Shown: in pieces, positions 1-64,000 of the stretch
Position numbering within the stretch: the first letter of the stretch is position 1
How the letters are laid out: every line of letters begins with the position of its first letter
Notes under the pieces: model-generated
The model's input: the letters and a program-made list of their open reading frames with translations, nothing else
Told to the model about the DNA's origin: nothing
Databases searched by the model: none
Origin: Arenicola marina
Taxonomy: Eukaryota; Annelida; Polychaeta; Arenicolidae
Length of the DNA: 64,000 nucleotides
Direction of reading: 5' to 3'
NCBI GenBank assembly: GCA_964019135.1
Contig: OZ025263.1
Span: 33,954,133-34,018,132, forward strand
Made by a program: the position numbers and the translations under genes

Positions 1-2157
1 ACAGCATCATAAAATGTCTCACTAATAACATAGATCCTTCTCTATTTGTTGATGACTTTTTGGCCTGTTTCAGGTCCAAACATATGCACACAATAGAAAG
101 GCAACTACAAATGAACCTCAATAAGTTACAACAATGGTGCGATGAGAATGGATTTAAATTTTCAAAAACTAGAACAGTGTGTATGCACTTCTGTCAACTC
201 CGGAAACTCCACGCGGAACCTGAACTTAAAATGAATGGGGATCAAATACCAGTTGTGCCAGAAACAAAATTTCTCGGCCTTTTATTCGATAATAAACTGA
301 CTTTTATACCCCATATCAAACAATTAAAGCACAAATGTACCAAAGCACTTAATATAATTAAAGTGCTATCTAATACAGAATGGGGAACAGAAAGAGAGAC
401 ATTATTAAATATATACAGAGCCCTGATACGGTCACGGCTGGATTATGGGTCGATGATTTACGGATCAGCACGCAAATCATATTTGCAGATGCTGGACCCT
501 GTGCACAACCAAGCATTTCGTTTATGTCTGGGAGCTTTCCGCACATCTCCTGCGGAAAGCATGTACATCGAGTCTGCTGAGCCATCTCTATACTACCGTA
601 GAGATAAATTAGCACTACAATACGCACTTAAGCTCAAGACAAATCCCAATAATCCTACCTTTGAAGACGTATTCCATCCAAAGTTTACAACACTATTTGA
701 AAACAAACCAAAGACAATACCCACCTTTGGAATTCGAGTCAATAACCTTTTGACAATATACGATATCAATTTCAAAGAAAGACGAACCTGGCACCTTCCA
801 GAAATCCCACCATGGGAAATGGAATCTCCAAACGTTCTGTTAGAACTAACAACTTACAACAAATTTGACACAGACCCATCACAATTTATAGAACTTAAAC
901 ATACTATTCACAATCAACACCCCAACCATTTCTCTATATATACAGATGGCTCAAAAGACTCCCACAGGGTGGCCGCTGCAGCTGTGGCTGGTGAACACCA
1001 ATGCAGCAACCGCCTCCCAGACCAATGTTCTATATACACAGCAGAAGCAATAGCTCCACTGATGGCACTTGAATATATAGAAAAATCACTACATGATAAA
1101 TTTATCATCTATTCAGATTCATTATCCTGTATACAAGCCATAAAATATCGGAAATATGAAAATCCCTTAATACAAGATATACTCATGAAATGTCATGATT
1201 TAATATGCAATGGAAAGGCGGTAGTGTTCTGCTGGATCCCTAGCCATATAGGCATAGAGGGCAACAGTCTAGCAGACGCTGCCGCCAAAGAAGCTCTAAA
1301 TGTCGACGTCCTTCCAGTCCAGTTTCCATACTCGGACTTGAAGCCGTACATCCAAAACGAAATTACTAAAAATTGGCAGTCGTCCTGGGACGAGCAATCC
1401 TCCAACAAATTGAAACGGCTTCAGCCTACTGTGGGTACCAAACGGCCAAGAATCCGCGGTAGGCGAAGAGACGTTGTCATTCAAAGACTCCGAATTGGAC
1501 ATACGCACCTTACCCATTGCTACCTCCTCAAAGGCGAACCACCTCCCGAGTGTGTTCCCTGTCAGGAACCCCTGACTGTGGAGCACATTCTGTTGAGGTG
1601 TGTTGACTTTCAACAAACAAGAGATCAATATAACAGAGTAGAAACTATGAAAGAACTATTTAATAATATACCACAGCAAAAGATTTTAGATTATTTATCT
1701 GCAATAAATCTAGTCAAATGCATATGATATCTAGTCAACGTTTACAGCCAAACAGTGAAAAAGATTTTAGACCATTTATCTACAATAAATCTAGTCAAAT
1801 CCATATGATATATATTCAACGTTTACTGCCAAACAGTGCATTTTGCTGCAATTATTAATCTCAAAAGCTTGGTTTTAAAAACCAACTCATGGTTTTATAT
1901 TCTGACAATTTATTGTCTTTATCGTTTCACCATTCTTTACTTTCATGGTTTTATGACAATTTGCTCAATGATATTACTTGATATCCTCAGGGTTTTATTA
2001 ATCTATTAATCGATTCCACAAAGAGTGCATTCATGGTTTTATTCATATCACATGTATTGATTTTCAGGGTTTTAATATTGACTAATATTGACCAATATGG
2101 CACGAAATAGCCTTCCAGGCTGAAAGTGACGTTAAGCCCCAATCAAATCAAATCAAA
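1..2157 (+). mobile_element. I-clade (Nimb/I-like) LINE, 3' part, runs off the left edge
   Basis: This is the 3' end of a non-LTR retrotransposon that begins before the window. A long open frame (60-1727) continues from the reverse transcriptase FVDD motif, coded just before and across position 60, through the thumb region into an RNase H domain. RNase H landmarks visible are YTDGSKDS near 940-960, AEAIAPL near 1040, YSDSLS near 1110 and WIPSHIGIEGNSLADAAAKEAL-type sequence near 1230-1300. A cysteine/histidine cluster (CVPCQEP...VEHILLRC) follows near 1550-1600. The 3' UTR has a duplicated ~90-bp segment (about 1690-1800) that the second copy lacks, and ends in a short (TCAAA)n tail rather than poly-A, as I-clade elements often do. 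It is almost identical to 15323-17386. Reverse transcriptase plus RNase H in one frame points to the I superfamily; the Nimb label is an inference. Confidence 0.9.
60..1727 (+). CDS. LINE ORF2 C-terminal part: end of reverse transcriptase and RNase H (partial)
   Basis: An open frame of about 555 residues is all that is visible of this ORF2; its true start lies outside the window. It covers the last part of the reverse transcriptase (the FVDDF catalytic aspartates are immediately at the start), the thumb (FKFSKTRTVCMHF, LGLLFDNKLTF, SRLDYGSMIYG are family-typical) and a complete-looking RNase H domain with the expected D-E-D-D residues. RNase H removes the RNA strand during target-primed reverse transcription. 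The frame is uninterrupted in this copy, whereas the second copy at 15381-17037 has an internal deletion here. No sign of host function. Confidence 0.85.
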   Translation: MACFRSKHMHTIERQLQMNLNKLQQWCDENGFKFSKTRTVCMHFCQLRKLHAEPELKMNGDQIPVVPETKFLGLLFDNKLTFIPHIKQLKHKCTKALNIIKVLSNTEWGTERETLLNIYRALIRSRLDYGSMIYGSARKSYLQMLDPVHNQAFRLCLGAFRTSPAESMYIESAEPSLYYRRDKLALQYALKLKTNPNNPTFEDVFHPKFTTLFENKPKTIPTFGIRVNNLLTIYDINFKERRTWHLPEIPPWEMESPNVLLELTTYNKFDTDPSQFIELKHTIHNQHPNHFSIYTDGSKDSHRVAAAAVAGEHQCSNRLPDQCSIYTAEAIAPLMALEYIEKSLHDKFIIYSDSLSCIQAIKYRKYENPLIQDILMKCHDLICNGKAVVFCWIPSHIGIEGNSLADAAAKEALNVDVLPVQFPYSDLKPYIQNEITKNWQSSWDEQSSNKLKRLQPTVGTKRPRIRGRRRDVVIQRLRIGHTHLTHCYLLKGEPPPECVPCQEPLTVEHILLRCVDFQQTRDQYNRVETMKELFNNIPQQKILDYLSAINLVKCI

Positions 2158-2170
2158 TCAAACAAAATAG
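2158..2170 (+). repeat. 3' target-site duplication of the LINE
   Basis: TCAAACAAAATAG follows the LINE tail. The same 13 bases flank the second LINE on both sides (11585-11597 and 17387-17399). An empty version of the site sits in the unit at about 5715-5728. Confidence 0.8.
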
Positions 2171-2644
2171 CGATTGAATGAACTGTATGTCTAGTAAGAT
2201 TCAGTAGCCGAAGTACGTGTAGTCCGCCAAAAAAGCACAATGCGTAGACCCGCACCTGGCCTCGCCAGCTTTGTCAAAATTAGGTATAACAGATTACTGT
2301 CATAATTGCAAGTCAGATACGAATATTATATATTTTCAAGGCCTCATAATAGTTCTAAGCAATACCGGAACAGTTAAGGGGAATGATATGATGTGTTGCA
2401 AGTGATTATTTATTCATCCCAAACATCTCTTTAGACTCTTGAAGTTGTCACCTGGCGGCGCACAAGCGGCATGACAATCGGGCTCACAGCGGGCCGAGGT
2501 CGATGTGATCGCCGATGGGGGCCGATGATGATCGCCGTCGTTGGCCGATGATCGCCGACGTTGGCTACTGATCGCCGACGATTCGCGGACCTCGTCCTGA
2601 CAGAGCGTCCTAGCTGGGTCACTGTGGCTGTCAACGGCTAACCC

Positions 2645-2698
2645 GACAGCTCAGTGGGTTCGAGCGCTCCCCTCCTGGCGCCTTGCCCCCCCCCCCTT
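2645..2698 (+). repeat. tRNA-like SINE head fragment (repeated in every unit)
   Basis: The sequence around ACAGCTCAGTGGGTTCGAG is the A-box half of a tRNA-derived SINE, followed by a C-run. It recurs at the same place in the other five units (near 4550, 6190, 8105, 10370 and 17895), so it was present before the array expanded. No B-box half is visible, so it is a fragment. Confidence 0.5.
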
Positions 2699-2755
2699 CC
2701 CACTTCTATATACATGTTCTGGTACACTAATAACTGATTCCATATATTGTTCATA

Positions 2756-3760
2756 TCAGCAGCAGTTACTCACGGGCATCGAGCTACAACCAGAAATCCT
2801 TGAAGTGGAATTCCATGTGTAACCGAACACTTTCATGTCGTCCCGGAAGTAATCCAGAAGCCAGTCGAAAGTGTCCGGAATATCCCGCTGAAGCTCTTGC
2901 AATAAGTGATCATAGTTCGTTTGATCCGGACCTATCGCTCCTATGACGGCTTTAGCCAACTTGGCCTTCTCGTTGCCTGTGTGTATATAGAGCATATCGA
3001 GCTTTGATGTGACACCGATCTTCTCGCTAAGCGTGTTGCCGTCATATTCGTCCGTTTCACTCTTCAGGATCAAGTCCAGATAGTTGCTGCACGATCTACC
3101 CAAACGGTTCTGACTGGCCCAGTGTTCGTTTTGTAGCAGGAGTCCCTTGGCAAAAGCTTGTGCGAATTCTGCTAAGCTCAGCACGTTATACGACGTACAG
3201 TTTCCTTGATGTCTATATAAAGCCATCATGATTTCAGTACAATGTTCCTGATATTTTTTTCTTTTAACGATCACCTCATAGTATCCAGAGACAAACTTCT
3301 GGAGTGGGTCGCGCACGACAATGAATTTAGTGTAGTTGGCGTAGCGACTGTTGAGATCGGCGATTGCAACGTTCGACGTGAAGTTGAGGCCGAGTTCAGA
3401 AAAGCGACCACTTTCTTTCTCAATAATTCCACTGGCGCCAATAGATTTAACGAAGTATTGAAGCCAACTCCAGCCTTCAGCTTTAGGGATGATTTTCCAT
3501 ACGGCATGGTGAACGTTGTGAATCAACACAACACCCAAGTGGTCCTGCTGAGCACTTCCGGCGATGTCACCGCACGCTTGACGACGTAATGACATCCTCT
3601 CCTGGAGGGTGCACATGGTGTTGGCCGGGTTCCCTTTCCCGCCATCTTCTCTTTCGTTTATGTGATGCTTGGGGCCCAAATTTTCTTTGACCTTGACCTC
3701 TGTTTGGTGTTTACATCCTGTTGGCTGTTCGCGGTGCTCGGTTTCCATCCAAGCTAACAA
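2756..3760 (-). CDS. Carbohydrate sulfotransferase (Sulfotransfer_2, HNK-1/chondroitin type), array copy 1, uninterrupted
   Basis: A 334-residue open frame. Members of this Golgi family move sulfate from PAPS onto sugars of glycoproteins or proteoglycans. The 5'-PAPS loop is a divergent PKAEGWSW (residues 92-99; usual form PK-x-G-x-x-x-W). The 3'-phosphate motif VVRDPLQKFVSGYY is at 148-161. The family block NEHWASQNRLGRSCSNY is at about 211-227 and the C-terminal FDWLLDYFRDDMKVFGY is typical. N-glycosylation sites include NYT and NCT. No signal anchor is visible. Family members are type II membrane proteins, so an upstream exon or a lost N-terminus is likely; the first methionine lies close to the AACGTT spacer. 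Compared with the other five copies it carries private changes at otherwise shared positions (LPQNEHW to LLQNEHW, GRPCSN to GRSCSN, EYDV to EYDG), so an open frame does not prove activity. Confidence 0.8.
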   Translation of the reverse strand: MLAWMETEHREQPTGCKHQTEVKVKENLGPKHHINEREDGGKGNPANTMCTLQERMSLRRQACGDIAGSAQQDHLGVVLIHNVHHAVWKIIPKAEGWSWLQYFVKSIGASGIIEKESGRFSELGLNFTSNVAIADLNSRYANYTKFIVVRDPLQKFVSGYYEVIVKRKKYQEHCTEIMMALYRHQGNCTSYNVLSLAEFAQAFAKGLLLQNEHWASQNRLGRSCSNYLDLILKSETDEYDGNTLSEKIGVTSKLDMLYIHTGNEKAKLAKAVIGAIGPDQTNYDHLLQELQRDIPDTFDWLLDYFRDDMKVFGYTWNSTSRISGCSSMPVSNCC

Positions 3761-3769
3761 TGTAACGTT

Positions 3770-4059
3770 TGCAGAACGTTACGCGAACGTTAGCCCAGTG
3801 TTAGGAAAACTTTATTAAATCTCGTTCCAAGAACGTTATCTGGGAAGTTTTCCTGACGTTCTGCGAAGGTTAGCAGATAACGTTATGGATAACGGTCCCC
3901 TAACGTTCCGATAACGGTCCCCGAAGTTCCGATAACGGTCCCCGAACGTTCCGATAACGGTCCGCGAACGTTAGCCCAGAGTTAGGAAAACGTTATTAAA
4001 TCTGGTTCCAAGAACGTTATCTGGGAAAGTTTTCCTGACGTTCTGCGAAGGTTAGCAAC
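3770..4059. repeat. AACGTT-rich spacer with 22-bp minisatellite
   Basis: A spacer built of phrases such as AACGTTAGCCCAGAGTTAGG and a few copies of a 22-bp unit containing CGATAACGGTCCCC. Related spacers lie at 5590-5710, 7320-7620, 9225-9620, 11485-11585 and 18890-19636. All are just upstream of the minus-strand sulfotransferase copies. Confidence 0.8.
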
Positions 4060-4668
4060 ATGTCAAACGAAATAGCGATTGAATGAACTGTATGTCTAGT
4101 AAGATTCAGTAGCCAAAGTACGTGTAGTCCGTCAAAAAGGCACAATGCGTAGACCCGCACCCGGCCTCGCCAGCTTTGTCAAAATTAGGAATAACAGATT
4201 ACTGTCATAATTGCAAGTCAGGTACGAAGATTATATATTTTCAAGGCCTCATAATAGTTCTAAGCAATAAGGGAACAGTTAAGGGGAATGATATGATGTG
4301 TTGCAAGTGATTATTTATTCATCCCGAGCATCTCTTTAGACTCTTGAAGTTGTCACCTGGCGGCGCACAAGCGGCATAACAATCGGGCTCACAGCGGGCC
4401 GAGGTCGATGTAATCGCCGATGGGGGACGATGATGATCGCCGACGTTGGCCGATGATGGCCGAAGTTGGCTGATGATCGCCGACGATTCGCGGACCTCGT
4501 CCTGACAGAGCGTGCTGGCTGGGTCACTGTGGCTGTCAACGGCTACCCCGACAGCTCAGTGGGTTCGAGCGCTCCCCTTCTAGCGCCTTGCCCCCCCCCC
4601 CCCTCCCCACTTTTATGTACATGTTCTGGTACACTAAGACTGATAACTCATTCCGTATATTGTTCATA

Positions 4669-5594
4669 TCAGCAGCAGTTGCTCACGGGCATCGAGCTAC
4701 AACCAGAAATCCTTGAAGTGGAATTCCATGTGTAACCGACACTATCATGTCGTCCCGGAAGTACTCCAGAAGCCAGTCGAAAGTGTCCGGAATATCCCGC
4801 TGAAGCTCTTGCAATTAGTGATCATAGTTCGTTAGATCCGGACCTATCGCTCCAATGACGGCTTTAGCGAACTTGGCCTTCTCTTTGCCTGTGTGTATAT
4901 AGGGCATATCGAGCTTTGATGTGACCCCGATCTTCTCGCTAAGTGTGTTTGTCCCATTGTTCGTTTTGTGGCAGGAGTCCCTTGGCAAAAGCTTGTGCGA
5001 ATTCTGCTAAGCTCAGCACGTTATACGACGTACAGTTTCCTTGATGTCTATATAAAGTCATCATGATTTCAGTACAATGTTCTTGATATTTTTTTCTTTT
5101 AACGATCACCTCATAGTATCCAGAGACAAACTTCTGGAGTGGGTCGCGCACGACGACGAATTTAGTGTAGTTGGCGTAGCGACTGTTGAGATCGGCGATT
5201 GCAACGTTCGACGTGAAGTTGAGGCCGAGTTCAGAAAAGCGACCACGTTCTTTCTCAATATTCCACTGGCGCCAATAGATTTAACGAAGTATTGAAGCCA
5301 ACTCCAGCCTTCAGCTTTAGGGATGATTTTCCATACGGCATGGTGAACGTTGTGAATCTACACAACACCCAAATGGTCCTGCTGAGCACTTCCGGCGATG
5401 TCACCGCACGCTTGACGACGTAATGACATCCTCTCCAGGAGGGTGCACATGGTGTTGGCCGGGCTCCCTTTCCCGCCATCTTCTCTTTCGTTTATGTGAT
5501 GCTTGGGGCCCAAATTTTCTTTCACCTTGACCTCTGTTTGGTTTTTACATCCTGCTGGCTGTTCGCGGTGCTCAGTTTCCATCCCAGCTAACAA
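4669..5594 (-). pseudogene. Sulfotransferase pseudogene, array copy 2
   Basis: Same family and layout as copy 1, but badly broken. A block of roughly 125 bases is missing between the EKIGV region and the NEHW region (join near 4950). A one-base loss near 5262 shifts the frame before the PAPS loop, and substitutions have removed further codons. The 3'-phosphate motif RDPLQKFVSGYY is still readable (about 5090-5150). The extra T near 4945 also occurs in copies 5 and 6, linking these three copies. Confidence 0.85.
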
Positions 5595-6318
5595 TATAAC
5601 GTTCGCGGAACGTTACGCGAACGTTAGCCCAGAGTTAGGAAAACGTTATTAAATCTCGTTCCAAGATCGTTATCTGGGAAAGTTTTCCTGACGTTCTGCG
5701 AAGGTTAGCAACGTGTCAAACAAAATAGCGATTGAATGAATTGTATGTCTAGTAAGATTCAGTAGCCAAAGTACGTGTAGTCCGCCAAAAAGGCCCAATG
5801 CGTAGACCCGCACCCGGCCTCGCCAGCTTTGTCAAAATTAGGTATAACAGATTACTGTTTTAATTGCAAGTCAGGTACGAATATTGTATATTTGCAAGGC
5901 CTCCTAATAGTTCTAAGCAATAACGGAACAGTTAAGGGGAATGATATGATGTGTTGCAAGTGATTATTTATTCATCCCGATCATCTCTTTAGACTCTTGA
6001 ATTTGCCACCTGGCGGCGCACAAGCGGCATGACAATCGGGCTCACAGCGGGCGGAGGTCGATGTAATCGCCGACGGCAGCCGAAGTTGGCCGATGATCGC
6101 CGACGTTGGCTAATGATCGCCGACGATTCGCGGACCTCGTCCTGACAGAGCGTCCTGGCTGGGTCACTGTGGCTGGCAACGGCTACCCCGACAGCTCAGT
6201 GGGTTCGAGCGCTCCCCTCCTAGGGCCTTGTCCCCCCCCCACCCCCCACCCCCCCCCCCTTCCCACTTCTATATGCATGTTCTGGTACACTAATTACTGA
6301 TTCCATATATTGTTCATA

Positions 6319-7323
6319 TCAGCAGCAGTTGCTCACGGGCATCGAGCTACAACCAGAAATCCTTAAAGTGGAATTCCATGTGTAACCGAACACTTTCATG
6401 TCGTCCCGGAAGTAATCCAGAAGCCAGTCGAAAGTGTCCGGAATATCCCGCTGAAGCTCTTGCAATAAGTGATCATAGTTCGTTAGATCCGGACCTATCG
6501 CTCCAACGACGGCTTTAGCCAACTTGGCCTTCTCGTTGCCTATGTGTATATAGGGCCAATCGAGCTTTGATGTGACCCCGATCTTCTCGCTAAGCGTGTT
6601 GACGTCATATTCGTCCGTCTCACTCTTCAGGATCAAGTCCAGATAGTTGCTGCACGGTCTACCCAAACGGTTCTGACTGGCCCAGTGTTCGTTTTGTGGC
6701 AGGAGTCCCTTGGCAAAAGCTGGTGCGAATTCTGCTAAGCTCAGCAAGTTATACGACGTACAGTTTCCTTGATGTCTATATAAAGCCATCATGATTTCAG
6801 TACAATGTTCCTGATATTTTTTTCTTTTAACGATCACCTCATAGTATCCAGAGACAAACTTCTAAAGTGGGTCGCGCACGACAATGAATTTAGTGTAGTT
6901 GGCGTAGCGACTGTTGAGATCGGCGATTGCAACGTTCGACGTGAAGTTGAGGCCGAGTTCAGAGAAGCGACCACGTTCTTTCTCAATAATTCCACTGGCG
7001 CCAATAGATTTAACGAAATATTGAAGCCAACTCCTGCCTCCAGCTTTAGGGATGATTTTCCATACGGCATGGTGAACGTTGTGAATCAACACAACACCCA
7101 AGTGGTCCTGCTGAGGACTTGAGGCGATGTCACCGCACGCTTGACGATGAAATGACATCCTCTCCTGGAGGGTGCACATGGTGTTGGCCGGGCTCCCTTT
7201 CCCGTCATCTTCTCTTTCGTTTATGTGATGCTTGGGGCCCAAATTTTCTTTGACCTTGACCTCTGTTTGGTTTTTACATCCTGCTGGCTGTTCGCGGTGC
7301 TCGGTTTCCATCCCAGCTAACAA
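6319..7323 (-). pseudogene. Sulfotransferase pseudogene, array copy 3 (single nonsense codon)
   Basis: Full length relative to copy 1 and in one frame throughout, but a CAG-to-TAG change at 6862-6864 stops it inside the 3'-phosphate-binding motif (VVRDPL-stop-KFVSGYY). The downstream part (6319-6837) stays open to the normal stop. The rest is close to the array consensus, including LPQNEHW and GRPCSNY at about 6630-6690, so this is a recent loss or a polymorphic allele. An internal start would leave a protein without its PAPS-binding N-terminal half. Confidence 0.85.
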
Positions 7324-8221
7324 GATAACGTTCGCGGAACGTTACGCGAACGTTAGCCCAGAGTTATTAAATATATTCATAAATATGTTCCAAGAACGTT
7401 ATCTGGGAGTTTTCCTGACGTTCTGCGAAGGTTAGCAGATAACGTTATGGATAACGGTCCCCTAACGTTCCGATAACGGTCCCCGAACGTTCCGATAACG
7501 GTCCCCGAACGTTCTGATAACGGTCCGCGAACGTTAGCCCAGAGTTAGGAAAACGTTATTAAATCTCGTTCCAAGAACGTTATCTGGGAAAGTTTTCCTG
7601 ACGTTCTGCGAAGGTTAGCAACGTGTCAAACGAAATAGTGATTGAATGAACTGTATGTCTACTAAGATTCAGTAGCCAAAGTACGTGTAGTCCGCCAAAA
7701 AAGCACAATGCGTGGACCCGCACCCGGCCTCGCCATCTTTGTCAAAATTAGGTATAACAGATTACTGTCATAATTGCAAGTCAGGTACGAATATTATATA
7801 TTTTCAAGGCCTCATAATAGTTCTAAGCAATAACGGAACAGCTAAGGGGAATGATATGATGTGTTGCAAGTGATTATTTATTCATCCTGAACATCTCTTT
7901 AGACTCTTGAAGTTGTCACCTGGCGGCGCACAAGCGGCATGACAATCGGGCTCACAGCGGGCCGAGGTCGATGTAATCGCCGACGGGGGCCCATGATGAT
8001 CGCCGTCGTTGGCCGATGATCGCCGACGTTGGCTAATGATCGCCGACGATTCGCGGACCTCGTCCTGACAGAGCGTCCTGGCTGGGTCACTGTGGCTGTC
8101 AACGGCTACCCCGAGAGCTCAGTGGGTTCGAGCGCTCGCCTCCTAGCGCCTCCCCCCCCCCCTTCCCACTTCTATATACATGTTCTGGTACACTAATAAC
8201 TGATTCCATATATTGTTCATA

Positions 8222-9226
8222 TAAGCAGCAGTTGCTCACGGGCATCGAGCTACAACCAGAAATCCTTGAAGTGGAATTCCATGTGTAACCGAACACTTTC
8301 ATGTCGTCCCGGAAGTAATCCAGAAGCCAGTCGAAAGTGTCCGGAATGTCCCGCTAAAGCTCTTGCAATAAGTGATCATAGTTCGTTAGATCCGGACCTA
8401 TCGCTCCAATGACGGCTTTAGCCAACTTGGCCTTCTCGTTGTCTGTTTGTATATAGGGCATATCGAGCTTCGATGTGACCCCGATCTTTTCGCTAAGCGT
8501 GTTGACGTCATATTCGTCTGTCTCACTCTTCAGGATCAAATCCAGATAGTTGCTGCACGGTCTACCCAAACGGTTCTGACTGGCCCAGTGTTCGTTTTGT
8601 GGCAGGAGTCCCTTGGCAAAAGCTTGTGCGAATTCTGCTAAGCTCAGCACGTTATACGACGTACAGTTTCCTTGATGTCTATATAAAGCCATCATGATTT
8701 CAGTACAATGTTCCTGATATTTTTTTCTTTTAACGATCACCTCATAGTATCCAGAGACAAACTTCTGGAGTGGGTCGCGCACGACAATGAATTTAGTGCA
8801 GTTGGCGTATCGATTGTTGAGATCGGCGATTGCAACGTTCGACGTGAAGTTGAGGCCGAGTTCAGAAAAGCGACCACGTTCTTTCTCAATAATTCCACTG
8901 GCGCCAATAGATTTAACGAAGTATTGAAGCCAACTCCAGCCTTCAGCTTTAGGGATGATTTTCCATACGGCATGGTGAACGTTGTGAATCAACACAACAC
9001 CCAAGTGGTCCTGCTGAGCACTTCCGGCGATGTCACCGCACGCTTGAAGACGTAATGACATCCTCTCCTGGAGGGTGCACATGGTGTTGGCCGGGCTCCC
9101 TTTCCCGCCATCTTCTCTTTCGTTTATGTGATGCTTGGGGCCCAAATTTTCTTTGACCTTGACCTCTGTTTGGGTTTTATATCCTGTTGGCTGTTCGCGG
9201 TGCTCGGTTTCCATCCCAGCTAACAA
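8222..9226 (-). pseudogene. Sulfotransferase pseudogene, array copy 4 (C-terminal nonsense)
   Basis: Open for 290 residues with both PAPS motifs and the NEHW block intact, then TAG at 8354-8356 replaces the Gln in LLQELQRDIPD, removing the last ~44 residues (including the VFGY end). The same TAG is in copy 5. The original stop codon at the 3' end is also altered here. A product shortened only at the C-terminus could in principle still fold, so 'pseudogene' is likely but not certain. Confidence 0.75.
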
Positions 9227-9621
9227 TATAACATTCGCGGAACGTTACGCGAACGTTAGCCCAGAGTTAGGAAAACGTTATTAAATCTCGTTCCAAGAAC
9301 GTTATCTGGGAAAGTTTTCCTGACGTTCTGCGAAGGTTAGCAGATAACGTTATGGATAACGGTCCCCAAACGTTCCGATGACGGTCTCCGAACGTTCCGA
9401 TAACGGACCCCCAACGTTCGAATAACGGTCCCCGAACGTTCCGATAACGGTCCCCGAAAGTTCCGATAACGGTCCCCGAACGTTAGCCCAGAGTTAGGAA
9501 AACGTTATTAAATCTCGTTCCAAGAACATTATCTGGGAAAGTTTTCCTGACCTTCTGCGAAGGTTAGCAGATAACGTTATGGGTAACGGCCCCCTAACGT
9601 TCCGATAACGGTCCCCGCGTA

Positions 9622-9867
9622 CTACTTTAATTGGCGTGCCTCTATATGAAATAAATTACTGCTCTCTAGCTTGTGACATCGTGACGACTAAACCTACAGG
9701 TAGTAGGATCGATAAAACAAAAATAGGTTTCTCGAAATGAAATAATTAACACAGCCACAACATGCAGATGCACGTCAGATGGACTCTATTAACACATAGA
9801 ACTTGTGTGAGCGATAATAAGTATCAGGTCAGAATGTGCATGATTACCAACTAATTGTCCCTAGGAA
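9622..9867. other. Unique insert between array units 4 and 5
   Basis: About 245 bases of AT-rich sequence found in no other unit, placed between the 22-bp minisatellite and the start of unit 5. It has no coding potential, and I saw no terminal repeats. Confidence 0.4.
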
Positions 9868-10479
9868 TTGCATGCAACGTGTCACACGAAATAGCGATTG
9901 AATGAACTGTATGTCTAGTAAGATTCAGTAGCCAAAGTACGTGTAGTACGCCAAAAAAGCACAATGCGTAGACCCGCACCCGGCCTCGCCAGCTTTGTCA
10001 AATTAAGTATAACAGATTACTATCATAATTGCAAGTCAGGTACGAATATTATATATTTTCAAGGCCTCATAATAGTTCTAAGCAATAACGGAACAGTTAA
10101 GGGGAATGATATGATGTGTTGCAAGTGATTATTTATTCATCCCGAACATCTCTTTAGACTCTTGAAGTTGTCACCTGGCGGCGCAGAAGCGGCATGACAA
10201 TCGGGCTCACAGCGGACCGAGGTCGATGTAATCGCCGATGGGGGCCGATGATGATCGCCGACGTTGGCCGATGATCGCCGACGTTGGCTAATGATCGCCG
10301 ACGATTCGCGGACCTCGTCCTGACAGAGCGTCCTGGCTGGGTCACTGTGGCTGTCAACGGTTACCCCGACAGCTCAGTGGGTTCGAGCGCTCCCCTCCTA
10401 GCGCCTTGCCCCCCTCCCCCTCCCCACTTCTATATACATGTTCTGGTACACTAATAACTGATTCCATATATTGTTCATA

Positions 10480-11485
10480 TCAGCAGCAGTTGCTCACGGG
10501 CATCGACCTACAACCAGAAATCCTTGAAGTGGAATTCCATGTGTAACCGAACACTTTCATGTCGTCCCGGAAGTAATCCAGAAGCCAGTCGAAAGTGTCC
10601 GGAATGTCCCGCTAAAGCTCTTGCAATAAGTGATCATAGTTCGTTAGATCCGGACCTATCGCTCCAATGACGGCTTTAGCCAACTTGGCCTTCTCGTTGC
10701 CTGTGTGTATATAGGGCATATCGAGCTTTGATGTGACCCCGATCTTCTCGCTAAGCGTGTTTGACGTCATATTCGTCCGTCTCACTCTTAAGGATCAAGT
10801 CCAGATAGTTGCTGCACGGTCTACCCAAACGGTTCTGACTGGCCCAGTGTTCGTTTTGTGGCAGGAGTCCCTTGGCAAAAGCTTGTGCGAATTCTGCTAG
10901 GCTCAGCACGTTATACGACGTACAGTTTCCTTGATGTCTATATAAAGCCATCATGATTTCAGTACAATGTTCCTGATATTTTTTTCTTTTAACGATCACC
11001 TTATAGTATCCAGAGACAAACTTCTGGAGTGGGTCGCGCACGACAATGAATTTAGTGTAGTTGGCGTAGCGACTGTTGAGATCGGCGATTGCAACGTTCG
11101 AAGTGAAGTTGAGGCCGAGTTCAGCAAAGTGACCACGTTCTTTCTCAATAATTCCACTGACGCCAATAGATTTAACGAAGTATTGAAGCCAACTCCAGCC
11201 TTCAGCTTTAGGGATGATTTTCCATACGGCATGGTGAACGTTGTGAATCAACACAACACCCAAGTGGTCCTGCTGAGCACTTCCGGCGATGTCACCGCAC
11301 GCTTGACGACGTAATGACATCCTCTCCAGGAGGGTGCACATGGTGTTGGCCGGGCTCCCTTTCCCGCCATCTTCTCTTTCGTTTATGTGATGCTTGGGGC
11401 CCAAATTTTCTTTGACCTTGACCTCTGTTTGGTTTTTACATCCTGCTGGCTGTTCGCGGTGCTCGGTTTCCATCCCAGCCAACAA
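10480..11485 (-). pseudogene. Sulfotransferase pseudogene, array copy 5
   Basis: The N-terminal 244 residues are open, with the PAPS loop, RDPLQKFVSGYY and NEHWASQNRLGRPCSN. An extra T near 10761 (GTGTTTGAC against GTGTTGAC) then shifts the frame at SETDEYDV. Further on it also has the TAG near 10614 that copy 4 has. Sharing one lesion with copy 4 and another with copies 2 and 6 implies gene conversion or unequal exchange within the array. The LINE at 11598 lies just upstream of this copy. Confidence 0.85.
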
Positions 11486-11584
11486 TATAACGTTAGCCCA
11501 GAATTAAGAAAACGTTATTAAATCTCGTTCCAAGATCGTTATCTGGGAAAGTTTTCCTGACGTTCTGCGAAGGTTAGCAACGTG

Positions 11585-11597
11585 TCAAACAAAATAG
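11585..11597 (+). repeat. 5' target-site duplication of the full-length LINE
   Basis: TCAAACAAAATAG before the LINE 5' end; the matching copy is at 17387-17399. Confidence 0.85.
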
Positions 11598-12156
11598 GGT
11601 CCCTGCGGGTTCGGGGGTAAGTAAAATAGGCCCGATGCACCTCCATGTTTAACATCTGCATGTCGTAAGAGGCGACTAAATGGAGGCGAACCGTATGCCG
11701 TGGTTCGCAACCCGTGTCGAGGAAAGACGGGACTCTGCTGGTTGAGTGGAAACTCTGTTTCTGCAAGATACCAGTTTGACCCTTATTTCTCCTAGACGGG
11801 AGGTCAGATTTGGCCCGGTCGGACCAATCGGCTCATCACGACAAGTCCAAGAATTCTTGTTCAACAACATCATATCAAAAACATTTTCACCTTATTATTG
11901 ATACAACCGTATGCAATGAGTCTTTTGAGACACCTCATATTTCAGTTGCTCTGAACAAGATCCTGTTAGGACGGTGGCTTGGGCTAATCAAGTGGCAAAT
12001 ACCTCTTTTTTTCCAACCGAAGAATAAGTATTTGTTATGCGAGTATACCGTCTGTGTATCCTTGGCACTGGGTGCTGAAGTACCGCACCGAATCAGTGTC
12101 CCGAGAGGGCTCCGAGGTGGGTGGGGACCACGGACGGTGAAATATTTAAACCCAAC

Positions 12157-14187
12157 ATGAGTGCCCAGGAAAAAAACCCCACACCTGCAGAAACAAAAGC
12201 ACGAGAAGAACGATGCAATAAGGAACTTCGAACAAGCTCTCCTACACCTGAACCAAATCAACAAAACGACAATTGTTCAAGATTTTTGATGGCACACGCC
12301 ACAAATCCAGATTTGCCTCTTTCGAAATTGTCACCATTTGCACTGGATAAGGCCATCCAAAGTCTGGCCGGAGAACCAAAGGATGTCAAACGACTCCGCT
12401 CCGGTGACCTCCTCATCGAGGTCACACGGAAGAGTCATGCTGACAACCTCCTCCGAGCCACGACCCTCCTCCATATCCCAGTTACAATAACTCCTCACCG
12501 TACCCTCAACAATAGCCGAGGTGTCATCCGGTGCAGAGACCTACAAATGTGTTCTGACACAGAGATAGTTACCGAGTTGGCCTCACAGAATATCATGAAG
12601 GCCAAACGGATATCAATCACAAAAAATGGAGAAAGAATTCAAAAAAAATACCATTATTCTCACATTTGTATCCCACATCCCTCCTAGAACAATAAAAGCT
12701 AGATACCTTCGTGTACCAGTCGATATCTATATACCAAACCCACTACGCTGTTTCCAATGCCAACGCTTCGGCCACGGAAAGAACAACTGCAGGAGGCAAG
12801 TCACCTGTGCTCGCTGTGGCGACGAGGGCCATGAAGACACCTCCTGCAGCAAACCGAGTCACTGCGTAAATTGCAAAGGCAGTCACTACGCATACTCAAA
12901 ACAGTGTCCAATGTGGCAAAAAGAAAAAGAGGTACAGACAGTAAAAACTAAAATCTCCATATCCTATCCCGAGGCGAGAAAAATAATAGAATGTAAAACT
13001 ACAAATGTAACTGGAAACAAAACATTCGCTGAAGTAACGGGCTCGACCCAAACCAAATCCAATGAGACAACACCAAAACCAAACATGGTTTCCATAGGAA
13101 TAAACACTGTTTATTCCTGGCCACCAGATGCAGAATTCACAATTACAACAGAAACCCCAGAGGAGACAGGAACATCCAGCCAGACAGAGCATATAATAGA
13201 AATTCAAACAAGGACACCTGCAAAGAAACGTTCTACAAAACCCACTACAAAACCCACTACAAAAGCCACTACAAAACCCACCACCCACAAACTGAACAAA
13301 TCGAAACCAGCAAAACTAAACCGACCACTCAAGGGGTCAAAAAACCAAGGCGATATACCAATTAGTGGATATACATCATATGATAATCTAGGACTTAATA
13401 CGGGAGATAAAATCACAGGCGGAGTTAGTATCCTTATAAAGGAGAAAACTCCACACAGCCAAATACCCTTACACACCAACCTACAAGCTATTGCCATACG
13501 AATAACATTACACAAAACCATAACCCTGTGCTCTGTCTGTATTCCACCTAATTTACGTCCAACACGACTAGAACTAGAAAATGTAATAAAACAGCTTCCA
13601 GCGCCGTATATACTTCTTGGAGATTTCAATGCCCATCATACGATATCGGGTTGTAAAGACATACAACCCAAGGGCCGCCTGCTAGAGGACTTTATCCTAA
13701 AAAACAATACCGTTCTGCTCAACGATGGCTCAATAACTTATATACACCCCGGGAATGATGCCAAAACAGCTATAGACCTAACTATAGCCCATCCCAGTCT
13801 AGGCCTTGATTTCAACTGGAAAGTGGAAGATTATCTTCACGGCAGTGACCACTTCCCTATCCTTCTTACTAGCCAATTTCCCGCTCCAGATGAAAATATT
13901 GCTCACTGGAAGCTAAATAAGGCTGACTGGACTACTTTCAAAACAATGTGCCTTGAAAAACTCACAACAGCCAACTTCCAAGGTACACCAGACCCAATAG
14001 CCCTCTTCAGCGAAACACTTCATAAAATAGCTGAAGACACCATTCCCAAAACCTCGACCAATCTCAAAATACAAAAGAAGCCATGGTTTAACGATGAATG
14101 CCGTGAGGCCGTACAACAACGATACATCCTACTCCAGGAAATATCCTCAAATATAAACAAGTGCGAGCACAAACCCGCCGCACAATA
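12157..14187 (+). pseudogene. LINE ORF1 (CCHC nucleocapsid-like) joined to partial AP endonuclease
   Basis: ORF1 starts at ATG 12157 (MSAQEKNPTP) and reads to about 12640, where an A-run shifts the frame; the continuing frame runs to 14187. Zinc knuckles CFQCQRFGHGKNNC, CARCGDEGHEDTSC and CVNCKGSHYAYSKQC lie at 12750-12910 and bind the RNA. From about 13350 the sequence turns into endonuclease: LLGDFNAHH near 13615, and GSDHFPILL near 13840 with the catalytic SDH. The N-terminal endonuclease motifs (QWNCRG and the QET stretch) are missing, so an internal deletion fused the end of ORF1 to mid-endonuclease. A (KPTT)n repeat lies near 13240-13280. Confidence 0.85.
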
Positions 14188-15311
14188 AGAACAACAAAAA
14201 GGGAATCCTGGAGAAACTATGTCTCCAAACTTGGAAATAAAACAACAACTAAGAAAACATGGCGAGCCATACAGAAGATCAGTGGGAAAAAAGCAAACAA
14301 CAGCATAAACCACCTGATCCATGAAAACACAAGCCTCACCGAAACAGTGCAAATAGCCAATACCTTGTCGAAAGCCTTTGCAACAAATTCTTCCTCCAAT
14401 AATTACACCGCTAAATACAAGGCGGTTAGTGAGAGGAAAAAAATCAATTTCAAATCCAAAAATGATGAATATTACAATAGCCTCTTCTCCATGGAGGAAC
14501 TCCAGTCTGCCCTGAGGAAAACTAACAATACTTCACCAGGGCCAGACAATATCCCATACCAATTCCTAAAACAACTACCCGGTACATCCTTGGAACTTCT
14601 TCTCGACATATTCAATTTCATTTGGCAAACCGGGCAAATACCCCCATCGTGGAAAAAGGCGATAGTAATCCCTATCCCTACGCCAAGTTTATATAGACAC
14701 CGTTCCACAATGATTGATCTGTTTGTTAAAGACGATGAAAACACAAGTGAATCAAAATATAAAACACACGAGAACGAGGCCCGTCAGGGTTCATGCATCA
14801 CAGCATAGTGAGATGCAAACTAGTAAACTCGTTACAACATACTTTAGTGGCGCTAAGCCTGGGAAGGATCACACCAATCCTTCTTCCTACCGACCAATAG
14901 CTCTTACAAGTTGCATATGTAAAACACTAGAAAAGATGATAACTAACCGCCCTACATATTATCTGGAAACAAATAATATCATCACTAACTTCCAGAGTGG
15001 CTTTCGACAAAACAGAAATACCACCGATAATTTAATACGATTGGAGACCTATATACGCGAGGCATTCATCAAAAAAGAACACGTGGTGGCAGTATTCTTT
15101 GACCTTGAAAAGGCATATGACACCACATGGAAATATGGTATTTTAAAAGACCTCCATGATATGGGACTCAGAGGCCATATGCCAAATTTTATTCAAGAAT
15201 TCCTTAACAAACGTTTATATCAGACAAGGGTCGGAACTACCTTTTCCGAAGTATACGATCAGGAGATGGGGGTTCCCCAAGGCAGTATCTTATCTGTAAC
15301 CCTTTTTTAGT
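14160..15311 (+). pseudogene. LINE ORF2, linker and reverse transcriptase part
   Basis: It reads in two pieces around the insertion at 14681-14852. The first holds the pre-RT linker and start of RT (LRKTNNTSPGPDNIPYQFLK, PPSWKKAIVIPIP). The second holds SYRPIALTSCICKTLEKMI, FRQNRNTTDNLI, the catalytic FFDLEKAYDTTWK and MGVPQGSILS. The FVDD catalytic box follows in another frame at about 15368-15380. RT copies the LINE RNA at the nicked target. Confidence 0.85.
14681..14852. mobile_element. Small MITE-like insertion inside the LINE
   Basis: 172 bases interrupt the RT coding sequence between AIVIPIP and the resumed PGKDHTNPSSYRPIALTS. The insert begins CGCCAAGTTTA and ends TTTAGTGGCG, giving a short CGCCA terminal inverted repeat, and is flanked by CTA on both sides (14678-14680, 14853-14855), a 3-bp target duplication. 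No coding capacity. Family unknown. Confidence 0.55.
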
Positions 15312-15380
15312 ATTAAAATCAACAGCATCATAAAATGTCTCACTAATAACATAGATCCTTCGCTATTTGTTGATGACTTT

Positions 15381-17037
15381 TTGGCCTGTTTCAGGTCCAA
15401 ACATATGCACACAATAGAAAGCCAACTACAAATGAACCTCAATGACTTACAACAATGGTGCAATGAGAATGGATTTAAATTTTCAAAAACTAAAACAGTG
15501 TGTATGCACTTCTGTCAACTCCGGAAACTCCATCCGGAAACTGAACCTAAAATGAATGGGGATCAAATACCAGTTGTGCCAGAAACAAAATTTCTCGGCC
15601 TTTTATTCGATAACAAACTGACTTTTATACCCCATATCAAACAATTAAAACAGAAATGTACCAAAGCACTTAATATAATTAAAGTGCTATCTAATACAGA
15701 ATGGGGAACAGAAAGAGAGACATTATTAAATATATACAGAACCCTGATACGGTCACGGCTGGATTATGTGTCGATGATTTACGGATCAGCACGCAAATCA
15801 TATTTGCAGATGCTGGACCCTGTGCACAACCAGGCACTTCGTTTATGTCTGGGAGCTTTCCGCACATCTCCTGCGGAAAGCATGTACGTGGAGTCTGCTG
15901 AGCCATCTCTATACTACCGTAGAGATAAATTAGCACTACAATACGCACTTAAGCTCAAGACAAATCCCAATAATCCTACCTTTGAAGACGTATTCCATCC
16001 AAAGTTTACAACACTATTTGAAAACAAACCAAAGACAATACCCAACTTTGGAATTCGGGTCAATAACCTTTTGACAACATACAATGTCAATTTCAAAGAT
16101 ATACGAACCTGGCACCTTCCAGAAATCCCACCATGGGAAATGGAATCTCCAAAAGTTCTGTTAGAACTAACAACTTACAACAAATCTGACACAGACCCAT
16201 CACAATTTATAGAACTTAAACATACTATTCACAATCAACACCCCAACCATTTCTCTATATATACAGATGGCTCAAAAGACTCCCACAGGGTGGCCGCTGC
16301 AGCTGTGGCTGGTGAACACCAATGCAGCAACCGCCTCCCAGACCAATGTTCTATATACACAGCAGAAGCAATAGCTCTACTGATGGCACTTGAATATATA
16401 GAAAAATCACTACATGATAAATTTATCATCTATTCAGATTCATTATCCTGTATACAAGCCATAAAATATCGGAAATATGAAAATCCCTTAATACAAGATA
16501 TACTCATAAAAATGTCATGATTTAATATGCAATGGAGAGGCGGTAGTGTTCTGCCATATAGGCATAGAGGGCAACAGTCTAGCAGACGCTGCCGCCAAAG
16601 AAGCTCTAAATGTCGACGTCCTTCCAGTCCAGTTTCCATACTCGGACTTGAAGCCGTACATCCAAAACGAAATTACTAAAAATTGGCAGTCGTCCTGGGA
16701 CGAGCAATCCTCTAACAAATTGAAACGGCTTCAGCCTACTGTGGGTACCAAACGGCCAAGAATCCGCGGTAGGCGAAGAGACGTTGTCATTCAAAGACTC
16801 CGAATTGGACATACGTACCTCTCCCATTGCTACCTCCTCAAAGGAGAACCACCTCCCGAGTGTGTTCCCTGTCAGGAACCCCTGACTGTGGAGCACATTC
16901 TGTTGAGGTGTGTTGACTTTCAACAAACAAGAGATCAACATTACAGAGTAGAAACTATGAAAGAACTATTTAATAACATACCACAGCAAAAGATTTTAGA
17001 TTATTTATCTGCAATAAATCTAGTCAAATGCATATGA
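15381..17037 (+). pseudogene. LINE ORF2 C-terminal part (RT end and RNase H), second copy
   Basis: Matches 60-1727 almost base for base. The RNase H start YTDGSKDS (about 16260) and YSDSLS are intact. A base gain near 16510 and a short deletion near 16553 break the frame between IQDILIK and HIGIEGNSLADAAAKEAL, removing the WIPS stretch that leads into the last catalytic Asp region. The C-terminal zinc-like cluster (16850-16920) is intact. Confidence 0.88.
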
Positions 17038-17386
17038 TATATATTCAACGTTTACTGCCAAACAGTGCATTTTGCTGTAATTATTAATCTCAAAAGCTTG
17101 GTTCTAAAAACCAACTCATGGTTTTATATTCTGACAATTTATTGTCTTTATCGTTTCACCATTCTTCACTTTTATGGTTTTATGACAATTTGCTCAATGA
17201 TATTACTTGATATCCTCAGAGTTTTATTGATCTATTAATCGATTCCACAAAGACTGCATTCATGGTTTTATTCATATCACATGTATTGACTTTCAGGGTT
17301 TTAATATTGACTAATATTGACCAATATGGCACGAAATAGCCTTCCAGGCTGAAAGTGCCGTTAAGCCCCAGTCAAATCAAATCAAA

Positions 17387-17399
17387 TCAAACAAAATAG
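17387..17399 (+). repeat. 3' target-site duplication of the full-length LINE
   Basis: TCAAACAAAATAG directly after the (TCAAA)n tail; array unit 6 resumes with CGATTGAATGAAC. Confidence 0.85.
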
Positions 17400-18005
17400 C
17401 GATTGAATGAACTGTATGTCTAGTAAGATTCAGTAGCCAATGTACGTGTAGTCCGCCAAAAAGGCACAATGCGTAGACCCGCACCCGGCCTCGCCAGCTT
17501 TGTCAAAATTAGGTATAACAGATTACTGTCTTAATTGCAAGTCAGGTACGAATATTATATATTTTCAAGGCCTCATAATAGTTCTAAGCAATAACGGAAC
17601 AGTTAAGGGGAATGATATGATGTGTTGCAAGTGATTATTTATTGATCCCGAACATCTCTTTAGACTCTTGAAGTTGTCACCTGGCGGCGCACAAGCGGCA
17701 TGACAATCGGGCTCACAGCGGGCCGAGGTCGATGTAATCGCCGACGGGGGCCGATGATGATCGCCGAAGTTGGCCGATGATCGCCGACGTTGGCTGATGA
17801 TCGCCGACGTTGGCTGATGATCGCCGACGATTCGTGGACCTCGTCCTGACAGAGCGTGCTGGCTGGGTCACTGTGACTGTCAACGGCTACCCCGACAGCT
17901 CAGTGGGTTCGAGCGCTCCCCTCCTAGCGCCTTGCCCCCCCCCCCCTTCCCACTTCTATATACATGTTCTGGTGCACTAATAACTGATTCCATATATTGT
18001 TCATA

Positions 18006-18888
18006 TCAGCAGCAGTTGCTCACGGGCATCGACCTACAACCAGAAATCCTTGAAGTGGAATTCCATGTGTAACCGAACACTTTCATGTCGTCCCGGAAGT
18101 AATCCAGAAGCCAGTCGAAAGTGTCCGGAATATCCCGCTGAAGCTCTTGCAATAAGTGATCATAGTTCGTTAGAAACGGACCTATCGCTCCAATGACGGC
18201 TTTAGCCAACTTGGCCTTCTCGTTGCCTGTGTGTATATAGGGCCAATCGAGCTTTGATGTGACTCCGATCTTCTCGCTAAGCGTGTTTGACGTCATATTC
18301 GTCCGTCTCACTCTTCAGGATCAAGTCCAGATAGTTGCTGCACGGTCTATCCAAACGGTTCTGACTGGCCCAGTGTTCGTTTTGTGGCAGGAGTCCCTTG
18401 GCAAAAGCTTGTGCGAATTCTGCTAAGCTCAGCACGTTATACGACGTACAGTTTCCTTGATGTCTATATAAAGCCATCATGATTTCAGTACAATGTTCCT
18501 GATATTTTTTTCTTTTAACGATCACCTCATAGTATCCAGAGACGAACTTCTGGAGTGGGTGGCGCACGACGATGAATTTAGTGTAGTTTGCGTAGCGACT
18601 GTTGAGTTCGGCGGTTGCAACGTTCGACGTGAAGTTGAGGCCGAGTTCAGAAAAGCGACCACGTTCTTTCTCAATAATTCCACTGGCGCCAATAGATTTA
18701 ACGAAGTATTGAAGCCAACTCCTGCTTCCATCTTTAGGGATGATTTTCCATACGGCATGGTGAACGTTGTCAATCAACACAACACCCAAGTGATGCTTGG
18801 GGCCCAAATTTTCTTTGACCTTGACCTCTGTTTGGTTTTTACATCCTGTTGGCTGTTCGCGGTGCTCGGTTTCCATCCCAGCTAACAA
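18006..18888 (-). pseudogene. Sulfotransferase pseudogene, array copy 6
   Basis: Last copy of the array. About 120 bases are missing near 18790, removing the stretch between GPKHH and LGVV. The same extra T as in copies 2 and 5 (near 18287) shifts the frame at EYDV. The PAPS loop is changed to PKDGSRSW and the 3'-phosphate motif to VVRHPLQKF, replacing the conserved Asp. The NEHW and FGY blocks are retained. Confidence 0.85.
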
Positions 18889-18889
18889 T

Positions 18890-19636
18890 ATAACATTCGC
18901 GGAACGTTACGCGAACGTTAGCCCAGAGTTAGGTATTAAATCTCCTTCCAAGAACGTTATCTGGGAAAGTTGTCCTGACGTTCTGCGAAGGTTAGCAGAT
19001 AACGTTGTGGATAACGGTCCCCTAACGTTCCGATAACGGCCCCCGAATGTTCCGATAACGGTCCCCGAACGTTCCGATAACGGTCCCCGAACGTTGGCCT
19101 AGAGTTAGGAAAACGTTATTAAATCTCGTTCCAAGAACGTAATCTGGGAAAGTTTTCCTGACCTTCTGCGAAGGTTAGCAGATAACGTTATGGGTAACGG
19201 CCCCCTAACGCTCCGATAACGGTCCCCGAACGTTCCGATAACGTTCCCCGAACGTTCCGATAACGGTCCCCGAGCGTTCCGATAAAGGTCCCCGAACTCT
19301 ACGATATCGGTCCCCTAACGTTCCGATAACGGTCTTCGAACGTTCCGATAACGGTCCCCGAACGTTCCGATAACGGTCCCCGAACGTTCCGAAAACGGTC
19401 CCCTAACGTTCCGATAACGGTCCCCGAACTTTCCGATAACGGTCCCCGAACGTTCCGATAACGGTCCCCTAACGTTCCGATAATGGTCCCCGAACGTTCC
19501 GATAACGGTCCCCGAACGTTCCTATAACGGTCCCCGAACGTTCCGATAAAGGTCCCCTAACGTTCCGATAAAGGTCCCCTAACGTTCCGATAATGGTCCC
19601 CGAACGTTCCGATAACGGTCCCCTAACGTTCCGATA
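18890..19636. repeat. 22-bp minisatellite (ACGTTCCGATAACGGTCCCC core)
   Basis: About 25-30 tandem units from ~19015 on, varying mainly at CCGAACG/CCTAACG and GATAACG/GATAAAG. It is the long form of the spacer seen between the sulfotransferase units and marks the right edge of the array. Each unit contains AACGTT, a palindrome. Confidence 0.9.
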
Positions 19637-21200
19637 TATAATTTTGCAGCATTATTTTCTCGAATTTTCGTGATCGAAAAGAAATAACAAAAAATGTAAT
19701 TTTTTTTGTTTTTTTTTGTTTTTTTTTGTTTTTTTTTGTAGAAGAATCTTTTATTGCACCGTTTAGGCCTTGGGCCAAAGAGTACAGAATTGTGTACAAT
19801 TTCTGCATACATTGAACTTAAAAATAACAAAGACAGTTAATTTTAAATACCTTGAGTTTTCCATAAAATAGTGAGATTTATTTAGTCAAAGTGGAGAATA
19901 GCAACATAAAACAGAGAGTAGGTTCCTGAGGATAACGATGTGATTGCAAACAATATATTGCCAAAGGCTGTCTCCTCTGAAAGTCAAAACGAACTCAACA
20001 TTCCATGAGGCATAATTGCAAAATGTGACTAGATTTATAAATCACCCACCCGTACCACAAAGATATGAACACAAAACAGAGAGAAGTGATTGTGGAGACA
20101 ACGGGTGGTTAAACAAAATATCTTCATAAAGGCTGTCTCCTCTGACAGTCTGAACGAACTAAACACTCGATGGGACATTATTGTCTAATCTAACCGAATA
20201 TATGAGTCGGCCATGCGCAATACAATGACATCAAAGTTTTATTAGCATTACAGGAACCGTCGCACAGCATATAAAGAAGTGCTCGTCAGAAGTATAAAAA
20301 CGACCAACGTCTACTCTGACAATCAAAACGAACTAAACACATCATCAGGCATAATTGCAAAATGTGTGACAAGATCTATAATTTGTCTGGGCATAGCAGG
20401 AATTATCGTACGCTTTATCTGCACTGTTTCCTTGTACATCAACCTTATTTCAGACATATTCAGCAAACATCAAGCAACCATATGTAGAATATGTTTAGTT
20501 TTTTTTAGTTTTTTTTTTTTTCAAAATAAAAGTGCGGTACATAGGTACATTAACTCCAATTGACCTATTCACAACAACAATAAAAATGATGGAGAAAGAA
20601 AAGACATTGTTTACGTCAATGCAATATTTAGTTTCTCAAGCCAGTTACATATATTTTTAATTTCTGTTACCCTGGTTACCCTGTATATGTTAATTTTTTG
20701 TTTTAATTCAGCAAGAAATAATTTACTGATATCGGAGTGAATACATCTAGTTTCTCTTTGGTTAAGTATCAAGTAGATTTTGTATATTATATAGCTGCAT
20801 ACAGTTATTCCAAAGATATCTATATAGCTGTTGCAACCAGTTACGATGTCGGCTGGTGTAACAGTTCTACACATTACGAATGAAACGGCTTTCCAAAAGT
20901 TATTGATATAATCACACCAGAATAAAATTAGCAACTTTATACAGAATCGTGCGTCTATGAAGCGCACCCTCGTGTTCACTACCCATTTGGTGGGTAGAAG
21001 TTTCACACAGCATAATTATTGAGGTCGTCGATTGCCTTTAGCACTACTCGTCCATGATGCCATCCAGGCATTGTTTTAAACAAATCCTTTAGAGCGAGGG
21101 TTAAGACCGACCCTTTGCCCGCACATCGATACAATGAGTTTACTGATATATCTAGCGTGTTTTCGTGGACAATGTTAATGCCAGGGACGCGTGGCAGGAT
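19637..21200. other. Non-coding DNA with T-runs and a diverged ~165-bp repeat
   Basis: A (T8G)n stretch lies at about 19695-19740. Three diverged copies of a ~165-bp unit follow (about 19905-20060, 20070-20210 and 20290-20395), recognised by GGCTGTCTCCTCTGA, CGAACTAAACAC and GGCATAATTGCAAAATGTG. Open frames here are short and lack recognisable motifs. I see no gene. Confidence 0.6.
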
Positions 21201-21289
21201 TGAAGGTTAAATGTGTAGTATTACCTGCCGCCGTAGGACATTTTCTACAAGTGCACTGAAACGCCCGCCTGATTCAAATGCGACTAAGA

Positions 21290-22572
21290 GCAACCCACAA
21301 TAGCCATCCTCCGGGTATGACTCGTTCGCCTCACCCCGGGCCGTTCCTTGTGCTCCATCCCCCCTGTCAACCTGGCCATTCTCCGGGAATGACTCGTTCG
21401 CCTCATCCCAGGTCGTTCCTTGTACTCCATCCACCCTGTCACCCTGGCCATTCTCCGGGTATGACTCGTTCGCCTCATCCCAGGTCGTTCCTTGTGCTCT
21501 ATCCACCCTGTCACCCTGGCCATTCTCCGGGTATGACTCGTTCGCCTCATCCCAGGTCGTTCCTTGTGCTCCATTCACCCTTTCACCCTGGCCATTCTCC
21601 GGGTATGACACGTTCGCCTCATCCCGGGTCGTTCCTTGTGCTCCATCCACCCTGTCACCCTGGCCATTCTCCGGGTATGACTCGTTCTCCTCCTCCCCGG
21701 TTCGTTCCTTGGGCTTCATCCACCCTGTCACCCTGGCCATTCTGCGGGTATGACTCGTTCGCCTCATCCCAGGTCGTTCCTTGTGCTCCATCCACCCTGT
21801 CACCCTGGCCATTCGCCGGGTATGACTCGTTCGCCTCATCCCGGTTCGTTCCTTGTGCTTCATCCACCCTGTCACCCTGGCCATTCTCCGGGTATGACTC
21901 GTTCGCCTCATCCCGGTTCGTTCCTTGTGCTTTATCCACCCTGTCACCCTGGCCATTCTCCGGGTATGACTCGTTCGCCTCATCCCGGTTCGTTCCTTGT
22001 GCTTTATCCACCCTGTCACCCTGGCCATTCTCCGGGTATGACTCGTTCGCCTCATCCCAGGTCGTTCCTTGTGCACCACCCACCCTGTTGCCCAGGCCAT
22101 TCGCCGGGTATGACTCGTTCGCCTCATCCCAGGTCGTTCCTTGTGCACCATCCACCCTGTCGCCCAGGCCATTCTCCGGTGACTCGTTCGCCTCATCCCA
22201 GGTCGTTCCTTGTGCACCATCCACCCTGTCGCCCTGGCCATTCTCCGGGTATGACTCGTTCGCCTCATCCCATGTCGTTCCTTTTGCACCATCCACCCTG
22301 TCGCCCTGGCCATTCTCCGGTGACTCGTTCGCCTCATTCCAGGTCGTTCCTTGTGCTCCATCCACCCTGTCGCCCTGGCCATTCGCCGGGTATGACATGT
22401 TCGCCACATCCCGGATCGTTCCTTGTGCTTCATCCACCCTGTCGCCCTGGCCATTCTGCGGGTATGACTCGTTCGCCTCATCCCGGGTCGTTCCTTGTGC
22501 TCCATCCACCCTGTCGCCCTGGCCATTCTCCGGGTATGACTCGTTCGCCTCATCCCAGGTCGTTCCTTGTGA
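21290..22572. repeat. 72-bp minisatellite, about 18 copies
   Basis: The period is exactly 72 (for example CCGGGTATGACTCG-type starts at 21311, 21383 and 21455). Because 72 is a multiple of three and the unit has no stops in several frames, long 24-residue-periodic frames exist on both strands; on the minus strand one reads DEANESYPENGQGDRV per unit. Length changes between copies are mostly 3 bases (PENG after ES or ESY). One other length change near 21690 breaks that frame. Nothing else supports translation, so it is listed as a repeat. Confidence 0.9.
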
Positions 22573-24234
22573 CCGAGGAGTGAACATTCCCAGGCAAAAT
22601 CAAAGCTGTGGCCATAGGGCCTACAGTGTCGAAATTATTATAAACTGAACGTTGTAAATATCCGCAGCAGTTTAGAAGAATACATGATCGCCACAAGTTC
22701 CTCGTGAACTCACATGGGTCAGATACTGCTCCTAACTTCCTTCCACATAATGTGTCTGATTTACCGCCAGCCTTATCGAGTGAGCTCTCAGGCGAGAAAC
22801 TATATCAGACACTTATGATGAATGTGGAGCGTACGTGGGTTACCATGCATACGCTTGGTTGACGCAGAAGGGTAGGGGGGCAAGACCTTACCACAGGCGT
22901 GGGGTTATGTCGTGTATATGGAAAGAACAAATATTTTTTTGGGGTCATCCATTGACAGATTGTTGACAATGATAGACACTAACATTCGTGTCAAATGGAG
23001 TACTTTCTCTCTTTGATGAGCGATAATTTTTCACATTTTTCACATGCCTTGGGCACATCGAGAGAAAATAAAGCTTACTGCCCCCCGTGGGGGGGGGGGT
23101 ACATGGATCTATGCTGGGTTTGGGGGGTTCCTCGCGGTAAAGGCCGCCTTTTTTCACCGCCAAAATCCGCTCGGTCGGGGCATATTTTAGCGGCAACCCG
23201 CTCTATGAACATTTTCTGAGAGCAAGATCGTAGCATTTTGGTCGGCACATATGTATATATAATACATATAAGTTACTATTTGTAGTGCACTTTCAGCCCC
23301 CCGCCCTGGGAATGAACTCTAGGGCAAAATAAAAACAGTTTTAAGACCCTGATGGTTTTTTTCGATACCTTTTATTCATGGTCACACCCCAAAGACATTT
23401 TTATTGTATTATTTATCCGAAGTGGTTTTATATGATTGACAGAAGACGGACGGCAACATTTACCCCACCAAACGCATTTGCACACAAATTGCGACACCTA
23501 TTTACTGACTTTTATCTGTTTCATTATCATCCACCTTTATTCGCCAAATAACAAAGATGTTACAGCTTCATATGGTGATGGGGTGCATATGGGTTTATTA
23601 GGAAAAGATACTTGAATCTACTGTAAGTCTATAGATACGAGTAATGACGGCCAAAACTCACTATAATCAATTATATAATCAATTATAATCAATAAGAGTT
23701 TCTGCGTTGATATTCGTCACATCCCGTTCAACGCAACGTTCTTCATTATCACCCGCAAATCCCCACGTACGCACACCCCACAACCCCCCTCCCCCCACCC
23801 CCCGCCCCACTCCCCATCCCCACATACACGCACGCGCACACGCACACCCGTGGCGGCGATGTCCATGTCGGATGTCCCGTCGCCATGTCACCATGACGAT
23901 TAAACCGCCCTGAATAACATAACCAACTAACCAGTTATAGTGCGATGCACCCGCAACCACACTAATCCAACACCTTTAGCTTTTAGTTTAAAAAAATGTT
24001 TAGTAATCGGGACATGGGTAAAACATGGGTTGATGTAAATCTAAGTTGTCGTCGCTTAACTAGACGTTCTTTCTTTCTTTTGATTAGAAGGGAATTGTTT
24101 CATATATTTTACGTTTTTGGCAAAGTTGTTTTAACGTTTGTGAGCTAACGCGCTTTATTGTACGTGTGTGGCTGTTTTTCTTTAATGTTTGTGACCCTGC
24201 AATTTTGATGTTTGTGGTCACTTTTTTTAACGTT
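22573..24234. other. Non-coding stretch
   Basis: No gene seen. It holds G- and C-runs (23085-23100, 23780-23830), a short AATCAATTATA repeat at ~23665-23695, and at about 23080-23170 a segment resembling 59310-59400 (GGTTTGGGG...CGCGGTAAAG...CCGCC), a dispersed repeat of unknown kind. Confidence 0.5.
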
Positions 24235-24385
24235 TGTGAACGTTTACGTTTGTGACCCAGCTTGTTTTTACGTTTGCGGTCGTTTTTACGTTTGCGGTCG
24301 TTTTTACGTTTATGACTAAAAGTGTTTTCACGTTTGTGGCCGTTTTTACGTTTGTGGTAGTTTTTACGTTTGTGGCTTCAACAGT
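24235..24385. repeat. ~18-bp TTTTTACGTTTGTGGTCG minisatellite
   Basis: About seven imperfect tandem units of an ~18-bp phrase, with looser copies back to ~24110. It ends at a G-run (24388). Confidence 0.75.
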
Positions 24386-24589
24386 GGGGGGGGGGGGGCG
24401 GAAAAAAGGGGGGTCGGGATGGGGTGGGGGTCATACGGGTGGAGTGATGGGCATGGTGGGAGTGGGGAGGGGCTATTCAAACCTTCACATGATGGATGAC
24501 TGGCGCGCACACTACAGCGTTACCCCCAAGAAGCGTTACCCCCAGCGATTTACGAAATGTACTGACTCAGCTTCTACTACTGCTGCGGA

Positions 24590-27500
24590 GGAGACCAATC
24601 TGAGTGAGCGGGCCACGCAGCTGGGGCCTTGTGGAGGAGAATGAGTGAGCGGGCGACGCAGCGGGGGGCCTGTGGAGAAGACTTAGTGAGCTGGCCACGC
24701 AGCGGGGGGCTGTGGAGGAAATTTAGTGAGCGGGCCACGCAGCGTTGGGGGGGGGGGGCTGTGGAGGAGACTGAGTGAGCGGGTCACGAAGCGGGGGGGC
24801 CGTGGAGGAGACTGAGTGAGCTGGCCACGCAGCGGGGGAATGTGGAGAAGACTGAGTTAGTGGGCCAGGCAGCGGGGGGGGGGGGAGGGGGGGCTGTGGA
24901 GGAGACTGAGTGAGCTGGCCACGCAGCGGGGGGCTGTGGAGGAGACTGAGTGAGCTAGCCACGCAGCGAGGGGGGGTTGTGGAGGAGACTTAGTGAGCGG
25001 GCCGCGCAGCGGGGGGGGGGCGGATGTGGAGGAGACTGAGTGAGCTAGCCACGCAGCCGGGGGGGAGGGCTGTGGAGGAGACTGAGTGAGCGGGCCACGC
25101 AGCGGGGGGCTGTGGAGGAGACTGAGTGAGCTGGCCACGCAGCGGGGGGGGGGGGCTGTGGAGGAGACTGAGTGAGCGGGCCACGCAGCGGGGGGGGGGG
25201 GCTGTGGAGGAGATTTAGTGAGCTGGCCACCCAGCTGGGGGGCTGTGGAGGAGACTGAGTGAGCGTTTCACGCAGCGGGGGGGGGGGGGCTGTGGACGAG
25301 ACTGAGTGAGCGGGCCACGCAGCGTGGGCCTGTGGAGGAGACTGAGTGAGCGGGCCACGCAGCGGGGGGCTGTGGATGAGACTGAGTGAGCGAGCCACGC
25401 AGCCTGGGGCTGTGGAGGAGACTGAGTGAGCTGGCCACGCACCGGGGGGCTGTGGATGAGACTGAGTGAGCGAGCCACGCAGCCTGGGGCTGTGGAGGAG
25501 ACTTAGTGAGCTGGCCACGCACCGGGGGGCTGTGGATGAGACTGAGTGAGCGAGCCACGCAGCCTGGGGCTGTGGAGGAGACTGAGTGAGCGGGTCACGC
25601 AGCGGGGGGGCTGTAGAGGAGACTGAGTGAGTGGGCCACGCAGCGGGGAGGGGGGGTGGGGGCTGTGGAGGAGACTGAGTGAGCGGGCCGCGCAGCGGGG
25701 GCCTGTGGAGGAGACTGAGTGAGCGGGCCACGCAGCGGGGGGCTGTGGAGGAGACTGAGTGAGCGGGTCACCCAGCGCGGGGGGGGGGGCTGTGGAGGAG
25801 ACTGAGTGAGTAGGCCACGCAGCGGGGGGGGGGGGGCGCTGTAGAGCAGACTGAGTGAGCTGGCCACGCAGCGGGGGAATGTGGAGAAGACTGAGTTAGT
25901 GGGCCAGGCAGCGGGGTCGGGGGGGGGGCTGTGGAGGAGACTGAGTGAGCTGGCCACGCAGCGGGGGGCTGTGGAGGAGACTGAGTGAGCTAGCCACGCA
26001 GCGAGGGGGGGCTGTGGAGGAGACTTAGTGAGCGGGCCGCGCAGCGGGGGGGGGGGGGGATGTGGAGGAGACTGAGTGAGCTAGCCACGCAGCCGGGGGG
26101 GGGCTGTGGAGGAGACTGAGTAAGCTGGCCACGCAGCGAAGGGGGGGGGTGGCTGTGGAGGAGACTGATGTGAGCGGGACACGCAGCGGGCGGCCGTGGA
26201 GGAGACTGAGTGAGCGGGCCACTCAGCGGGGGGGGGGCTGTGGACGAGACTTAGTGAGCTGGCCACGCAGCGGGGGGCTGTGGAGGAGACTGAGTGAGCG
26301 GGCAACTCAGCGGGCGGGGGGGGGGGGCTGTGGAGGAGACTGAGTGAGCGGGTCACGAACCGGGGGGCTGTGGAGGAGACTGAGTGAGCTGGCCACGCAG
26401 CGGGGGGTGGGGCTGTGGAGAAGACTGAGTGAGCGGGACACGCAGCGGGGGGGGGGGGGGCTGTGGAGGAGACTGAGTGAGCTGGCCACGCAGCGGGGGG
26501 GGGGCTGTGGAGGAGACTGAGTGAGCGGGCCACGCAGCGGGGGCGGGGTGGGGCTGTGGAGGAGACTGAGTGAGCGGGCCACGCAGCGGGGGGCTGTGGA
26601 GGAGACTGAGTGAGCGGGCCACGCAGCGGGGGCTGTGGAGGAGACTGAGTGAGCTGGCCACGCAGCGGGGGGGGGGGCTGTGGAGGAGACTGAGTGAGCG
26701 GCCACGCAGCGGGGGGGGGGGGGGCTGTGGAGGAGATTTAGTGAGCTGGCCACGCAGCGCGGGGGGGGGGCTGTGAGGAGACATGGAGTGAGCTGGCCAC
26801 GCAGCTGGGGGGCTGTGGAGGAGACTGAGTGAGCTAGCCACGCAGCGAGGGGGGCTGTGGAGGAGACTTAGTGAGCGGGCCGCGCAGCGGGGGGGGGGGG
26901 ATGTGGAGGAGACTGAGTGAGCTAGCCACGCAGCCGGGGGGGGGGCTGTGGAGGGACTGAGTAAGCTGGCCACGCAGCGCGGGGGGGGTGGCTGTGAGGA
27001 GACTGAGTGAGCGGGACACGCAGCGGGCGGGCCGTGGAGGAGACTGAGTGAGCGGGCCACTCAGCGGGGGGGGGCTGTGGAGGAGACTGAGTGACCGGGC
27101 CACGCAGCGCGGGGGCTGTGGAGGAGACTGAGTGAGCGGGCCACTCAGCGGGGGGGGGGGCTGTGGAGGAGACTGAGTGACCGGGCCACGCAGCGCGGGG
27201 GCTGTGGAGGAGACTGAGTGAGCGGGCCCACGCAGCGGGGGCGGGGGCTGTGGAGAAGATTTAGTGAGGCGGGCCTCACAGGCCGGGACGGGGGGCGGGG
27301 CTGTGCAGAAGACTGAGTGAGCTGGCCACGCAGCGGGGGGGGGGCTGTGTAGGAGACTGAGTGAGCTGGCCACGCAGCGGGGAGGGGGGGCTGTGTAGGA
27401 GACTGAGTGAGCTGGATACGCAGCTGGGGGGCTGTGGAGGAGACTGAGTGAGCGGGTCACGCAGCGGGGGGGGGCTGTGAGGAGACTGAGTGAGCGGGCC

Positions 27501-29690
27501 ACGCAGCGGAGGGGGCTGTGGAAGAGACTGGAGTGAGCGGGGCCACGCAGCGGGGCGGGGGCGGCTGTGGAGGAGACTCAGTGAGCTGGCCGCGCACCGG
27601 GGGCTGTGGATGAGACTGAGTGAGCGGGTCACGAAGCGGGGGCCGTGGAGAGACTGAGTGAGCTGGCCACTCAGCGGGGGGGGGCTGTGGACGAGACTTA
27701 GTGAGCTGGCCACGCAGCGGGGGGGCTGTGGAGGAGACTGAGTGAGCGGGCAACTCAGCGGGCGGGGGGGGGGGGGCTGTGGAGGAGACTGAGTGAGCGG
27801 GTCACGAACCGGGGGGGGCTGTGGAGGAGACTGAGTGAGCTGGGCCACGCAGCGGGGGGTGGGGCTGTGGAGAAGACTGAGTGAGCGGGCCACTCAGCGG
27901 GGGGGGGGCTGTGGAGGAGACTGAGTGAGCTGGCCACGCAGCGGGGAATGTGGAGAAGACTGAGTTAGTGGCCAGGCAGCGGGGTGGGGGGGGGGGCTGT
28001 GGAGGAGACTGAGTGAGCTGGCCACGCAGCGGGGGGCTGTGGAGGAGACTGAGTGAGCTAGCCACGCAGCGAGGGGGGGCTGTGGAGGAGACTTAGTGAG
28101 CGGGCCGCGCAGCGGGGGGGGGGGGATGTGGAGGAGACTGAGTGAGCTAGCCACGCAGCCGGGGGGGGGGTTCTGTGGAGGAGACTGAGTAAGCTGGCCA
28201 CGCAGCGAAGGGGGGGGGGGTGGCTGTGGAGGAGACTGAGTGAGCGGGACACGCAGCGGGCGGCCGTGGAGGAGACTGAGTGAGCGGGCCACTCAGCGGG
28301 GGGGGGGGGGGGCTGTGAGGAGACTGAGTGAGCGGGTCACGAAGCGGGGGGGGCCGTGGAGGAGACTGAGTGAGCTGGCCACTCAGCGGGGGGGGGCTGT
28401 GGACGAGACTTAGTGAGCTGGCCACGCAGCGGGGGGGGGGGGATGTGGAGGAGACTGAGTGAGCTAGCCACGCAGCCGGGGGGGGGGCTGTGGAGGAGAC
28501 TGAGTAAGCTGGCCACGCAGCGCGGGGGGGGTGGCTGTGGAGGAGACTGAGTGAGCGGGACACGCAGCGGGCGGCCGTGGAGGAGACTGAGTGAGCGGGC
28601 CACTCAGCGGGGAGGGGCTGTGGAGGAGACTGAGTGACCGGGCCACGCAGCGCGGGGGCTGTGGAGGAGACTGAGTGAGCGGGCCACTCAGCGGGGGGGG
28701 GGGGGGCTGTGGAGGAGACTGAGTGACCGGGCCACGCAGCGCGGGGGCTGTGGAGGAGACTGAGTGAGCGGGCCACGCAGCGGGGGCGGGGGCTGTGGAG
28801 AAGATTTAGTGAGCGGGCCTCACAGCCGGGGGGGGGGGCGGGGGCTGTGCAGAAGACTGAGTGAGCTGGCCACGCAGCGGGGGGGGGGGCTGTGTAGGAG
28901 ACTGAGTGAGCTGGCCACGCAGCGGGGGGGGGGGGGCTGTGTAGGAGACTGAGTGAGCTGGATACGCAGCTGGGGGGCTGTGGAGGAGACTGAGTGAGCG
29001 GGTCACGCAGCGGGGGGGGGGGGGGCTGTGGAGGAGACTGAGTGAGCGGGCCACGCAGCGGAGGGGGCTGTGGAAGAGACTGAGTGAGCGGGCCACGCAG
29101 CGGGGCGGGGGCGGCTGTGGAGGAGACTCAGTGAGCTGGCCGCGCACCGGGGGCTGTGGATGAGACTGAGTGAGCGGGCCACGCAGCGGGGGGGTGTGGA
29201 GGGGACTGAGTGAGCGGGTCACGCAGCGGGGGGCTGTGGAGGAGACTGAGTGAGCGGGCCACGTAGCGGGGGGGGGGGCTGTGGAGGAGACTGAGTGAGC
29301 GGGCCACGCAGCGGGGGGCTGTGGAGGAGACTGAGTGGGCGGGCCACGTAGCGGGGGGCTGTGGTGGAGACTGAGTGAGCGGGCCACGCAGCGGGGGACT
29401 GTGGAGGAGACTGAGTGAGCTAGCCACGCAGCGAGGGGGGGGGGGGCTGTGGAGGAGACTTAGTGAGCGGGCCATGCAGCGGGGGGCTGTGGAGGAGACT
29501 GAGTGAGCTAGCCACGCAGCGGGGGGGGGGCTGTAAAGGAGACTGAGTGAGCGGGTCACGCAGCGGGTGGGGGGGGGGGCTGTGGAGGAGACTGAGTGAG
29601 CGGGCCACGCAGCGGGGGGCGGGGGGGTGCTGTGGAGGAGACTGAGTGAGCGGGCCATGCATTGGGGGGTGGAGGGGCTGTGGAGGAGAC
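24590..29690. repeat. 5.1-kb G-rich satellite, ~40-55-bp monomer
   Basis: Roughly a hundred copies of a monomer with the invariant phrases GTGGAGGAGACTGAGTGAG and GCCACGCAGCG, then a G-run of 4-16 bases. Length variation lies mostly in the G-run. Marker variants (GGCCGCGCAGCG followed by GATGTGGAGG and CTAGCCACGCAGCCGG) recur as a block near 25000, 26030, 26870, 28090 and partly 28440, so multi-monomer blocks were duplicated. G-runs are on the plus strand only. Long minus-strand frames (LSLLHSPP, LTQSPPQP) are by-products of the repeat. Confidence 0.95.
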
Positions 29691-29699
29691 TACATTTTG

Positions 29700-30480
29700 G
29701 ATGGCTCACACGATAGCGGCCTTCCAAGTTTTAAAATAAGATAAAATAAGATAAGATAAATTTTATTTAACGTTTGTACAAAGGGTTAAAAGGGTAACAT
29801 TAGCACTTGCGCGCTATTAACCGACGATGACATCCAGCTGAAACGTTATGGTTAGGCTTATGTACAATGGATACTAGTGATTAACATTATGTCAAATAAA
29901 CAACAGATGGACACTCGCAGCTAACAAGTTAACGTCATGATAACGTTTTTTGGGGGTTTGGTTTTGGTTGAGGTAACGTAAAAATGTATGGTTTTTGACG
30001 TTGCTCGAACGATATTTGATGAATTAATCAGAAGCATGATTGCCAAATACAATCAATCACATAATGTTTTCATGATATCCAATTTTTCCGGTAACGTTGT
30101 CCTAGCGTTGGGAAAACGTCCGCTCTCGACTTCTCACCATTTTGTATTGATAACAACTGCTACACGCAGCCAAGTGACTACACAAGGCAAAGGCTTTATT
30201 TTTGGGGATAAAGGCTAGAAAATATTACTTCATTGTTTGCGACAAACGTTGTAACAACGTTGTCCTGATGTCCCGTACTTTGAGATGACGTGTTTACAAC
30301 CAAAAACCAACATGTGTGAACGTTGTGCGTTTGCTGGGCTAATGCTTAACGTTGTGTCAAATAGACAACTGAAACAAGTTGACTACTACTAATAGGTACT
30401 ATATAATGGGAGTCTCCTGATCAAGTTATTGCTTTACAGTAGTATTTTGTAATGACTTTTCTTTATATATGTTCTGGTAT
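29700..30480. other. Non-coding DNA with (AAGAT)n and AACGTT-type repeat
   Basis: An AAGATAAAAT microsatellite lies at 29728-29762. From about 29880 to 30365 phrases such as GTAACGTTGTCCTAGCG and TTGGGAAAACGT resemble the AACGTT spacers of the sulfotransferase array, suggesting a dispersed repeat family. No gene seen. Confidence 0.5.
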
Positions 30481-30691
30481 AACTTGAGCTGCTACTTAGC
30501 AGTCTGGATGCAAACAGAGACGGTATTCCATTGATTGGAAATTCTCTTCTGGAGATTTCTTCGTGCCTTGCACGCAGAAAAATCAAATTTCGTTGGGATT
30601 ACAGCATCCTTGAGTTTCAAATTTTGATTTTAACAGTTTCTGAACTGTCAAGCACTCTTTTCTGGTAGTCATCTGGCGAGAAATGGTCGCT

Positions 30692-30871
30692 TCATACAGG
30701 GGAGAAAGAGTTCACGGGCGGATCGCGTCGCTTCAACTTCTGGAGCCACGGCTTTAGAAGCGGATCATCGGCAATGTAACCGATACAAATATGTCGACCT
30801 AGCTTAACCTTTTTTATCCGCATCCATCTGCCACGAAGATTCTCAAAAAGTACTTTGTCTCCACTAAAGGC
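30692..30871 (-). CDS. Possible terminal exon of an unidentified gene (59 codons)
   Basis: The minus strand reads GDKVLFENLRGRWMRIKK, then VKLGRHICIGYIADDPLLKP and WLQKLKRRDPPVNSFSPV before TGA at 30692-30694. The composition is protein-like and unlike the surrounding DNA. It is preceded by GATAG at 30872-30876, which could be a splice acceptor but equally is an in-frame TAG. I do not recognise the family; the GDKVL start faintly recalls C-terminal domains of integrases, not enough to assign it. It could be a remnant of a gene or mobile element. Confidence 0.3.
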   Translation of the reverse strand, partial: AFSGDKVLFENLRGRWMRIKKVKLGRHICIGYIADDPLLKPWLQKLKRRDPPVNSFSPV

Positions 30872-30879
30872 CTATCTTC

Positions 30880-31290
30880 GATCCTCACTGATCTTAGGCA
30901 GACCAACTTGTGTGTACCAGATGCCGTGCCGGTAGATTTCACCAACTACACTTATTTGTCTCCATCCAGTGACGTCACGCTAACAAATGTATCGGAGGCA
31001 GAATACGCAGTGCGACTTTCACGCGGCTTGTGGTTCTCAGTCTCAGAAATGTATGAGGAACATATGCTGTTTACCAGGCTCAAACAAAATCATCTTGGTC
31101 AAATAAATGTATTCTGAGTCTGACTCTCATATGCAGGCCCAAACTAAATTTTGGGTTCGACGACGGCAGATGTTTTTGAGCCATGGGGATGTCAGAATTC
31201 ATGTCTTTTCTTTTTAGAGATATATGTTTTTTTGTCATAGTGATTTAAAACTTACTTGACAGCTAAGTTTTTTGTATAGAAATAACATAC
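30880..31290. other. Non-coding stretch up to a poly-C breakpoint
   Basis: No recognisable gene. A 69-codon plus-strand frame (30908-31117) has no known motif. The region ends at a C-run (31291-31301) where the duplicated amplicon sequence begins. Confidence 0.4.
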
Positions 31291-32330
31291 CCCCCCCCCC
31301 CGTGAATATCAAATAGTCTTAACATGAAGTGTTGTTCAGCCTAAAAAAAATTTACGACGTCACGCTTTTGTATTAAAGTGTTCATTATGTGAAAGAATGC
31401 GCCGGGAAACCGACCTAGCCGTGTTTTATTAACGTGAGTGTGTGTTATCTAAATAATAAACGACATAACAGTGCATTAGCTTGATAATAAGCAAAGATTC
31501 TTTTCATAATGAACAGATACTGGTAATATTAATTCAGTATCGTAATCAGTCGAGCCGAGTTTAGCTGGGGGAAAAAAGCTGATGTTGTCAGAACTTGCAA
31601 ATTTCAAGACGAACATTGCAATGCATACGTATTTTGAGATAAACGAAAAGGCGCAGGGGGGGGGCACTACATTTTTGTTAGGTACATACATATGTGCCAC
31701 CCAAATGACCCATTTTTTGCCTTTTTTCTCTCGATCATCGGAGAAGAAATCAAAAATTTCTCTGGATGTACCCTTCTTAGACTGAAGTTTTATAAAAATT
31801 GTAGCTCTTGACTATATATTCCAGTTGATATCGAAAGTGTTCAATTAATTAACCTCCATATACATTGCCATGACTGTCAGTGTCTATTTTGGATGCCTTT
31901 TTAAGCAGAAAATTCTCTATCAATGACCACAAAATCTGGCATGTTTCTCTCGCTCTCCATATGGCTTCCATGGTCTGGGCAGCACACCCTTATCACGGTT
32001 CTATTGTAGTGCACCCCCCCCCCCCCCCGGGGCGAAAAGGTAGGACGGCGAGGCAGTTGAGACCCGCACTACGAATTGTGACCTACAACCCATATTTCCA
32101 GTGTGAGAAAAAGATAGATAGCGGGGAGCGGGGGGTGCTGTCGTAAAAGAAATATTTACCAATCATTCCAACCCCTCCCCCCTCCCGATCGTAAGTTATC
32201 AGTGACTTCCCCCCTTTTCAAATCCATAGATCCGCCCCTACTACTGTAAAACGATCTGGTAGAGGGAAGACATCCAAAATTCGTGTGGTTCATCAAGTTA
32301 CTGGGTGGGGGGGGGGACACTTTAAATTAG
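31291..32330. repeat. Amplicon block X, first copy
   Basis: From the C-run onward (GTGAATATCAAAT, CACGCTTTTGT) this matches 39900-40960. The first ~345 bases also recur upstream of each tandem FkbM copy (35320-35670, 36855-37205, 38380-38730). Non-coding; small frames in it change freely between copies. Confidence 0.85.
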
Positions 32331-33425
32331 AGCGTTACCCCAAGATAGGAGAAGGTACACACCCAAAGTTGGGGTGGTAGCCTAAGTTAGGGGGCAGGGA
32401 GACACCAGTTAGGGGAGGGGAGACGCCCCAAATTATGAGAGAGAAGACACCCCGTTTTTACATTCCTAGATCCGCCCCTCCTACTGCTGAGATATGTCTT
32501 TGGGGGGGCGTAGGCCAAAACAGGGATGGGGAGGGAAGTGCACAAGCCAAGTTCGGGCGCTATCCAACGTTAGGAGAGAGGACACCGTAGGTTAGCGGAG
32601 GGGGCACAACCCAAGTTGGGGTGGTAGACCCTCTTTCGGGTGGAGAGACATTCAAAATTCGGCGCTTCCCCAAAATAGAGAAGGGAAAACACCTCAAGGT
32701 AAGGGAGGAGAGAGACCCCAAGTTTGGCAAGGGGAGAGGCCCCAAGCGGGTGTGACCCCCAATTGGGGTCCTACCCGAAGTTAGGGGACGGGAAACACCA
32801 TAAGTTAGGGGAGGGGAGACACCCTAAGGTGATGTGATACCCGAAGTTAGCGGAGGGGAGACACCCCAAGTTAAGGAAGGGGAGACACCCTAAGTTCAGG
32901 TGATACCCTAAGTTAGGGAAGGGGAGACACCCTAAGATCAGGTGATACCCCAAGCTGGGGGGGGGGGGGGGACAGCCTAAGGTGAGGTGATACCCGAAGT
33001 TAGGGGAGAGGAGACACCCTTTATTTAGTAGAGGGGGGACATCCAAAGGTCATGTGATACCCCAAGTTAGGGAAGGGGAGACACCCTAAGGTCAGGTGAT
33101 ACCCCAAGTTAGGGGAGACAGCCTAAGATCATGTTATACTCCAAGTTATGGAAGGGGGATACACCCTCAGGTCAGGTGATACCCGAAGTTAGGGAAGGGG
33201 AGACACGCTAAGTTATGGGAGGAGAAAACCCCAAATTGGGGGAGGTGCGACACCCAACGTTTGGGTGGTACCTTAAGTTACGGGAGGGTAGACACCTAAA
33301 GTTAGGGGTGGGGAGGCTCCATAAGGTAAGGGAGGGGAGATAATCCAGTTGTTAGGGGAGGGGATAAACCCAAGTTGGGGTTGTACCCCAAACTCAGAGA
33401 GGGAGACACACCATGTTGGGGGTGG
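32330..33425. repeat. 42-bp minisatellite, degenerate, first array
   Basis: Diverged copies of a 42-bp unit with the phrases CCCAAGTTAGGGGAGGGGAG and ACACCCTAAGGTCAGGTGA. It becomes regular only at about 32760-33200. The same family is at 40940-42310 and 54503-55620. Confidence 0.85.
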
Positions 33426-34140
33426 GGCACCCTTCATTTGCACAGAACGTCTCACTTATTAAAAAAGACAGTGAAACGTTGCAGATTTATATAAATCAAA
33501 CCGGTATTTATGACGGTGGAAATACAAATGATGATAGCCAGAAACCCCCCCTCCCCCCTCCATTATTATATCTTTTTTATAACTTTGTTTTATCATGCCT
33601 ATCTAGACCGGCATAGAGGTAGATCTGCGCAAAGATAAGACGCGTATATAGTCGATTAAATTGTGGAAAACGGACAATTTATAAAGAAACTTTCATATTA
33701 AATAGATTTTATTTGTGTTTGTTGTATTTAGTAGATTAAATAACACCTCATTACATATAGCAGACGAAGGGTACGCAGGTCATAATTCTTAGTAGGCGTC
33801 TCAGTTATAACGCTTCTCTTCCACTTCGTGTTACGAAAAATACGTATCATATTTTAGTGTTACGGGGGTAGGGTAAACCACCCCCGTAAAAAATATGTTC
33901 CAATCATTAGATTTCGGTAGATTTTGAAAATGATATTCACAGATGCATAAGGAATGAGAAGAAACAGGTTTGATTACTATTGCAATTTGTTTCGGGTTGA
34001 CCCCTGATTCAGCACAGGCTGCCAGGACTAGTGGTGTAGACACCAAAGATAGTCTGCGACATAGCATAGAAAATATGACTTGTTGGCCAAAAAATGCAAA
34101 CTTCTTTTCTGTCATTGATTTAAATTCCTAATATTCACAA
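33426..34140. repeat. Amplicon block Y, first copy
   Basis: Matches 55620-56360 over its full length. A minus-strand 94-codon frame (33831-34115) is present in both copies, but most differences change amino acids, so it is probably not a gene. It lies 3' of the FkbM copies. Confidence 0.8.
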
Positions 34141-34453
34141 TTATTATTACCCATAGGATTTCGGGATTTAACTACAAGACAAAATAGCCTTATTTCACAT
34201 GGAAAAGAGGTTGGTAATACTCACACTTATTCAATACATGTATATCACTTTAACAACCTGAATGAACTGTTCGACGCTTCAGTTTCCGCATATTTTAAAG
34301 AGATCTTCGTTTACATAAACCTTAATACCTGGTTTAGTTTGGCTCTGTTTGAGTGTTACGAATTATTTCGGACGTCAACCGGCAAGACTCTTTGTATAAC
34401 ACCATTTGATTTATCACAAATGTCCTTTATGACAAATAATTCGCTTAAGAAGC

Positions 34454-35303
34454 TCAGGGTTGTGTAGCCCTCTTGTACACCACATCTTGGCGCCCCATGA
34501 CTTTATGCACCTTGTAGCCGCGCTTAGCCACCGGCGAGTTTAGCGCTTTGAGTTTTTGGGACTTACACTTTGGTCATCCCTGAACCCCAAACTCTACCGT
34601 TAAAACGTCAAACGTTATTTTATCGAACGGAATAGTGTCTAGGATCTCTACTTCAGGACCTTCTACATCCAGGGAAAAGTAATCGACGTGGCTGATCTGG
34701 AGAGCCTTGAGAATGGAGTACAACGGAAGGCAGGGGACCTCCACATGTCCTGATAACCGCTTCTTATCCGTTATCGCTCCCAGGCGGCTTTTCTCCATCA
34801 GGTTCGTCAAACCGCCCATCATGTTAGCCACCGTGAATCTAAGAACCGTTGCCCTAGGAACGGGACTCAAACAGCCATTTACCAGGTTCACCCGCCTCTT
34901 CTGGCGAACAGTCTCGAAGTAAGTGGGGTTAGCTTCGATTAGCCAACCGGTCCAGTTGCGAGATTTCTCAAAGAACAATGATTGGGAGAAGGCTTCTCTC
35001 TGGGCAGCTCCACACTCGATGAAAAATCCATTTCTCTTCTTGCCCAGCATTTGATCCACCAGTTTGGATTGTCCAATCTGTGAGTAGTGCGTCCGCCCAG
35101 GCTGCTCCAGCTGTAACGGTCCTGGAGCGGGCGCCACAAACAATGTGTTTTCTGATGTGTTCAATGAGGGCCTCGTCCTCCTGATGAGCACCCACCAGGT
35201 GGGCGGGGAGGGTCTGCACACTCTCAGCAACATCTGGCGGTTCTCTCTCAACAACATCCGACGGTTCTCTCCCAACAGAATCAACTGTCTTCTCTCAACA
35301 ACA
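34454..35303 (-). pseudogene. FkbM (Star-like) methyltransferase copy A; shared frame change and in-frame UGA
   Basis: The FkbM fold is a SAM-dependent methyltransferase domain; animal Star-like proteins with it are usually membrane-anchored in the secretory pathway. The core reads YSQIGQSKLVDQML, NGFFIECGAA (SAM loop), WTGWLIEANPTYF, and SLDVEGPEVEIL, the most conserved FkbM motif and intact here. Upstream the family-like DEALIEHIRKHIV lies in a different frame; one extra base in GTTTGTGG (near 35141) separates the two, as in all copies. At 34574-34576 an in-frame TGA follows VEFGVQG, then 39 codons with a family-like end (GYKVHKVMGRQDVVYKR) run to a stop at 34454. With both changes present the copy cannot give a normal protein unless recoded. 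The 5' end stops at a C-run. Confidence 0.8.
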
Positions 35304-35680
35304 TAACCCCCCCCCCCCCGCCGTGAATATCAAATGGTCCTAACATGAGGTGTTGTTCAGCCTTATGAAATTGTACGACGTCACGCTTTTGTCTTAAAGT
35401 GTTCATTATGTGGAAGAATGCGCCGGGGAACCGACCTAGTCGTGTTTTATTAACGTGAATGTGTGTTATCTAAATAATAAACGACATAACAGTGCATTAT
35501 CTTGATAATAAGCGAACATTCTCTTCATAATGAACAGTTGCTGTTAATATTAATTCAGTATTGTAATCACTCGAGCCGAGCTTAGCTGGGGCGAAAAAGC
35601 TGATGTCAGAACTTGCAAATTTCAAGACGAACATTGGAATGCATACGTATTTTTAGATAAACGAAAAGACCCACGGGATT
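35304..35680. repeat. Poly-C junction and block X fragment between FkbM copies A and B
   Basis: Thirteen C then GCCGTGAATATC, followed by ~345 bases of block X. The join to the next unit lies at GACCCACGGG (near 35670), where block X (GACCCAGGGG at 40259) and block Y's end (ACCCACGGG at 56357) share ACCCA. Confidence 0.8.
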
Positions 35681-35973
35681 TCGGGATTTAACTACAAGAC
35701 AAAATAGCCTTATTTCACATGGAAAAGAGGTTGGTAATACTCACACTTATTCAATACATGTATATCACTTTAACAGCCTGAATGAACTGTTCGACGCTTT
35801 AGTTTCCGCATATTTTAAAGAGATCTACGTTTACATAAACCTTAATACCTGATTTAGTTCGGTTCTGTTTGAGTGTTACGAATTATTTCGGACGTCAACC
35901 GGCAAGACTCTTTGTATAACACCATTTGATTTATCACAAATGTCCCTTATGACAAATAATTCGCTTAAGAAGC

Positions 35974-36825
35974 TCAGGGTTGTGTAGCCCTCTTGTACAC
36001 CACATCTTGGCGCCCCATGACTTTATGCACTTTGTAGCCGCGCTTAGCCACCGGCGAGTTTAGCGCTTTGAGTTTTTGGGACGTACACTTTGGTCATCCC
36101 TGAACCCCAAACTCTACCGTTAAAACGTCAAACGTTATTTTATCGAACGGAATAGTCTCTAGGATCTCTACTTCAGGACCTTTTACATCCAGGGAGAAGT
36201 AATCGACGTGGCTGATCTGGAGAGCCTTGAGAATGGAGTACAACGGAAGGCAGGGGATCTCCACATGTCCTGATAACCGCTTCTTATCCGTTATCGCTCC
36301 CAGGCGGCTTTTCTCCATCAGGTTCGTCAAACCGCCCATCATGTTAGCCACCGTGAATCTAAGAACCGTTGCCCTAGGAACGGGACTCAAACAGCCATTT
36401 ACCAGGTTCACCCGTCTCTTCTGGCGAACAGTCTCGAAGTAAGTGGGGTTAGCTTCGATTAGCCAACCGGTCCAGTTGCGAGATTTCTCAAAGAACAATG
36501 AATGGGAGAAGGCTTCTCTCTGGGCAGCTCCACACTCGATGAAAAATCCATTTCTCTTCTTGCCCAGCATTTGATCCACCAGTTTGGATTGTCCAATCTG
36601 TGAGTAGTGCGTCCGCCCAGGCTGCTCCAGCTGTAACGGTCCTGGAGCGGGCGCCACAAACAATGTGTTTTCTGATGTGTTCAATGAGGGCCTCGTCCTC
36701 CTGATGAGCACCCACCAGGTGGGCGGGGAGGGTCTGCACACCCTCAACAACATCTGGCGGTTCTCTCTCAACAACATCCGACGGTTCTCTTTCAACAGAA
36801 TCAAATTGTCTTCTCTCAACAACAT
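35974..36825 (-). pseudogene. FkbM methyltransferase copy B
   Basis: Second tandem copy, near identical to A. It has the same +1 frame change between HIRKHIV and VAPAPGP, and TGA at 36094-36096 followed by 39 open codons to 35974. NGFFIECGAA and LIEANPTYF are kept, but the key FkbM motif is DVKGPE instead of DVEGPE, a charge reversal at the acidic residue. This change is shared with copy D. The start shown (LLREDNLILLKENRRMLLREN) is in the core frame and is probably not the native N-terminus; the acidic VEREPSDVVEREPPDVVE frame looks more natural. Confidence 0.8.
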
Positions 36826-37508
36826 AACCCCCCCCCTCTCCCCCCCCCCCCCCCGCCGTGAATATCAAATGGTCCTAACATGAGGTGTTGTTCAGCCTAA
36901 TGAAATTGTACGACGTCACGCTTTTGTCTTAAAGTGTTCATTATGTGGAAGAATGCGCCGGGGAACCGACCTAGTCGTGTTTTATTAATGTGAATGTGTC
37001 TTATCTAAATAATAAACGACATAACAGTGCATTATCTTGATAATAAGCGAACATTCTCTTCATAATGAACAGTTGCTGTTAATATTAATTCAGTATTGTA
37101 ATCACTCGAGCCGAGCTTAGCTGGGGCGAAAAAGCTGATGTCAGAACTTGCAAATTTCAAGACGAACATTGGAATGCATACGTATTTTTAGATAAACGAA
37201 AAGACCCACGGGATTTCGGGATTTAACTACAAGACAAAATAGCCTTATTTTACATGGAAAAGAGGTTGATAATACTCACACTTATTCAATACATGTATAT
37301 CACTTTAACAACCTGAATGAACTGTTCGACGCTTTAGTTTCCGCATATTTTAACGAGATCTACGTTTACATAAACCTTAATACCTGGTTTAGTTCGGTTC
37401 TGTTTGAGTGTTACGAATTATTTCGGACGTGAACCGGCAAGACTTTTTGTATAACACCATTTGATTTATCACAAATTTCCTTTATAACAAATAATTCGCT
37501 TAAGAAGC

Positions 37509-38360
37509 TCAGGGTTGTGTAGCCCTCTTGTACACCACATCTTGGCGCCCCAGGACTTTATGCACCTTGTAGCCGCGCTTAGCCACCGGCGAGTTTAGCG
37601 CTTTGAGTTTTTGGGACGTACACTTTGGTCATCCCTGAACCCCAAACTTTCCCGTTAAAACGTCAAACGTTATTTTATCGAACGGAATAGTGTCTAGGAT
37701 CTCTACTTCAGGGCCTTCTACATCCAGGGAGAAGTAATCGACGTGGCTGATCTAGAGAGCCTTGAGAATGGAGTACAACGGAAGGCAGGGAACCTCCACA
37801 TGTCCTGATAACCGCTTCCTATCCGTTATCCCTCCCAGGCGGCTTTTCTCCATCAGGTTCGTCAAACCGCCCATCATGTTAGCCACCGTGAATCTAAGAA
37901 CCGTTGCCCTAGGAACGGGACTCAAACAGCCATTTACCAGGTTCACCCGCCTCTTCTGGCGAACAGTCTCGAAGTAAGTGGGGTTAGCTTCGATTAGCCA
38001 ACCGGTCCAGTTGCGAGATTTCTCAATGAACAATGAATGGGGGAAGGCTTCTCTCTGGGCAGCTCCACACTCGATGAAAAATCCATTTCTCTTCTTGCCC
38101 AGCATTTGATCCACCAGTTTGGATTGTCCAATCTGTGAGTAGTGCGTCCGCCCAGGCTGCTCCAGCTTGAACGGTCCTGGAGCGGGCGCCACAAACAATG
38201 TGTTTTCTGATGTGTTCAACGAGGGCCTCGTCCTCCTGATGAGCACCCACCCGGTGGGCGGGGAGGGTCTGCACACCCTCAACAACATCTGGCGGTTCTC
38301 TCTCAACAACATCCGACGGTTCTCTCTCAACAGAATCAAATTGTCTTCTCTCAACAACAT
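37509..38360 (-). pseudogene. FkbM methyltransferase copy C
   Basis: Third tandem copy. It keeps the intact DVEGPEVEIL motif but has an additional CAG-to-TAG at 37752-37754 (ILKAL-stop-ISHVDYF), which the other copies lack. It has the shared frame change near the HIVCGA stretch, and the shared TGA at 37629-37631 with the 39-codon tail open (KVLGRQDVVYKR, Met to Leu). The 5' edge is the C-run at 38363-38377. Confidence 0.8.
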
Positions 38361-39031
38361 AACCCCCCCCCCCCCCCGCCGTGAATATCAAATGGTTCTA
38401 ACATGAGGTGTTGTTCAGCCTTATGAAATTGTACGACGTCACGCTGTTGTCTTAAAGTGTTCATTATGTGGAAGAATGCGCCGGGGAACCGACCTAGTCG
38501 TGTTTTATTAACGTGAATGTGTGTTATCTAAATAATAAACGACATAACAGTGCATTATCTTGATAATAAGCGAACATTCTCTTCATAATGAACAGTTGTT
38601 GTTAATATTAATTCAGTATTGTAATCACTCGAGCCGAGCTTAGCTGGGGCGAAAAAGCTGATGTCAGAACTTGCAAATTTCAAGACGAACATTGGAATGC
38701 ATACGTATTTTTAGATAAACGAAAAGATCCACGGGATTTCGGGATTTAACTACAAGACAAAATAGCCTTATTTCACATGGAAAAGAGGTTGGTAATACTC
38801 ACACTTATTCAATACATGTATATCACTTTAACAACCTGAATGAACTGTTCGACGCTTCAGTTTCCGCATATTTTAAAGAGATCAACGTTTACATAAACCT
38901 TAATACCTGATTTAGTTCGGTTCTGTTTGAGTGTTACGAATTATTTCGGACGTGAACCGGCAAGACTCTTTGTATAACACCATTTGATTTATCACAAATG
39001 TCCCTTATGACAAATAATTCGCTTAAGAAGC

Positions 39032-39890
39032 TCAGGGTTGTGTAGCCCTCTTGTACACCACATCTTGGCGCCCCATGACTTTATGCACCTTGTAGCCGCG
39101 CTTAGCCACCGGCGAGTTTAGCGCTTTGAGTTTTTGGGACGTGCACTTTGGTCATCCCTGAACCCCAAACTCTACCGTTAAAACGTCAAACGTTATTTTA
39201 TCGAACGGAATAGTCTCTAGGATCTCTACTTCAGGACCTTTTACATCCAGGGAGAAGTAATCGACGTGGCTGATCTGGAGAGCCTTGAGAATGGAGTACA
39301 ACGGAAGGCAGGGGATCTCCACATGTCCTGATAACCGCTTCTTATCCGTTATCGCTCCCAGGCGGCTTTTCTCCATCAGGTTCGTCAAACCGCCCATCAT
39401 GTTAGCCACCGTGAATCTAAGAACCGTTGCCCTAGGAACGGGACTCAAACAGCCATTTACCAGGTTCACCCGTCTCTTCTGGCGAACAGTCTCGAAGTAA
39501 GTGGGGTTAGCTTCGATTAGCCAACCGGTCCAGTTGCGAGATTTCTCAAAGAACAATGAATGAGAGAAGGCTTCTCTCTGGGCAGCTCCACACTCGATGA
39601 AAAATCCATTTCTCTTCTTGCCCAGCATTTGATCCACCAGTTTGGATTGTCCAATCTGTGAGTAGTGCGTCCGCCCAGGCTGCTCCAGCTGTAACGGTCC
39701 TGGAGCGGGCGCCACAAACAATGTGTTTTCTGATGTGTTCAATGAGGGCCTCGTCCTCCTGATGAGCACCCACCAGGTGGGCGGGGAGGGTCTGCACACC
39801 CTCAACAACATCTGGCGGTTCTCTCTCAACAACATCCGACGGTTCTCTTTCAACAGAATCAAATTGTCTTCTCTCAACAACATAACCCCC
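39032..39890 (-). pseudogene. FkbM methyltransferase copy D
   Basis: Fourth tandem copy, nearly identical to B including DVKGPE. Shared frame change and shared TGA (39152-39154) with a 39-codon open tail. In this copy the core frame runs back through the C-run (glycines on the minus strand) to a methionine at 39937, but that is chance reading of non-coding amplicon sequence. B and D resembling each other more than C suggests the block was duplicated as a pair or converted. Confidence 0.8.
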
Positions 39891-40960
39891 CCCCCCCTCC
39901 CCCCCCCCCCGCCGTGAATATCAAATGGTCCTAACATGAGGTGTTGTTCAGCCTAATGAAATTGTACGACGTCACGCTTTTGTCTTAAAGTGTTCATTAT
40001 GTGGAAGAATGCGCCGGGGAACCGACCTAGTCGTGTTTTATTAATGTGAATGTGTCTTATCTAAATAATAAACGACATAACAGTGCATTATCTTGATAAT
40101 AAGCGAACATTCTCTTCATAATGAACAGTTGCTGTTAATATTAATTCAGTATTGTAATCACTCGAGCCGAGCTTAGCTGGGGCGAAAAAGCTGATGTCAG
40201 AACTTGCAAATTTCAAGACGAACATTGCAATGCATACGTATTTTTTATATAAACGAAAAGACCCAGGGGAAGGGGGCACTATATTTTGTTAGGTACATAC
40301 ATATGTGCAACCCAAATGACCCCTTTTTCGCCTTTTTTCTCTCGATCATCGGAGAAGAAATCTAAAATTTCTCTCGATGTACCCTTCTTAGACTGAAGTT
40401 TTATAAAAAAAATTGTAGCTTTGGCTATATATTCCAGTTGATATCGAAAGTGTTCAATTAATTACCCTCCATATACATTGCCATGACTGTTAGTGTTTAT
40501 TTTGGATGCCTTTTTAAGTATAAAGCACTCTATCAATGACCACAAAATCTGGCATGTTTCTCTCGCTCTCCATATGGCTTCCATGGTCTGGGCGGCACAC
40601 CCCTATCACGGTTATATTGTAGTATCCCCCCCCCCCCACGGGCGAAAAGGTAGGACGGCAAGGCAGTTGAGACCCGCACTACGAATTGTGACCTACAACC
40701 CATATTTCCAGTGTGAACAAAAGATAGATATCGGGGGGGGGGGGAGGCTAAGACACCCGGCCTGTCGTAAGAGCAACATTTACCAATCATTCCAACCCCC
40801 CCCACCCCCCCGATCGCAAGTTATCAGTGACTTCCCCCCTTTTCAAATCCCTAGATCCACCCCTACTACTGTAGAACGATCTGGTAGAGGGAAGACATCC
40901 AAAATTCGTGTGGTGCATCAAGTTACTGGGGGGGGAGGGGGGGTGGAGAGACACTTTAAA
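39886..40960. repeat. Amplicon block X, second full copy
   Basis: Matches 31291-32330, including the poly-C start, AACGACATAACAGTGCATTA, and the C-runs near 40626 and 40795. Non-coding. Confidence 0.85.
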
Positions 40961-42311
40961 TGAGGGCGTTACCCAAGATAGGAGAAGGTAGACACCCAAA
41001 GTTGGGGTGGTAGCCTACGTTAGTAGGCAGGGAGACACCAGTTAGGGAAGGGGAGACGCCCCAAATTATGGGAGGGGAGACACCCCGTTTTCACATTCCT
41101 AGATCCGCCCCTCCTACTGCAGAGATATGTCTTAGGGAGGGCGTAGGCCGACACAGGGATGGGGAGGGAAGTGCACAAGCCAAGTTCGGGCGCTACCCAA
41201 CGTTACGAGAGAGGACACCGTAGGTTAGCGGAGGGGGCACACCCCGAGTTGGGGTGGTACACCCTTTTTCTTGTGGAGAGACATTCAAAATTCGGCGCTT
41301 CCCCAAAATAGAGAAGGGAAAACACCTCAAGGTAGGGGAGGAGAGAGACCCCAAGTTTGGCAAGGGGAGAGACCCCAAGCGGGTGTGACCCCCATTTGGG
41401 GTCCTACCAGAAGTTAGGGGACGGGAGACACCAGAAGTTAGGGGAGGGGAGACGCCCTAAGGTAAGGTGATACCCGAAGTTAGGGGAGGGGAGACACCCT
41501 AATTTAGGAGAGGGGAGACATCCTAAGGTCAGGTGATACCCCAAGTTAGGGGAGGGGAGACATCATAAGGTCAAGTGATACCCCAAGTTAGGGGAGGGGA
41601 GACACCCTAAGGTCAGGTGATACCCCAAGTTAGGGGAGGGGAGACACCCTAAGGTCAGGTGATACCCCAAGTTAGGGGAGGGAAGACACCCTAAGGTCAG
41701 GTGATACCCCAAGTCAGGGGAGGGGAGACAGCCTAAGGTCAGGTGATACCCCAAGTTAGGGGATGGGAGACATCCTAAGGTCAGGTGATACCCCAAGTTA
41801 GGGGAGACAGCCTAAGGTCAGGTGATACCCCAAGTCAGGGGAGGGGATACACCCTTTATTTAGTAGAGGGGAGACAGCCTAAGGTCAGGTGATACCCCAA
41901 GTTAGGGGAGGGGATACACCCTAAGGTCAGGTGATACCCCAAGTTAGGGGAGGGGAGACACCCTAAGGTCAGGTGATACCCCAAGTTAGGGAAAGGGAGA
42001 CATCCTAAGGTCAGGTGATACCCCAAGTTAGGGGAGACAGCCTAAGGTCAGGTGATACCCCAAGTCAGGGGAGGGGATACACCCTTTATTTAGTAGAGGG
42101 GAGACAGCCTAAGGTCAGGTGATACCCCAAGTTAGGGGAGGGGATACACCCTAAGGTCAGGTGATACCCGAATTTAGGGGAGGGGAGACACCCTAAGATC
42201 AGCTGATACCCCAAGTTAGGGGAGGGGAGACACCCTCAGGTCAGGTGATACCCCAAGTTATTGGAGGGGATACACCCTAAGATAAGGTGATACCCCAAGT
42301 TAGGGGGGGGG
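40960..42311. repeat. 42-bp minisatellite, second array
   Basis: Degenerate up to ~41400, then ~20 well-kept 42-bp units. Short higher-order copies are visible (a unit pair with CCCTTTATTTAGTAGAGG at 41850 and 42080). The array breaks off at a G-run directly against LINE sequence at 42312. Confidence 0.9.
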
Positions 42312-43620
42312 GAGACCGTAGAGATAAATTAGCACTACAATACGCACTTAAGCTGAAGATAAATCCCAATAATCCTACTTTTGAAGACGTATTCCATCCA
42401 TAGTTTACAACACTATTTGAAAACAAACCAAAGACAATACCCACCTTAGGAATTCGAGTTAATAACCTTTTGACAAGGTACAATATCAATTTCAACGATA
42501 TACGAACCTGGCACCTCCCAGAAATCCCACCGTGGGAAATGGAATCTCCAAAAGTTCTGTCAGAACTAGCAACTTACAACAAATCTGACAGAGACCCATC
42601 ACAATTTATAGAACTTAAACATGCTATCCACAATCAACACCCCAATCATTCCTCAATATTAACCGATGGCTCAAAAGACTCCCACATGGCCGCTGCAGCT
42701 GTAGCTGGTGAGCACCAATGCAGCAACTGCCTCCCAGACCAATGTTCTATATATACCGCAGAAGCAATAGCTTTAATCATGGCACTTGAATATGTAGAAC
42801 AATCACTACATGACAAATTTATCATATATACAGATTCCCTGAATAGACCAATGTTCTATATATACCGCAGAAGCAATAGCTTTAATCATGGCACTTGAAT
42901 ATGTAGAACAATCACTACATGACAAATTTATCATATATTCAGATTCCCTATCATGTATAAAAGCCATCCCTTGATACAGGATATACTGATAAAATGTCAT
43001 TATTTAATATGCAATGGAAAGGCGGTATTGTTCTGCTGGATCCCTAGCCATATAGGCATAGAGGGCAATAGTCTAGCAGACGCTGCCGCCAAAGAGGCTC
43101 TGAATGACGACGTCCTTCCAGTCCAGTTTCCATACTCGGACTTGAAGCCGTACATCCAAAATGAAATTACTACAAATTGGCAGTCGTCGTGGGAGGAGCA
43201 ATCCTCCAATAAATTACAACGGCTTCAGCCTACTGTGGGTACCAAACGGCCAAGAATCCGCGGTAGGCGGAATGACGTTGTCATTCGAAGACTCCGAATT
43301 GGACATACGTACCTTACCCATTCCTACCTCCTCAAAGGAGAACCACCTCCCGAATGTGTACCCTGTCAGGAACCCCTGACAATGGAGCACATTCTGTTGA
43401 GATGCGTTGACTTCCAAGAAACAAGGGATGATTATTACAAATTTAAGACAACTTTTTAAAACTGTACCAAATCAAAAGATTTTAGACTATTTATCTGCAA
43501 TAAATCTAGTCAAATGTATGTGAAATCTAGTCAACATATACTGGCCTATACATATACTGTCAAACAGTACATTTATCTGTATTTATTAATCTCGAAAGTG
43601 TGGTTTTAGAAACCAACGTC
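42312..43620 (+). mobile_element. 5'-truncated I-clade LINE fragment with internal 109-bp duplication
   Basis: It begins inside ORF2 (DKLALQYALKLK region) and carries RNase H (TDGSKDS near 42663, AEAIALIMALEY) and the C-terminal cysteine cluster up to ~43440, then 3' UTR. The RNase H segment 42737-42845 is tandemly repeated at 42846-42950; 109 is not a multiple of three, so the frame is lost. A short deletion follows near 42967. More diverged from the two array copies than those are from each other, so it is an older insertion. Confidence 0.85.
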
Positions 43621-43639
43621 AACATTCATGGTTTTATAT

Positions 43640-44575
43640 AAAACCATCCAAAGTTTACAACACTATTTAAAAACAGACCAAAGACAATCATGCTATCCAC
43701 AGTCAACACCCCACCCATTTTCTCTGGGTGGCCGCTGCAGCTGTTGTTGGAGAACACCAGTGCAGCAACCGCCTCCCAGGCCAATGTTCTATATACACAG
43801 CCAAATCAGTGGCTCTAATAATAGCACTTGAATATATAGAAACCTCACTACATGACAAATTTATCATATACTCAGATTCCCTATCATGTATAAAAGCCAT
43901 AGAACATCACAAATTTCTTCGCGAAAATATAACCGAAACAACCTAGTGTCGACACACTTTATTGATGTCAGATGATAGAACAAGGTATATAGAATATATA
44001 AACACTATGATTATTCGAGCACACATTATAATAAAAGCTACAGTCGATACCCTACTAACGTCGAAGGATTTTAACATTGTTACCGTTGTGCCCCTAGAGA
44101 AGCGGGCTTGCCTGGGGGCGCATGCGCCAAATCACAAATATGAACATCCCTTCATAGAGGATATACTGATAAAATGTCATTATTTAATATGCAATGGAAA
44201 GGCGGTAGTGTTCTGCTGGATCCCTAGCCATATAGGCATAGAGGGCAATAGTCTGGCAGACGCTGCCGCCAAAGAGGCTCTGAATGACGACGTGCTTCCA
44301 GTCCAGTTTCCATACTCGGACTAAATTATTAAAAAGTGGCAGTCGTCCTGGGACGAACAATCCTAAAATAAATTACAACGGCTTCAGCCTACTGTGGGTA
44401 CCAAACGGCCACGAATCCGCGGTAGGCGGAGGGACGTTGTCATTCGGAGACTGCGAATTGGACATGCGTGCCTCACCCATTGCTATCTCCTCAAAGGAGA
44501 ACCACCTCCTGAATGTGTTCACTGTCAGGAACCCCTGACAGTGAAGCACATTCCCTTGACGATTCTATCGTTCTT
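43640..44575 (+). mobile_element. Second, more rearranged LINE fragment
   Basis: A short piece of the linker is joined to RNase H (AAAAVVGEHQCSNRLPGQCSIYTA near 43730, YSDSLSCIKAI near 43870), then, after an insertion at 43915-44130, the WIPSHIGIEGNSLADAAAKEAL end (44215-44285) and the C-terminal cysteine cluster. Frames are broken by several deletions. It probably came from a tandem or nested duplication of the neighbouring fragment. Confidence 0.8.
43915..44130. mobile_element. 216-bp insertion of unknown family
   Basis: Interrupts the LINE fragment between YSDSLSCIKAIEHHK and its continuation. ATCACAAAT occurs on both sides (43906-43914 and 44131-44139), a 9-bp target duplication. I see no terminal inverted repeats or coding capacity. 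Confidence 0.6.
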
Positions 44576-46418
44576 GAGTCCTCTCTCCGGTTTAACCTAA
44601 AACAAATACAGTTGTACACATAGCCTACTGTAATATGTTTTGTTGTATTTCTCGTTATGTTCCACGTTTTCTTGTTCTTTGTGCAATTGTGATGTTTAAC
44701 TGACTGTTTCTTGTACTCCTCCATGCGGATGGGAAATATGAAGCTCAAATAAAATATTGCTTTACGAATGGAATGACGTCATAGCTGTATAGTTTAGTTT
44801 AGAAAGACATTTTCCCCTGGGCACACACACTTTGCGGGTACCCCATGTCGTCTTTGTCAGCACATTTTGTTTGTAACAATTATAAACCGCAAGGGTAACA
44901 TGACCCTAAGTGTATTCCACACTTTTCTGGAAGCCCATGGCAATCGAGTCACATTTTATCACAAGTCGAAATCCAATAACAATAATTCTACAAGCGCCTG
45001 CATAAGGACTAGTTATCCCCTTACCCCCTCCGCCCCAACCCACCCCGGGAAAACACGGAACCTCCAGCCCCCCATACTCTCTGCCCTTACTCTCTACGGA
45101 CTGTATCCCCACACCCTCCGCCCCCCCCCCCCTCCGCCCCCCCCCCCCCCATCCCACATCGTGTCATACACAATAACCAACTTGTCAACCTACCTGACAA
45201 CAACCACCACCTAGACCCAATGCCCCCCCCCCCACCCCTCGCCCGCCGCGCTGGTGACACGTTACTAGTGGCGCCATCTAGTTGGAGATCCCCGGGGCCC
45301 AATGGGCCGACCCGATACTCACTGGAAGCTCGTTACCCGCGACAAAAAGCGAAGGCGGCTGGCTGGGTGAGTCCAGTGTCCTGTGGATGTACGTGACAAC
45401 CTTAACAGAGCCAACCAAATCACAGTGCACCAACGCTGCTACCAGCCAAGGTAGGTTTTACTAAAACGATAATGTTGAACGGTATAATGCAAAATGCGAA
45501 AGAATTATAATTGTTTATAGTTATACCAAGCACATATATAAAGACACCGATATTTAAAATTATTTATTTCAATGAAAAAGCTCGGTCGGGATTCTCATCA
45601 AGACCGGAACGAATTGCGTTCACTTGAGGCACCCTCGCAAGCTTATTCTTATATACTTTTCTTTTAGGCGAGGGCAGGTGAGTGGCTAGAAATATATTTC
45701 TATATGTACGGTCGAAGCGCCTAGCAAATATACATAACGAGTGACACCACATCAGTCATTATTGATATTTAACACTGTACGGCACAGAATAGCAGTCATA
45801 TATATACATGTATAGGAAATACAAGCATTTTTTCTGATGCAAGTCCGCAAGTGTAGCGGTTGGTCATGGTAGCAGACATACACTGGTCTTTTGGTCAGCT
45901 AACGATTTTCTTATCGCAGTAATTTAGCTCAAGAAAACTGTTTTAAGGTTAGATCTACTCTTATTAGTTCAACAACAAAAAGAGTTGACCATATAGGCCA
46001 CGTGCAGGTTTCTATGCCCGGTGAACCAATTAAAAATCTCCCTAACGTACGCTACGTTGTTAAATAACATTTATGTATGATGTATATATATGTATAAACA
46101 AAGAAGCTTTTTAATAGCTGATAATCCTAAATGGTCGACATACGCAATTACAAGTAGTACACTACTTACGGCTACTTACGTGCTCAAATCGTTCAGAAGA
46201 GTAGTGGCCTTCCCACTTACCAAAGGACTTTTTCATACGCAATATGCCATCGCGCGAGAGCGAGACCGAAGACGCGAGAAATGACAATGTGTCTTCATAG
46301 AAACGAGCACATTTTCGCCAAAATGAATAAGTTGTTCATATTCGCTGTTTACCACAAAGCTTCCGAGAGGTCAGCAGATCACGTGACGACGCACCGAGCA
46401 GACGACACGGCGGGTAAA
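44576..46418. other. Intergenic region upstream of the spliced gene
   Basis: AATAAA lies near 44749 after a TTTGTGCAATTGTGATG stretch that looks like a 3' UTR or LINE tail; no coding sequence can be tied to it. C-runs lie at 45121-45150 and 45223-45232. A possible unspliced leader with a GT donor (CCAAGGTAGG near 45448) could be a non-coding first exon, unproven. A GC-richer stretch (46250-46418) just before the first coding exon is the best promoter or 5' UTR candidate. Confidence 0.35.
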
Positions 46419-46685
46419 ATGGCGGGAATTCCCTTGGATGTCTACAGGAGTCCGCTGACCGCCCGGGGGGCTGCCCCGGCGGCCGTGAAGTGCTCCCCGC
46501 GCAGCCCGGTCCTGCGCAGCCTGGAAGGGGAGTTCCTGAACGACGGGGTGAAGACCCACGTGCTGAGCCGCTCCAGACGGCGACCCATCATTCCGCAGTA
46601 TGAGGCGAGGGAAGACCCGGCCTCGGCGGGGTACTTCCAGACCGCGCTCGCCCAGGTTGTGCTCAACCTGACCCTCTCAGACACG
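46419..46685 (+). CDS. Exon 1 of a modular, likely ciliary/axonemal protein
   Basis: I chose ATG 46419 because of its strong context (AAAATGG) and because family-like sequence starts there (MAGIPLDVYRSPLT). The exon codes 89 residues and ends in phase 0 at ACACG/GTAGGA. It holds module 1: EGEFLNDGVKTHVLSRSRRR then PIIPQYEAREDPASAGYF. The same pattern (E-x-x-F-[IL]-N-D, basic run, P-x-Y-[DE]-x-x-x-D, YF) returns in exons 2 and 4. Short Pro/Tyr/Asp-Pro modules of this kind are typical of microtubule inner or associated proteins of cilia and sperm tails (for example the SPMIP/CIMIP groups), but I cannot name an orthologue. An in-frame upstream ATG at 46281 is possible but less likely. Confidence 0.6.
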
Positions 46686-46704
46686 GTAGGACCTTACACA
46701 GCGG

Positions 46705-48010
46705 TAGATATAGGTCCAGAGATATAGGCTCAGAGATACAGGTCCAGAGATACAGGGTCAGAGATACAGGTCCAGAGATACAGGCTCTGAAACATAGGTC
46801 CGGAGATATAGGCCGGGAGATATAGGTCCGGAGATATAGGCCCAGATATATAGATCCGCAGATATAGACCCCTAGATATATTCCCAGAGATATAGGTCCA
46901 GAAAAATAGGTCCGGAGATATAGACCCGGAGATCTGGCCCGGAGATATAGGTCCACACGAGGCCCAGAAAATATAGGTCCAGAGATATAGGTCCAGCGAT
47001 ATAGGTCCAGAGATATAGACCCCGAGATATACGTCCGGAGATATAGACCCCGAGATATACGTCCGGAGATATAGGCCCAGAGATATAGGACCCAAGATAT
47101 ATGCCCAGAGATATAGACTCTGAGATATAGGTCCGGAGATATAGGCCAGGAGATATAGGCCCAGATATATAGATCCGCAGATATAGACCCCTAGATATAT
47201 TCCCAGATATATAGGTCTAGAGATATATATCCGGAGTTATAGGCCAGGAGATATAGGCCCGGAGATATAGGTCCAGAGAAACAGGCCCTGAGATATAGGT
47301 CCGGAGATTTAGGCCCGGAGATATATGTCCAGAGATATAGGTCCAGAGATATAGGCCAGGAGATTTAGGTCCAGAGATATAGGCCCGGAGATATAGGCCC
47401 CTAGATATAGGTCAAGATATATAGACCCCTAGATATAGGTCAGAGATATAGGCCCGGAGATATAGGTCCAGAGATATAGGTCCAGAGATATAGGCCCGGA
47501 GATATAGGTGCGGAGATATAGGCCCAGATATATAGATCCGCAGATAGAGACCCCTAGATATATTCCCAGATATATAGGTCCGGAGATATAGGCCCGGAAA
47601 TATAGGTCCAGAGATATAGGTCCAGAGATATAGGCCCGGAAATATAGGTCCAGAGATATAGGTCCAGATATATAGGTCCAGAGATATAGGTCCGGAGATT
47701 TAGGCCCGAAGATATAGGTCCACAGACACAGGCCTAGAGATACAGGCCCAGAGATATAGATCCAGATATATAGGCTCAGAGATATAGATCAGCAGATATA
47801 GACCCCTAGATATACTCCCAGAGATATAGGCCCGAAGATGTAGACCCCTAGATATATTCCCAGAGATATAGGTCCAGAGATATAGACCCGGATATATAGG
47901 TCCAGAGATATAGGCCCGAAGAAATAGACCCAAAGATATAGACCCCTAGATATATCCCCAGAGTTATAGACCCGGGGATATAGACCCGGAGATATAGACT
48001 CTAGATATAG
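46705..48010. repeat. 14-bp GGTCCAGAGATATA minisatellite filling intron 1
   Basis: About 90 copies of a 14-bp unit with GATATA constant and the first half variable (GGTCCAGA, GGCCCGGA, GACCCCTA). It starts about 20 bases after the exon 1 donor. Larger blocks recur (GATCCGCAGATATAGACCCC near 46854, 47173, 47537). Confidence 0.95.
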
Positions 48011-48302
48011 CAAGTGGTGTCCACCCCCCCCCCCCCCTCCCTCCCTCTGACGGTGCAAATATTGCGTATGCTTATTCCTCTACTCGTCATCCTACCCCGA
48101 TATCGATCTAATCTTTACGTTGAGCTATCTTCAGTAATTAGGCACTTTAAAATATTGATGATTTCGTGCATGGAAATCGAATATGGCTGTCCTTACTATA
48201 TATATATGATTAACAATGAGGAGTTGCAGCTGCTTGGGTATGACACTGGTAAGTCTTTTCGTGTACATCACTAGAGATTTTGAACGTCCGAGTATTCCAC
48301 AG

Positions 48303-48629
48303 GAAATTCCTCCAGCGCGAAAAAGCTTCAACAAGTTGAGCAGCCGGCGGCTCTGCAAGAAAACCCCGAGCCCTGGAGAATTAACAGAGCGTGAAAACAC
48401 CTTTATCAACGACGCCATTCCGACCGAGAAGCGAAGGACGCCGTTCAAGGACACGCTGCTTCCCAACTACGACGGCCAAACTGACCCCCACAGCCAGAGT
48501 TACTTCCGGCGGAGTGACGTCACCATGCTGGTCAACCAACAGAAGTTCCGCGAACTTCCGGTGATGTCGCGGCGCCATCGCCCTCTGACCCCTGTGACCC
48601 CATCGGGAAGGTCATCTGGGAGTAGACGG
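48303..48629 (+). CDS. Exon 2 of the modular ciliary-type gene
   Basis: The acceptor is TTCCACAG at 48295-48302; the exon enters in phase 0 and codes EIPPARKSFNKLSSRRLCKK onward. Module 2 is the best preserved: ENTFINDAIPTEKRRTPFKD, then LLPNYDGQTDPHSQSYFRRS and DVTML. It ends at AGACGG/GTAAGT (48629), giving 109 residues in phase 0. A second donor 54 bases later (CAG/GTAAGT at 48684) fits the U1 consensus even better and would lengthen the exon to 48683, adding 18 residues (VSPLTFVAQSGRSSGNGQ). The C-terminal SGRSSG phrase is the repeated part. Confidence 0.65.
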
Positions 48630-48800
48630 GTAAGTCCGTTGACCTTTGTGGCCCAATCGGGAAGGTCTTCTGGGAATGGACAGGTAAGTCCGTTGACTTT
48701 TGAGACCCCATCGGGAAGGTCGTCTGGGAGTGAAGTGGTAGTCCGCTGACCTTTGTGACCCCATCTGGAAGGTCTGGGAGTGGACAGGTAAGTCTACTGG
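48575..48800 (+). repeat. Tandem 54-bp repeat containing the exon 2 splice donor
   Basis: Four units spaced 54, 54 and 50 bases. GT donors start at 48630 (GTAAGT), 48684 (GTAAGT), 48738 (degraded, GTAGTC) and 48788 (GTAAGT). Each unit has CATCGGGAAGGTC upstream and CCGTTGAC downstream of the donor. The frame stays open through unit 3 and closes at TGA 48747-48749. Confidence 0.9.
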
Positions 48801-49593
48801 TGAAGGCAGACAGACAGACTAATGACCCACTTTATTGACTTGTTTCAATATCTGCGTGAGTATTTCAAAACTAAAGTAAATATATATCTAAAACATGTTT
48901 CCTGGTAGGGTACGAGGGGTGTGTGGGGAGGATGGCGGTGGGGGGGGGGAGACAGGCTAATCAACAGGCGGATAAACTATCACGTCAGCAGTCCTTCGGC
49001 AGGTGACAGACAACGTCCGCAGAAAACTTAAAACCCAAGCTTCAACCAGGCGCAGGTTAGTTTTAGGCACGCGGTCTTCGTTATGAGTAGATTTACACAG
49101 AACATATCGGGTCGTATTATATTATGTCACTCCACGTACCAAGCGCAATCTGAGCATTGTGCTTCAGGACGTGTCGATAATTGACGAGTTACTGGTGTTC
49201 AACATGCCAGCCGCCAGCCCAAGCATGACAATCACCACCATTATATACCGATGGAAATGCGTAAATAAAGATTTTCTCATATGATAATAATTGGAAACAA
49301 ATTCGTAAGTTTTTTAGAAGTAGCCAGTCGCGGAGTGTGGGATTATTTTATCCCTGACATGACGTCACCATGGTTCGTAGCCAAATGTGAGACGCAGAGC
49401 CATGCCGTCTCGGGGGGCGTGTCTGCCCTCTTGTATTCCGGATATATACATAAATGTAATATAGTCACTATTTTCCGCTGGTATATTTAGCAATTTTTCA
49501 GGCCGCGATTTAGGTCTGAATTTGTCCTTAATATGATTTTTTTTTCTTAATTTGAGATAAACCTAATTATAATTCTTTCTTATCATATGTTAG
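48800..49593. other. Intron 2 remainder
   Basis: No repeats or coding motifs of note. It ends with a T-rich stretch and TTAG, the proposed acceptor of the small exon 3. Confidence 0.5.
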
Positions 49594-49631
49594 GTTGGGC
49601 GGTCGTCACGTGGTCAAACGCATGCCTCCAG
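49594..49631 (+). CDS. Proposed 38-nt exon 3 of the modular ciliary-type gene
   Basis: Bounded by ATATGTTAG and CTCCAG/GTGAGT. At 38 bases it turns phase 0 into phase 2, which is exactly what exon 4 needs (its acceptor leaves one base of a codon). It reads VGRSSRGQTHAS plus a split Ser, echoing the SGRSSG phrase at the end of exon 2. The phase fit and echo support it; no transcript evidence. Confidence 0.5.
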
Positions 49632-50053
49632 GTGAGTTGTCCTAACTTTGAGTGAAGATCAATGCCCAATCAGAGATGTTCGAGATTAGTAAATATATAG
49701 AAGGTGGACCAGTGATTGCACAGGTACCAGTGATTGCGCACTTGCCGAAATGCATTTTCATTATTGTATTCATATGAAATTGAGTCCAAACATTTTAACC
49801 AGACACATGTCTTCATGTGTGACAGCTACCCTGACGTTCATTTTGTCAGATTCCAAGCAAGCTGCTTATTATTTCAACCATTATTGGCTTTGTGCGCAAT
49901 CACTGGTCTGATAGCCATAGTGTTTGCTGATGTAACCTACATTGGAAAAAAAACAGCGAGTTCGAATGGTATTATATGATTTAGTTTTGCTTGGCAGTTT
50001 TATGTACTAAACATGATAAATAATAATTATATTTTATTTGTTCTTCGCAAAAG

Positions 50054-50276
50054 TCCAAGTTACAGCGAGCGGACTCCGTACCTCTCAACTCAGCAACAGG
50101 TAAACTGGCCGCCCACACCCTCCAGGTCACCCGGACGTCACCATGGCAATAAAGAAAACAGCTTCATCAATGACGCGATCGTGACAGACAAGCGGCGGTC
50201 ACGGTTCAAGGATATCATTCCCCCTTACGACGCCACCAGAGACGCGCATGCGCAGAGCTACTTCGATAAGACAGAT
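50054..50276 (+). CDS. Exon 4 of the modular ciliary-type gene
   Basis: The acceptor is TTCTTCGCAAAAG at 50041-50053. It codes PSYSERTPYLSTQQQVNWPP, then module 3: ENSFINDAIVTDKRRSRFKD, IIPPYDATRDAHAQSYFDKT, D. It matches module 2 at about two-thirds of positions. The donor chosen (GAT/GTACGG at 50277) is weak, but it is in phase 0 and the next exon then reads TTVL, aligning with VTML after module 2. The alternative of reading on ends at a stop at 50310. Confidence 0.6.
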
Positions 50277-50384
50277 GTACGGCGTCTTATGTCCGTCACG
50301 TGCAATGTGTGATAGCCTCGATCTCCCGGTAGAAGACTGTCCGCTTGCGATATAGTCCCTGTGCCCCCGTCGATGTCAAAGGCG

Positions 50385-51060
50385 TGAGACTTTGACCTCG
50401 TGTAACTTACAGCTTCTGATGTCTGTGACTTGCAGTGTATGGTGTGACTTACAGCTTCTGATGTCTGTGACTTGCAGTGTATGGTGTGACTTACAGCTTC
50501 TGATGTCTGACATGCAGTGTATGGTGTGACTTACAGCTTCTGATGTCTGTGTCGTGCAGTGTATGGCGTGACTTACAGCTTCTGATGTCTGACATGCTGT
50601 GTATGGTGTGACTTACAGCTTCTGATGTCTGTGACGTGCAGTGTATGGTGTGACTTACAGCTTCCGATGTCTGACATGCAGTGTATGGTGTGACTTACAG
50701 CTTCTGATGTCTGACATGCAGTGTATGGCGTGACTTACAGCTTCTGATGTCTGTGACGTGCGGTGTATGGTGGGATTTTCAGCTTCTGATGTCTGTGACG
50801 TGCGGTGTATGGTGGGATTTACAGCTTCTGATGTCTGACGTGCAGTGTATGGTGTGACTTACAGCTGCTGATGTCTGTGTCGTGCAGTGTATGGTGTGAC
50901 TTACAGCTTCTGATGTCTGTGTCGTGCAGTGTATGGCGTGACTTACCGCTTCTGATATCTGTGACGTGCAGTGTATGGCGTGACTTACAGCTTCTGATGT
51001 CTGACATGCAGTGTATGGTGTGACTTTCAGCTTCTGATGTCTGCGACTTGCAATGCCTGA
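50385..51060. repeat. 42/40-bp minisatellite in intron 4
   Basis: About 16 units of TGACTTACAGCTTCTGATGT plus CTG(TG)AC[GT]TGCAGTGTATGG, alternating between 42- and 40-base forms. The unit itself contains CTTACAG, a possible decoy splice acceptor. Confidence 0.9.
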
Positions 51061-52440
51061 TGTGACGTCTTTGTTTCAACGACATTTCGCACAGGATAGC
51101 GTTGTACACGAGAATACCACTTTGCACCATGTACCTGCCCAGGTGTCGTAAATCATTACTTCACAACAGCTTATGCACATTATAACGATCAATTATACAG
51201 TAAGATCATGTATACGCAATTAACAGCGCCCAACGTATTTTCCGGCTACCCTTGACAATGGAATTTCCCTTTCGCTACACGACCCTAGTCATGATGGTAC
51301 CTAGCACAACTAGAACCAGAACCAAATTTACTGTCGCCCCACAGTGAACCATGTTTTAGTTAACTGACGAAGTCTTGCTAGAAAATGATGAATCATAACG
51401 CAACCATGTTACAATTTTATCAGAACCAGATTTAAATAGTTGTGTGTATCATAACCCAAACGTGGTACCACTTTTCACAACTATGGTTAAATTTCTTATT
51501 TGTAGAGTACGTCATCAAAATTGGCACATGTGTAAGCGGATTATTATTCGGCTCACTTTATCTCGATCCCAAGCCGTTGGCTGACCGTTAATGACTGACA
51601 ATTTATTTGCTTTCATATCTTTATTTGTCATCCGTCGTTTCGATAAATAAATACATTCACCTCCACATACAGTCGTTCTCGTGACTGTGGCCCGTCGATA
51701 ATGGCCACAACTGTCACTCATACAATGAGTAATGTATCATAATACACGCCTAACAGTAAAAACATCTAGTCATTATATAGGTCGAAGTTGTCGTATGAGA
51801 AACACATCCCTGTGACATGCTGATCACTGCCAAGAGCAACATGAACCGTGCGTCTCGATATCAGCGGAATCACCTACGATTATCCCACTTCATGAAAGCT
51901 GCAATCTCTTCAGTGACAGTGTTCTGTATTAATTATGTAAAGAACGTGTGGCCGAAGGCACCTGCAAAACGACTGTCAGTAGTAGTGAAGCAAGCTCAAA
52001 AACCAGAAAACCTGTCATTGGAAAAACATCAAACCACGTATTGCTTTGTGATACAATGTCATAAAAATTACTACTCTTATAAGGCAATATATGTCCTAAC
52101 ATTGTAAAATCTTTGTTTTATTTACGTGCTGTGTGCTTTGAAATGGGGAGATGAGGACCAGCATTTTAGGTGAGTGCCTGAGGCGCCCTTCCTATAGACA
52201 TATGCTTGGCGCATAGCACATCCCTCAATATTTTGAGATCATGGGGTTACTTATCTTTTTAATTTGCGGACATACATAAACTGCCAATTTATCCGATTCA
52301 CGCGTTGAAGTAGGTCATTTCAATTAATCGATCGTGGATCAAAAACCACTTTTTTTTCGTCACTGTGGCGACACGCACGGGCCAATGTTGTGCCACATAC
52401 AGTTAGATTTTGCCATTTGCGATGTGACGAACGAGATTGC
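51061..52440. other. Intron 4, middle part
   Basis: AT-rich sequence without coding motifs or clear repeats. Short frames here have no family features. Confidence 0.5.
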
Positions 52441-52962
52441 AGATTATCCCCAGGTCTCGACCAGTAGATTATCTCCAGGTCTCGATCAATTGATTATCTC
52501 CAGGTCTCGATCAGTTAATTATCTCCAGGTCTAGATCAGTTGATGTCTCGATCAGTAGATTATATCCAGGTCTCGATCAGTTGATGTATCAATCAGTAGA
52601 TTATCTCTAGGTCTCGATCATTAGATTATGCCCAGGTCTCGATCAGTTAATTATCTCCAGGTTTCGATCAGTTAATTATCTCCAGGTCTAGATCAGTTGA
52701 TGTATCAATCAGTAGATAATCTACAGGGGTCGATCCGTAGATTATCTCCAAGTCTCGATCAGTAGATTATGCCCAGGTCTCGATCAGTTAATTATCTCCA
52801 GGTCTAGATCAGTTGATGTCTCGATCAGTAGATTATATCCAGGTCTAGATCAGTTGATGTCTCGATCAGTAGATTATATCCAGGTCTCGATAAGTTGATT
52901 ATATCCAGGTCTCGATCAGTTGATGTCTCGATCAGTAGATTATCTACAGGAGTCGATCAGTT
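52440..52962. repeat. ~25-bp minisatellite in intron 4
   Basis: About 20 units built from GATTATCTCCAGGTCTCGAT plus CAGTT, with shorter GATGTCTCGATCAGTA variants interleaved. CTCCAG/GTCT looks splice-site-like but has no frame. Confidence 0.9.
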
Positions 52963-53095
52963 GATCATCAATATCTATTTCTAATTGTCGTTGATACATC
53001 ATCTTCAATCAGTATAGCAGTGACAGTATGTGGCACTATTGTAATTAAGATAACAGTGACAATATGGGATATTTTAACTACCTTAGTCTCAGTGA

Positions 53096-53380
53096 GGGGC
53101 CGGCCAGGTAGCTCATTGGGTTAAAGCACTGGCATTCAGCGCTCTGGCCCCTGAGAGCCTAACGGCACGTGGATCAGTGGTTCGAGCCCCGCTGTGACCA
53201 TGCATGTGTGGTGGCAAGATAAAGATCCTGTGTCCTTTATCGTAAAGAGTAGGGGTTACCCCCCGGGGACATGGCTCCGCTCTCCCTTCCTTCTCCCTTC
53301 TCCCAGCTCTTCCCGTTGCCGGCCAGTGTCAAGAGCAAGATGAAAGCTTTTACTTTCCTGTGTCATTCCAATCCAATGAG
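53096..53380 (+). mobile_element. tRNA-derived SINE
   Basis: The 5' end GGGGCCGGCCAGGTAGCTC carries a Pol III A box (53106-53124) and GGTTCGAGCCC at 53179-53189 is a good B box. Beyond the tRNA-like head lies a unique body with pyrimidine-rich CTCCCTTCCTTCTCCCTTC near 53285. Its head resembles the fragments in the sulfotransferase units. The 3' limit is uncertain; I saw no clear target duplication. It lies in intron 4 in sense orientation. Confidence 0.7.
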
Positions 53381-54160
53381 GCAAACTGCATGAGCAAATG
53401 AAACTCCTGGGATGCAAATGGCATGAAATTGAAAAGAATATTACATTTAGAGGCTTGGGCAGTTCAGAAAGAATTGCTTGATAACATTACGTTGTAGACT
53501 CTGACCCCTAGGCACGGTGAGAAAAAGGTCATAATTGGGTACTAATTATTGCATACTGACCTCTTTATCAGAAGCTGGGGAGTCATCTTTCATTCGCGGA
53601 ATTTTCTTCCTTTTTGCTTTCCTCAATTCAGGTAGACTTGGTAGGTCACCTGCAAATTCATCAGGACTATTCATAGGTCGAAGCCTATTATGTCATGTCT
53701 TTAATAATTAAATCAGCTTCCCCACAAAATTAACGAATAAATTATTTAATGCTAACACTGGATGTATACTTCAAATTAAAGTTAATTTATAAGCGACGGA
53801 CTAAATGTCTGTTGCCAAGCAGAGCGCTCTTGGTGACCGCCAGTCGGCTGCTGTCATAGTGAGTAGTTGTGGCGTCAAAATGTTATAAACATGACGTCAC
53901 AATGGGAGTTCTTAAGCAACCGAAGGATATGCCACAAGCACGTGCATGGTATACGTCATCCCGCCAAAGATATTCTTTATGGCAAGCCGATGTGAGATTA
54001 ATTTTGAATATTAATGTAGATGTATCCCCTCGGAATATTGGAATTAATAAATATACGCTCGCATTTTATAGGTAGCACCTATCCATATTAACACCAAGGC
54101 AAACTTTTTTGTATAAAATATTTGGTCTCTATGATGTTTCTTTCTCTCTTTTCGACATAG

Positions 54161-54466
54161 ACAACTGTTCTGTATGCCGGTTACTTTCCAACTCCCAGAC
54201 AATCCTATGAGGTCTCTGCCGGGGGTCCGATAGCGGCCAACGCCAGCAATGGGGCCATCCAGAAGACAAGAGATCTGATCCCAGCTGCGCTAACTGCGTT
54301 AAACTATGCAGTAAAGATACACAATGATCGTACAAACTGGACCCCTAGTCCAGGAGTCACCATGGTTACAGCCACAGGTGGCCCTAATGAGTCTCAGGGT
54401 GTAGCAGACGTGCACGCGGAATCAGACCGCGACTTCAATCTACTGAACATAAAGGTCGCTCCATGA
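54161..54466 (+). CDS. Last exon (5) of the modular ciliary-type gene
   Basis: A strong acceptor (TTTCTTTCTCTCTTTTCGACATAG, written in parts: polypyrimidine then ATAG at 54157-54160) opens a phase-0 frame of 101 residues and TGA at 54464. It starts TTVLYAGYFPTPRQSYEVSA and ends DRDFNLLNIKVAP. No module of the earlier type and no recognised domain, but composition is clearly coding. Only ~35 bases separate the stop from the 42-bp minisatellite and no AATAAA is seen before it, so the 3' UTR must run through the repeat. The five proposed exons join in phase to 386 residues, or 404 with the longer exon 2. Confidence 0.6.
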   Translation, partial: TTVLYAGYFPTPRQSYEVSAGGPIAANASNGAIQKTRDLIPAALTALNYAVKIHNDRTNWTPSPGVTMVTATGGPNESQGVADVHAESDRDFNLLNIKVAP

Positions 54467-54502
54467 AGCATGTTTCTATGTTGTCCCAAGCCTACACACG
54501 GA

Positions 54503-55620
54503 TTGATACCCCAAGTTAGGGGAGGGAAGACACCCTAAGGTCAGGTGACAGCCCAAGTTATGGGAGGGGATACACCCTAAGATAAGGTGATACCCCAAGT
54601 TAGGGGAGGGGAGACACCCGAATTTAGGAGAGGGGAGACATCCTAAGGTCAGGTGATACCCCAAGTTAGGGAAGGGGAGACACCCTAAGGTCAGGTCATA
54701 CCCCAAGTTAGGGGAGGGAAGACACCCTAAGGTCAGGTGAAACCCCAAGTTATGGGAGGGGATACACCCTAAGGCCAGGTGATACGCGAAGTTAGGGGAG
54801 GGGACACACCCTAAGATCAGGTGATACCCCAAGTTAGGGGAGAGAAGACACCCTAAAGTCAGGTGATACCCCAAGTTATGGGAGGGGATACACCCTAAGA
54901 TCAGGTGATACGCGAAGTTAGGGGAGGGGACACACCCTAAGATCAGGTGATACCCCAAGTTAGGGGAGAGAAGACACCCTAAACTCAGGTGATACCCCAA
55001 GTTATGGGAGGGGATACACCCTAAGATAAGGTGATACCCCAAGTTAGGGGAGGGGAGACACCCTAAGGTCAGGTGATACCCCAAGTTATGGGAGGGTATA
55101 CACCCTAAGATAAGGTGATACCCCAAGTTAGGGGAGAGAAGACACCCTAAACTCAGGTGATACCCCAAGTTATGGGAGGGGATACACCCTAAGATAAGGT
55201 GATACCCCAAGTTAGGGGAGGGGAGACACCCTAAGGTCAGGTGATACCCCAAGTTATGGGAGGGGATACACCCTAAGATAAGGTGATACCCCAAGTTAGG
55301 GGAGGGGAGACACCCTAAGGTCAGGTGATACCCGAAGTTAGGGGAGGGGAGACATGCTAAGGTCAGGTGATACCCCAAAGTTAGGGGAAGGGAGACACGC
55401 TAAGTTGATGGAGGGGTAAAACCCAAATTAGGGGAGGGGCGACACCCAACGTTGGGGTGGTACCCTAAGTTACGGGAGGGTAGACACCTAAAGTTAGGGG
55501 TGGGGAGGCTCCATAAGGTAAGGGAGGGGAGACAATCCAGTTGTTAGGGAAGGGGATAAACCCAAGTTGGGGTTGTACCCCAAGCTCAGAGAGGGAGACA
55601 CATCATGTTGGGGGTGGGGC
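54503..55620. repeat. 42-bp minisatellite, third array
   Basis: About 20 regular 42-bp units and then degenerate ones, the same family as 32330-33425 and 40960-42311. The minus strand reads a 14-residue period (GYHLTLGCLPSPNL) without stops because 42 is divisible by three; this is not evidence of a gene. Confidence 0.92.
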
Positions 55621-56360
55621 ACCCTTCATTTGCACAGAACGTCTCACTTATTAAACAGTGAAAATTTGCAGATTTATATAAATCAAACCGGTATTTATGA
55701 CGGTGGAAATACAAGTGATGATTGCTAGAACCCCCCCCCCCCCCCCCGCCCCCCCCCCCCACACCCTCCATTTTTATATCTGTTTTATACCTTTGTTTTA
55801 TCGTGCCTATCTAGACCGGCATAGAGATAGATCTGCGCAAAGATAAGACGCGTATATAGTCGATTAAATTGTGGAAATCGGACAATTTATAAAGAAACTT
55901 TCATATTAAATATATTTAATTTGTGTTTGTTGTATTTGGTAGATTAAGTAACAACTCATTCAATATAGCAGGCGAAGGGTACGCAGGTCACAATTCGTAG
56001 TAGGGGTCTCAGTTATAACGCTTCTTTTCCACTTCGTGTTAGGACAAAGACGTATTATATTTTAGTGTAACGGGGGTAGGGTAAACCACCCCCGTAAAAA
56101 ATATGTTCCAATCATTAGATTTCGGTAGATTTTGAAAATGATATTCACAGATGCATAAGGAATGAGAAAAAACAGGTTTGATTACTATTGCAATTTGTTT
56201 CGGGTTGACCGCTGATTCAGCACAGGCTGCCCGGACTAGCGGTGTAGACACCAAAGATAGTCTGCGACATAATATAGAAAATATGAATTGTTGGCCAAGA
56301 AATACAAACATCTTTTCTGTCATTGATTCAAATTCCTAATATTCACAATTATTTTTACCC
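55620..56360. repeat. Amplicon block Y, second copy
   Basis: Matches 33426-34140 with scattered differences and a longer C-run at 55732-55760. Together with the minisatellite on its left and the FkbM copy on its right it shows that minisatellite, block Y and FkbM were duplicated as one segment. Confidence 0.85.
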
Positions 56361-56660
56361 ACGGGATTTCGGGATTTAACTACAAGACAAAATAGCCTTA
56401 TTTCACATGGAAAAGAGGTTGGTAATACTCAAATTTATTGAATACATGTATATCACTTTAACAACCCGAATGAACTGTTCAAAGCTTCAGTTGCCGCATA
56501 TTTTAATGAGATCTACGCTTACATAAACCTTAATTCCTGGTTCAGTTCGGTTCTGTTTGAGTGTTACGAATTATTTCGGACGTGAACCGGCAGGACTCTT
56601 TGTATAACACCATTGATTTATCACAAATGTCCTTTATAACAAACAATTCGCTTAAGAAGC

Positions 56661-57700
56661 TCAGGGTTGTGTAGCCCTCTTGTACACCACATCTTGGCGC
56701 CCCATGACTTAATGCACCTTGTACCCGCGCTTAGCCATCGGCGAGTTTAGCGCTTTGAGTTTTTGGGACGTACACTTTGGTCATCGCTGAACCCCAAACT
56801 CTACCGTTAAAACGTCAAACGTTATTTTATCGAACGGAATAGTGTCTAGGATCTCTACTTCAGGACTTTCTACATCCAGAGTTAAGTAATCGACGTGGCT
56901 GATCTGGAGAGCCTTGAGAATGGAGTACAACGGAAGGCAGGGAATCTCCACATGTCCTGATAACCGCTTCTTATCCGTTATCCCTCCCAGGCGGCTTTTC
57001 TCCATCAGGTTCGTCAAACCGCCCATCATGTTAGCCACCGTGAATCTAAGAAACGTTGCCTCAGGAACGGGACTCAAACAGCCGTTTACCAGGTTCACCC
57101 GCCTCTTCGGGCGAACAATTTCGAAGTAGGTGGGGTTAGCTTCGATTAGCCAACCGGTCCAGTTGCGAGATTTCTCAAAGAACAATGAATTGGAGAAGGC
57201 TTCCCCCTGGGCAGCTCCACACTCGATGAAAAATCCATTCCTCTTCTTGCCCAGCATTTGATCAACCAGTTTGGATTTTCCAATCTGTGAGTATTGCGTC
57301 CGCCCAGGCTGCTCCAGCTTGAGTGGTCCTGGATCGGGCGCCACAAACAATGTGTTTTCTGATGTGTTCAATGAGGGCCTCGTCCTCCTGATGAGCACCC
57401 ACCAGGTGGGCGGGGAGGGTCGAGTTCTGCACACTCTCAACAACATCTGGTGGTTCTCTCTTAACAACATCCGACGGTTCTCTCTCAAGAGAATCAAATA
57501 GTTTGTCCTCAACAACATCCGACTGCTGGTTTTCCACAGCCCCCGACCTCTCCGCAAGACGCCCCTCCTGGCCCAGGGCAGGGTTGATAAGGGAGGCAGG
57601 GTTCACCTCGCCCTTCCTACCGAGCCCTGGCAACCGAACGACCTCATATCTCACAGCGGCCACAAGGAGTGCTGCTCTGATACACAGGGGTATCGCTGAC
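56661..57700 (-). pseudogene. FkbM methyltransferase copy E, longest N-terminus
   Basis: It lies 16.8 kb from the tandem group and is the most diverged. The core has NGFFIECGAAQGEAFSNSLF, LIEANPTYFEIV and a degraded DVESPEVEIL. The shared extra base before VAPDPGP and the shared TGA (56781-56783, here after VEFGVQR) are present; the tail has one more stop (TAA near 56711). Unlike A-D it does not end at a C-run. The N-terminal frame continues upstream through VENQQSDVVEDKLFDSLERE to a hydrophobic IPLCIRAALLVAAV near 57660-57700, which looks like a type II signal anchor. So this copy preserves the ancestral 5' end, while A-D were cut at a C-run. Confidence 0.8.
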
Positions 57701-57939
57701 TTTCATCGGCCGTTCATCGTGCAGTCCGTGCGGGCGTCACCAAGAAAGACGCACCCAGACATCCCCAGCAAGCCAGGCGTGCGGTGGAACGGTGAAGACA
57801 AGTGAAAGAACCGTATGGGCGTCTCTGTATTATAAATTAGCTAAGGGGCTGATGGGGTGGGCGCTGGATGTGGGACATAGTGGACCCACGTATGAGGCGC
57901 CATAGTGCACAAAACACCCTTTGCACGCAAGGGTTGAGT

Positions 57940-58165
57940 GTGAACCAGACTGGGTTGAGTGTGGGGCTGCATGGGTTGTGTCTGAGCATTCATGGGTTGA
58001 GTTTGGATCTGCATGAGTTGAGTGTGGGTCTGCATGGGTTGAGTGTGGGTCTGCATGGGTTGAGTGTGGGCCTGCATGGGTTGAGTGTGGGCCTGCATGA
58101 GTTGAGTGTGGGCCTGCATGAGTTGAGTGTGGGCCTGCATGGGTTAAGTGTGGGCCTACATGGGT
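57940..58165. repeat. 21-bp minisatellite
   Basis: About ten units with GGGTTGAGTGTGGG[CT]CTGCAT. On its left at 57883-57900 lies CGTATGAGGCGCCATAG, nearly the same as the arms of the fold-back repeat at 63118-63687. Confidence 0.9.
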
Positions 58166-58224
58166 TGTGTCTGATTCATAATTCATTTGGCAAGCGAGCA
58201 ACGTTTTAAGCTAGGCTGTGCTCC

Positions 58225-58620
58225 CTCGGAGAGGATGCTGAGGAGTCACCATGAGGCCCCTGTCTCTCTCAGAGAGGATGCTGAGGTGTCACCATGAGGC
58301 CCTGTCTCTCTTAGAGAGGGTGCTGAGGTGTCACCATGAGGCCCCTGTCTCTCCCAGAGAGGGTGCTGAGGTGTACCATGAGGCCCCTGTCTCCCTCAGA
58401 GAGTGTGGTGAGGTGTCACCACGAGGCCCTGTCTCTCTTAGAGAGGGTGCTGAGGAGTCACCATGAGGCCCCTGTCTCTCACAGAGAGGGTGCCGAGGTG
58501 TCACCATGAGGCCCCTGTCTCTCACAGAGAGGGTGCTGAGGTGTCATCATGAGGCTACCGTCTCTCTCAGAGAGGGTTCTGAGGTGTCACCATGAGGCCC
58601 CTGTCTCTCTCAGATATGGT
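58225..58620. repeat. ~43-bp minisatellite
   Basis: About nine units with GTCACCATGAGGCCCCTGTC and TCTCTCAGAGAGGGTGCTGA. One-base length changes break any frame. Confidence 0.9.
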
Positions 58621-58683
58621 GGCGAGGTTTCAGAGCCCCTGGTTCAGCGGAAAGGAGAGAGTGTGGTTAAGCTTTTGTCCTTT

Positions 58684-60355
58684 GGGGAACATGGGGCAAA
58701 GTGACCACCTTAACTTAATTTGTATTTTTTGGTGGGACAAGCAGTGCTATAAAGAGAGCCAAATTTTGGTACTCTGACAACAGTAGTATCGTGAAAAACA
58801 TAGCTTGGATACATGCGAGTGACATGCAAAACAAAATTGTTACTAGCACAAAAAAGCATGTTTTATGTCACAGTGGGTCATTTTGTCCCCTAAAGAGGCT
58901 AAATGGTCAGCACATTATTTCAGCATGTTAATGAGTAAACTGAACAGCCTAAGAAGGCTCCTAACTCTCTGGAACAGTTTGACCCTGAAGGATCACACAC
59001 AGAAATTACAAATAACGGTTGCATCAGCAGCGGCGGATGGCGCGGGGGGACACATTCCCCCACTTTTTGCCATTTTTCAGAGGCTTAGAACTCAGCTTTC
59101 ATGCGAAGTCCTACTGTTGAACATACCCGCGGCGGGGGTGGATCCAAGGGGGGCCGACCCGGGCACCGGCCCCCGTGGAAATTTAGATAATTTATACCAT
59201 TTCACATATAAAACCAAAACCGCCTCCCCCCCCCTCCAGCATATCTGGATCCAACCCTGAAACCGGCCCGCTCTCCCTATCCGGCTTTTCTGGATCCGCC
59301 CCCGGGGTGGGGGTGGGGGTTATACATTGCTCGGTTTGGGGAGTTCTGCGGTAAAGCCCTCCCCCCTTTTTCTCCGCCCAAATCCGGTCTATGAACGCAC
59401 ATCTTCAAAGCCCCCCCCCCCCGGTTAAAATATTCGCTCTATAGGGGTATCTTCTTCATCACAAATATCCGCTTTCTCAGGGCACCCGCAGAACCCCACC
59501 ACCTGAATTGAATAATAGTGACGTCACCACCCCCCATCTGCGTGTTATCCTGACGAGATGCTGCAAGTAATGACCCTCAGCTTTCTCCTAGGTTTCTGAA
59601 TTCTCCAAATCAACCGGGCCTTGCCACACTCTGTCTATTGGTGGGGACCATAGCGAGGCATTGCCTGTTACTTGGCTTTGTCTTTCTGACTGCAAGTCTA
59701 GTGGCTTTTGGGAGCGGGGATGTATCGAATGGAGACACGATGTCGCGTGCCGCCTGGCTCTGCCTCAATCAACGCTTCCGGCTCCCAGGGGCGCACAACT
59801 CTCTCTTTTTCAGGCTCCCTGTGACGCACATCGTTTTCTTCTTCAAGCATATTTGTGATCATCAAAGATGGCCCGATTCAGTGGACATATCATCCAGTTG
59901 GCTAAAGATAATCGTTTCTGTTAGAGTATACGTATTAAATTGGATGTGGGTAAAACGGCCCACTGGGTCATTTTGCCCCAAGCAGTGTGGGTCATTTTGC
60001 CCCTGTTAGTAACCTTAACATTTGACCGCTGTTTGAAAAATACGGCGCAGTATATTCCGCATCTGATATTATATTATATTACGTTTGAGGCTTGATTTGG
60101 ACTTATCTTTGATCGTGTTAATTTATCAAAATTGTCCCCCAAGCTAGTATTCACTGAGTTCTACTTTCTTCCAGTGTTTACCATAGATGGCAACAGTGCA
60201 GAATCTTTTACTTCGATAACGTCAGCTGTCTGCTTCAGCGCCCATGTAGATTTGTTAAGGTATCAAGTAACAAACAAGGTGGCAGCACCGCAACTGCGCG
60301 ACATTTTGGTGGGCCATATGACCCCGATGGGTCATTTTGCCCCATGTTCCCCTAC
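58684..60355. mobile_element. Candidate DNA element with ~20-bp terminal inverted repeats
   Basis: The left end GGGGAACATGGGGCAAAGTG (58684) is the near-exact inverse of the right end, TTTTGCCCCATGTTCCCC at about 60337-60354. Inverted copies of the inner part also occur at 58873-58885, 59972-59982 and 59992-60002 (GGGTCATTTTG followed by CCCC). The first of these could mark a ~200-bp short form (58684-58888). No transposase frame seen and no certain target duplication. Family unassigned. Confidence 0.5.
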
Positions 60356-62914
60356 TTACCAACTACTACTGTGCATTTTTTTTCTATAATGCAATGTAAA
60401 TCAACGATGGCTAAATTTAAGTGTAGTTTGGCTAACTTCAGGGGTCAAGTATTTGTTTATTTAAAGTTCAAGGCAAGTAATTAGTGGTGCCGCTCACCCC
60501 CCCTCCCCCCCCCCCCACCCCTCCCACCCTCCAAACCTCCCCGTCCCCTGCCCTCCCCCCACCCCCCTGGGTATCGAAAAGCCCCGTCCCCATAAGTTTC
60601 CCTGTGCTATGGAGGAGGCGATGCGGGTGATAAATCCCTTAATTACATGGCTGTTGGCAATTTTTGAAGATCTTTTGCCTATTTAACGCGATCCGTTATT
60701 ATAGCAGTCTGCGAATATCTTGGTTGGGTGGGGCTGTGGTGGTATCCGGTGGAGGGGCGGCGGTTCCGGAGGAGTGGGTTTCGGTGGGGTGTAGCAAGGT
60801 GGGCTTGGATGGATTGTTGTGGAGGGGAGGGGGGGAGGTGTGGGAGTTTTACGGTCTGGATGGTGGATAGAACGCCAGTGGGGTGATTTTTTAAGCAGAC
60901 AGCGTGACTTTGCTCTTTCAAGACTGTCCAGTGCAGACATGTTTGTTCTGGGACATGGTTTCTGTGTGCATAGGTGGGAAAACGATGGTAGGTGAGGGGG
61001 TAAAGACCCGGGGTGCAGGCGGGGGGGGGGGGGCAGTCGCCATAAAGGGTGGGTAACCCAAACCCAAAACACACGTGATCAATCGACGCCCCAAAAAAGC
61101 TCTGGACGTCCACTTCCGCTCCCAGAATCCCACGCGTGTCGGGGCTGTCAGGAGTCCCTCGATTGGCGGAGGGTCCTTCATATTATCCCGGGGACCTGTC
61201 ACCGCCCGCCAGACCGAATCAGGAACACCGGAAGTCCGACCAACGACGGACACTGGATCGAGTCAGGGCCACACGCAGCGGGTTGGCGCAGGGTCAGGAC
61301 GGACGCCGTGAGCGTGATGGCGTCTGTCAGTACTGGGACGCAAGGGGAGAGGGTGGGGGTGAGAGAGGGGGATGAGGAAGAGCGTGGGTGAGGGAGGCAG
61401 GGGGTTGGGGTGAGAGGGGGTGGGGTCGGGGAAAGGGGTGGGGTGGCTAGCACTGATCTCTCTCTTGACGCCCGCTCACGGTACGACACGGCGTCTACAG
61501 CGTCGTCACATCAGAGCTGTCACTGTCCTGCCCCCGGCCGCACAAATCCTTTCTCCTAAGTTCCAGCCAATGGGTGCACACCTGGGGCGTGACGTCACGC
61601 CGTAGTTCATGATCATGCGAGCGGAAACGCGAGGATGACTCACGAGTCCCTATCACGTAACCACGGGACTGACGTGCGACAGGCTCTCAGATAAATATGT
61701 TTTGTTGGACCACGTAACACCCTCTTAGAGATCTGAACGTCGCAAGCATTCTGACTGAGGGGACGGTGAAATATTGATGTTTTAAGCCACTTGGCCATAC
61801 AGTGACACACGAAATGTTCCTATTTCGGGCCGTTGTTGCGTGCATGAACAAGAGCTAAATTGGACCAAGAAACCTCCCTTGACACTGAAATAGGGTTGGA
61901 TGAGACTGGCCCCAGATACATGCCCCAGGGATAGTATCCATGACTCCCTTGCAACTCATCCTGCTTATCCAATCAGCTAAGGGGGGGGGGGGGATAAAAA
62001 GCCATATTGTGTGACATAAAATACGGATTGATGTATTAAATGTGTGTATAGAATCCGAGCCGGGCTCTAGGCCTCCACAAGGGATAAATCTAACATGGCG
62101 GCAGTTAACCTCATAGTTATTTACTACCGTAGAAGTAAGCGAATTGTTTATCTCGTCCCATCCAAAATCCTCCCTCCCCCCCATACCCCTCCTCCCGCCA
62201 TTTTGAAAGCCCTGATTTCTCCTCAAGCTCCCCGCGCGGTGGCGCTGCGCAAGCGCCGCTTTTACCACTGCTGTCAGCCGGTGGTGGATTTCAATATTTT
62301 AGAAAAACGGTCAAATAAACTGTAATGTCTTGCAATATTACAATTTCGTCACCTGATAACGTATGTTATTAGGCTTAGGCTGTGTTCCGGCACTAATTTG
62401 TAGAAATGCGCGGCGCATTTGTCCCGTCAATTTGCGCAGTGCCCCTCTGGCGAGCGAGTGTGAAAATGTGTAGGCGACAATAACATTGTAATGGAGCCCT
62501 AGCGGAATGAGTCGAAGGCAGCGAGTGATTCCTCCCCTTGATGTATGACAAGTGACAAGTGGGATCACTTCAGCGGCCTCAGGAAAGAAAGAAAGGGTGT
62601 GGTGTGGTGATTTCGAAAAAAAAAATCCAAACTGTCTACTTCCTCCACGCCTTCCCATCCATATGCTCCCGGCTGGGGCTTCACAATGACGAACAAATTT
62701 AGGAATAATTAAAGAACTCGCTGTGAGTCGTGCATAAAAAATGGACCCGTCATTACGCAGTCAATGCACACTCTTAATTTATAGCTCTAAGGGGAGGCTA
62801 ATTTGATTACCCGGCTATGAATAAAAGGGAGGGGGGGGGGCTATACCGCGAAAGCATCAACGGCCTGTGCTGCGTACATTTCGGTGGTTGTTTTTCTTCA
62901 CTCGCTTCACACAA
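60356..62914. other. Gene-free, low-complexity-rich DNA
   Basis: C-runs at 60497-60600, G-rich stretches at 60725-60840, 61020-61032 and 61340-61440, and CpG-rich parts near 61080-61280 and 62230-62280. Open frames are short and mutually overlapping, with no family motif. I see no gene. Confidence 0.5.
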
Positions 62915-63045
62915 TTCAATTCTTGATATCAACAATTCAATTCTTGATATCAACAATTCAATTCTCAATATCAACAATTCAATTCTTGATATCAACAATT
63001 CAATTTTGATATCAACAATTCAATTCCTGATATCAAGAATTCTAA
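62915..63045. repeat. 21-bp minisatellite (AATTCAATTCTTGATATCAA)
   Basis: Six to seven units with internal palindromes (GATATC, GAATTC-like). Both strands are open by chance. Confidence 0.9.
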
Positions 63046-63117
63046 CACCCTGGACCGAATTCTTGATATCCATAATTCGCTTGACTGGGCATGCTCGAAT
63101 AATGAAACGGTCCCTTC

Positions 63118-63687
63118 GTATGAGGCGCCGTAGCGGTCAAAAGGTATGTGGAACATAAAAAACAGCTTGGTGTAGGTTGGAACTGCGCGGGTGTAGGTTG
63201 AAACTGCGCGGGTGTAGGTTGACACGGCGCGAGTGTGTTGAAACGGCGCGAGTGTGTTGAAACTGCGCGAGTGTGCTGAAATGGATCCAAGCGACGCCTG
63301 GAGAGCAGTTTGGAATGTGTTAAGTAGATGACAGCGACATCTGTTTAACTTCTGTCGCAATTAGTGCCGTGTGTGTGGGGGGGGGGGGCATTACCGTACT
63401 ACAACCACCTTACTACAGTAGTCGCTACTAGTCGTTTTATACAAGGTGTCCAAAAATTCAGCGGGTCCAGGGAAGAAAAGAAAATGCGAGGAAAGCAGGG
63501 CAGCACATACAGCCTAACTGTATGTAGTTTTCCTGAAGACACACTCCATAGTAAAAGACCCACTGTATGTTTCAACACACACGCGCGCGGTTTCAACCTA
63601 CACCCGCGCAGTTTCAACCTGCATGCGCGCAGTTTCAAGCTGCTTTTTCTGTTTCACATACCTTTTGACCGCTACGGCGCCTCATAC
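63118..63687. repeat. Fold-back inverted repeat (~570 bp)
   Basis: The left arm GTATGAGGCGCCGTAGCGGT (63118) is the exact inverse complement of the right arm end at 63668-63687, with at least 31 bases matching. The similarity continues inward into 20-bp tandem copies with GTAGGTTGAAACTGCGCGGG on the left (63168-63275) and their inverse on the right (63565-63640). About 290 bases lie between the arms. This is the form of a fold-back or MITE-type element; no target duplication was found. Confidence 0.75.
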
Positions 63688-63929
63688 CTGGTCGTCGATT
63701 AAGTCGGCGGCTGGGGGAGAGCGGTGGCGGAGTGGGGTGGATGGCGAGGGCGGCGGGTAGAGTCGTTTGTGCAGGGCATGGGCAGTTGGTTGGTCGGGCG
63801 ATTAAGTCGATACAGGGTATTAATTGAGTGGTTCCAGCTAAGCGGTTTAACATTCGATCGAGGTGGTCGCCGGTCGACATGGCGGGGAGGCCATTTTTAT
63901 GGCGAAAATCGCCATCATGTCGGTCATTT

Positions 63930-63950
63930 CTGTTTGTGTATGTGTGTGTG

Positions 63951-63985
<35 letters not shown>
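63930..63985 (+). repeat. (TG)n/(TCTG)n microsatellite
   Basis: GTGTGTGTGTG followed by about nine TCTG units. ATGGCGAAAATCGC occurs on both sides (63899-63912 and from 63987). Confidence 0.9.
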
Positions 63986-64000
63986 TATGGCGAAAATCGC

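Follow-up and report, generated by a model that had tools for sequence, protein, structure and literature searches.

The five FkbM copies (A–E) in the window, that is, in the whole 64,000-nucleotide stretch of Arenicola marina DNA that was analysed, are read, with a probability of roughly 0.97, as pseudogenes formed by amplification of one FkbM gene that was already broken, most likely without any frame shift at the junction of N-terminal helix and methyltransferase core. The one-base frame offset at this junction was found in 12 copies: A–E and seven more in a second copy of the region about 120 kb away. Relatives with helix and core in a single frame are present in the same genome, so the copies call for no special mode of decoding. 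Amplification of a broken gene had been the simplest option of an earlier, sequence-only reading of this DNA, and it was upheld by joined relatives (35/35), a second lesion, a TGA, shared by the copies (12/12), the position of the copies on one branch, and unconstrained change; its other option, +1 recoding as a family trait, failed, since joined relatives exist and the copies showed no departure from neutral change.

The copies and their frame offset

The following features were assigned (positions in the window; pseudogene status as in the main reading):
34454..35304, minus strand: copy A, FkbM pseudogene fragment; offset at 35138–35147; shared TGA 34574–34576; no N-terminal anchor.
35974..36825, minus strand: copy B, FkbM pseudogene fragment; frame offset; shared TGA 36094–36096; no N-terminal anchor; core frame open from ATG to the shared TGA (ORF 36094–36825, 243 aa).
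37509..38360, minus strand: copy C, FkbM pseudogene fragment; frame offset; shared TGA 37629–37631; no N-terminal anchor; TAG at core codon 147.
39032..39883, minus strand: copy D, FkbM pseudogene fragment; frame offset; shared TGA 39152–39154; no N-terminal anchor; core frame open from ATG to the shared TGA (ORF 39152–39937, 261 aa).
56661..57717, minus strand: copy E, more complete pseudogene; N-terminal anchor region kept; lesions: TGA at codon 5, frame offset, shared TGA 56781–56783, TAA at core codon 212.
34149..40270, no strand: tandem array of the units carrying A–D; spacing 1,520–1,535 bases; one gene fragment and non-coding flank per unit.
31290..33306, no strand: repeat of the sequence lying right of D (about 39902–41973); 87% identity.
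31870..59147, no strand: stretch found again at C18:34109000–34138800 (C18 being the contig of the window) in co-linear pieces, 91–98% identical.

Pieces of retroelements are also present in the window. In all five copies the helix DEALIEHIRKH (DEALVEHIRKH in copy C) and the FkbM core lie one frame apart, the part from VAPAPGP or VAPDPGP onward being in the next frame after the helix at each site; the +1 frame change reported from the letters alone was thus confirmed, as was the statement that copy E stands 17 kb away (from D) with a different 5' end. Copy E keeps the start region, which A–D lack. The word GTTTGTGG was located on the minus strand at 35134–35141, 36654–36661, 38189–38196, 39712–39719 and 57341–57348; across the window it was matched 10 times (2.7 expected by chance), five times at the copies and five times elsewhere.

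The place of the extra base had to be corrected. It had been put, as a surplus T, inside GTTTGTGG; the identical word, GTTTGTGGCGCCCGCTCCAGGACC, was found in three C8 relatives with joined frames (L022–L024, also numbered L001–L003), and in the joined C8 genes it lies in a stretch of 24 bases identical to the copies. Since joined relatives keep GTTTGTGG, the base had been placed a few bases too far downstream: in the junction alignment the one-base length difference falls just upstream of the word, within the codon for Met in HMFVAP of the relatives. A genome-wide pattern search (up to 3 mismatches) gave the offset junction at the 12 places only.

Relatives in the genome

The genome (867 Mb, 762 contigs) was searched with the protein; 150 of 166 candidates were scored, giving at least 72 matches, and the counts are accordingly lower bounds. 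The junction was read across at 47 loci: A–E, F1–F6 and E2 (C18, 34.11–34.14 Mb) and 35 others. These correspond to 49 of the 72 listed rows; of the 23 rows outside the count two are partial (E 2e-39 and 2e-36) and the rest score 9e-17 or weaker. Helix and core were in a single frame at 35/35 of the other family loci read and offset in 12/12 of the C18 copies. The core was free of stops in 31 of the 35 joined relatives; the remaining four (L024, L044, L050, L054) are broken elsewhere in the core.

The closest relative among the matches listed was L019 on C8 (93% core identity), with an open frame of 383 aa and an N-terminal hydrophobic stretch; it runs uninterrupted through the junction, with 156 codons upstream and 227 downstream. 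Further searches: PDB sequences, no match at E 0.001; Rfam, no match at gathering scores; ARAGORN, no tRNA found. The titles and abstract openings of papers on FkbM in molluscs, family expansion and methylated glycans held nothing on this locus; an FkbM-domain gene is named in the excerpt of a clam study among the factors responding to Vibrio (PMC9125321).

Further lesions and coding constraint

All 12 copies carry the same TGA at core codon 188, about 40 codons before the C-terminal end of the family. The residue at this position is Cys in 29/35 relatives (counted by eye), and the six others (L050–L055) are diverged or broken elsewhere. Of the lesions shared by the copies, the sequence-only reading had listed the offset and had missed this TGA; its claim that both frames stay open on each side in every copy did not stand, extra stops being found in C, E, E2 and F1–F5. 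Core-frame stops in the second array: F1, TGA; F2, TGA and TAG; F3 and F4, one TAG each; F5, TAG and TAA; the TAG at core codon 147 is common to C and F2–F5. E and E2 share a TGA as the fifth codon of the N-terminal frame, a region absent from the tandem copies. A Gly was replaced by Arg in 10/10 tandem copies and kept in E, E2 and 34/35 relatives, the one relative without it (L050) being frame-broken there; it is the Gly of the GAAxG motif (as taken from the relatives), a motif associated with cofactor binding. With offset and TGA together, 12/12 copies lack a frame that would run unbroken from the N-terminal region to the C-terminal end of the family, core included.

A tree was built from 25 rows, 12 of them the copies and 13 taken from the 35 relatives. 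A single branch with support 100/99 separates the copies from the relatives; among the copies, E groups with E2 (99/98) and the tandem units, 10 in all, cluster together (99/96). On the stem of this clade eight changes are fixed (one synonymous, six non-synonymous, one stop), and on the L019 branch there are five (four synonymous, one non-synonymous).

The comparison of synonymous and non-synonymous change proposed with the sequence-only reading was made over 226 core codons of the 12 copies: 67 changes, of which 20 were synonymous, 43 non-synonymous and 4 stops; synonymous share 0.299 (0.272 expected without selection, p 0.68); codon positions 23/18/26. Among the 12 the changes in the core thus show no visible constraint and no departure from neutrality. 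Omega was about 0.88 among the copies; among the relatives omega and synonymous share were: L019 vs L022, 0.26 and 0.58; L022 vs L023, 0.30 and 0.53; L023 vs L025, 0.27 and 0.56; L019 vs L023, 0.37 and 0.48. No constraint was seen between L023 and L024 (6 differences, 1 synonymous (0.17), 1 stop), so that selection is not evident in every relative.

Some of the figures weigh against the pseudogene reading. For the six copies whose core frame stays open as far as the TGA (A, B, D, F6, E, E2) 14/37 changes were synonymous (positions 12/7/18, p 0.14); this slight third-position excess is indistinguishable from neutrality but would also fit constraint that is weak or was lost recently. Among the 10 tandem copies the core, with 38/678 variable sites, did not differ significantly from the 3' flank, with 23/282 (Fisher p 0.15), but its mean pairwise divergence of 0.0178 was somewhat below the 0.0247 of the 3' flank and the 0.0298 of the 5' flank (inside the unit). 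Just upstream of the junction 2/81 sites were variable in the tandem copies (p 0.30 vs core), and on the helix side of the 12 copies only 5 sites in 66 bases (codon positions 3, 2, 2, 1, 1), a number too small for a judgement on selection there. Gene conversion between copies could mask or spread changes.

It is highly improbable that the core-frame ORFs of B and D (perhaps also of A and F6) are expressed as a short FkbM-like protein that has no anchor and whose N-terminus is translated in a new frame. The ORFs, 243 and 261 aa from ATG to stop, do contain the core, that of B scored 45.2 bits against Pfam PF05050 (gathering cut-off 22.7; B was the one copy scanned), and the third-position excess of the open copies points the same way; against these stand the core-frame stops of sister copies, the Arg in place of the motif Gly in every tandem copy, the lack of the N-terminal anchor and the neutral pattern across the clade. 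Such a protein, if real, would mean that a young gene had arisen from the broken one.

Far less probable, to the point of being negligible, is that the FkbM family passes from helix to core by programmed +1 frameshifting. An offset common to all 12 copies and open runs that overlap at the junction would suit it, but the junction is encoded in one frame at the 35 other loci read, the drift looks neutral, an in-frame TGA follows later in the core frame of 12/12 copies, and by eye the junction has neither a helix-frame stop nor a known shift site. The shift site of animal antizyme is UCC_UGA. The excerpt of PMC5009743 gives CUU_AGG_C for Ty1 and GCG_UGA_C for yeast antizyme, with UGA_C being important. 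The open runs are, moreover, similar in the joined L022–L024. Past the junction the helix frame is open for 56 codons in 10/12 copies (27 in E and E2) and likewise for 56 codons in joined L019, L022, L023 and L024; upstream of it the core-frame run is 62–86 codons in the copies, and the counterpart run in joined relatives is 64 (L022), 53 (L023), 76 (L024), 39 (L025) and only 8 codons (L019). The overlap is largely carried over from the intact gene. As a candidate, +1 recoding was rejected on the joined relatives, the neutral change, the genome-wide search for the offset junction and a comparison with the literature on +1 frameshifting (PMC5009743).

An error of assembly or sequencing, for which nothing speaks beyond the single-base size of the offset, has a chance close to nil: the same base difference recurs in 12 copies diverged by up to about 5–6% and in two places of the assembly, and the site has no long run of a single nucleotide. 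An intron or alternative splice site bridging the offset, with no point in its favour, can be dismissed just as firmly, as the close relative L019 is open without a break through the junction and the copies differ there by one base, with no inserted stretch.

Proposed origin and known systems

The pseudogene reading is preferred, and the following history is proposed for it. A working single-frame FkbM (Methyltransf_21) gene of the C8 kind would have been copied as DNA, flanks included, to C18. In the C8 segment around L019 (L059), sequence to either side of the gene has matches in the window (28700–31627, 85%; 56234–58166, 90%), and such matching outside the coding region speaks for genomic DNA having been copied along with its flanks; the direction, C8 to C18, is the probable one. 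One C18 copy may then have gained one base where helix meets core and, near the C-terminal end, a stop in place of Cys, in either order and, as 12/12 copies share both lesions, presumably before amplification. A ribosome in the helix frame would continue in the wrong frame and stop within at most 56 codons. A piece without the N-terminal anchor would afterwards have become the 1.52-kb tandem unit; the area is also present a second time about 120 kb away, and coding constraint is not visible in the drift of the copies.

The unit spacings were 1520, 1535 and 1523 in A–D, and 1521, 1523, 1519, 1533 and 1504 in the second array. C18:34109000–34138800 holds six tandem units and an E-like copy with the same offset and TGA; both ends of the duplicate of 31870–59147 were set by the stretch fetched, and the duplicate may extend further. 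The repeat at 31290..33306 shows that the array lies within a larger, nested duplication.

One candidate for +1 recoding is removed by these results, and joined paralogues in the same genome together with a second shared lesion offer a way to settle such cases. In annotation, A–E should be marked as pseudogenes and not as five short methyltransferases.

Comparison with FkbM paralogues (PF05050, Methyltransf_21; on C8, C7, C2, C13 and other contigs): the core is common to them and to the copies, and L019 has the same helix LPAHLVGAHQEDEALIEHIRKH and the same C-terminal RGYKVHKVMGRQDVVYKR in addition to its 93% core identity; in the paralogues, by contrast, a single frame covers helix and core, Cys stands at the place of the copies' TGA, and Gly at the place of the tandem copies' Arg.

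Comparison with programmed +1 frameshifting (antizyme, yeast Ty1, Euplotes genes): the copies are alike only in having two overlapping open frames offset by +1; they differ in that there is no family-wide need for a shift and no purifying selection is seen in the core, and in that, judged by eye against the sites given in PMC5009743 and that of animal antizyme, no recognised shift site or stop stands at their junction.

Comparison with tandem duplicated non-processed pseudogenes: no departure from this class was found. There is an intact paralogue (L019), the offset is present in 12/12 copies against 0/35 relatives, and no purifying selection was detected in the core; the copies are like other members of the class in the absence of visible constraint, in non-coding flanks carried along with the gene, and in combining old shared lesions with later private ones.

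Core codon 147 and other broken FkbM copies

Core codon 147 (counted in the frame of the methyltransferase core) is TAG in five of the ten tandem pseudogene copies, namely copy C of the window and F2–F5 of the second array; the same TAG is found in the C8 gene L024 (C8:18205611-18206171). Since L023, a near-identical sister of L024, is open at this codon, the shared TAG may reflect either parallel change or conversion.

FkbM copies with the core split in two frames:
C2:4107460-4108025, L050
C13:1411796-1412348, L054

The split lies at another position than in copies A–E, and both are thus apparently pseudogenes separate from these.

Tandem repeats

Arrays in the window:
32863-33212, 41496-42316 and 54504-55488, 42-base minisatellite (ACCCCAAGTTAGGGGAGGGGAGACACCCTAAGG...)
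24600-29691, G-rich minisatellite, unit about 40 bases, roughly 116 copies
21278-22648, 72-base tandem repeat, 17.7 copies

The 42-base minisatellite lies next to the FkbM copies in the window and belongs to the nested duplication there; arrays related to the G-rich one, at positions 1-1032 of L059 and 587-1038 of L060, were located within about 4 kb of two C8 FkbM genes. The 72-base repeat holds open frames on both strands (plus, 456 aa; minus, 448 aa); Pfam scan of the 448-aa frame gave no match.

Other open reading frames of the window

2756-3760, minus strand, ORF with Sulfotransfer_2 domain, 334 aa
8354-9226, minus strand, ORF with Sulfotransfer_2 domain, 290 aa
60-1727 and 12626-16520, plus strand, retroelement fragments

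The endonuclease, reverse transcriptase and RNase H domains of the retroelement fragments are carried by separate ORFs.
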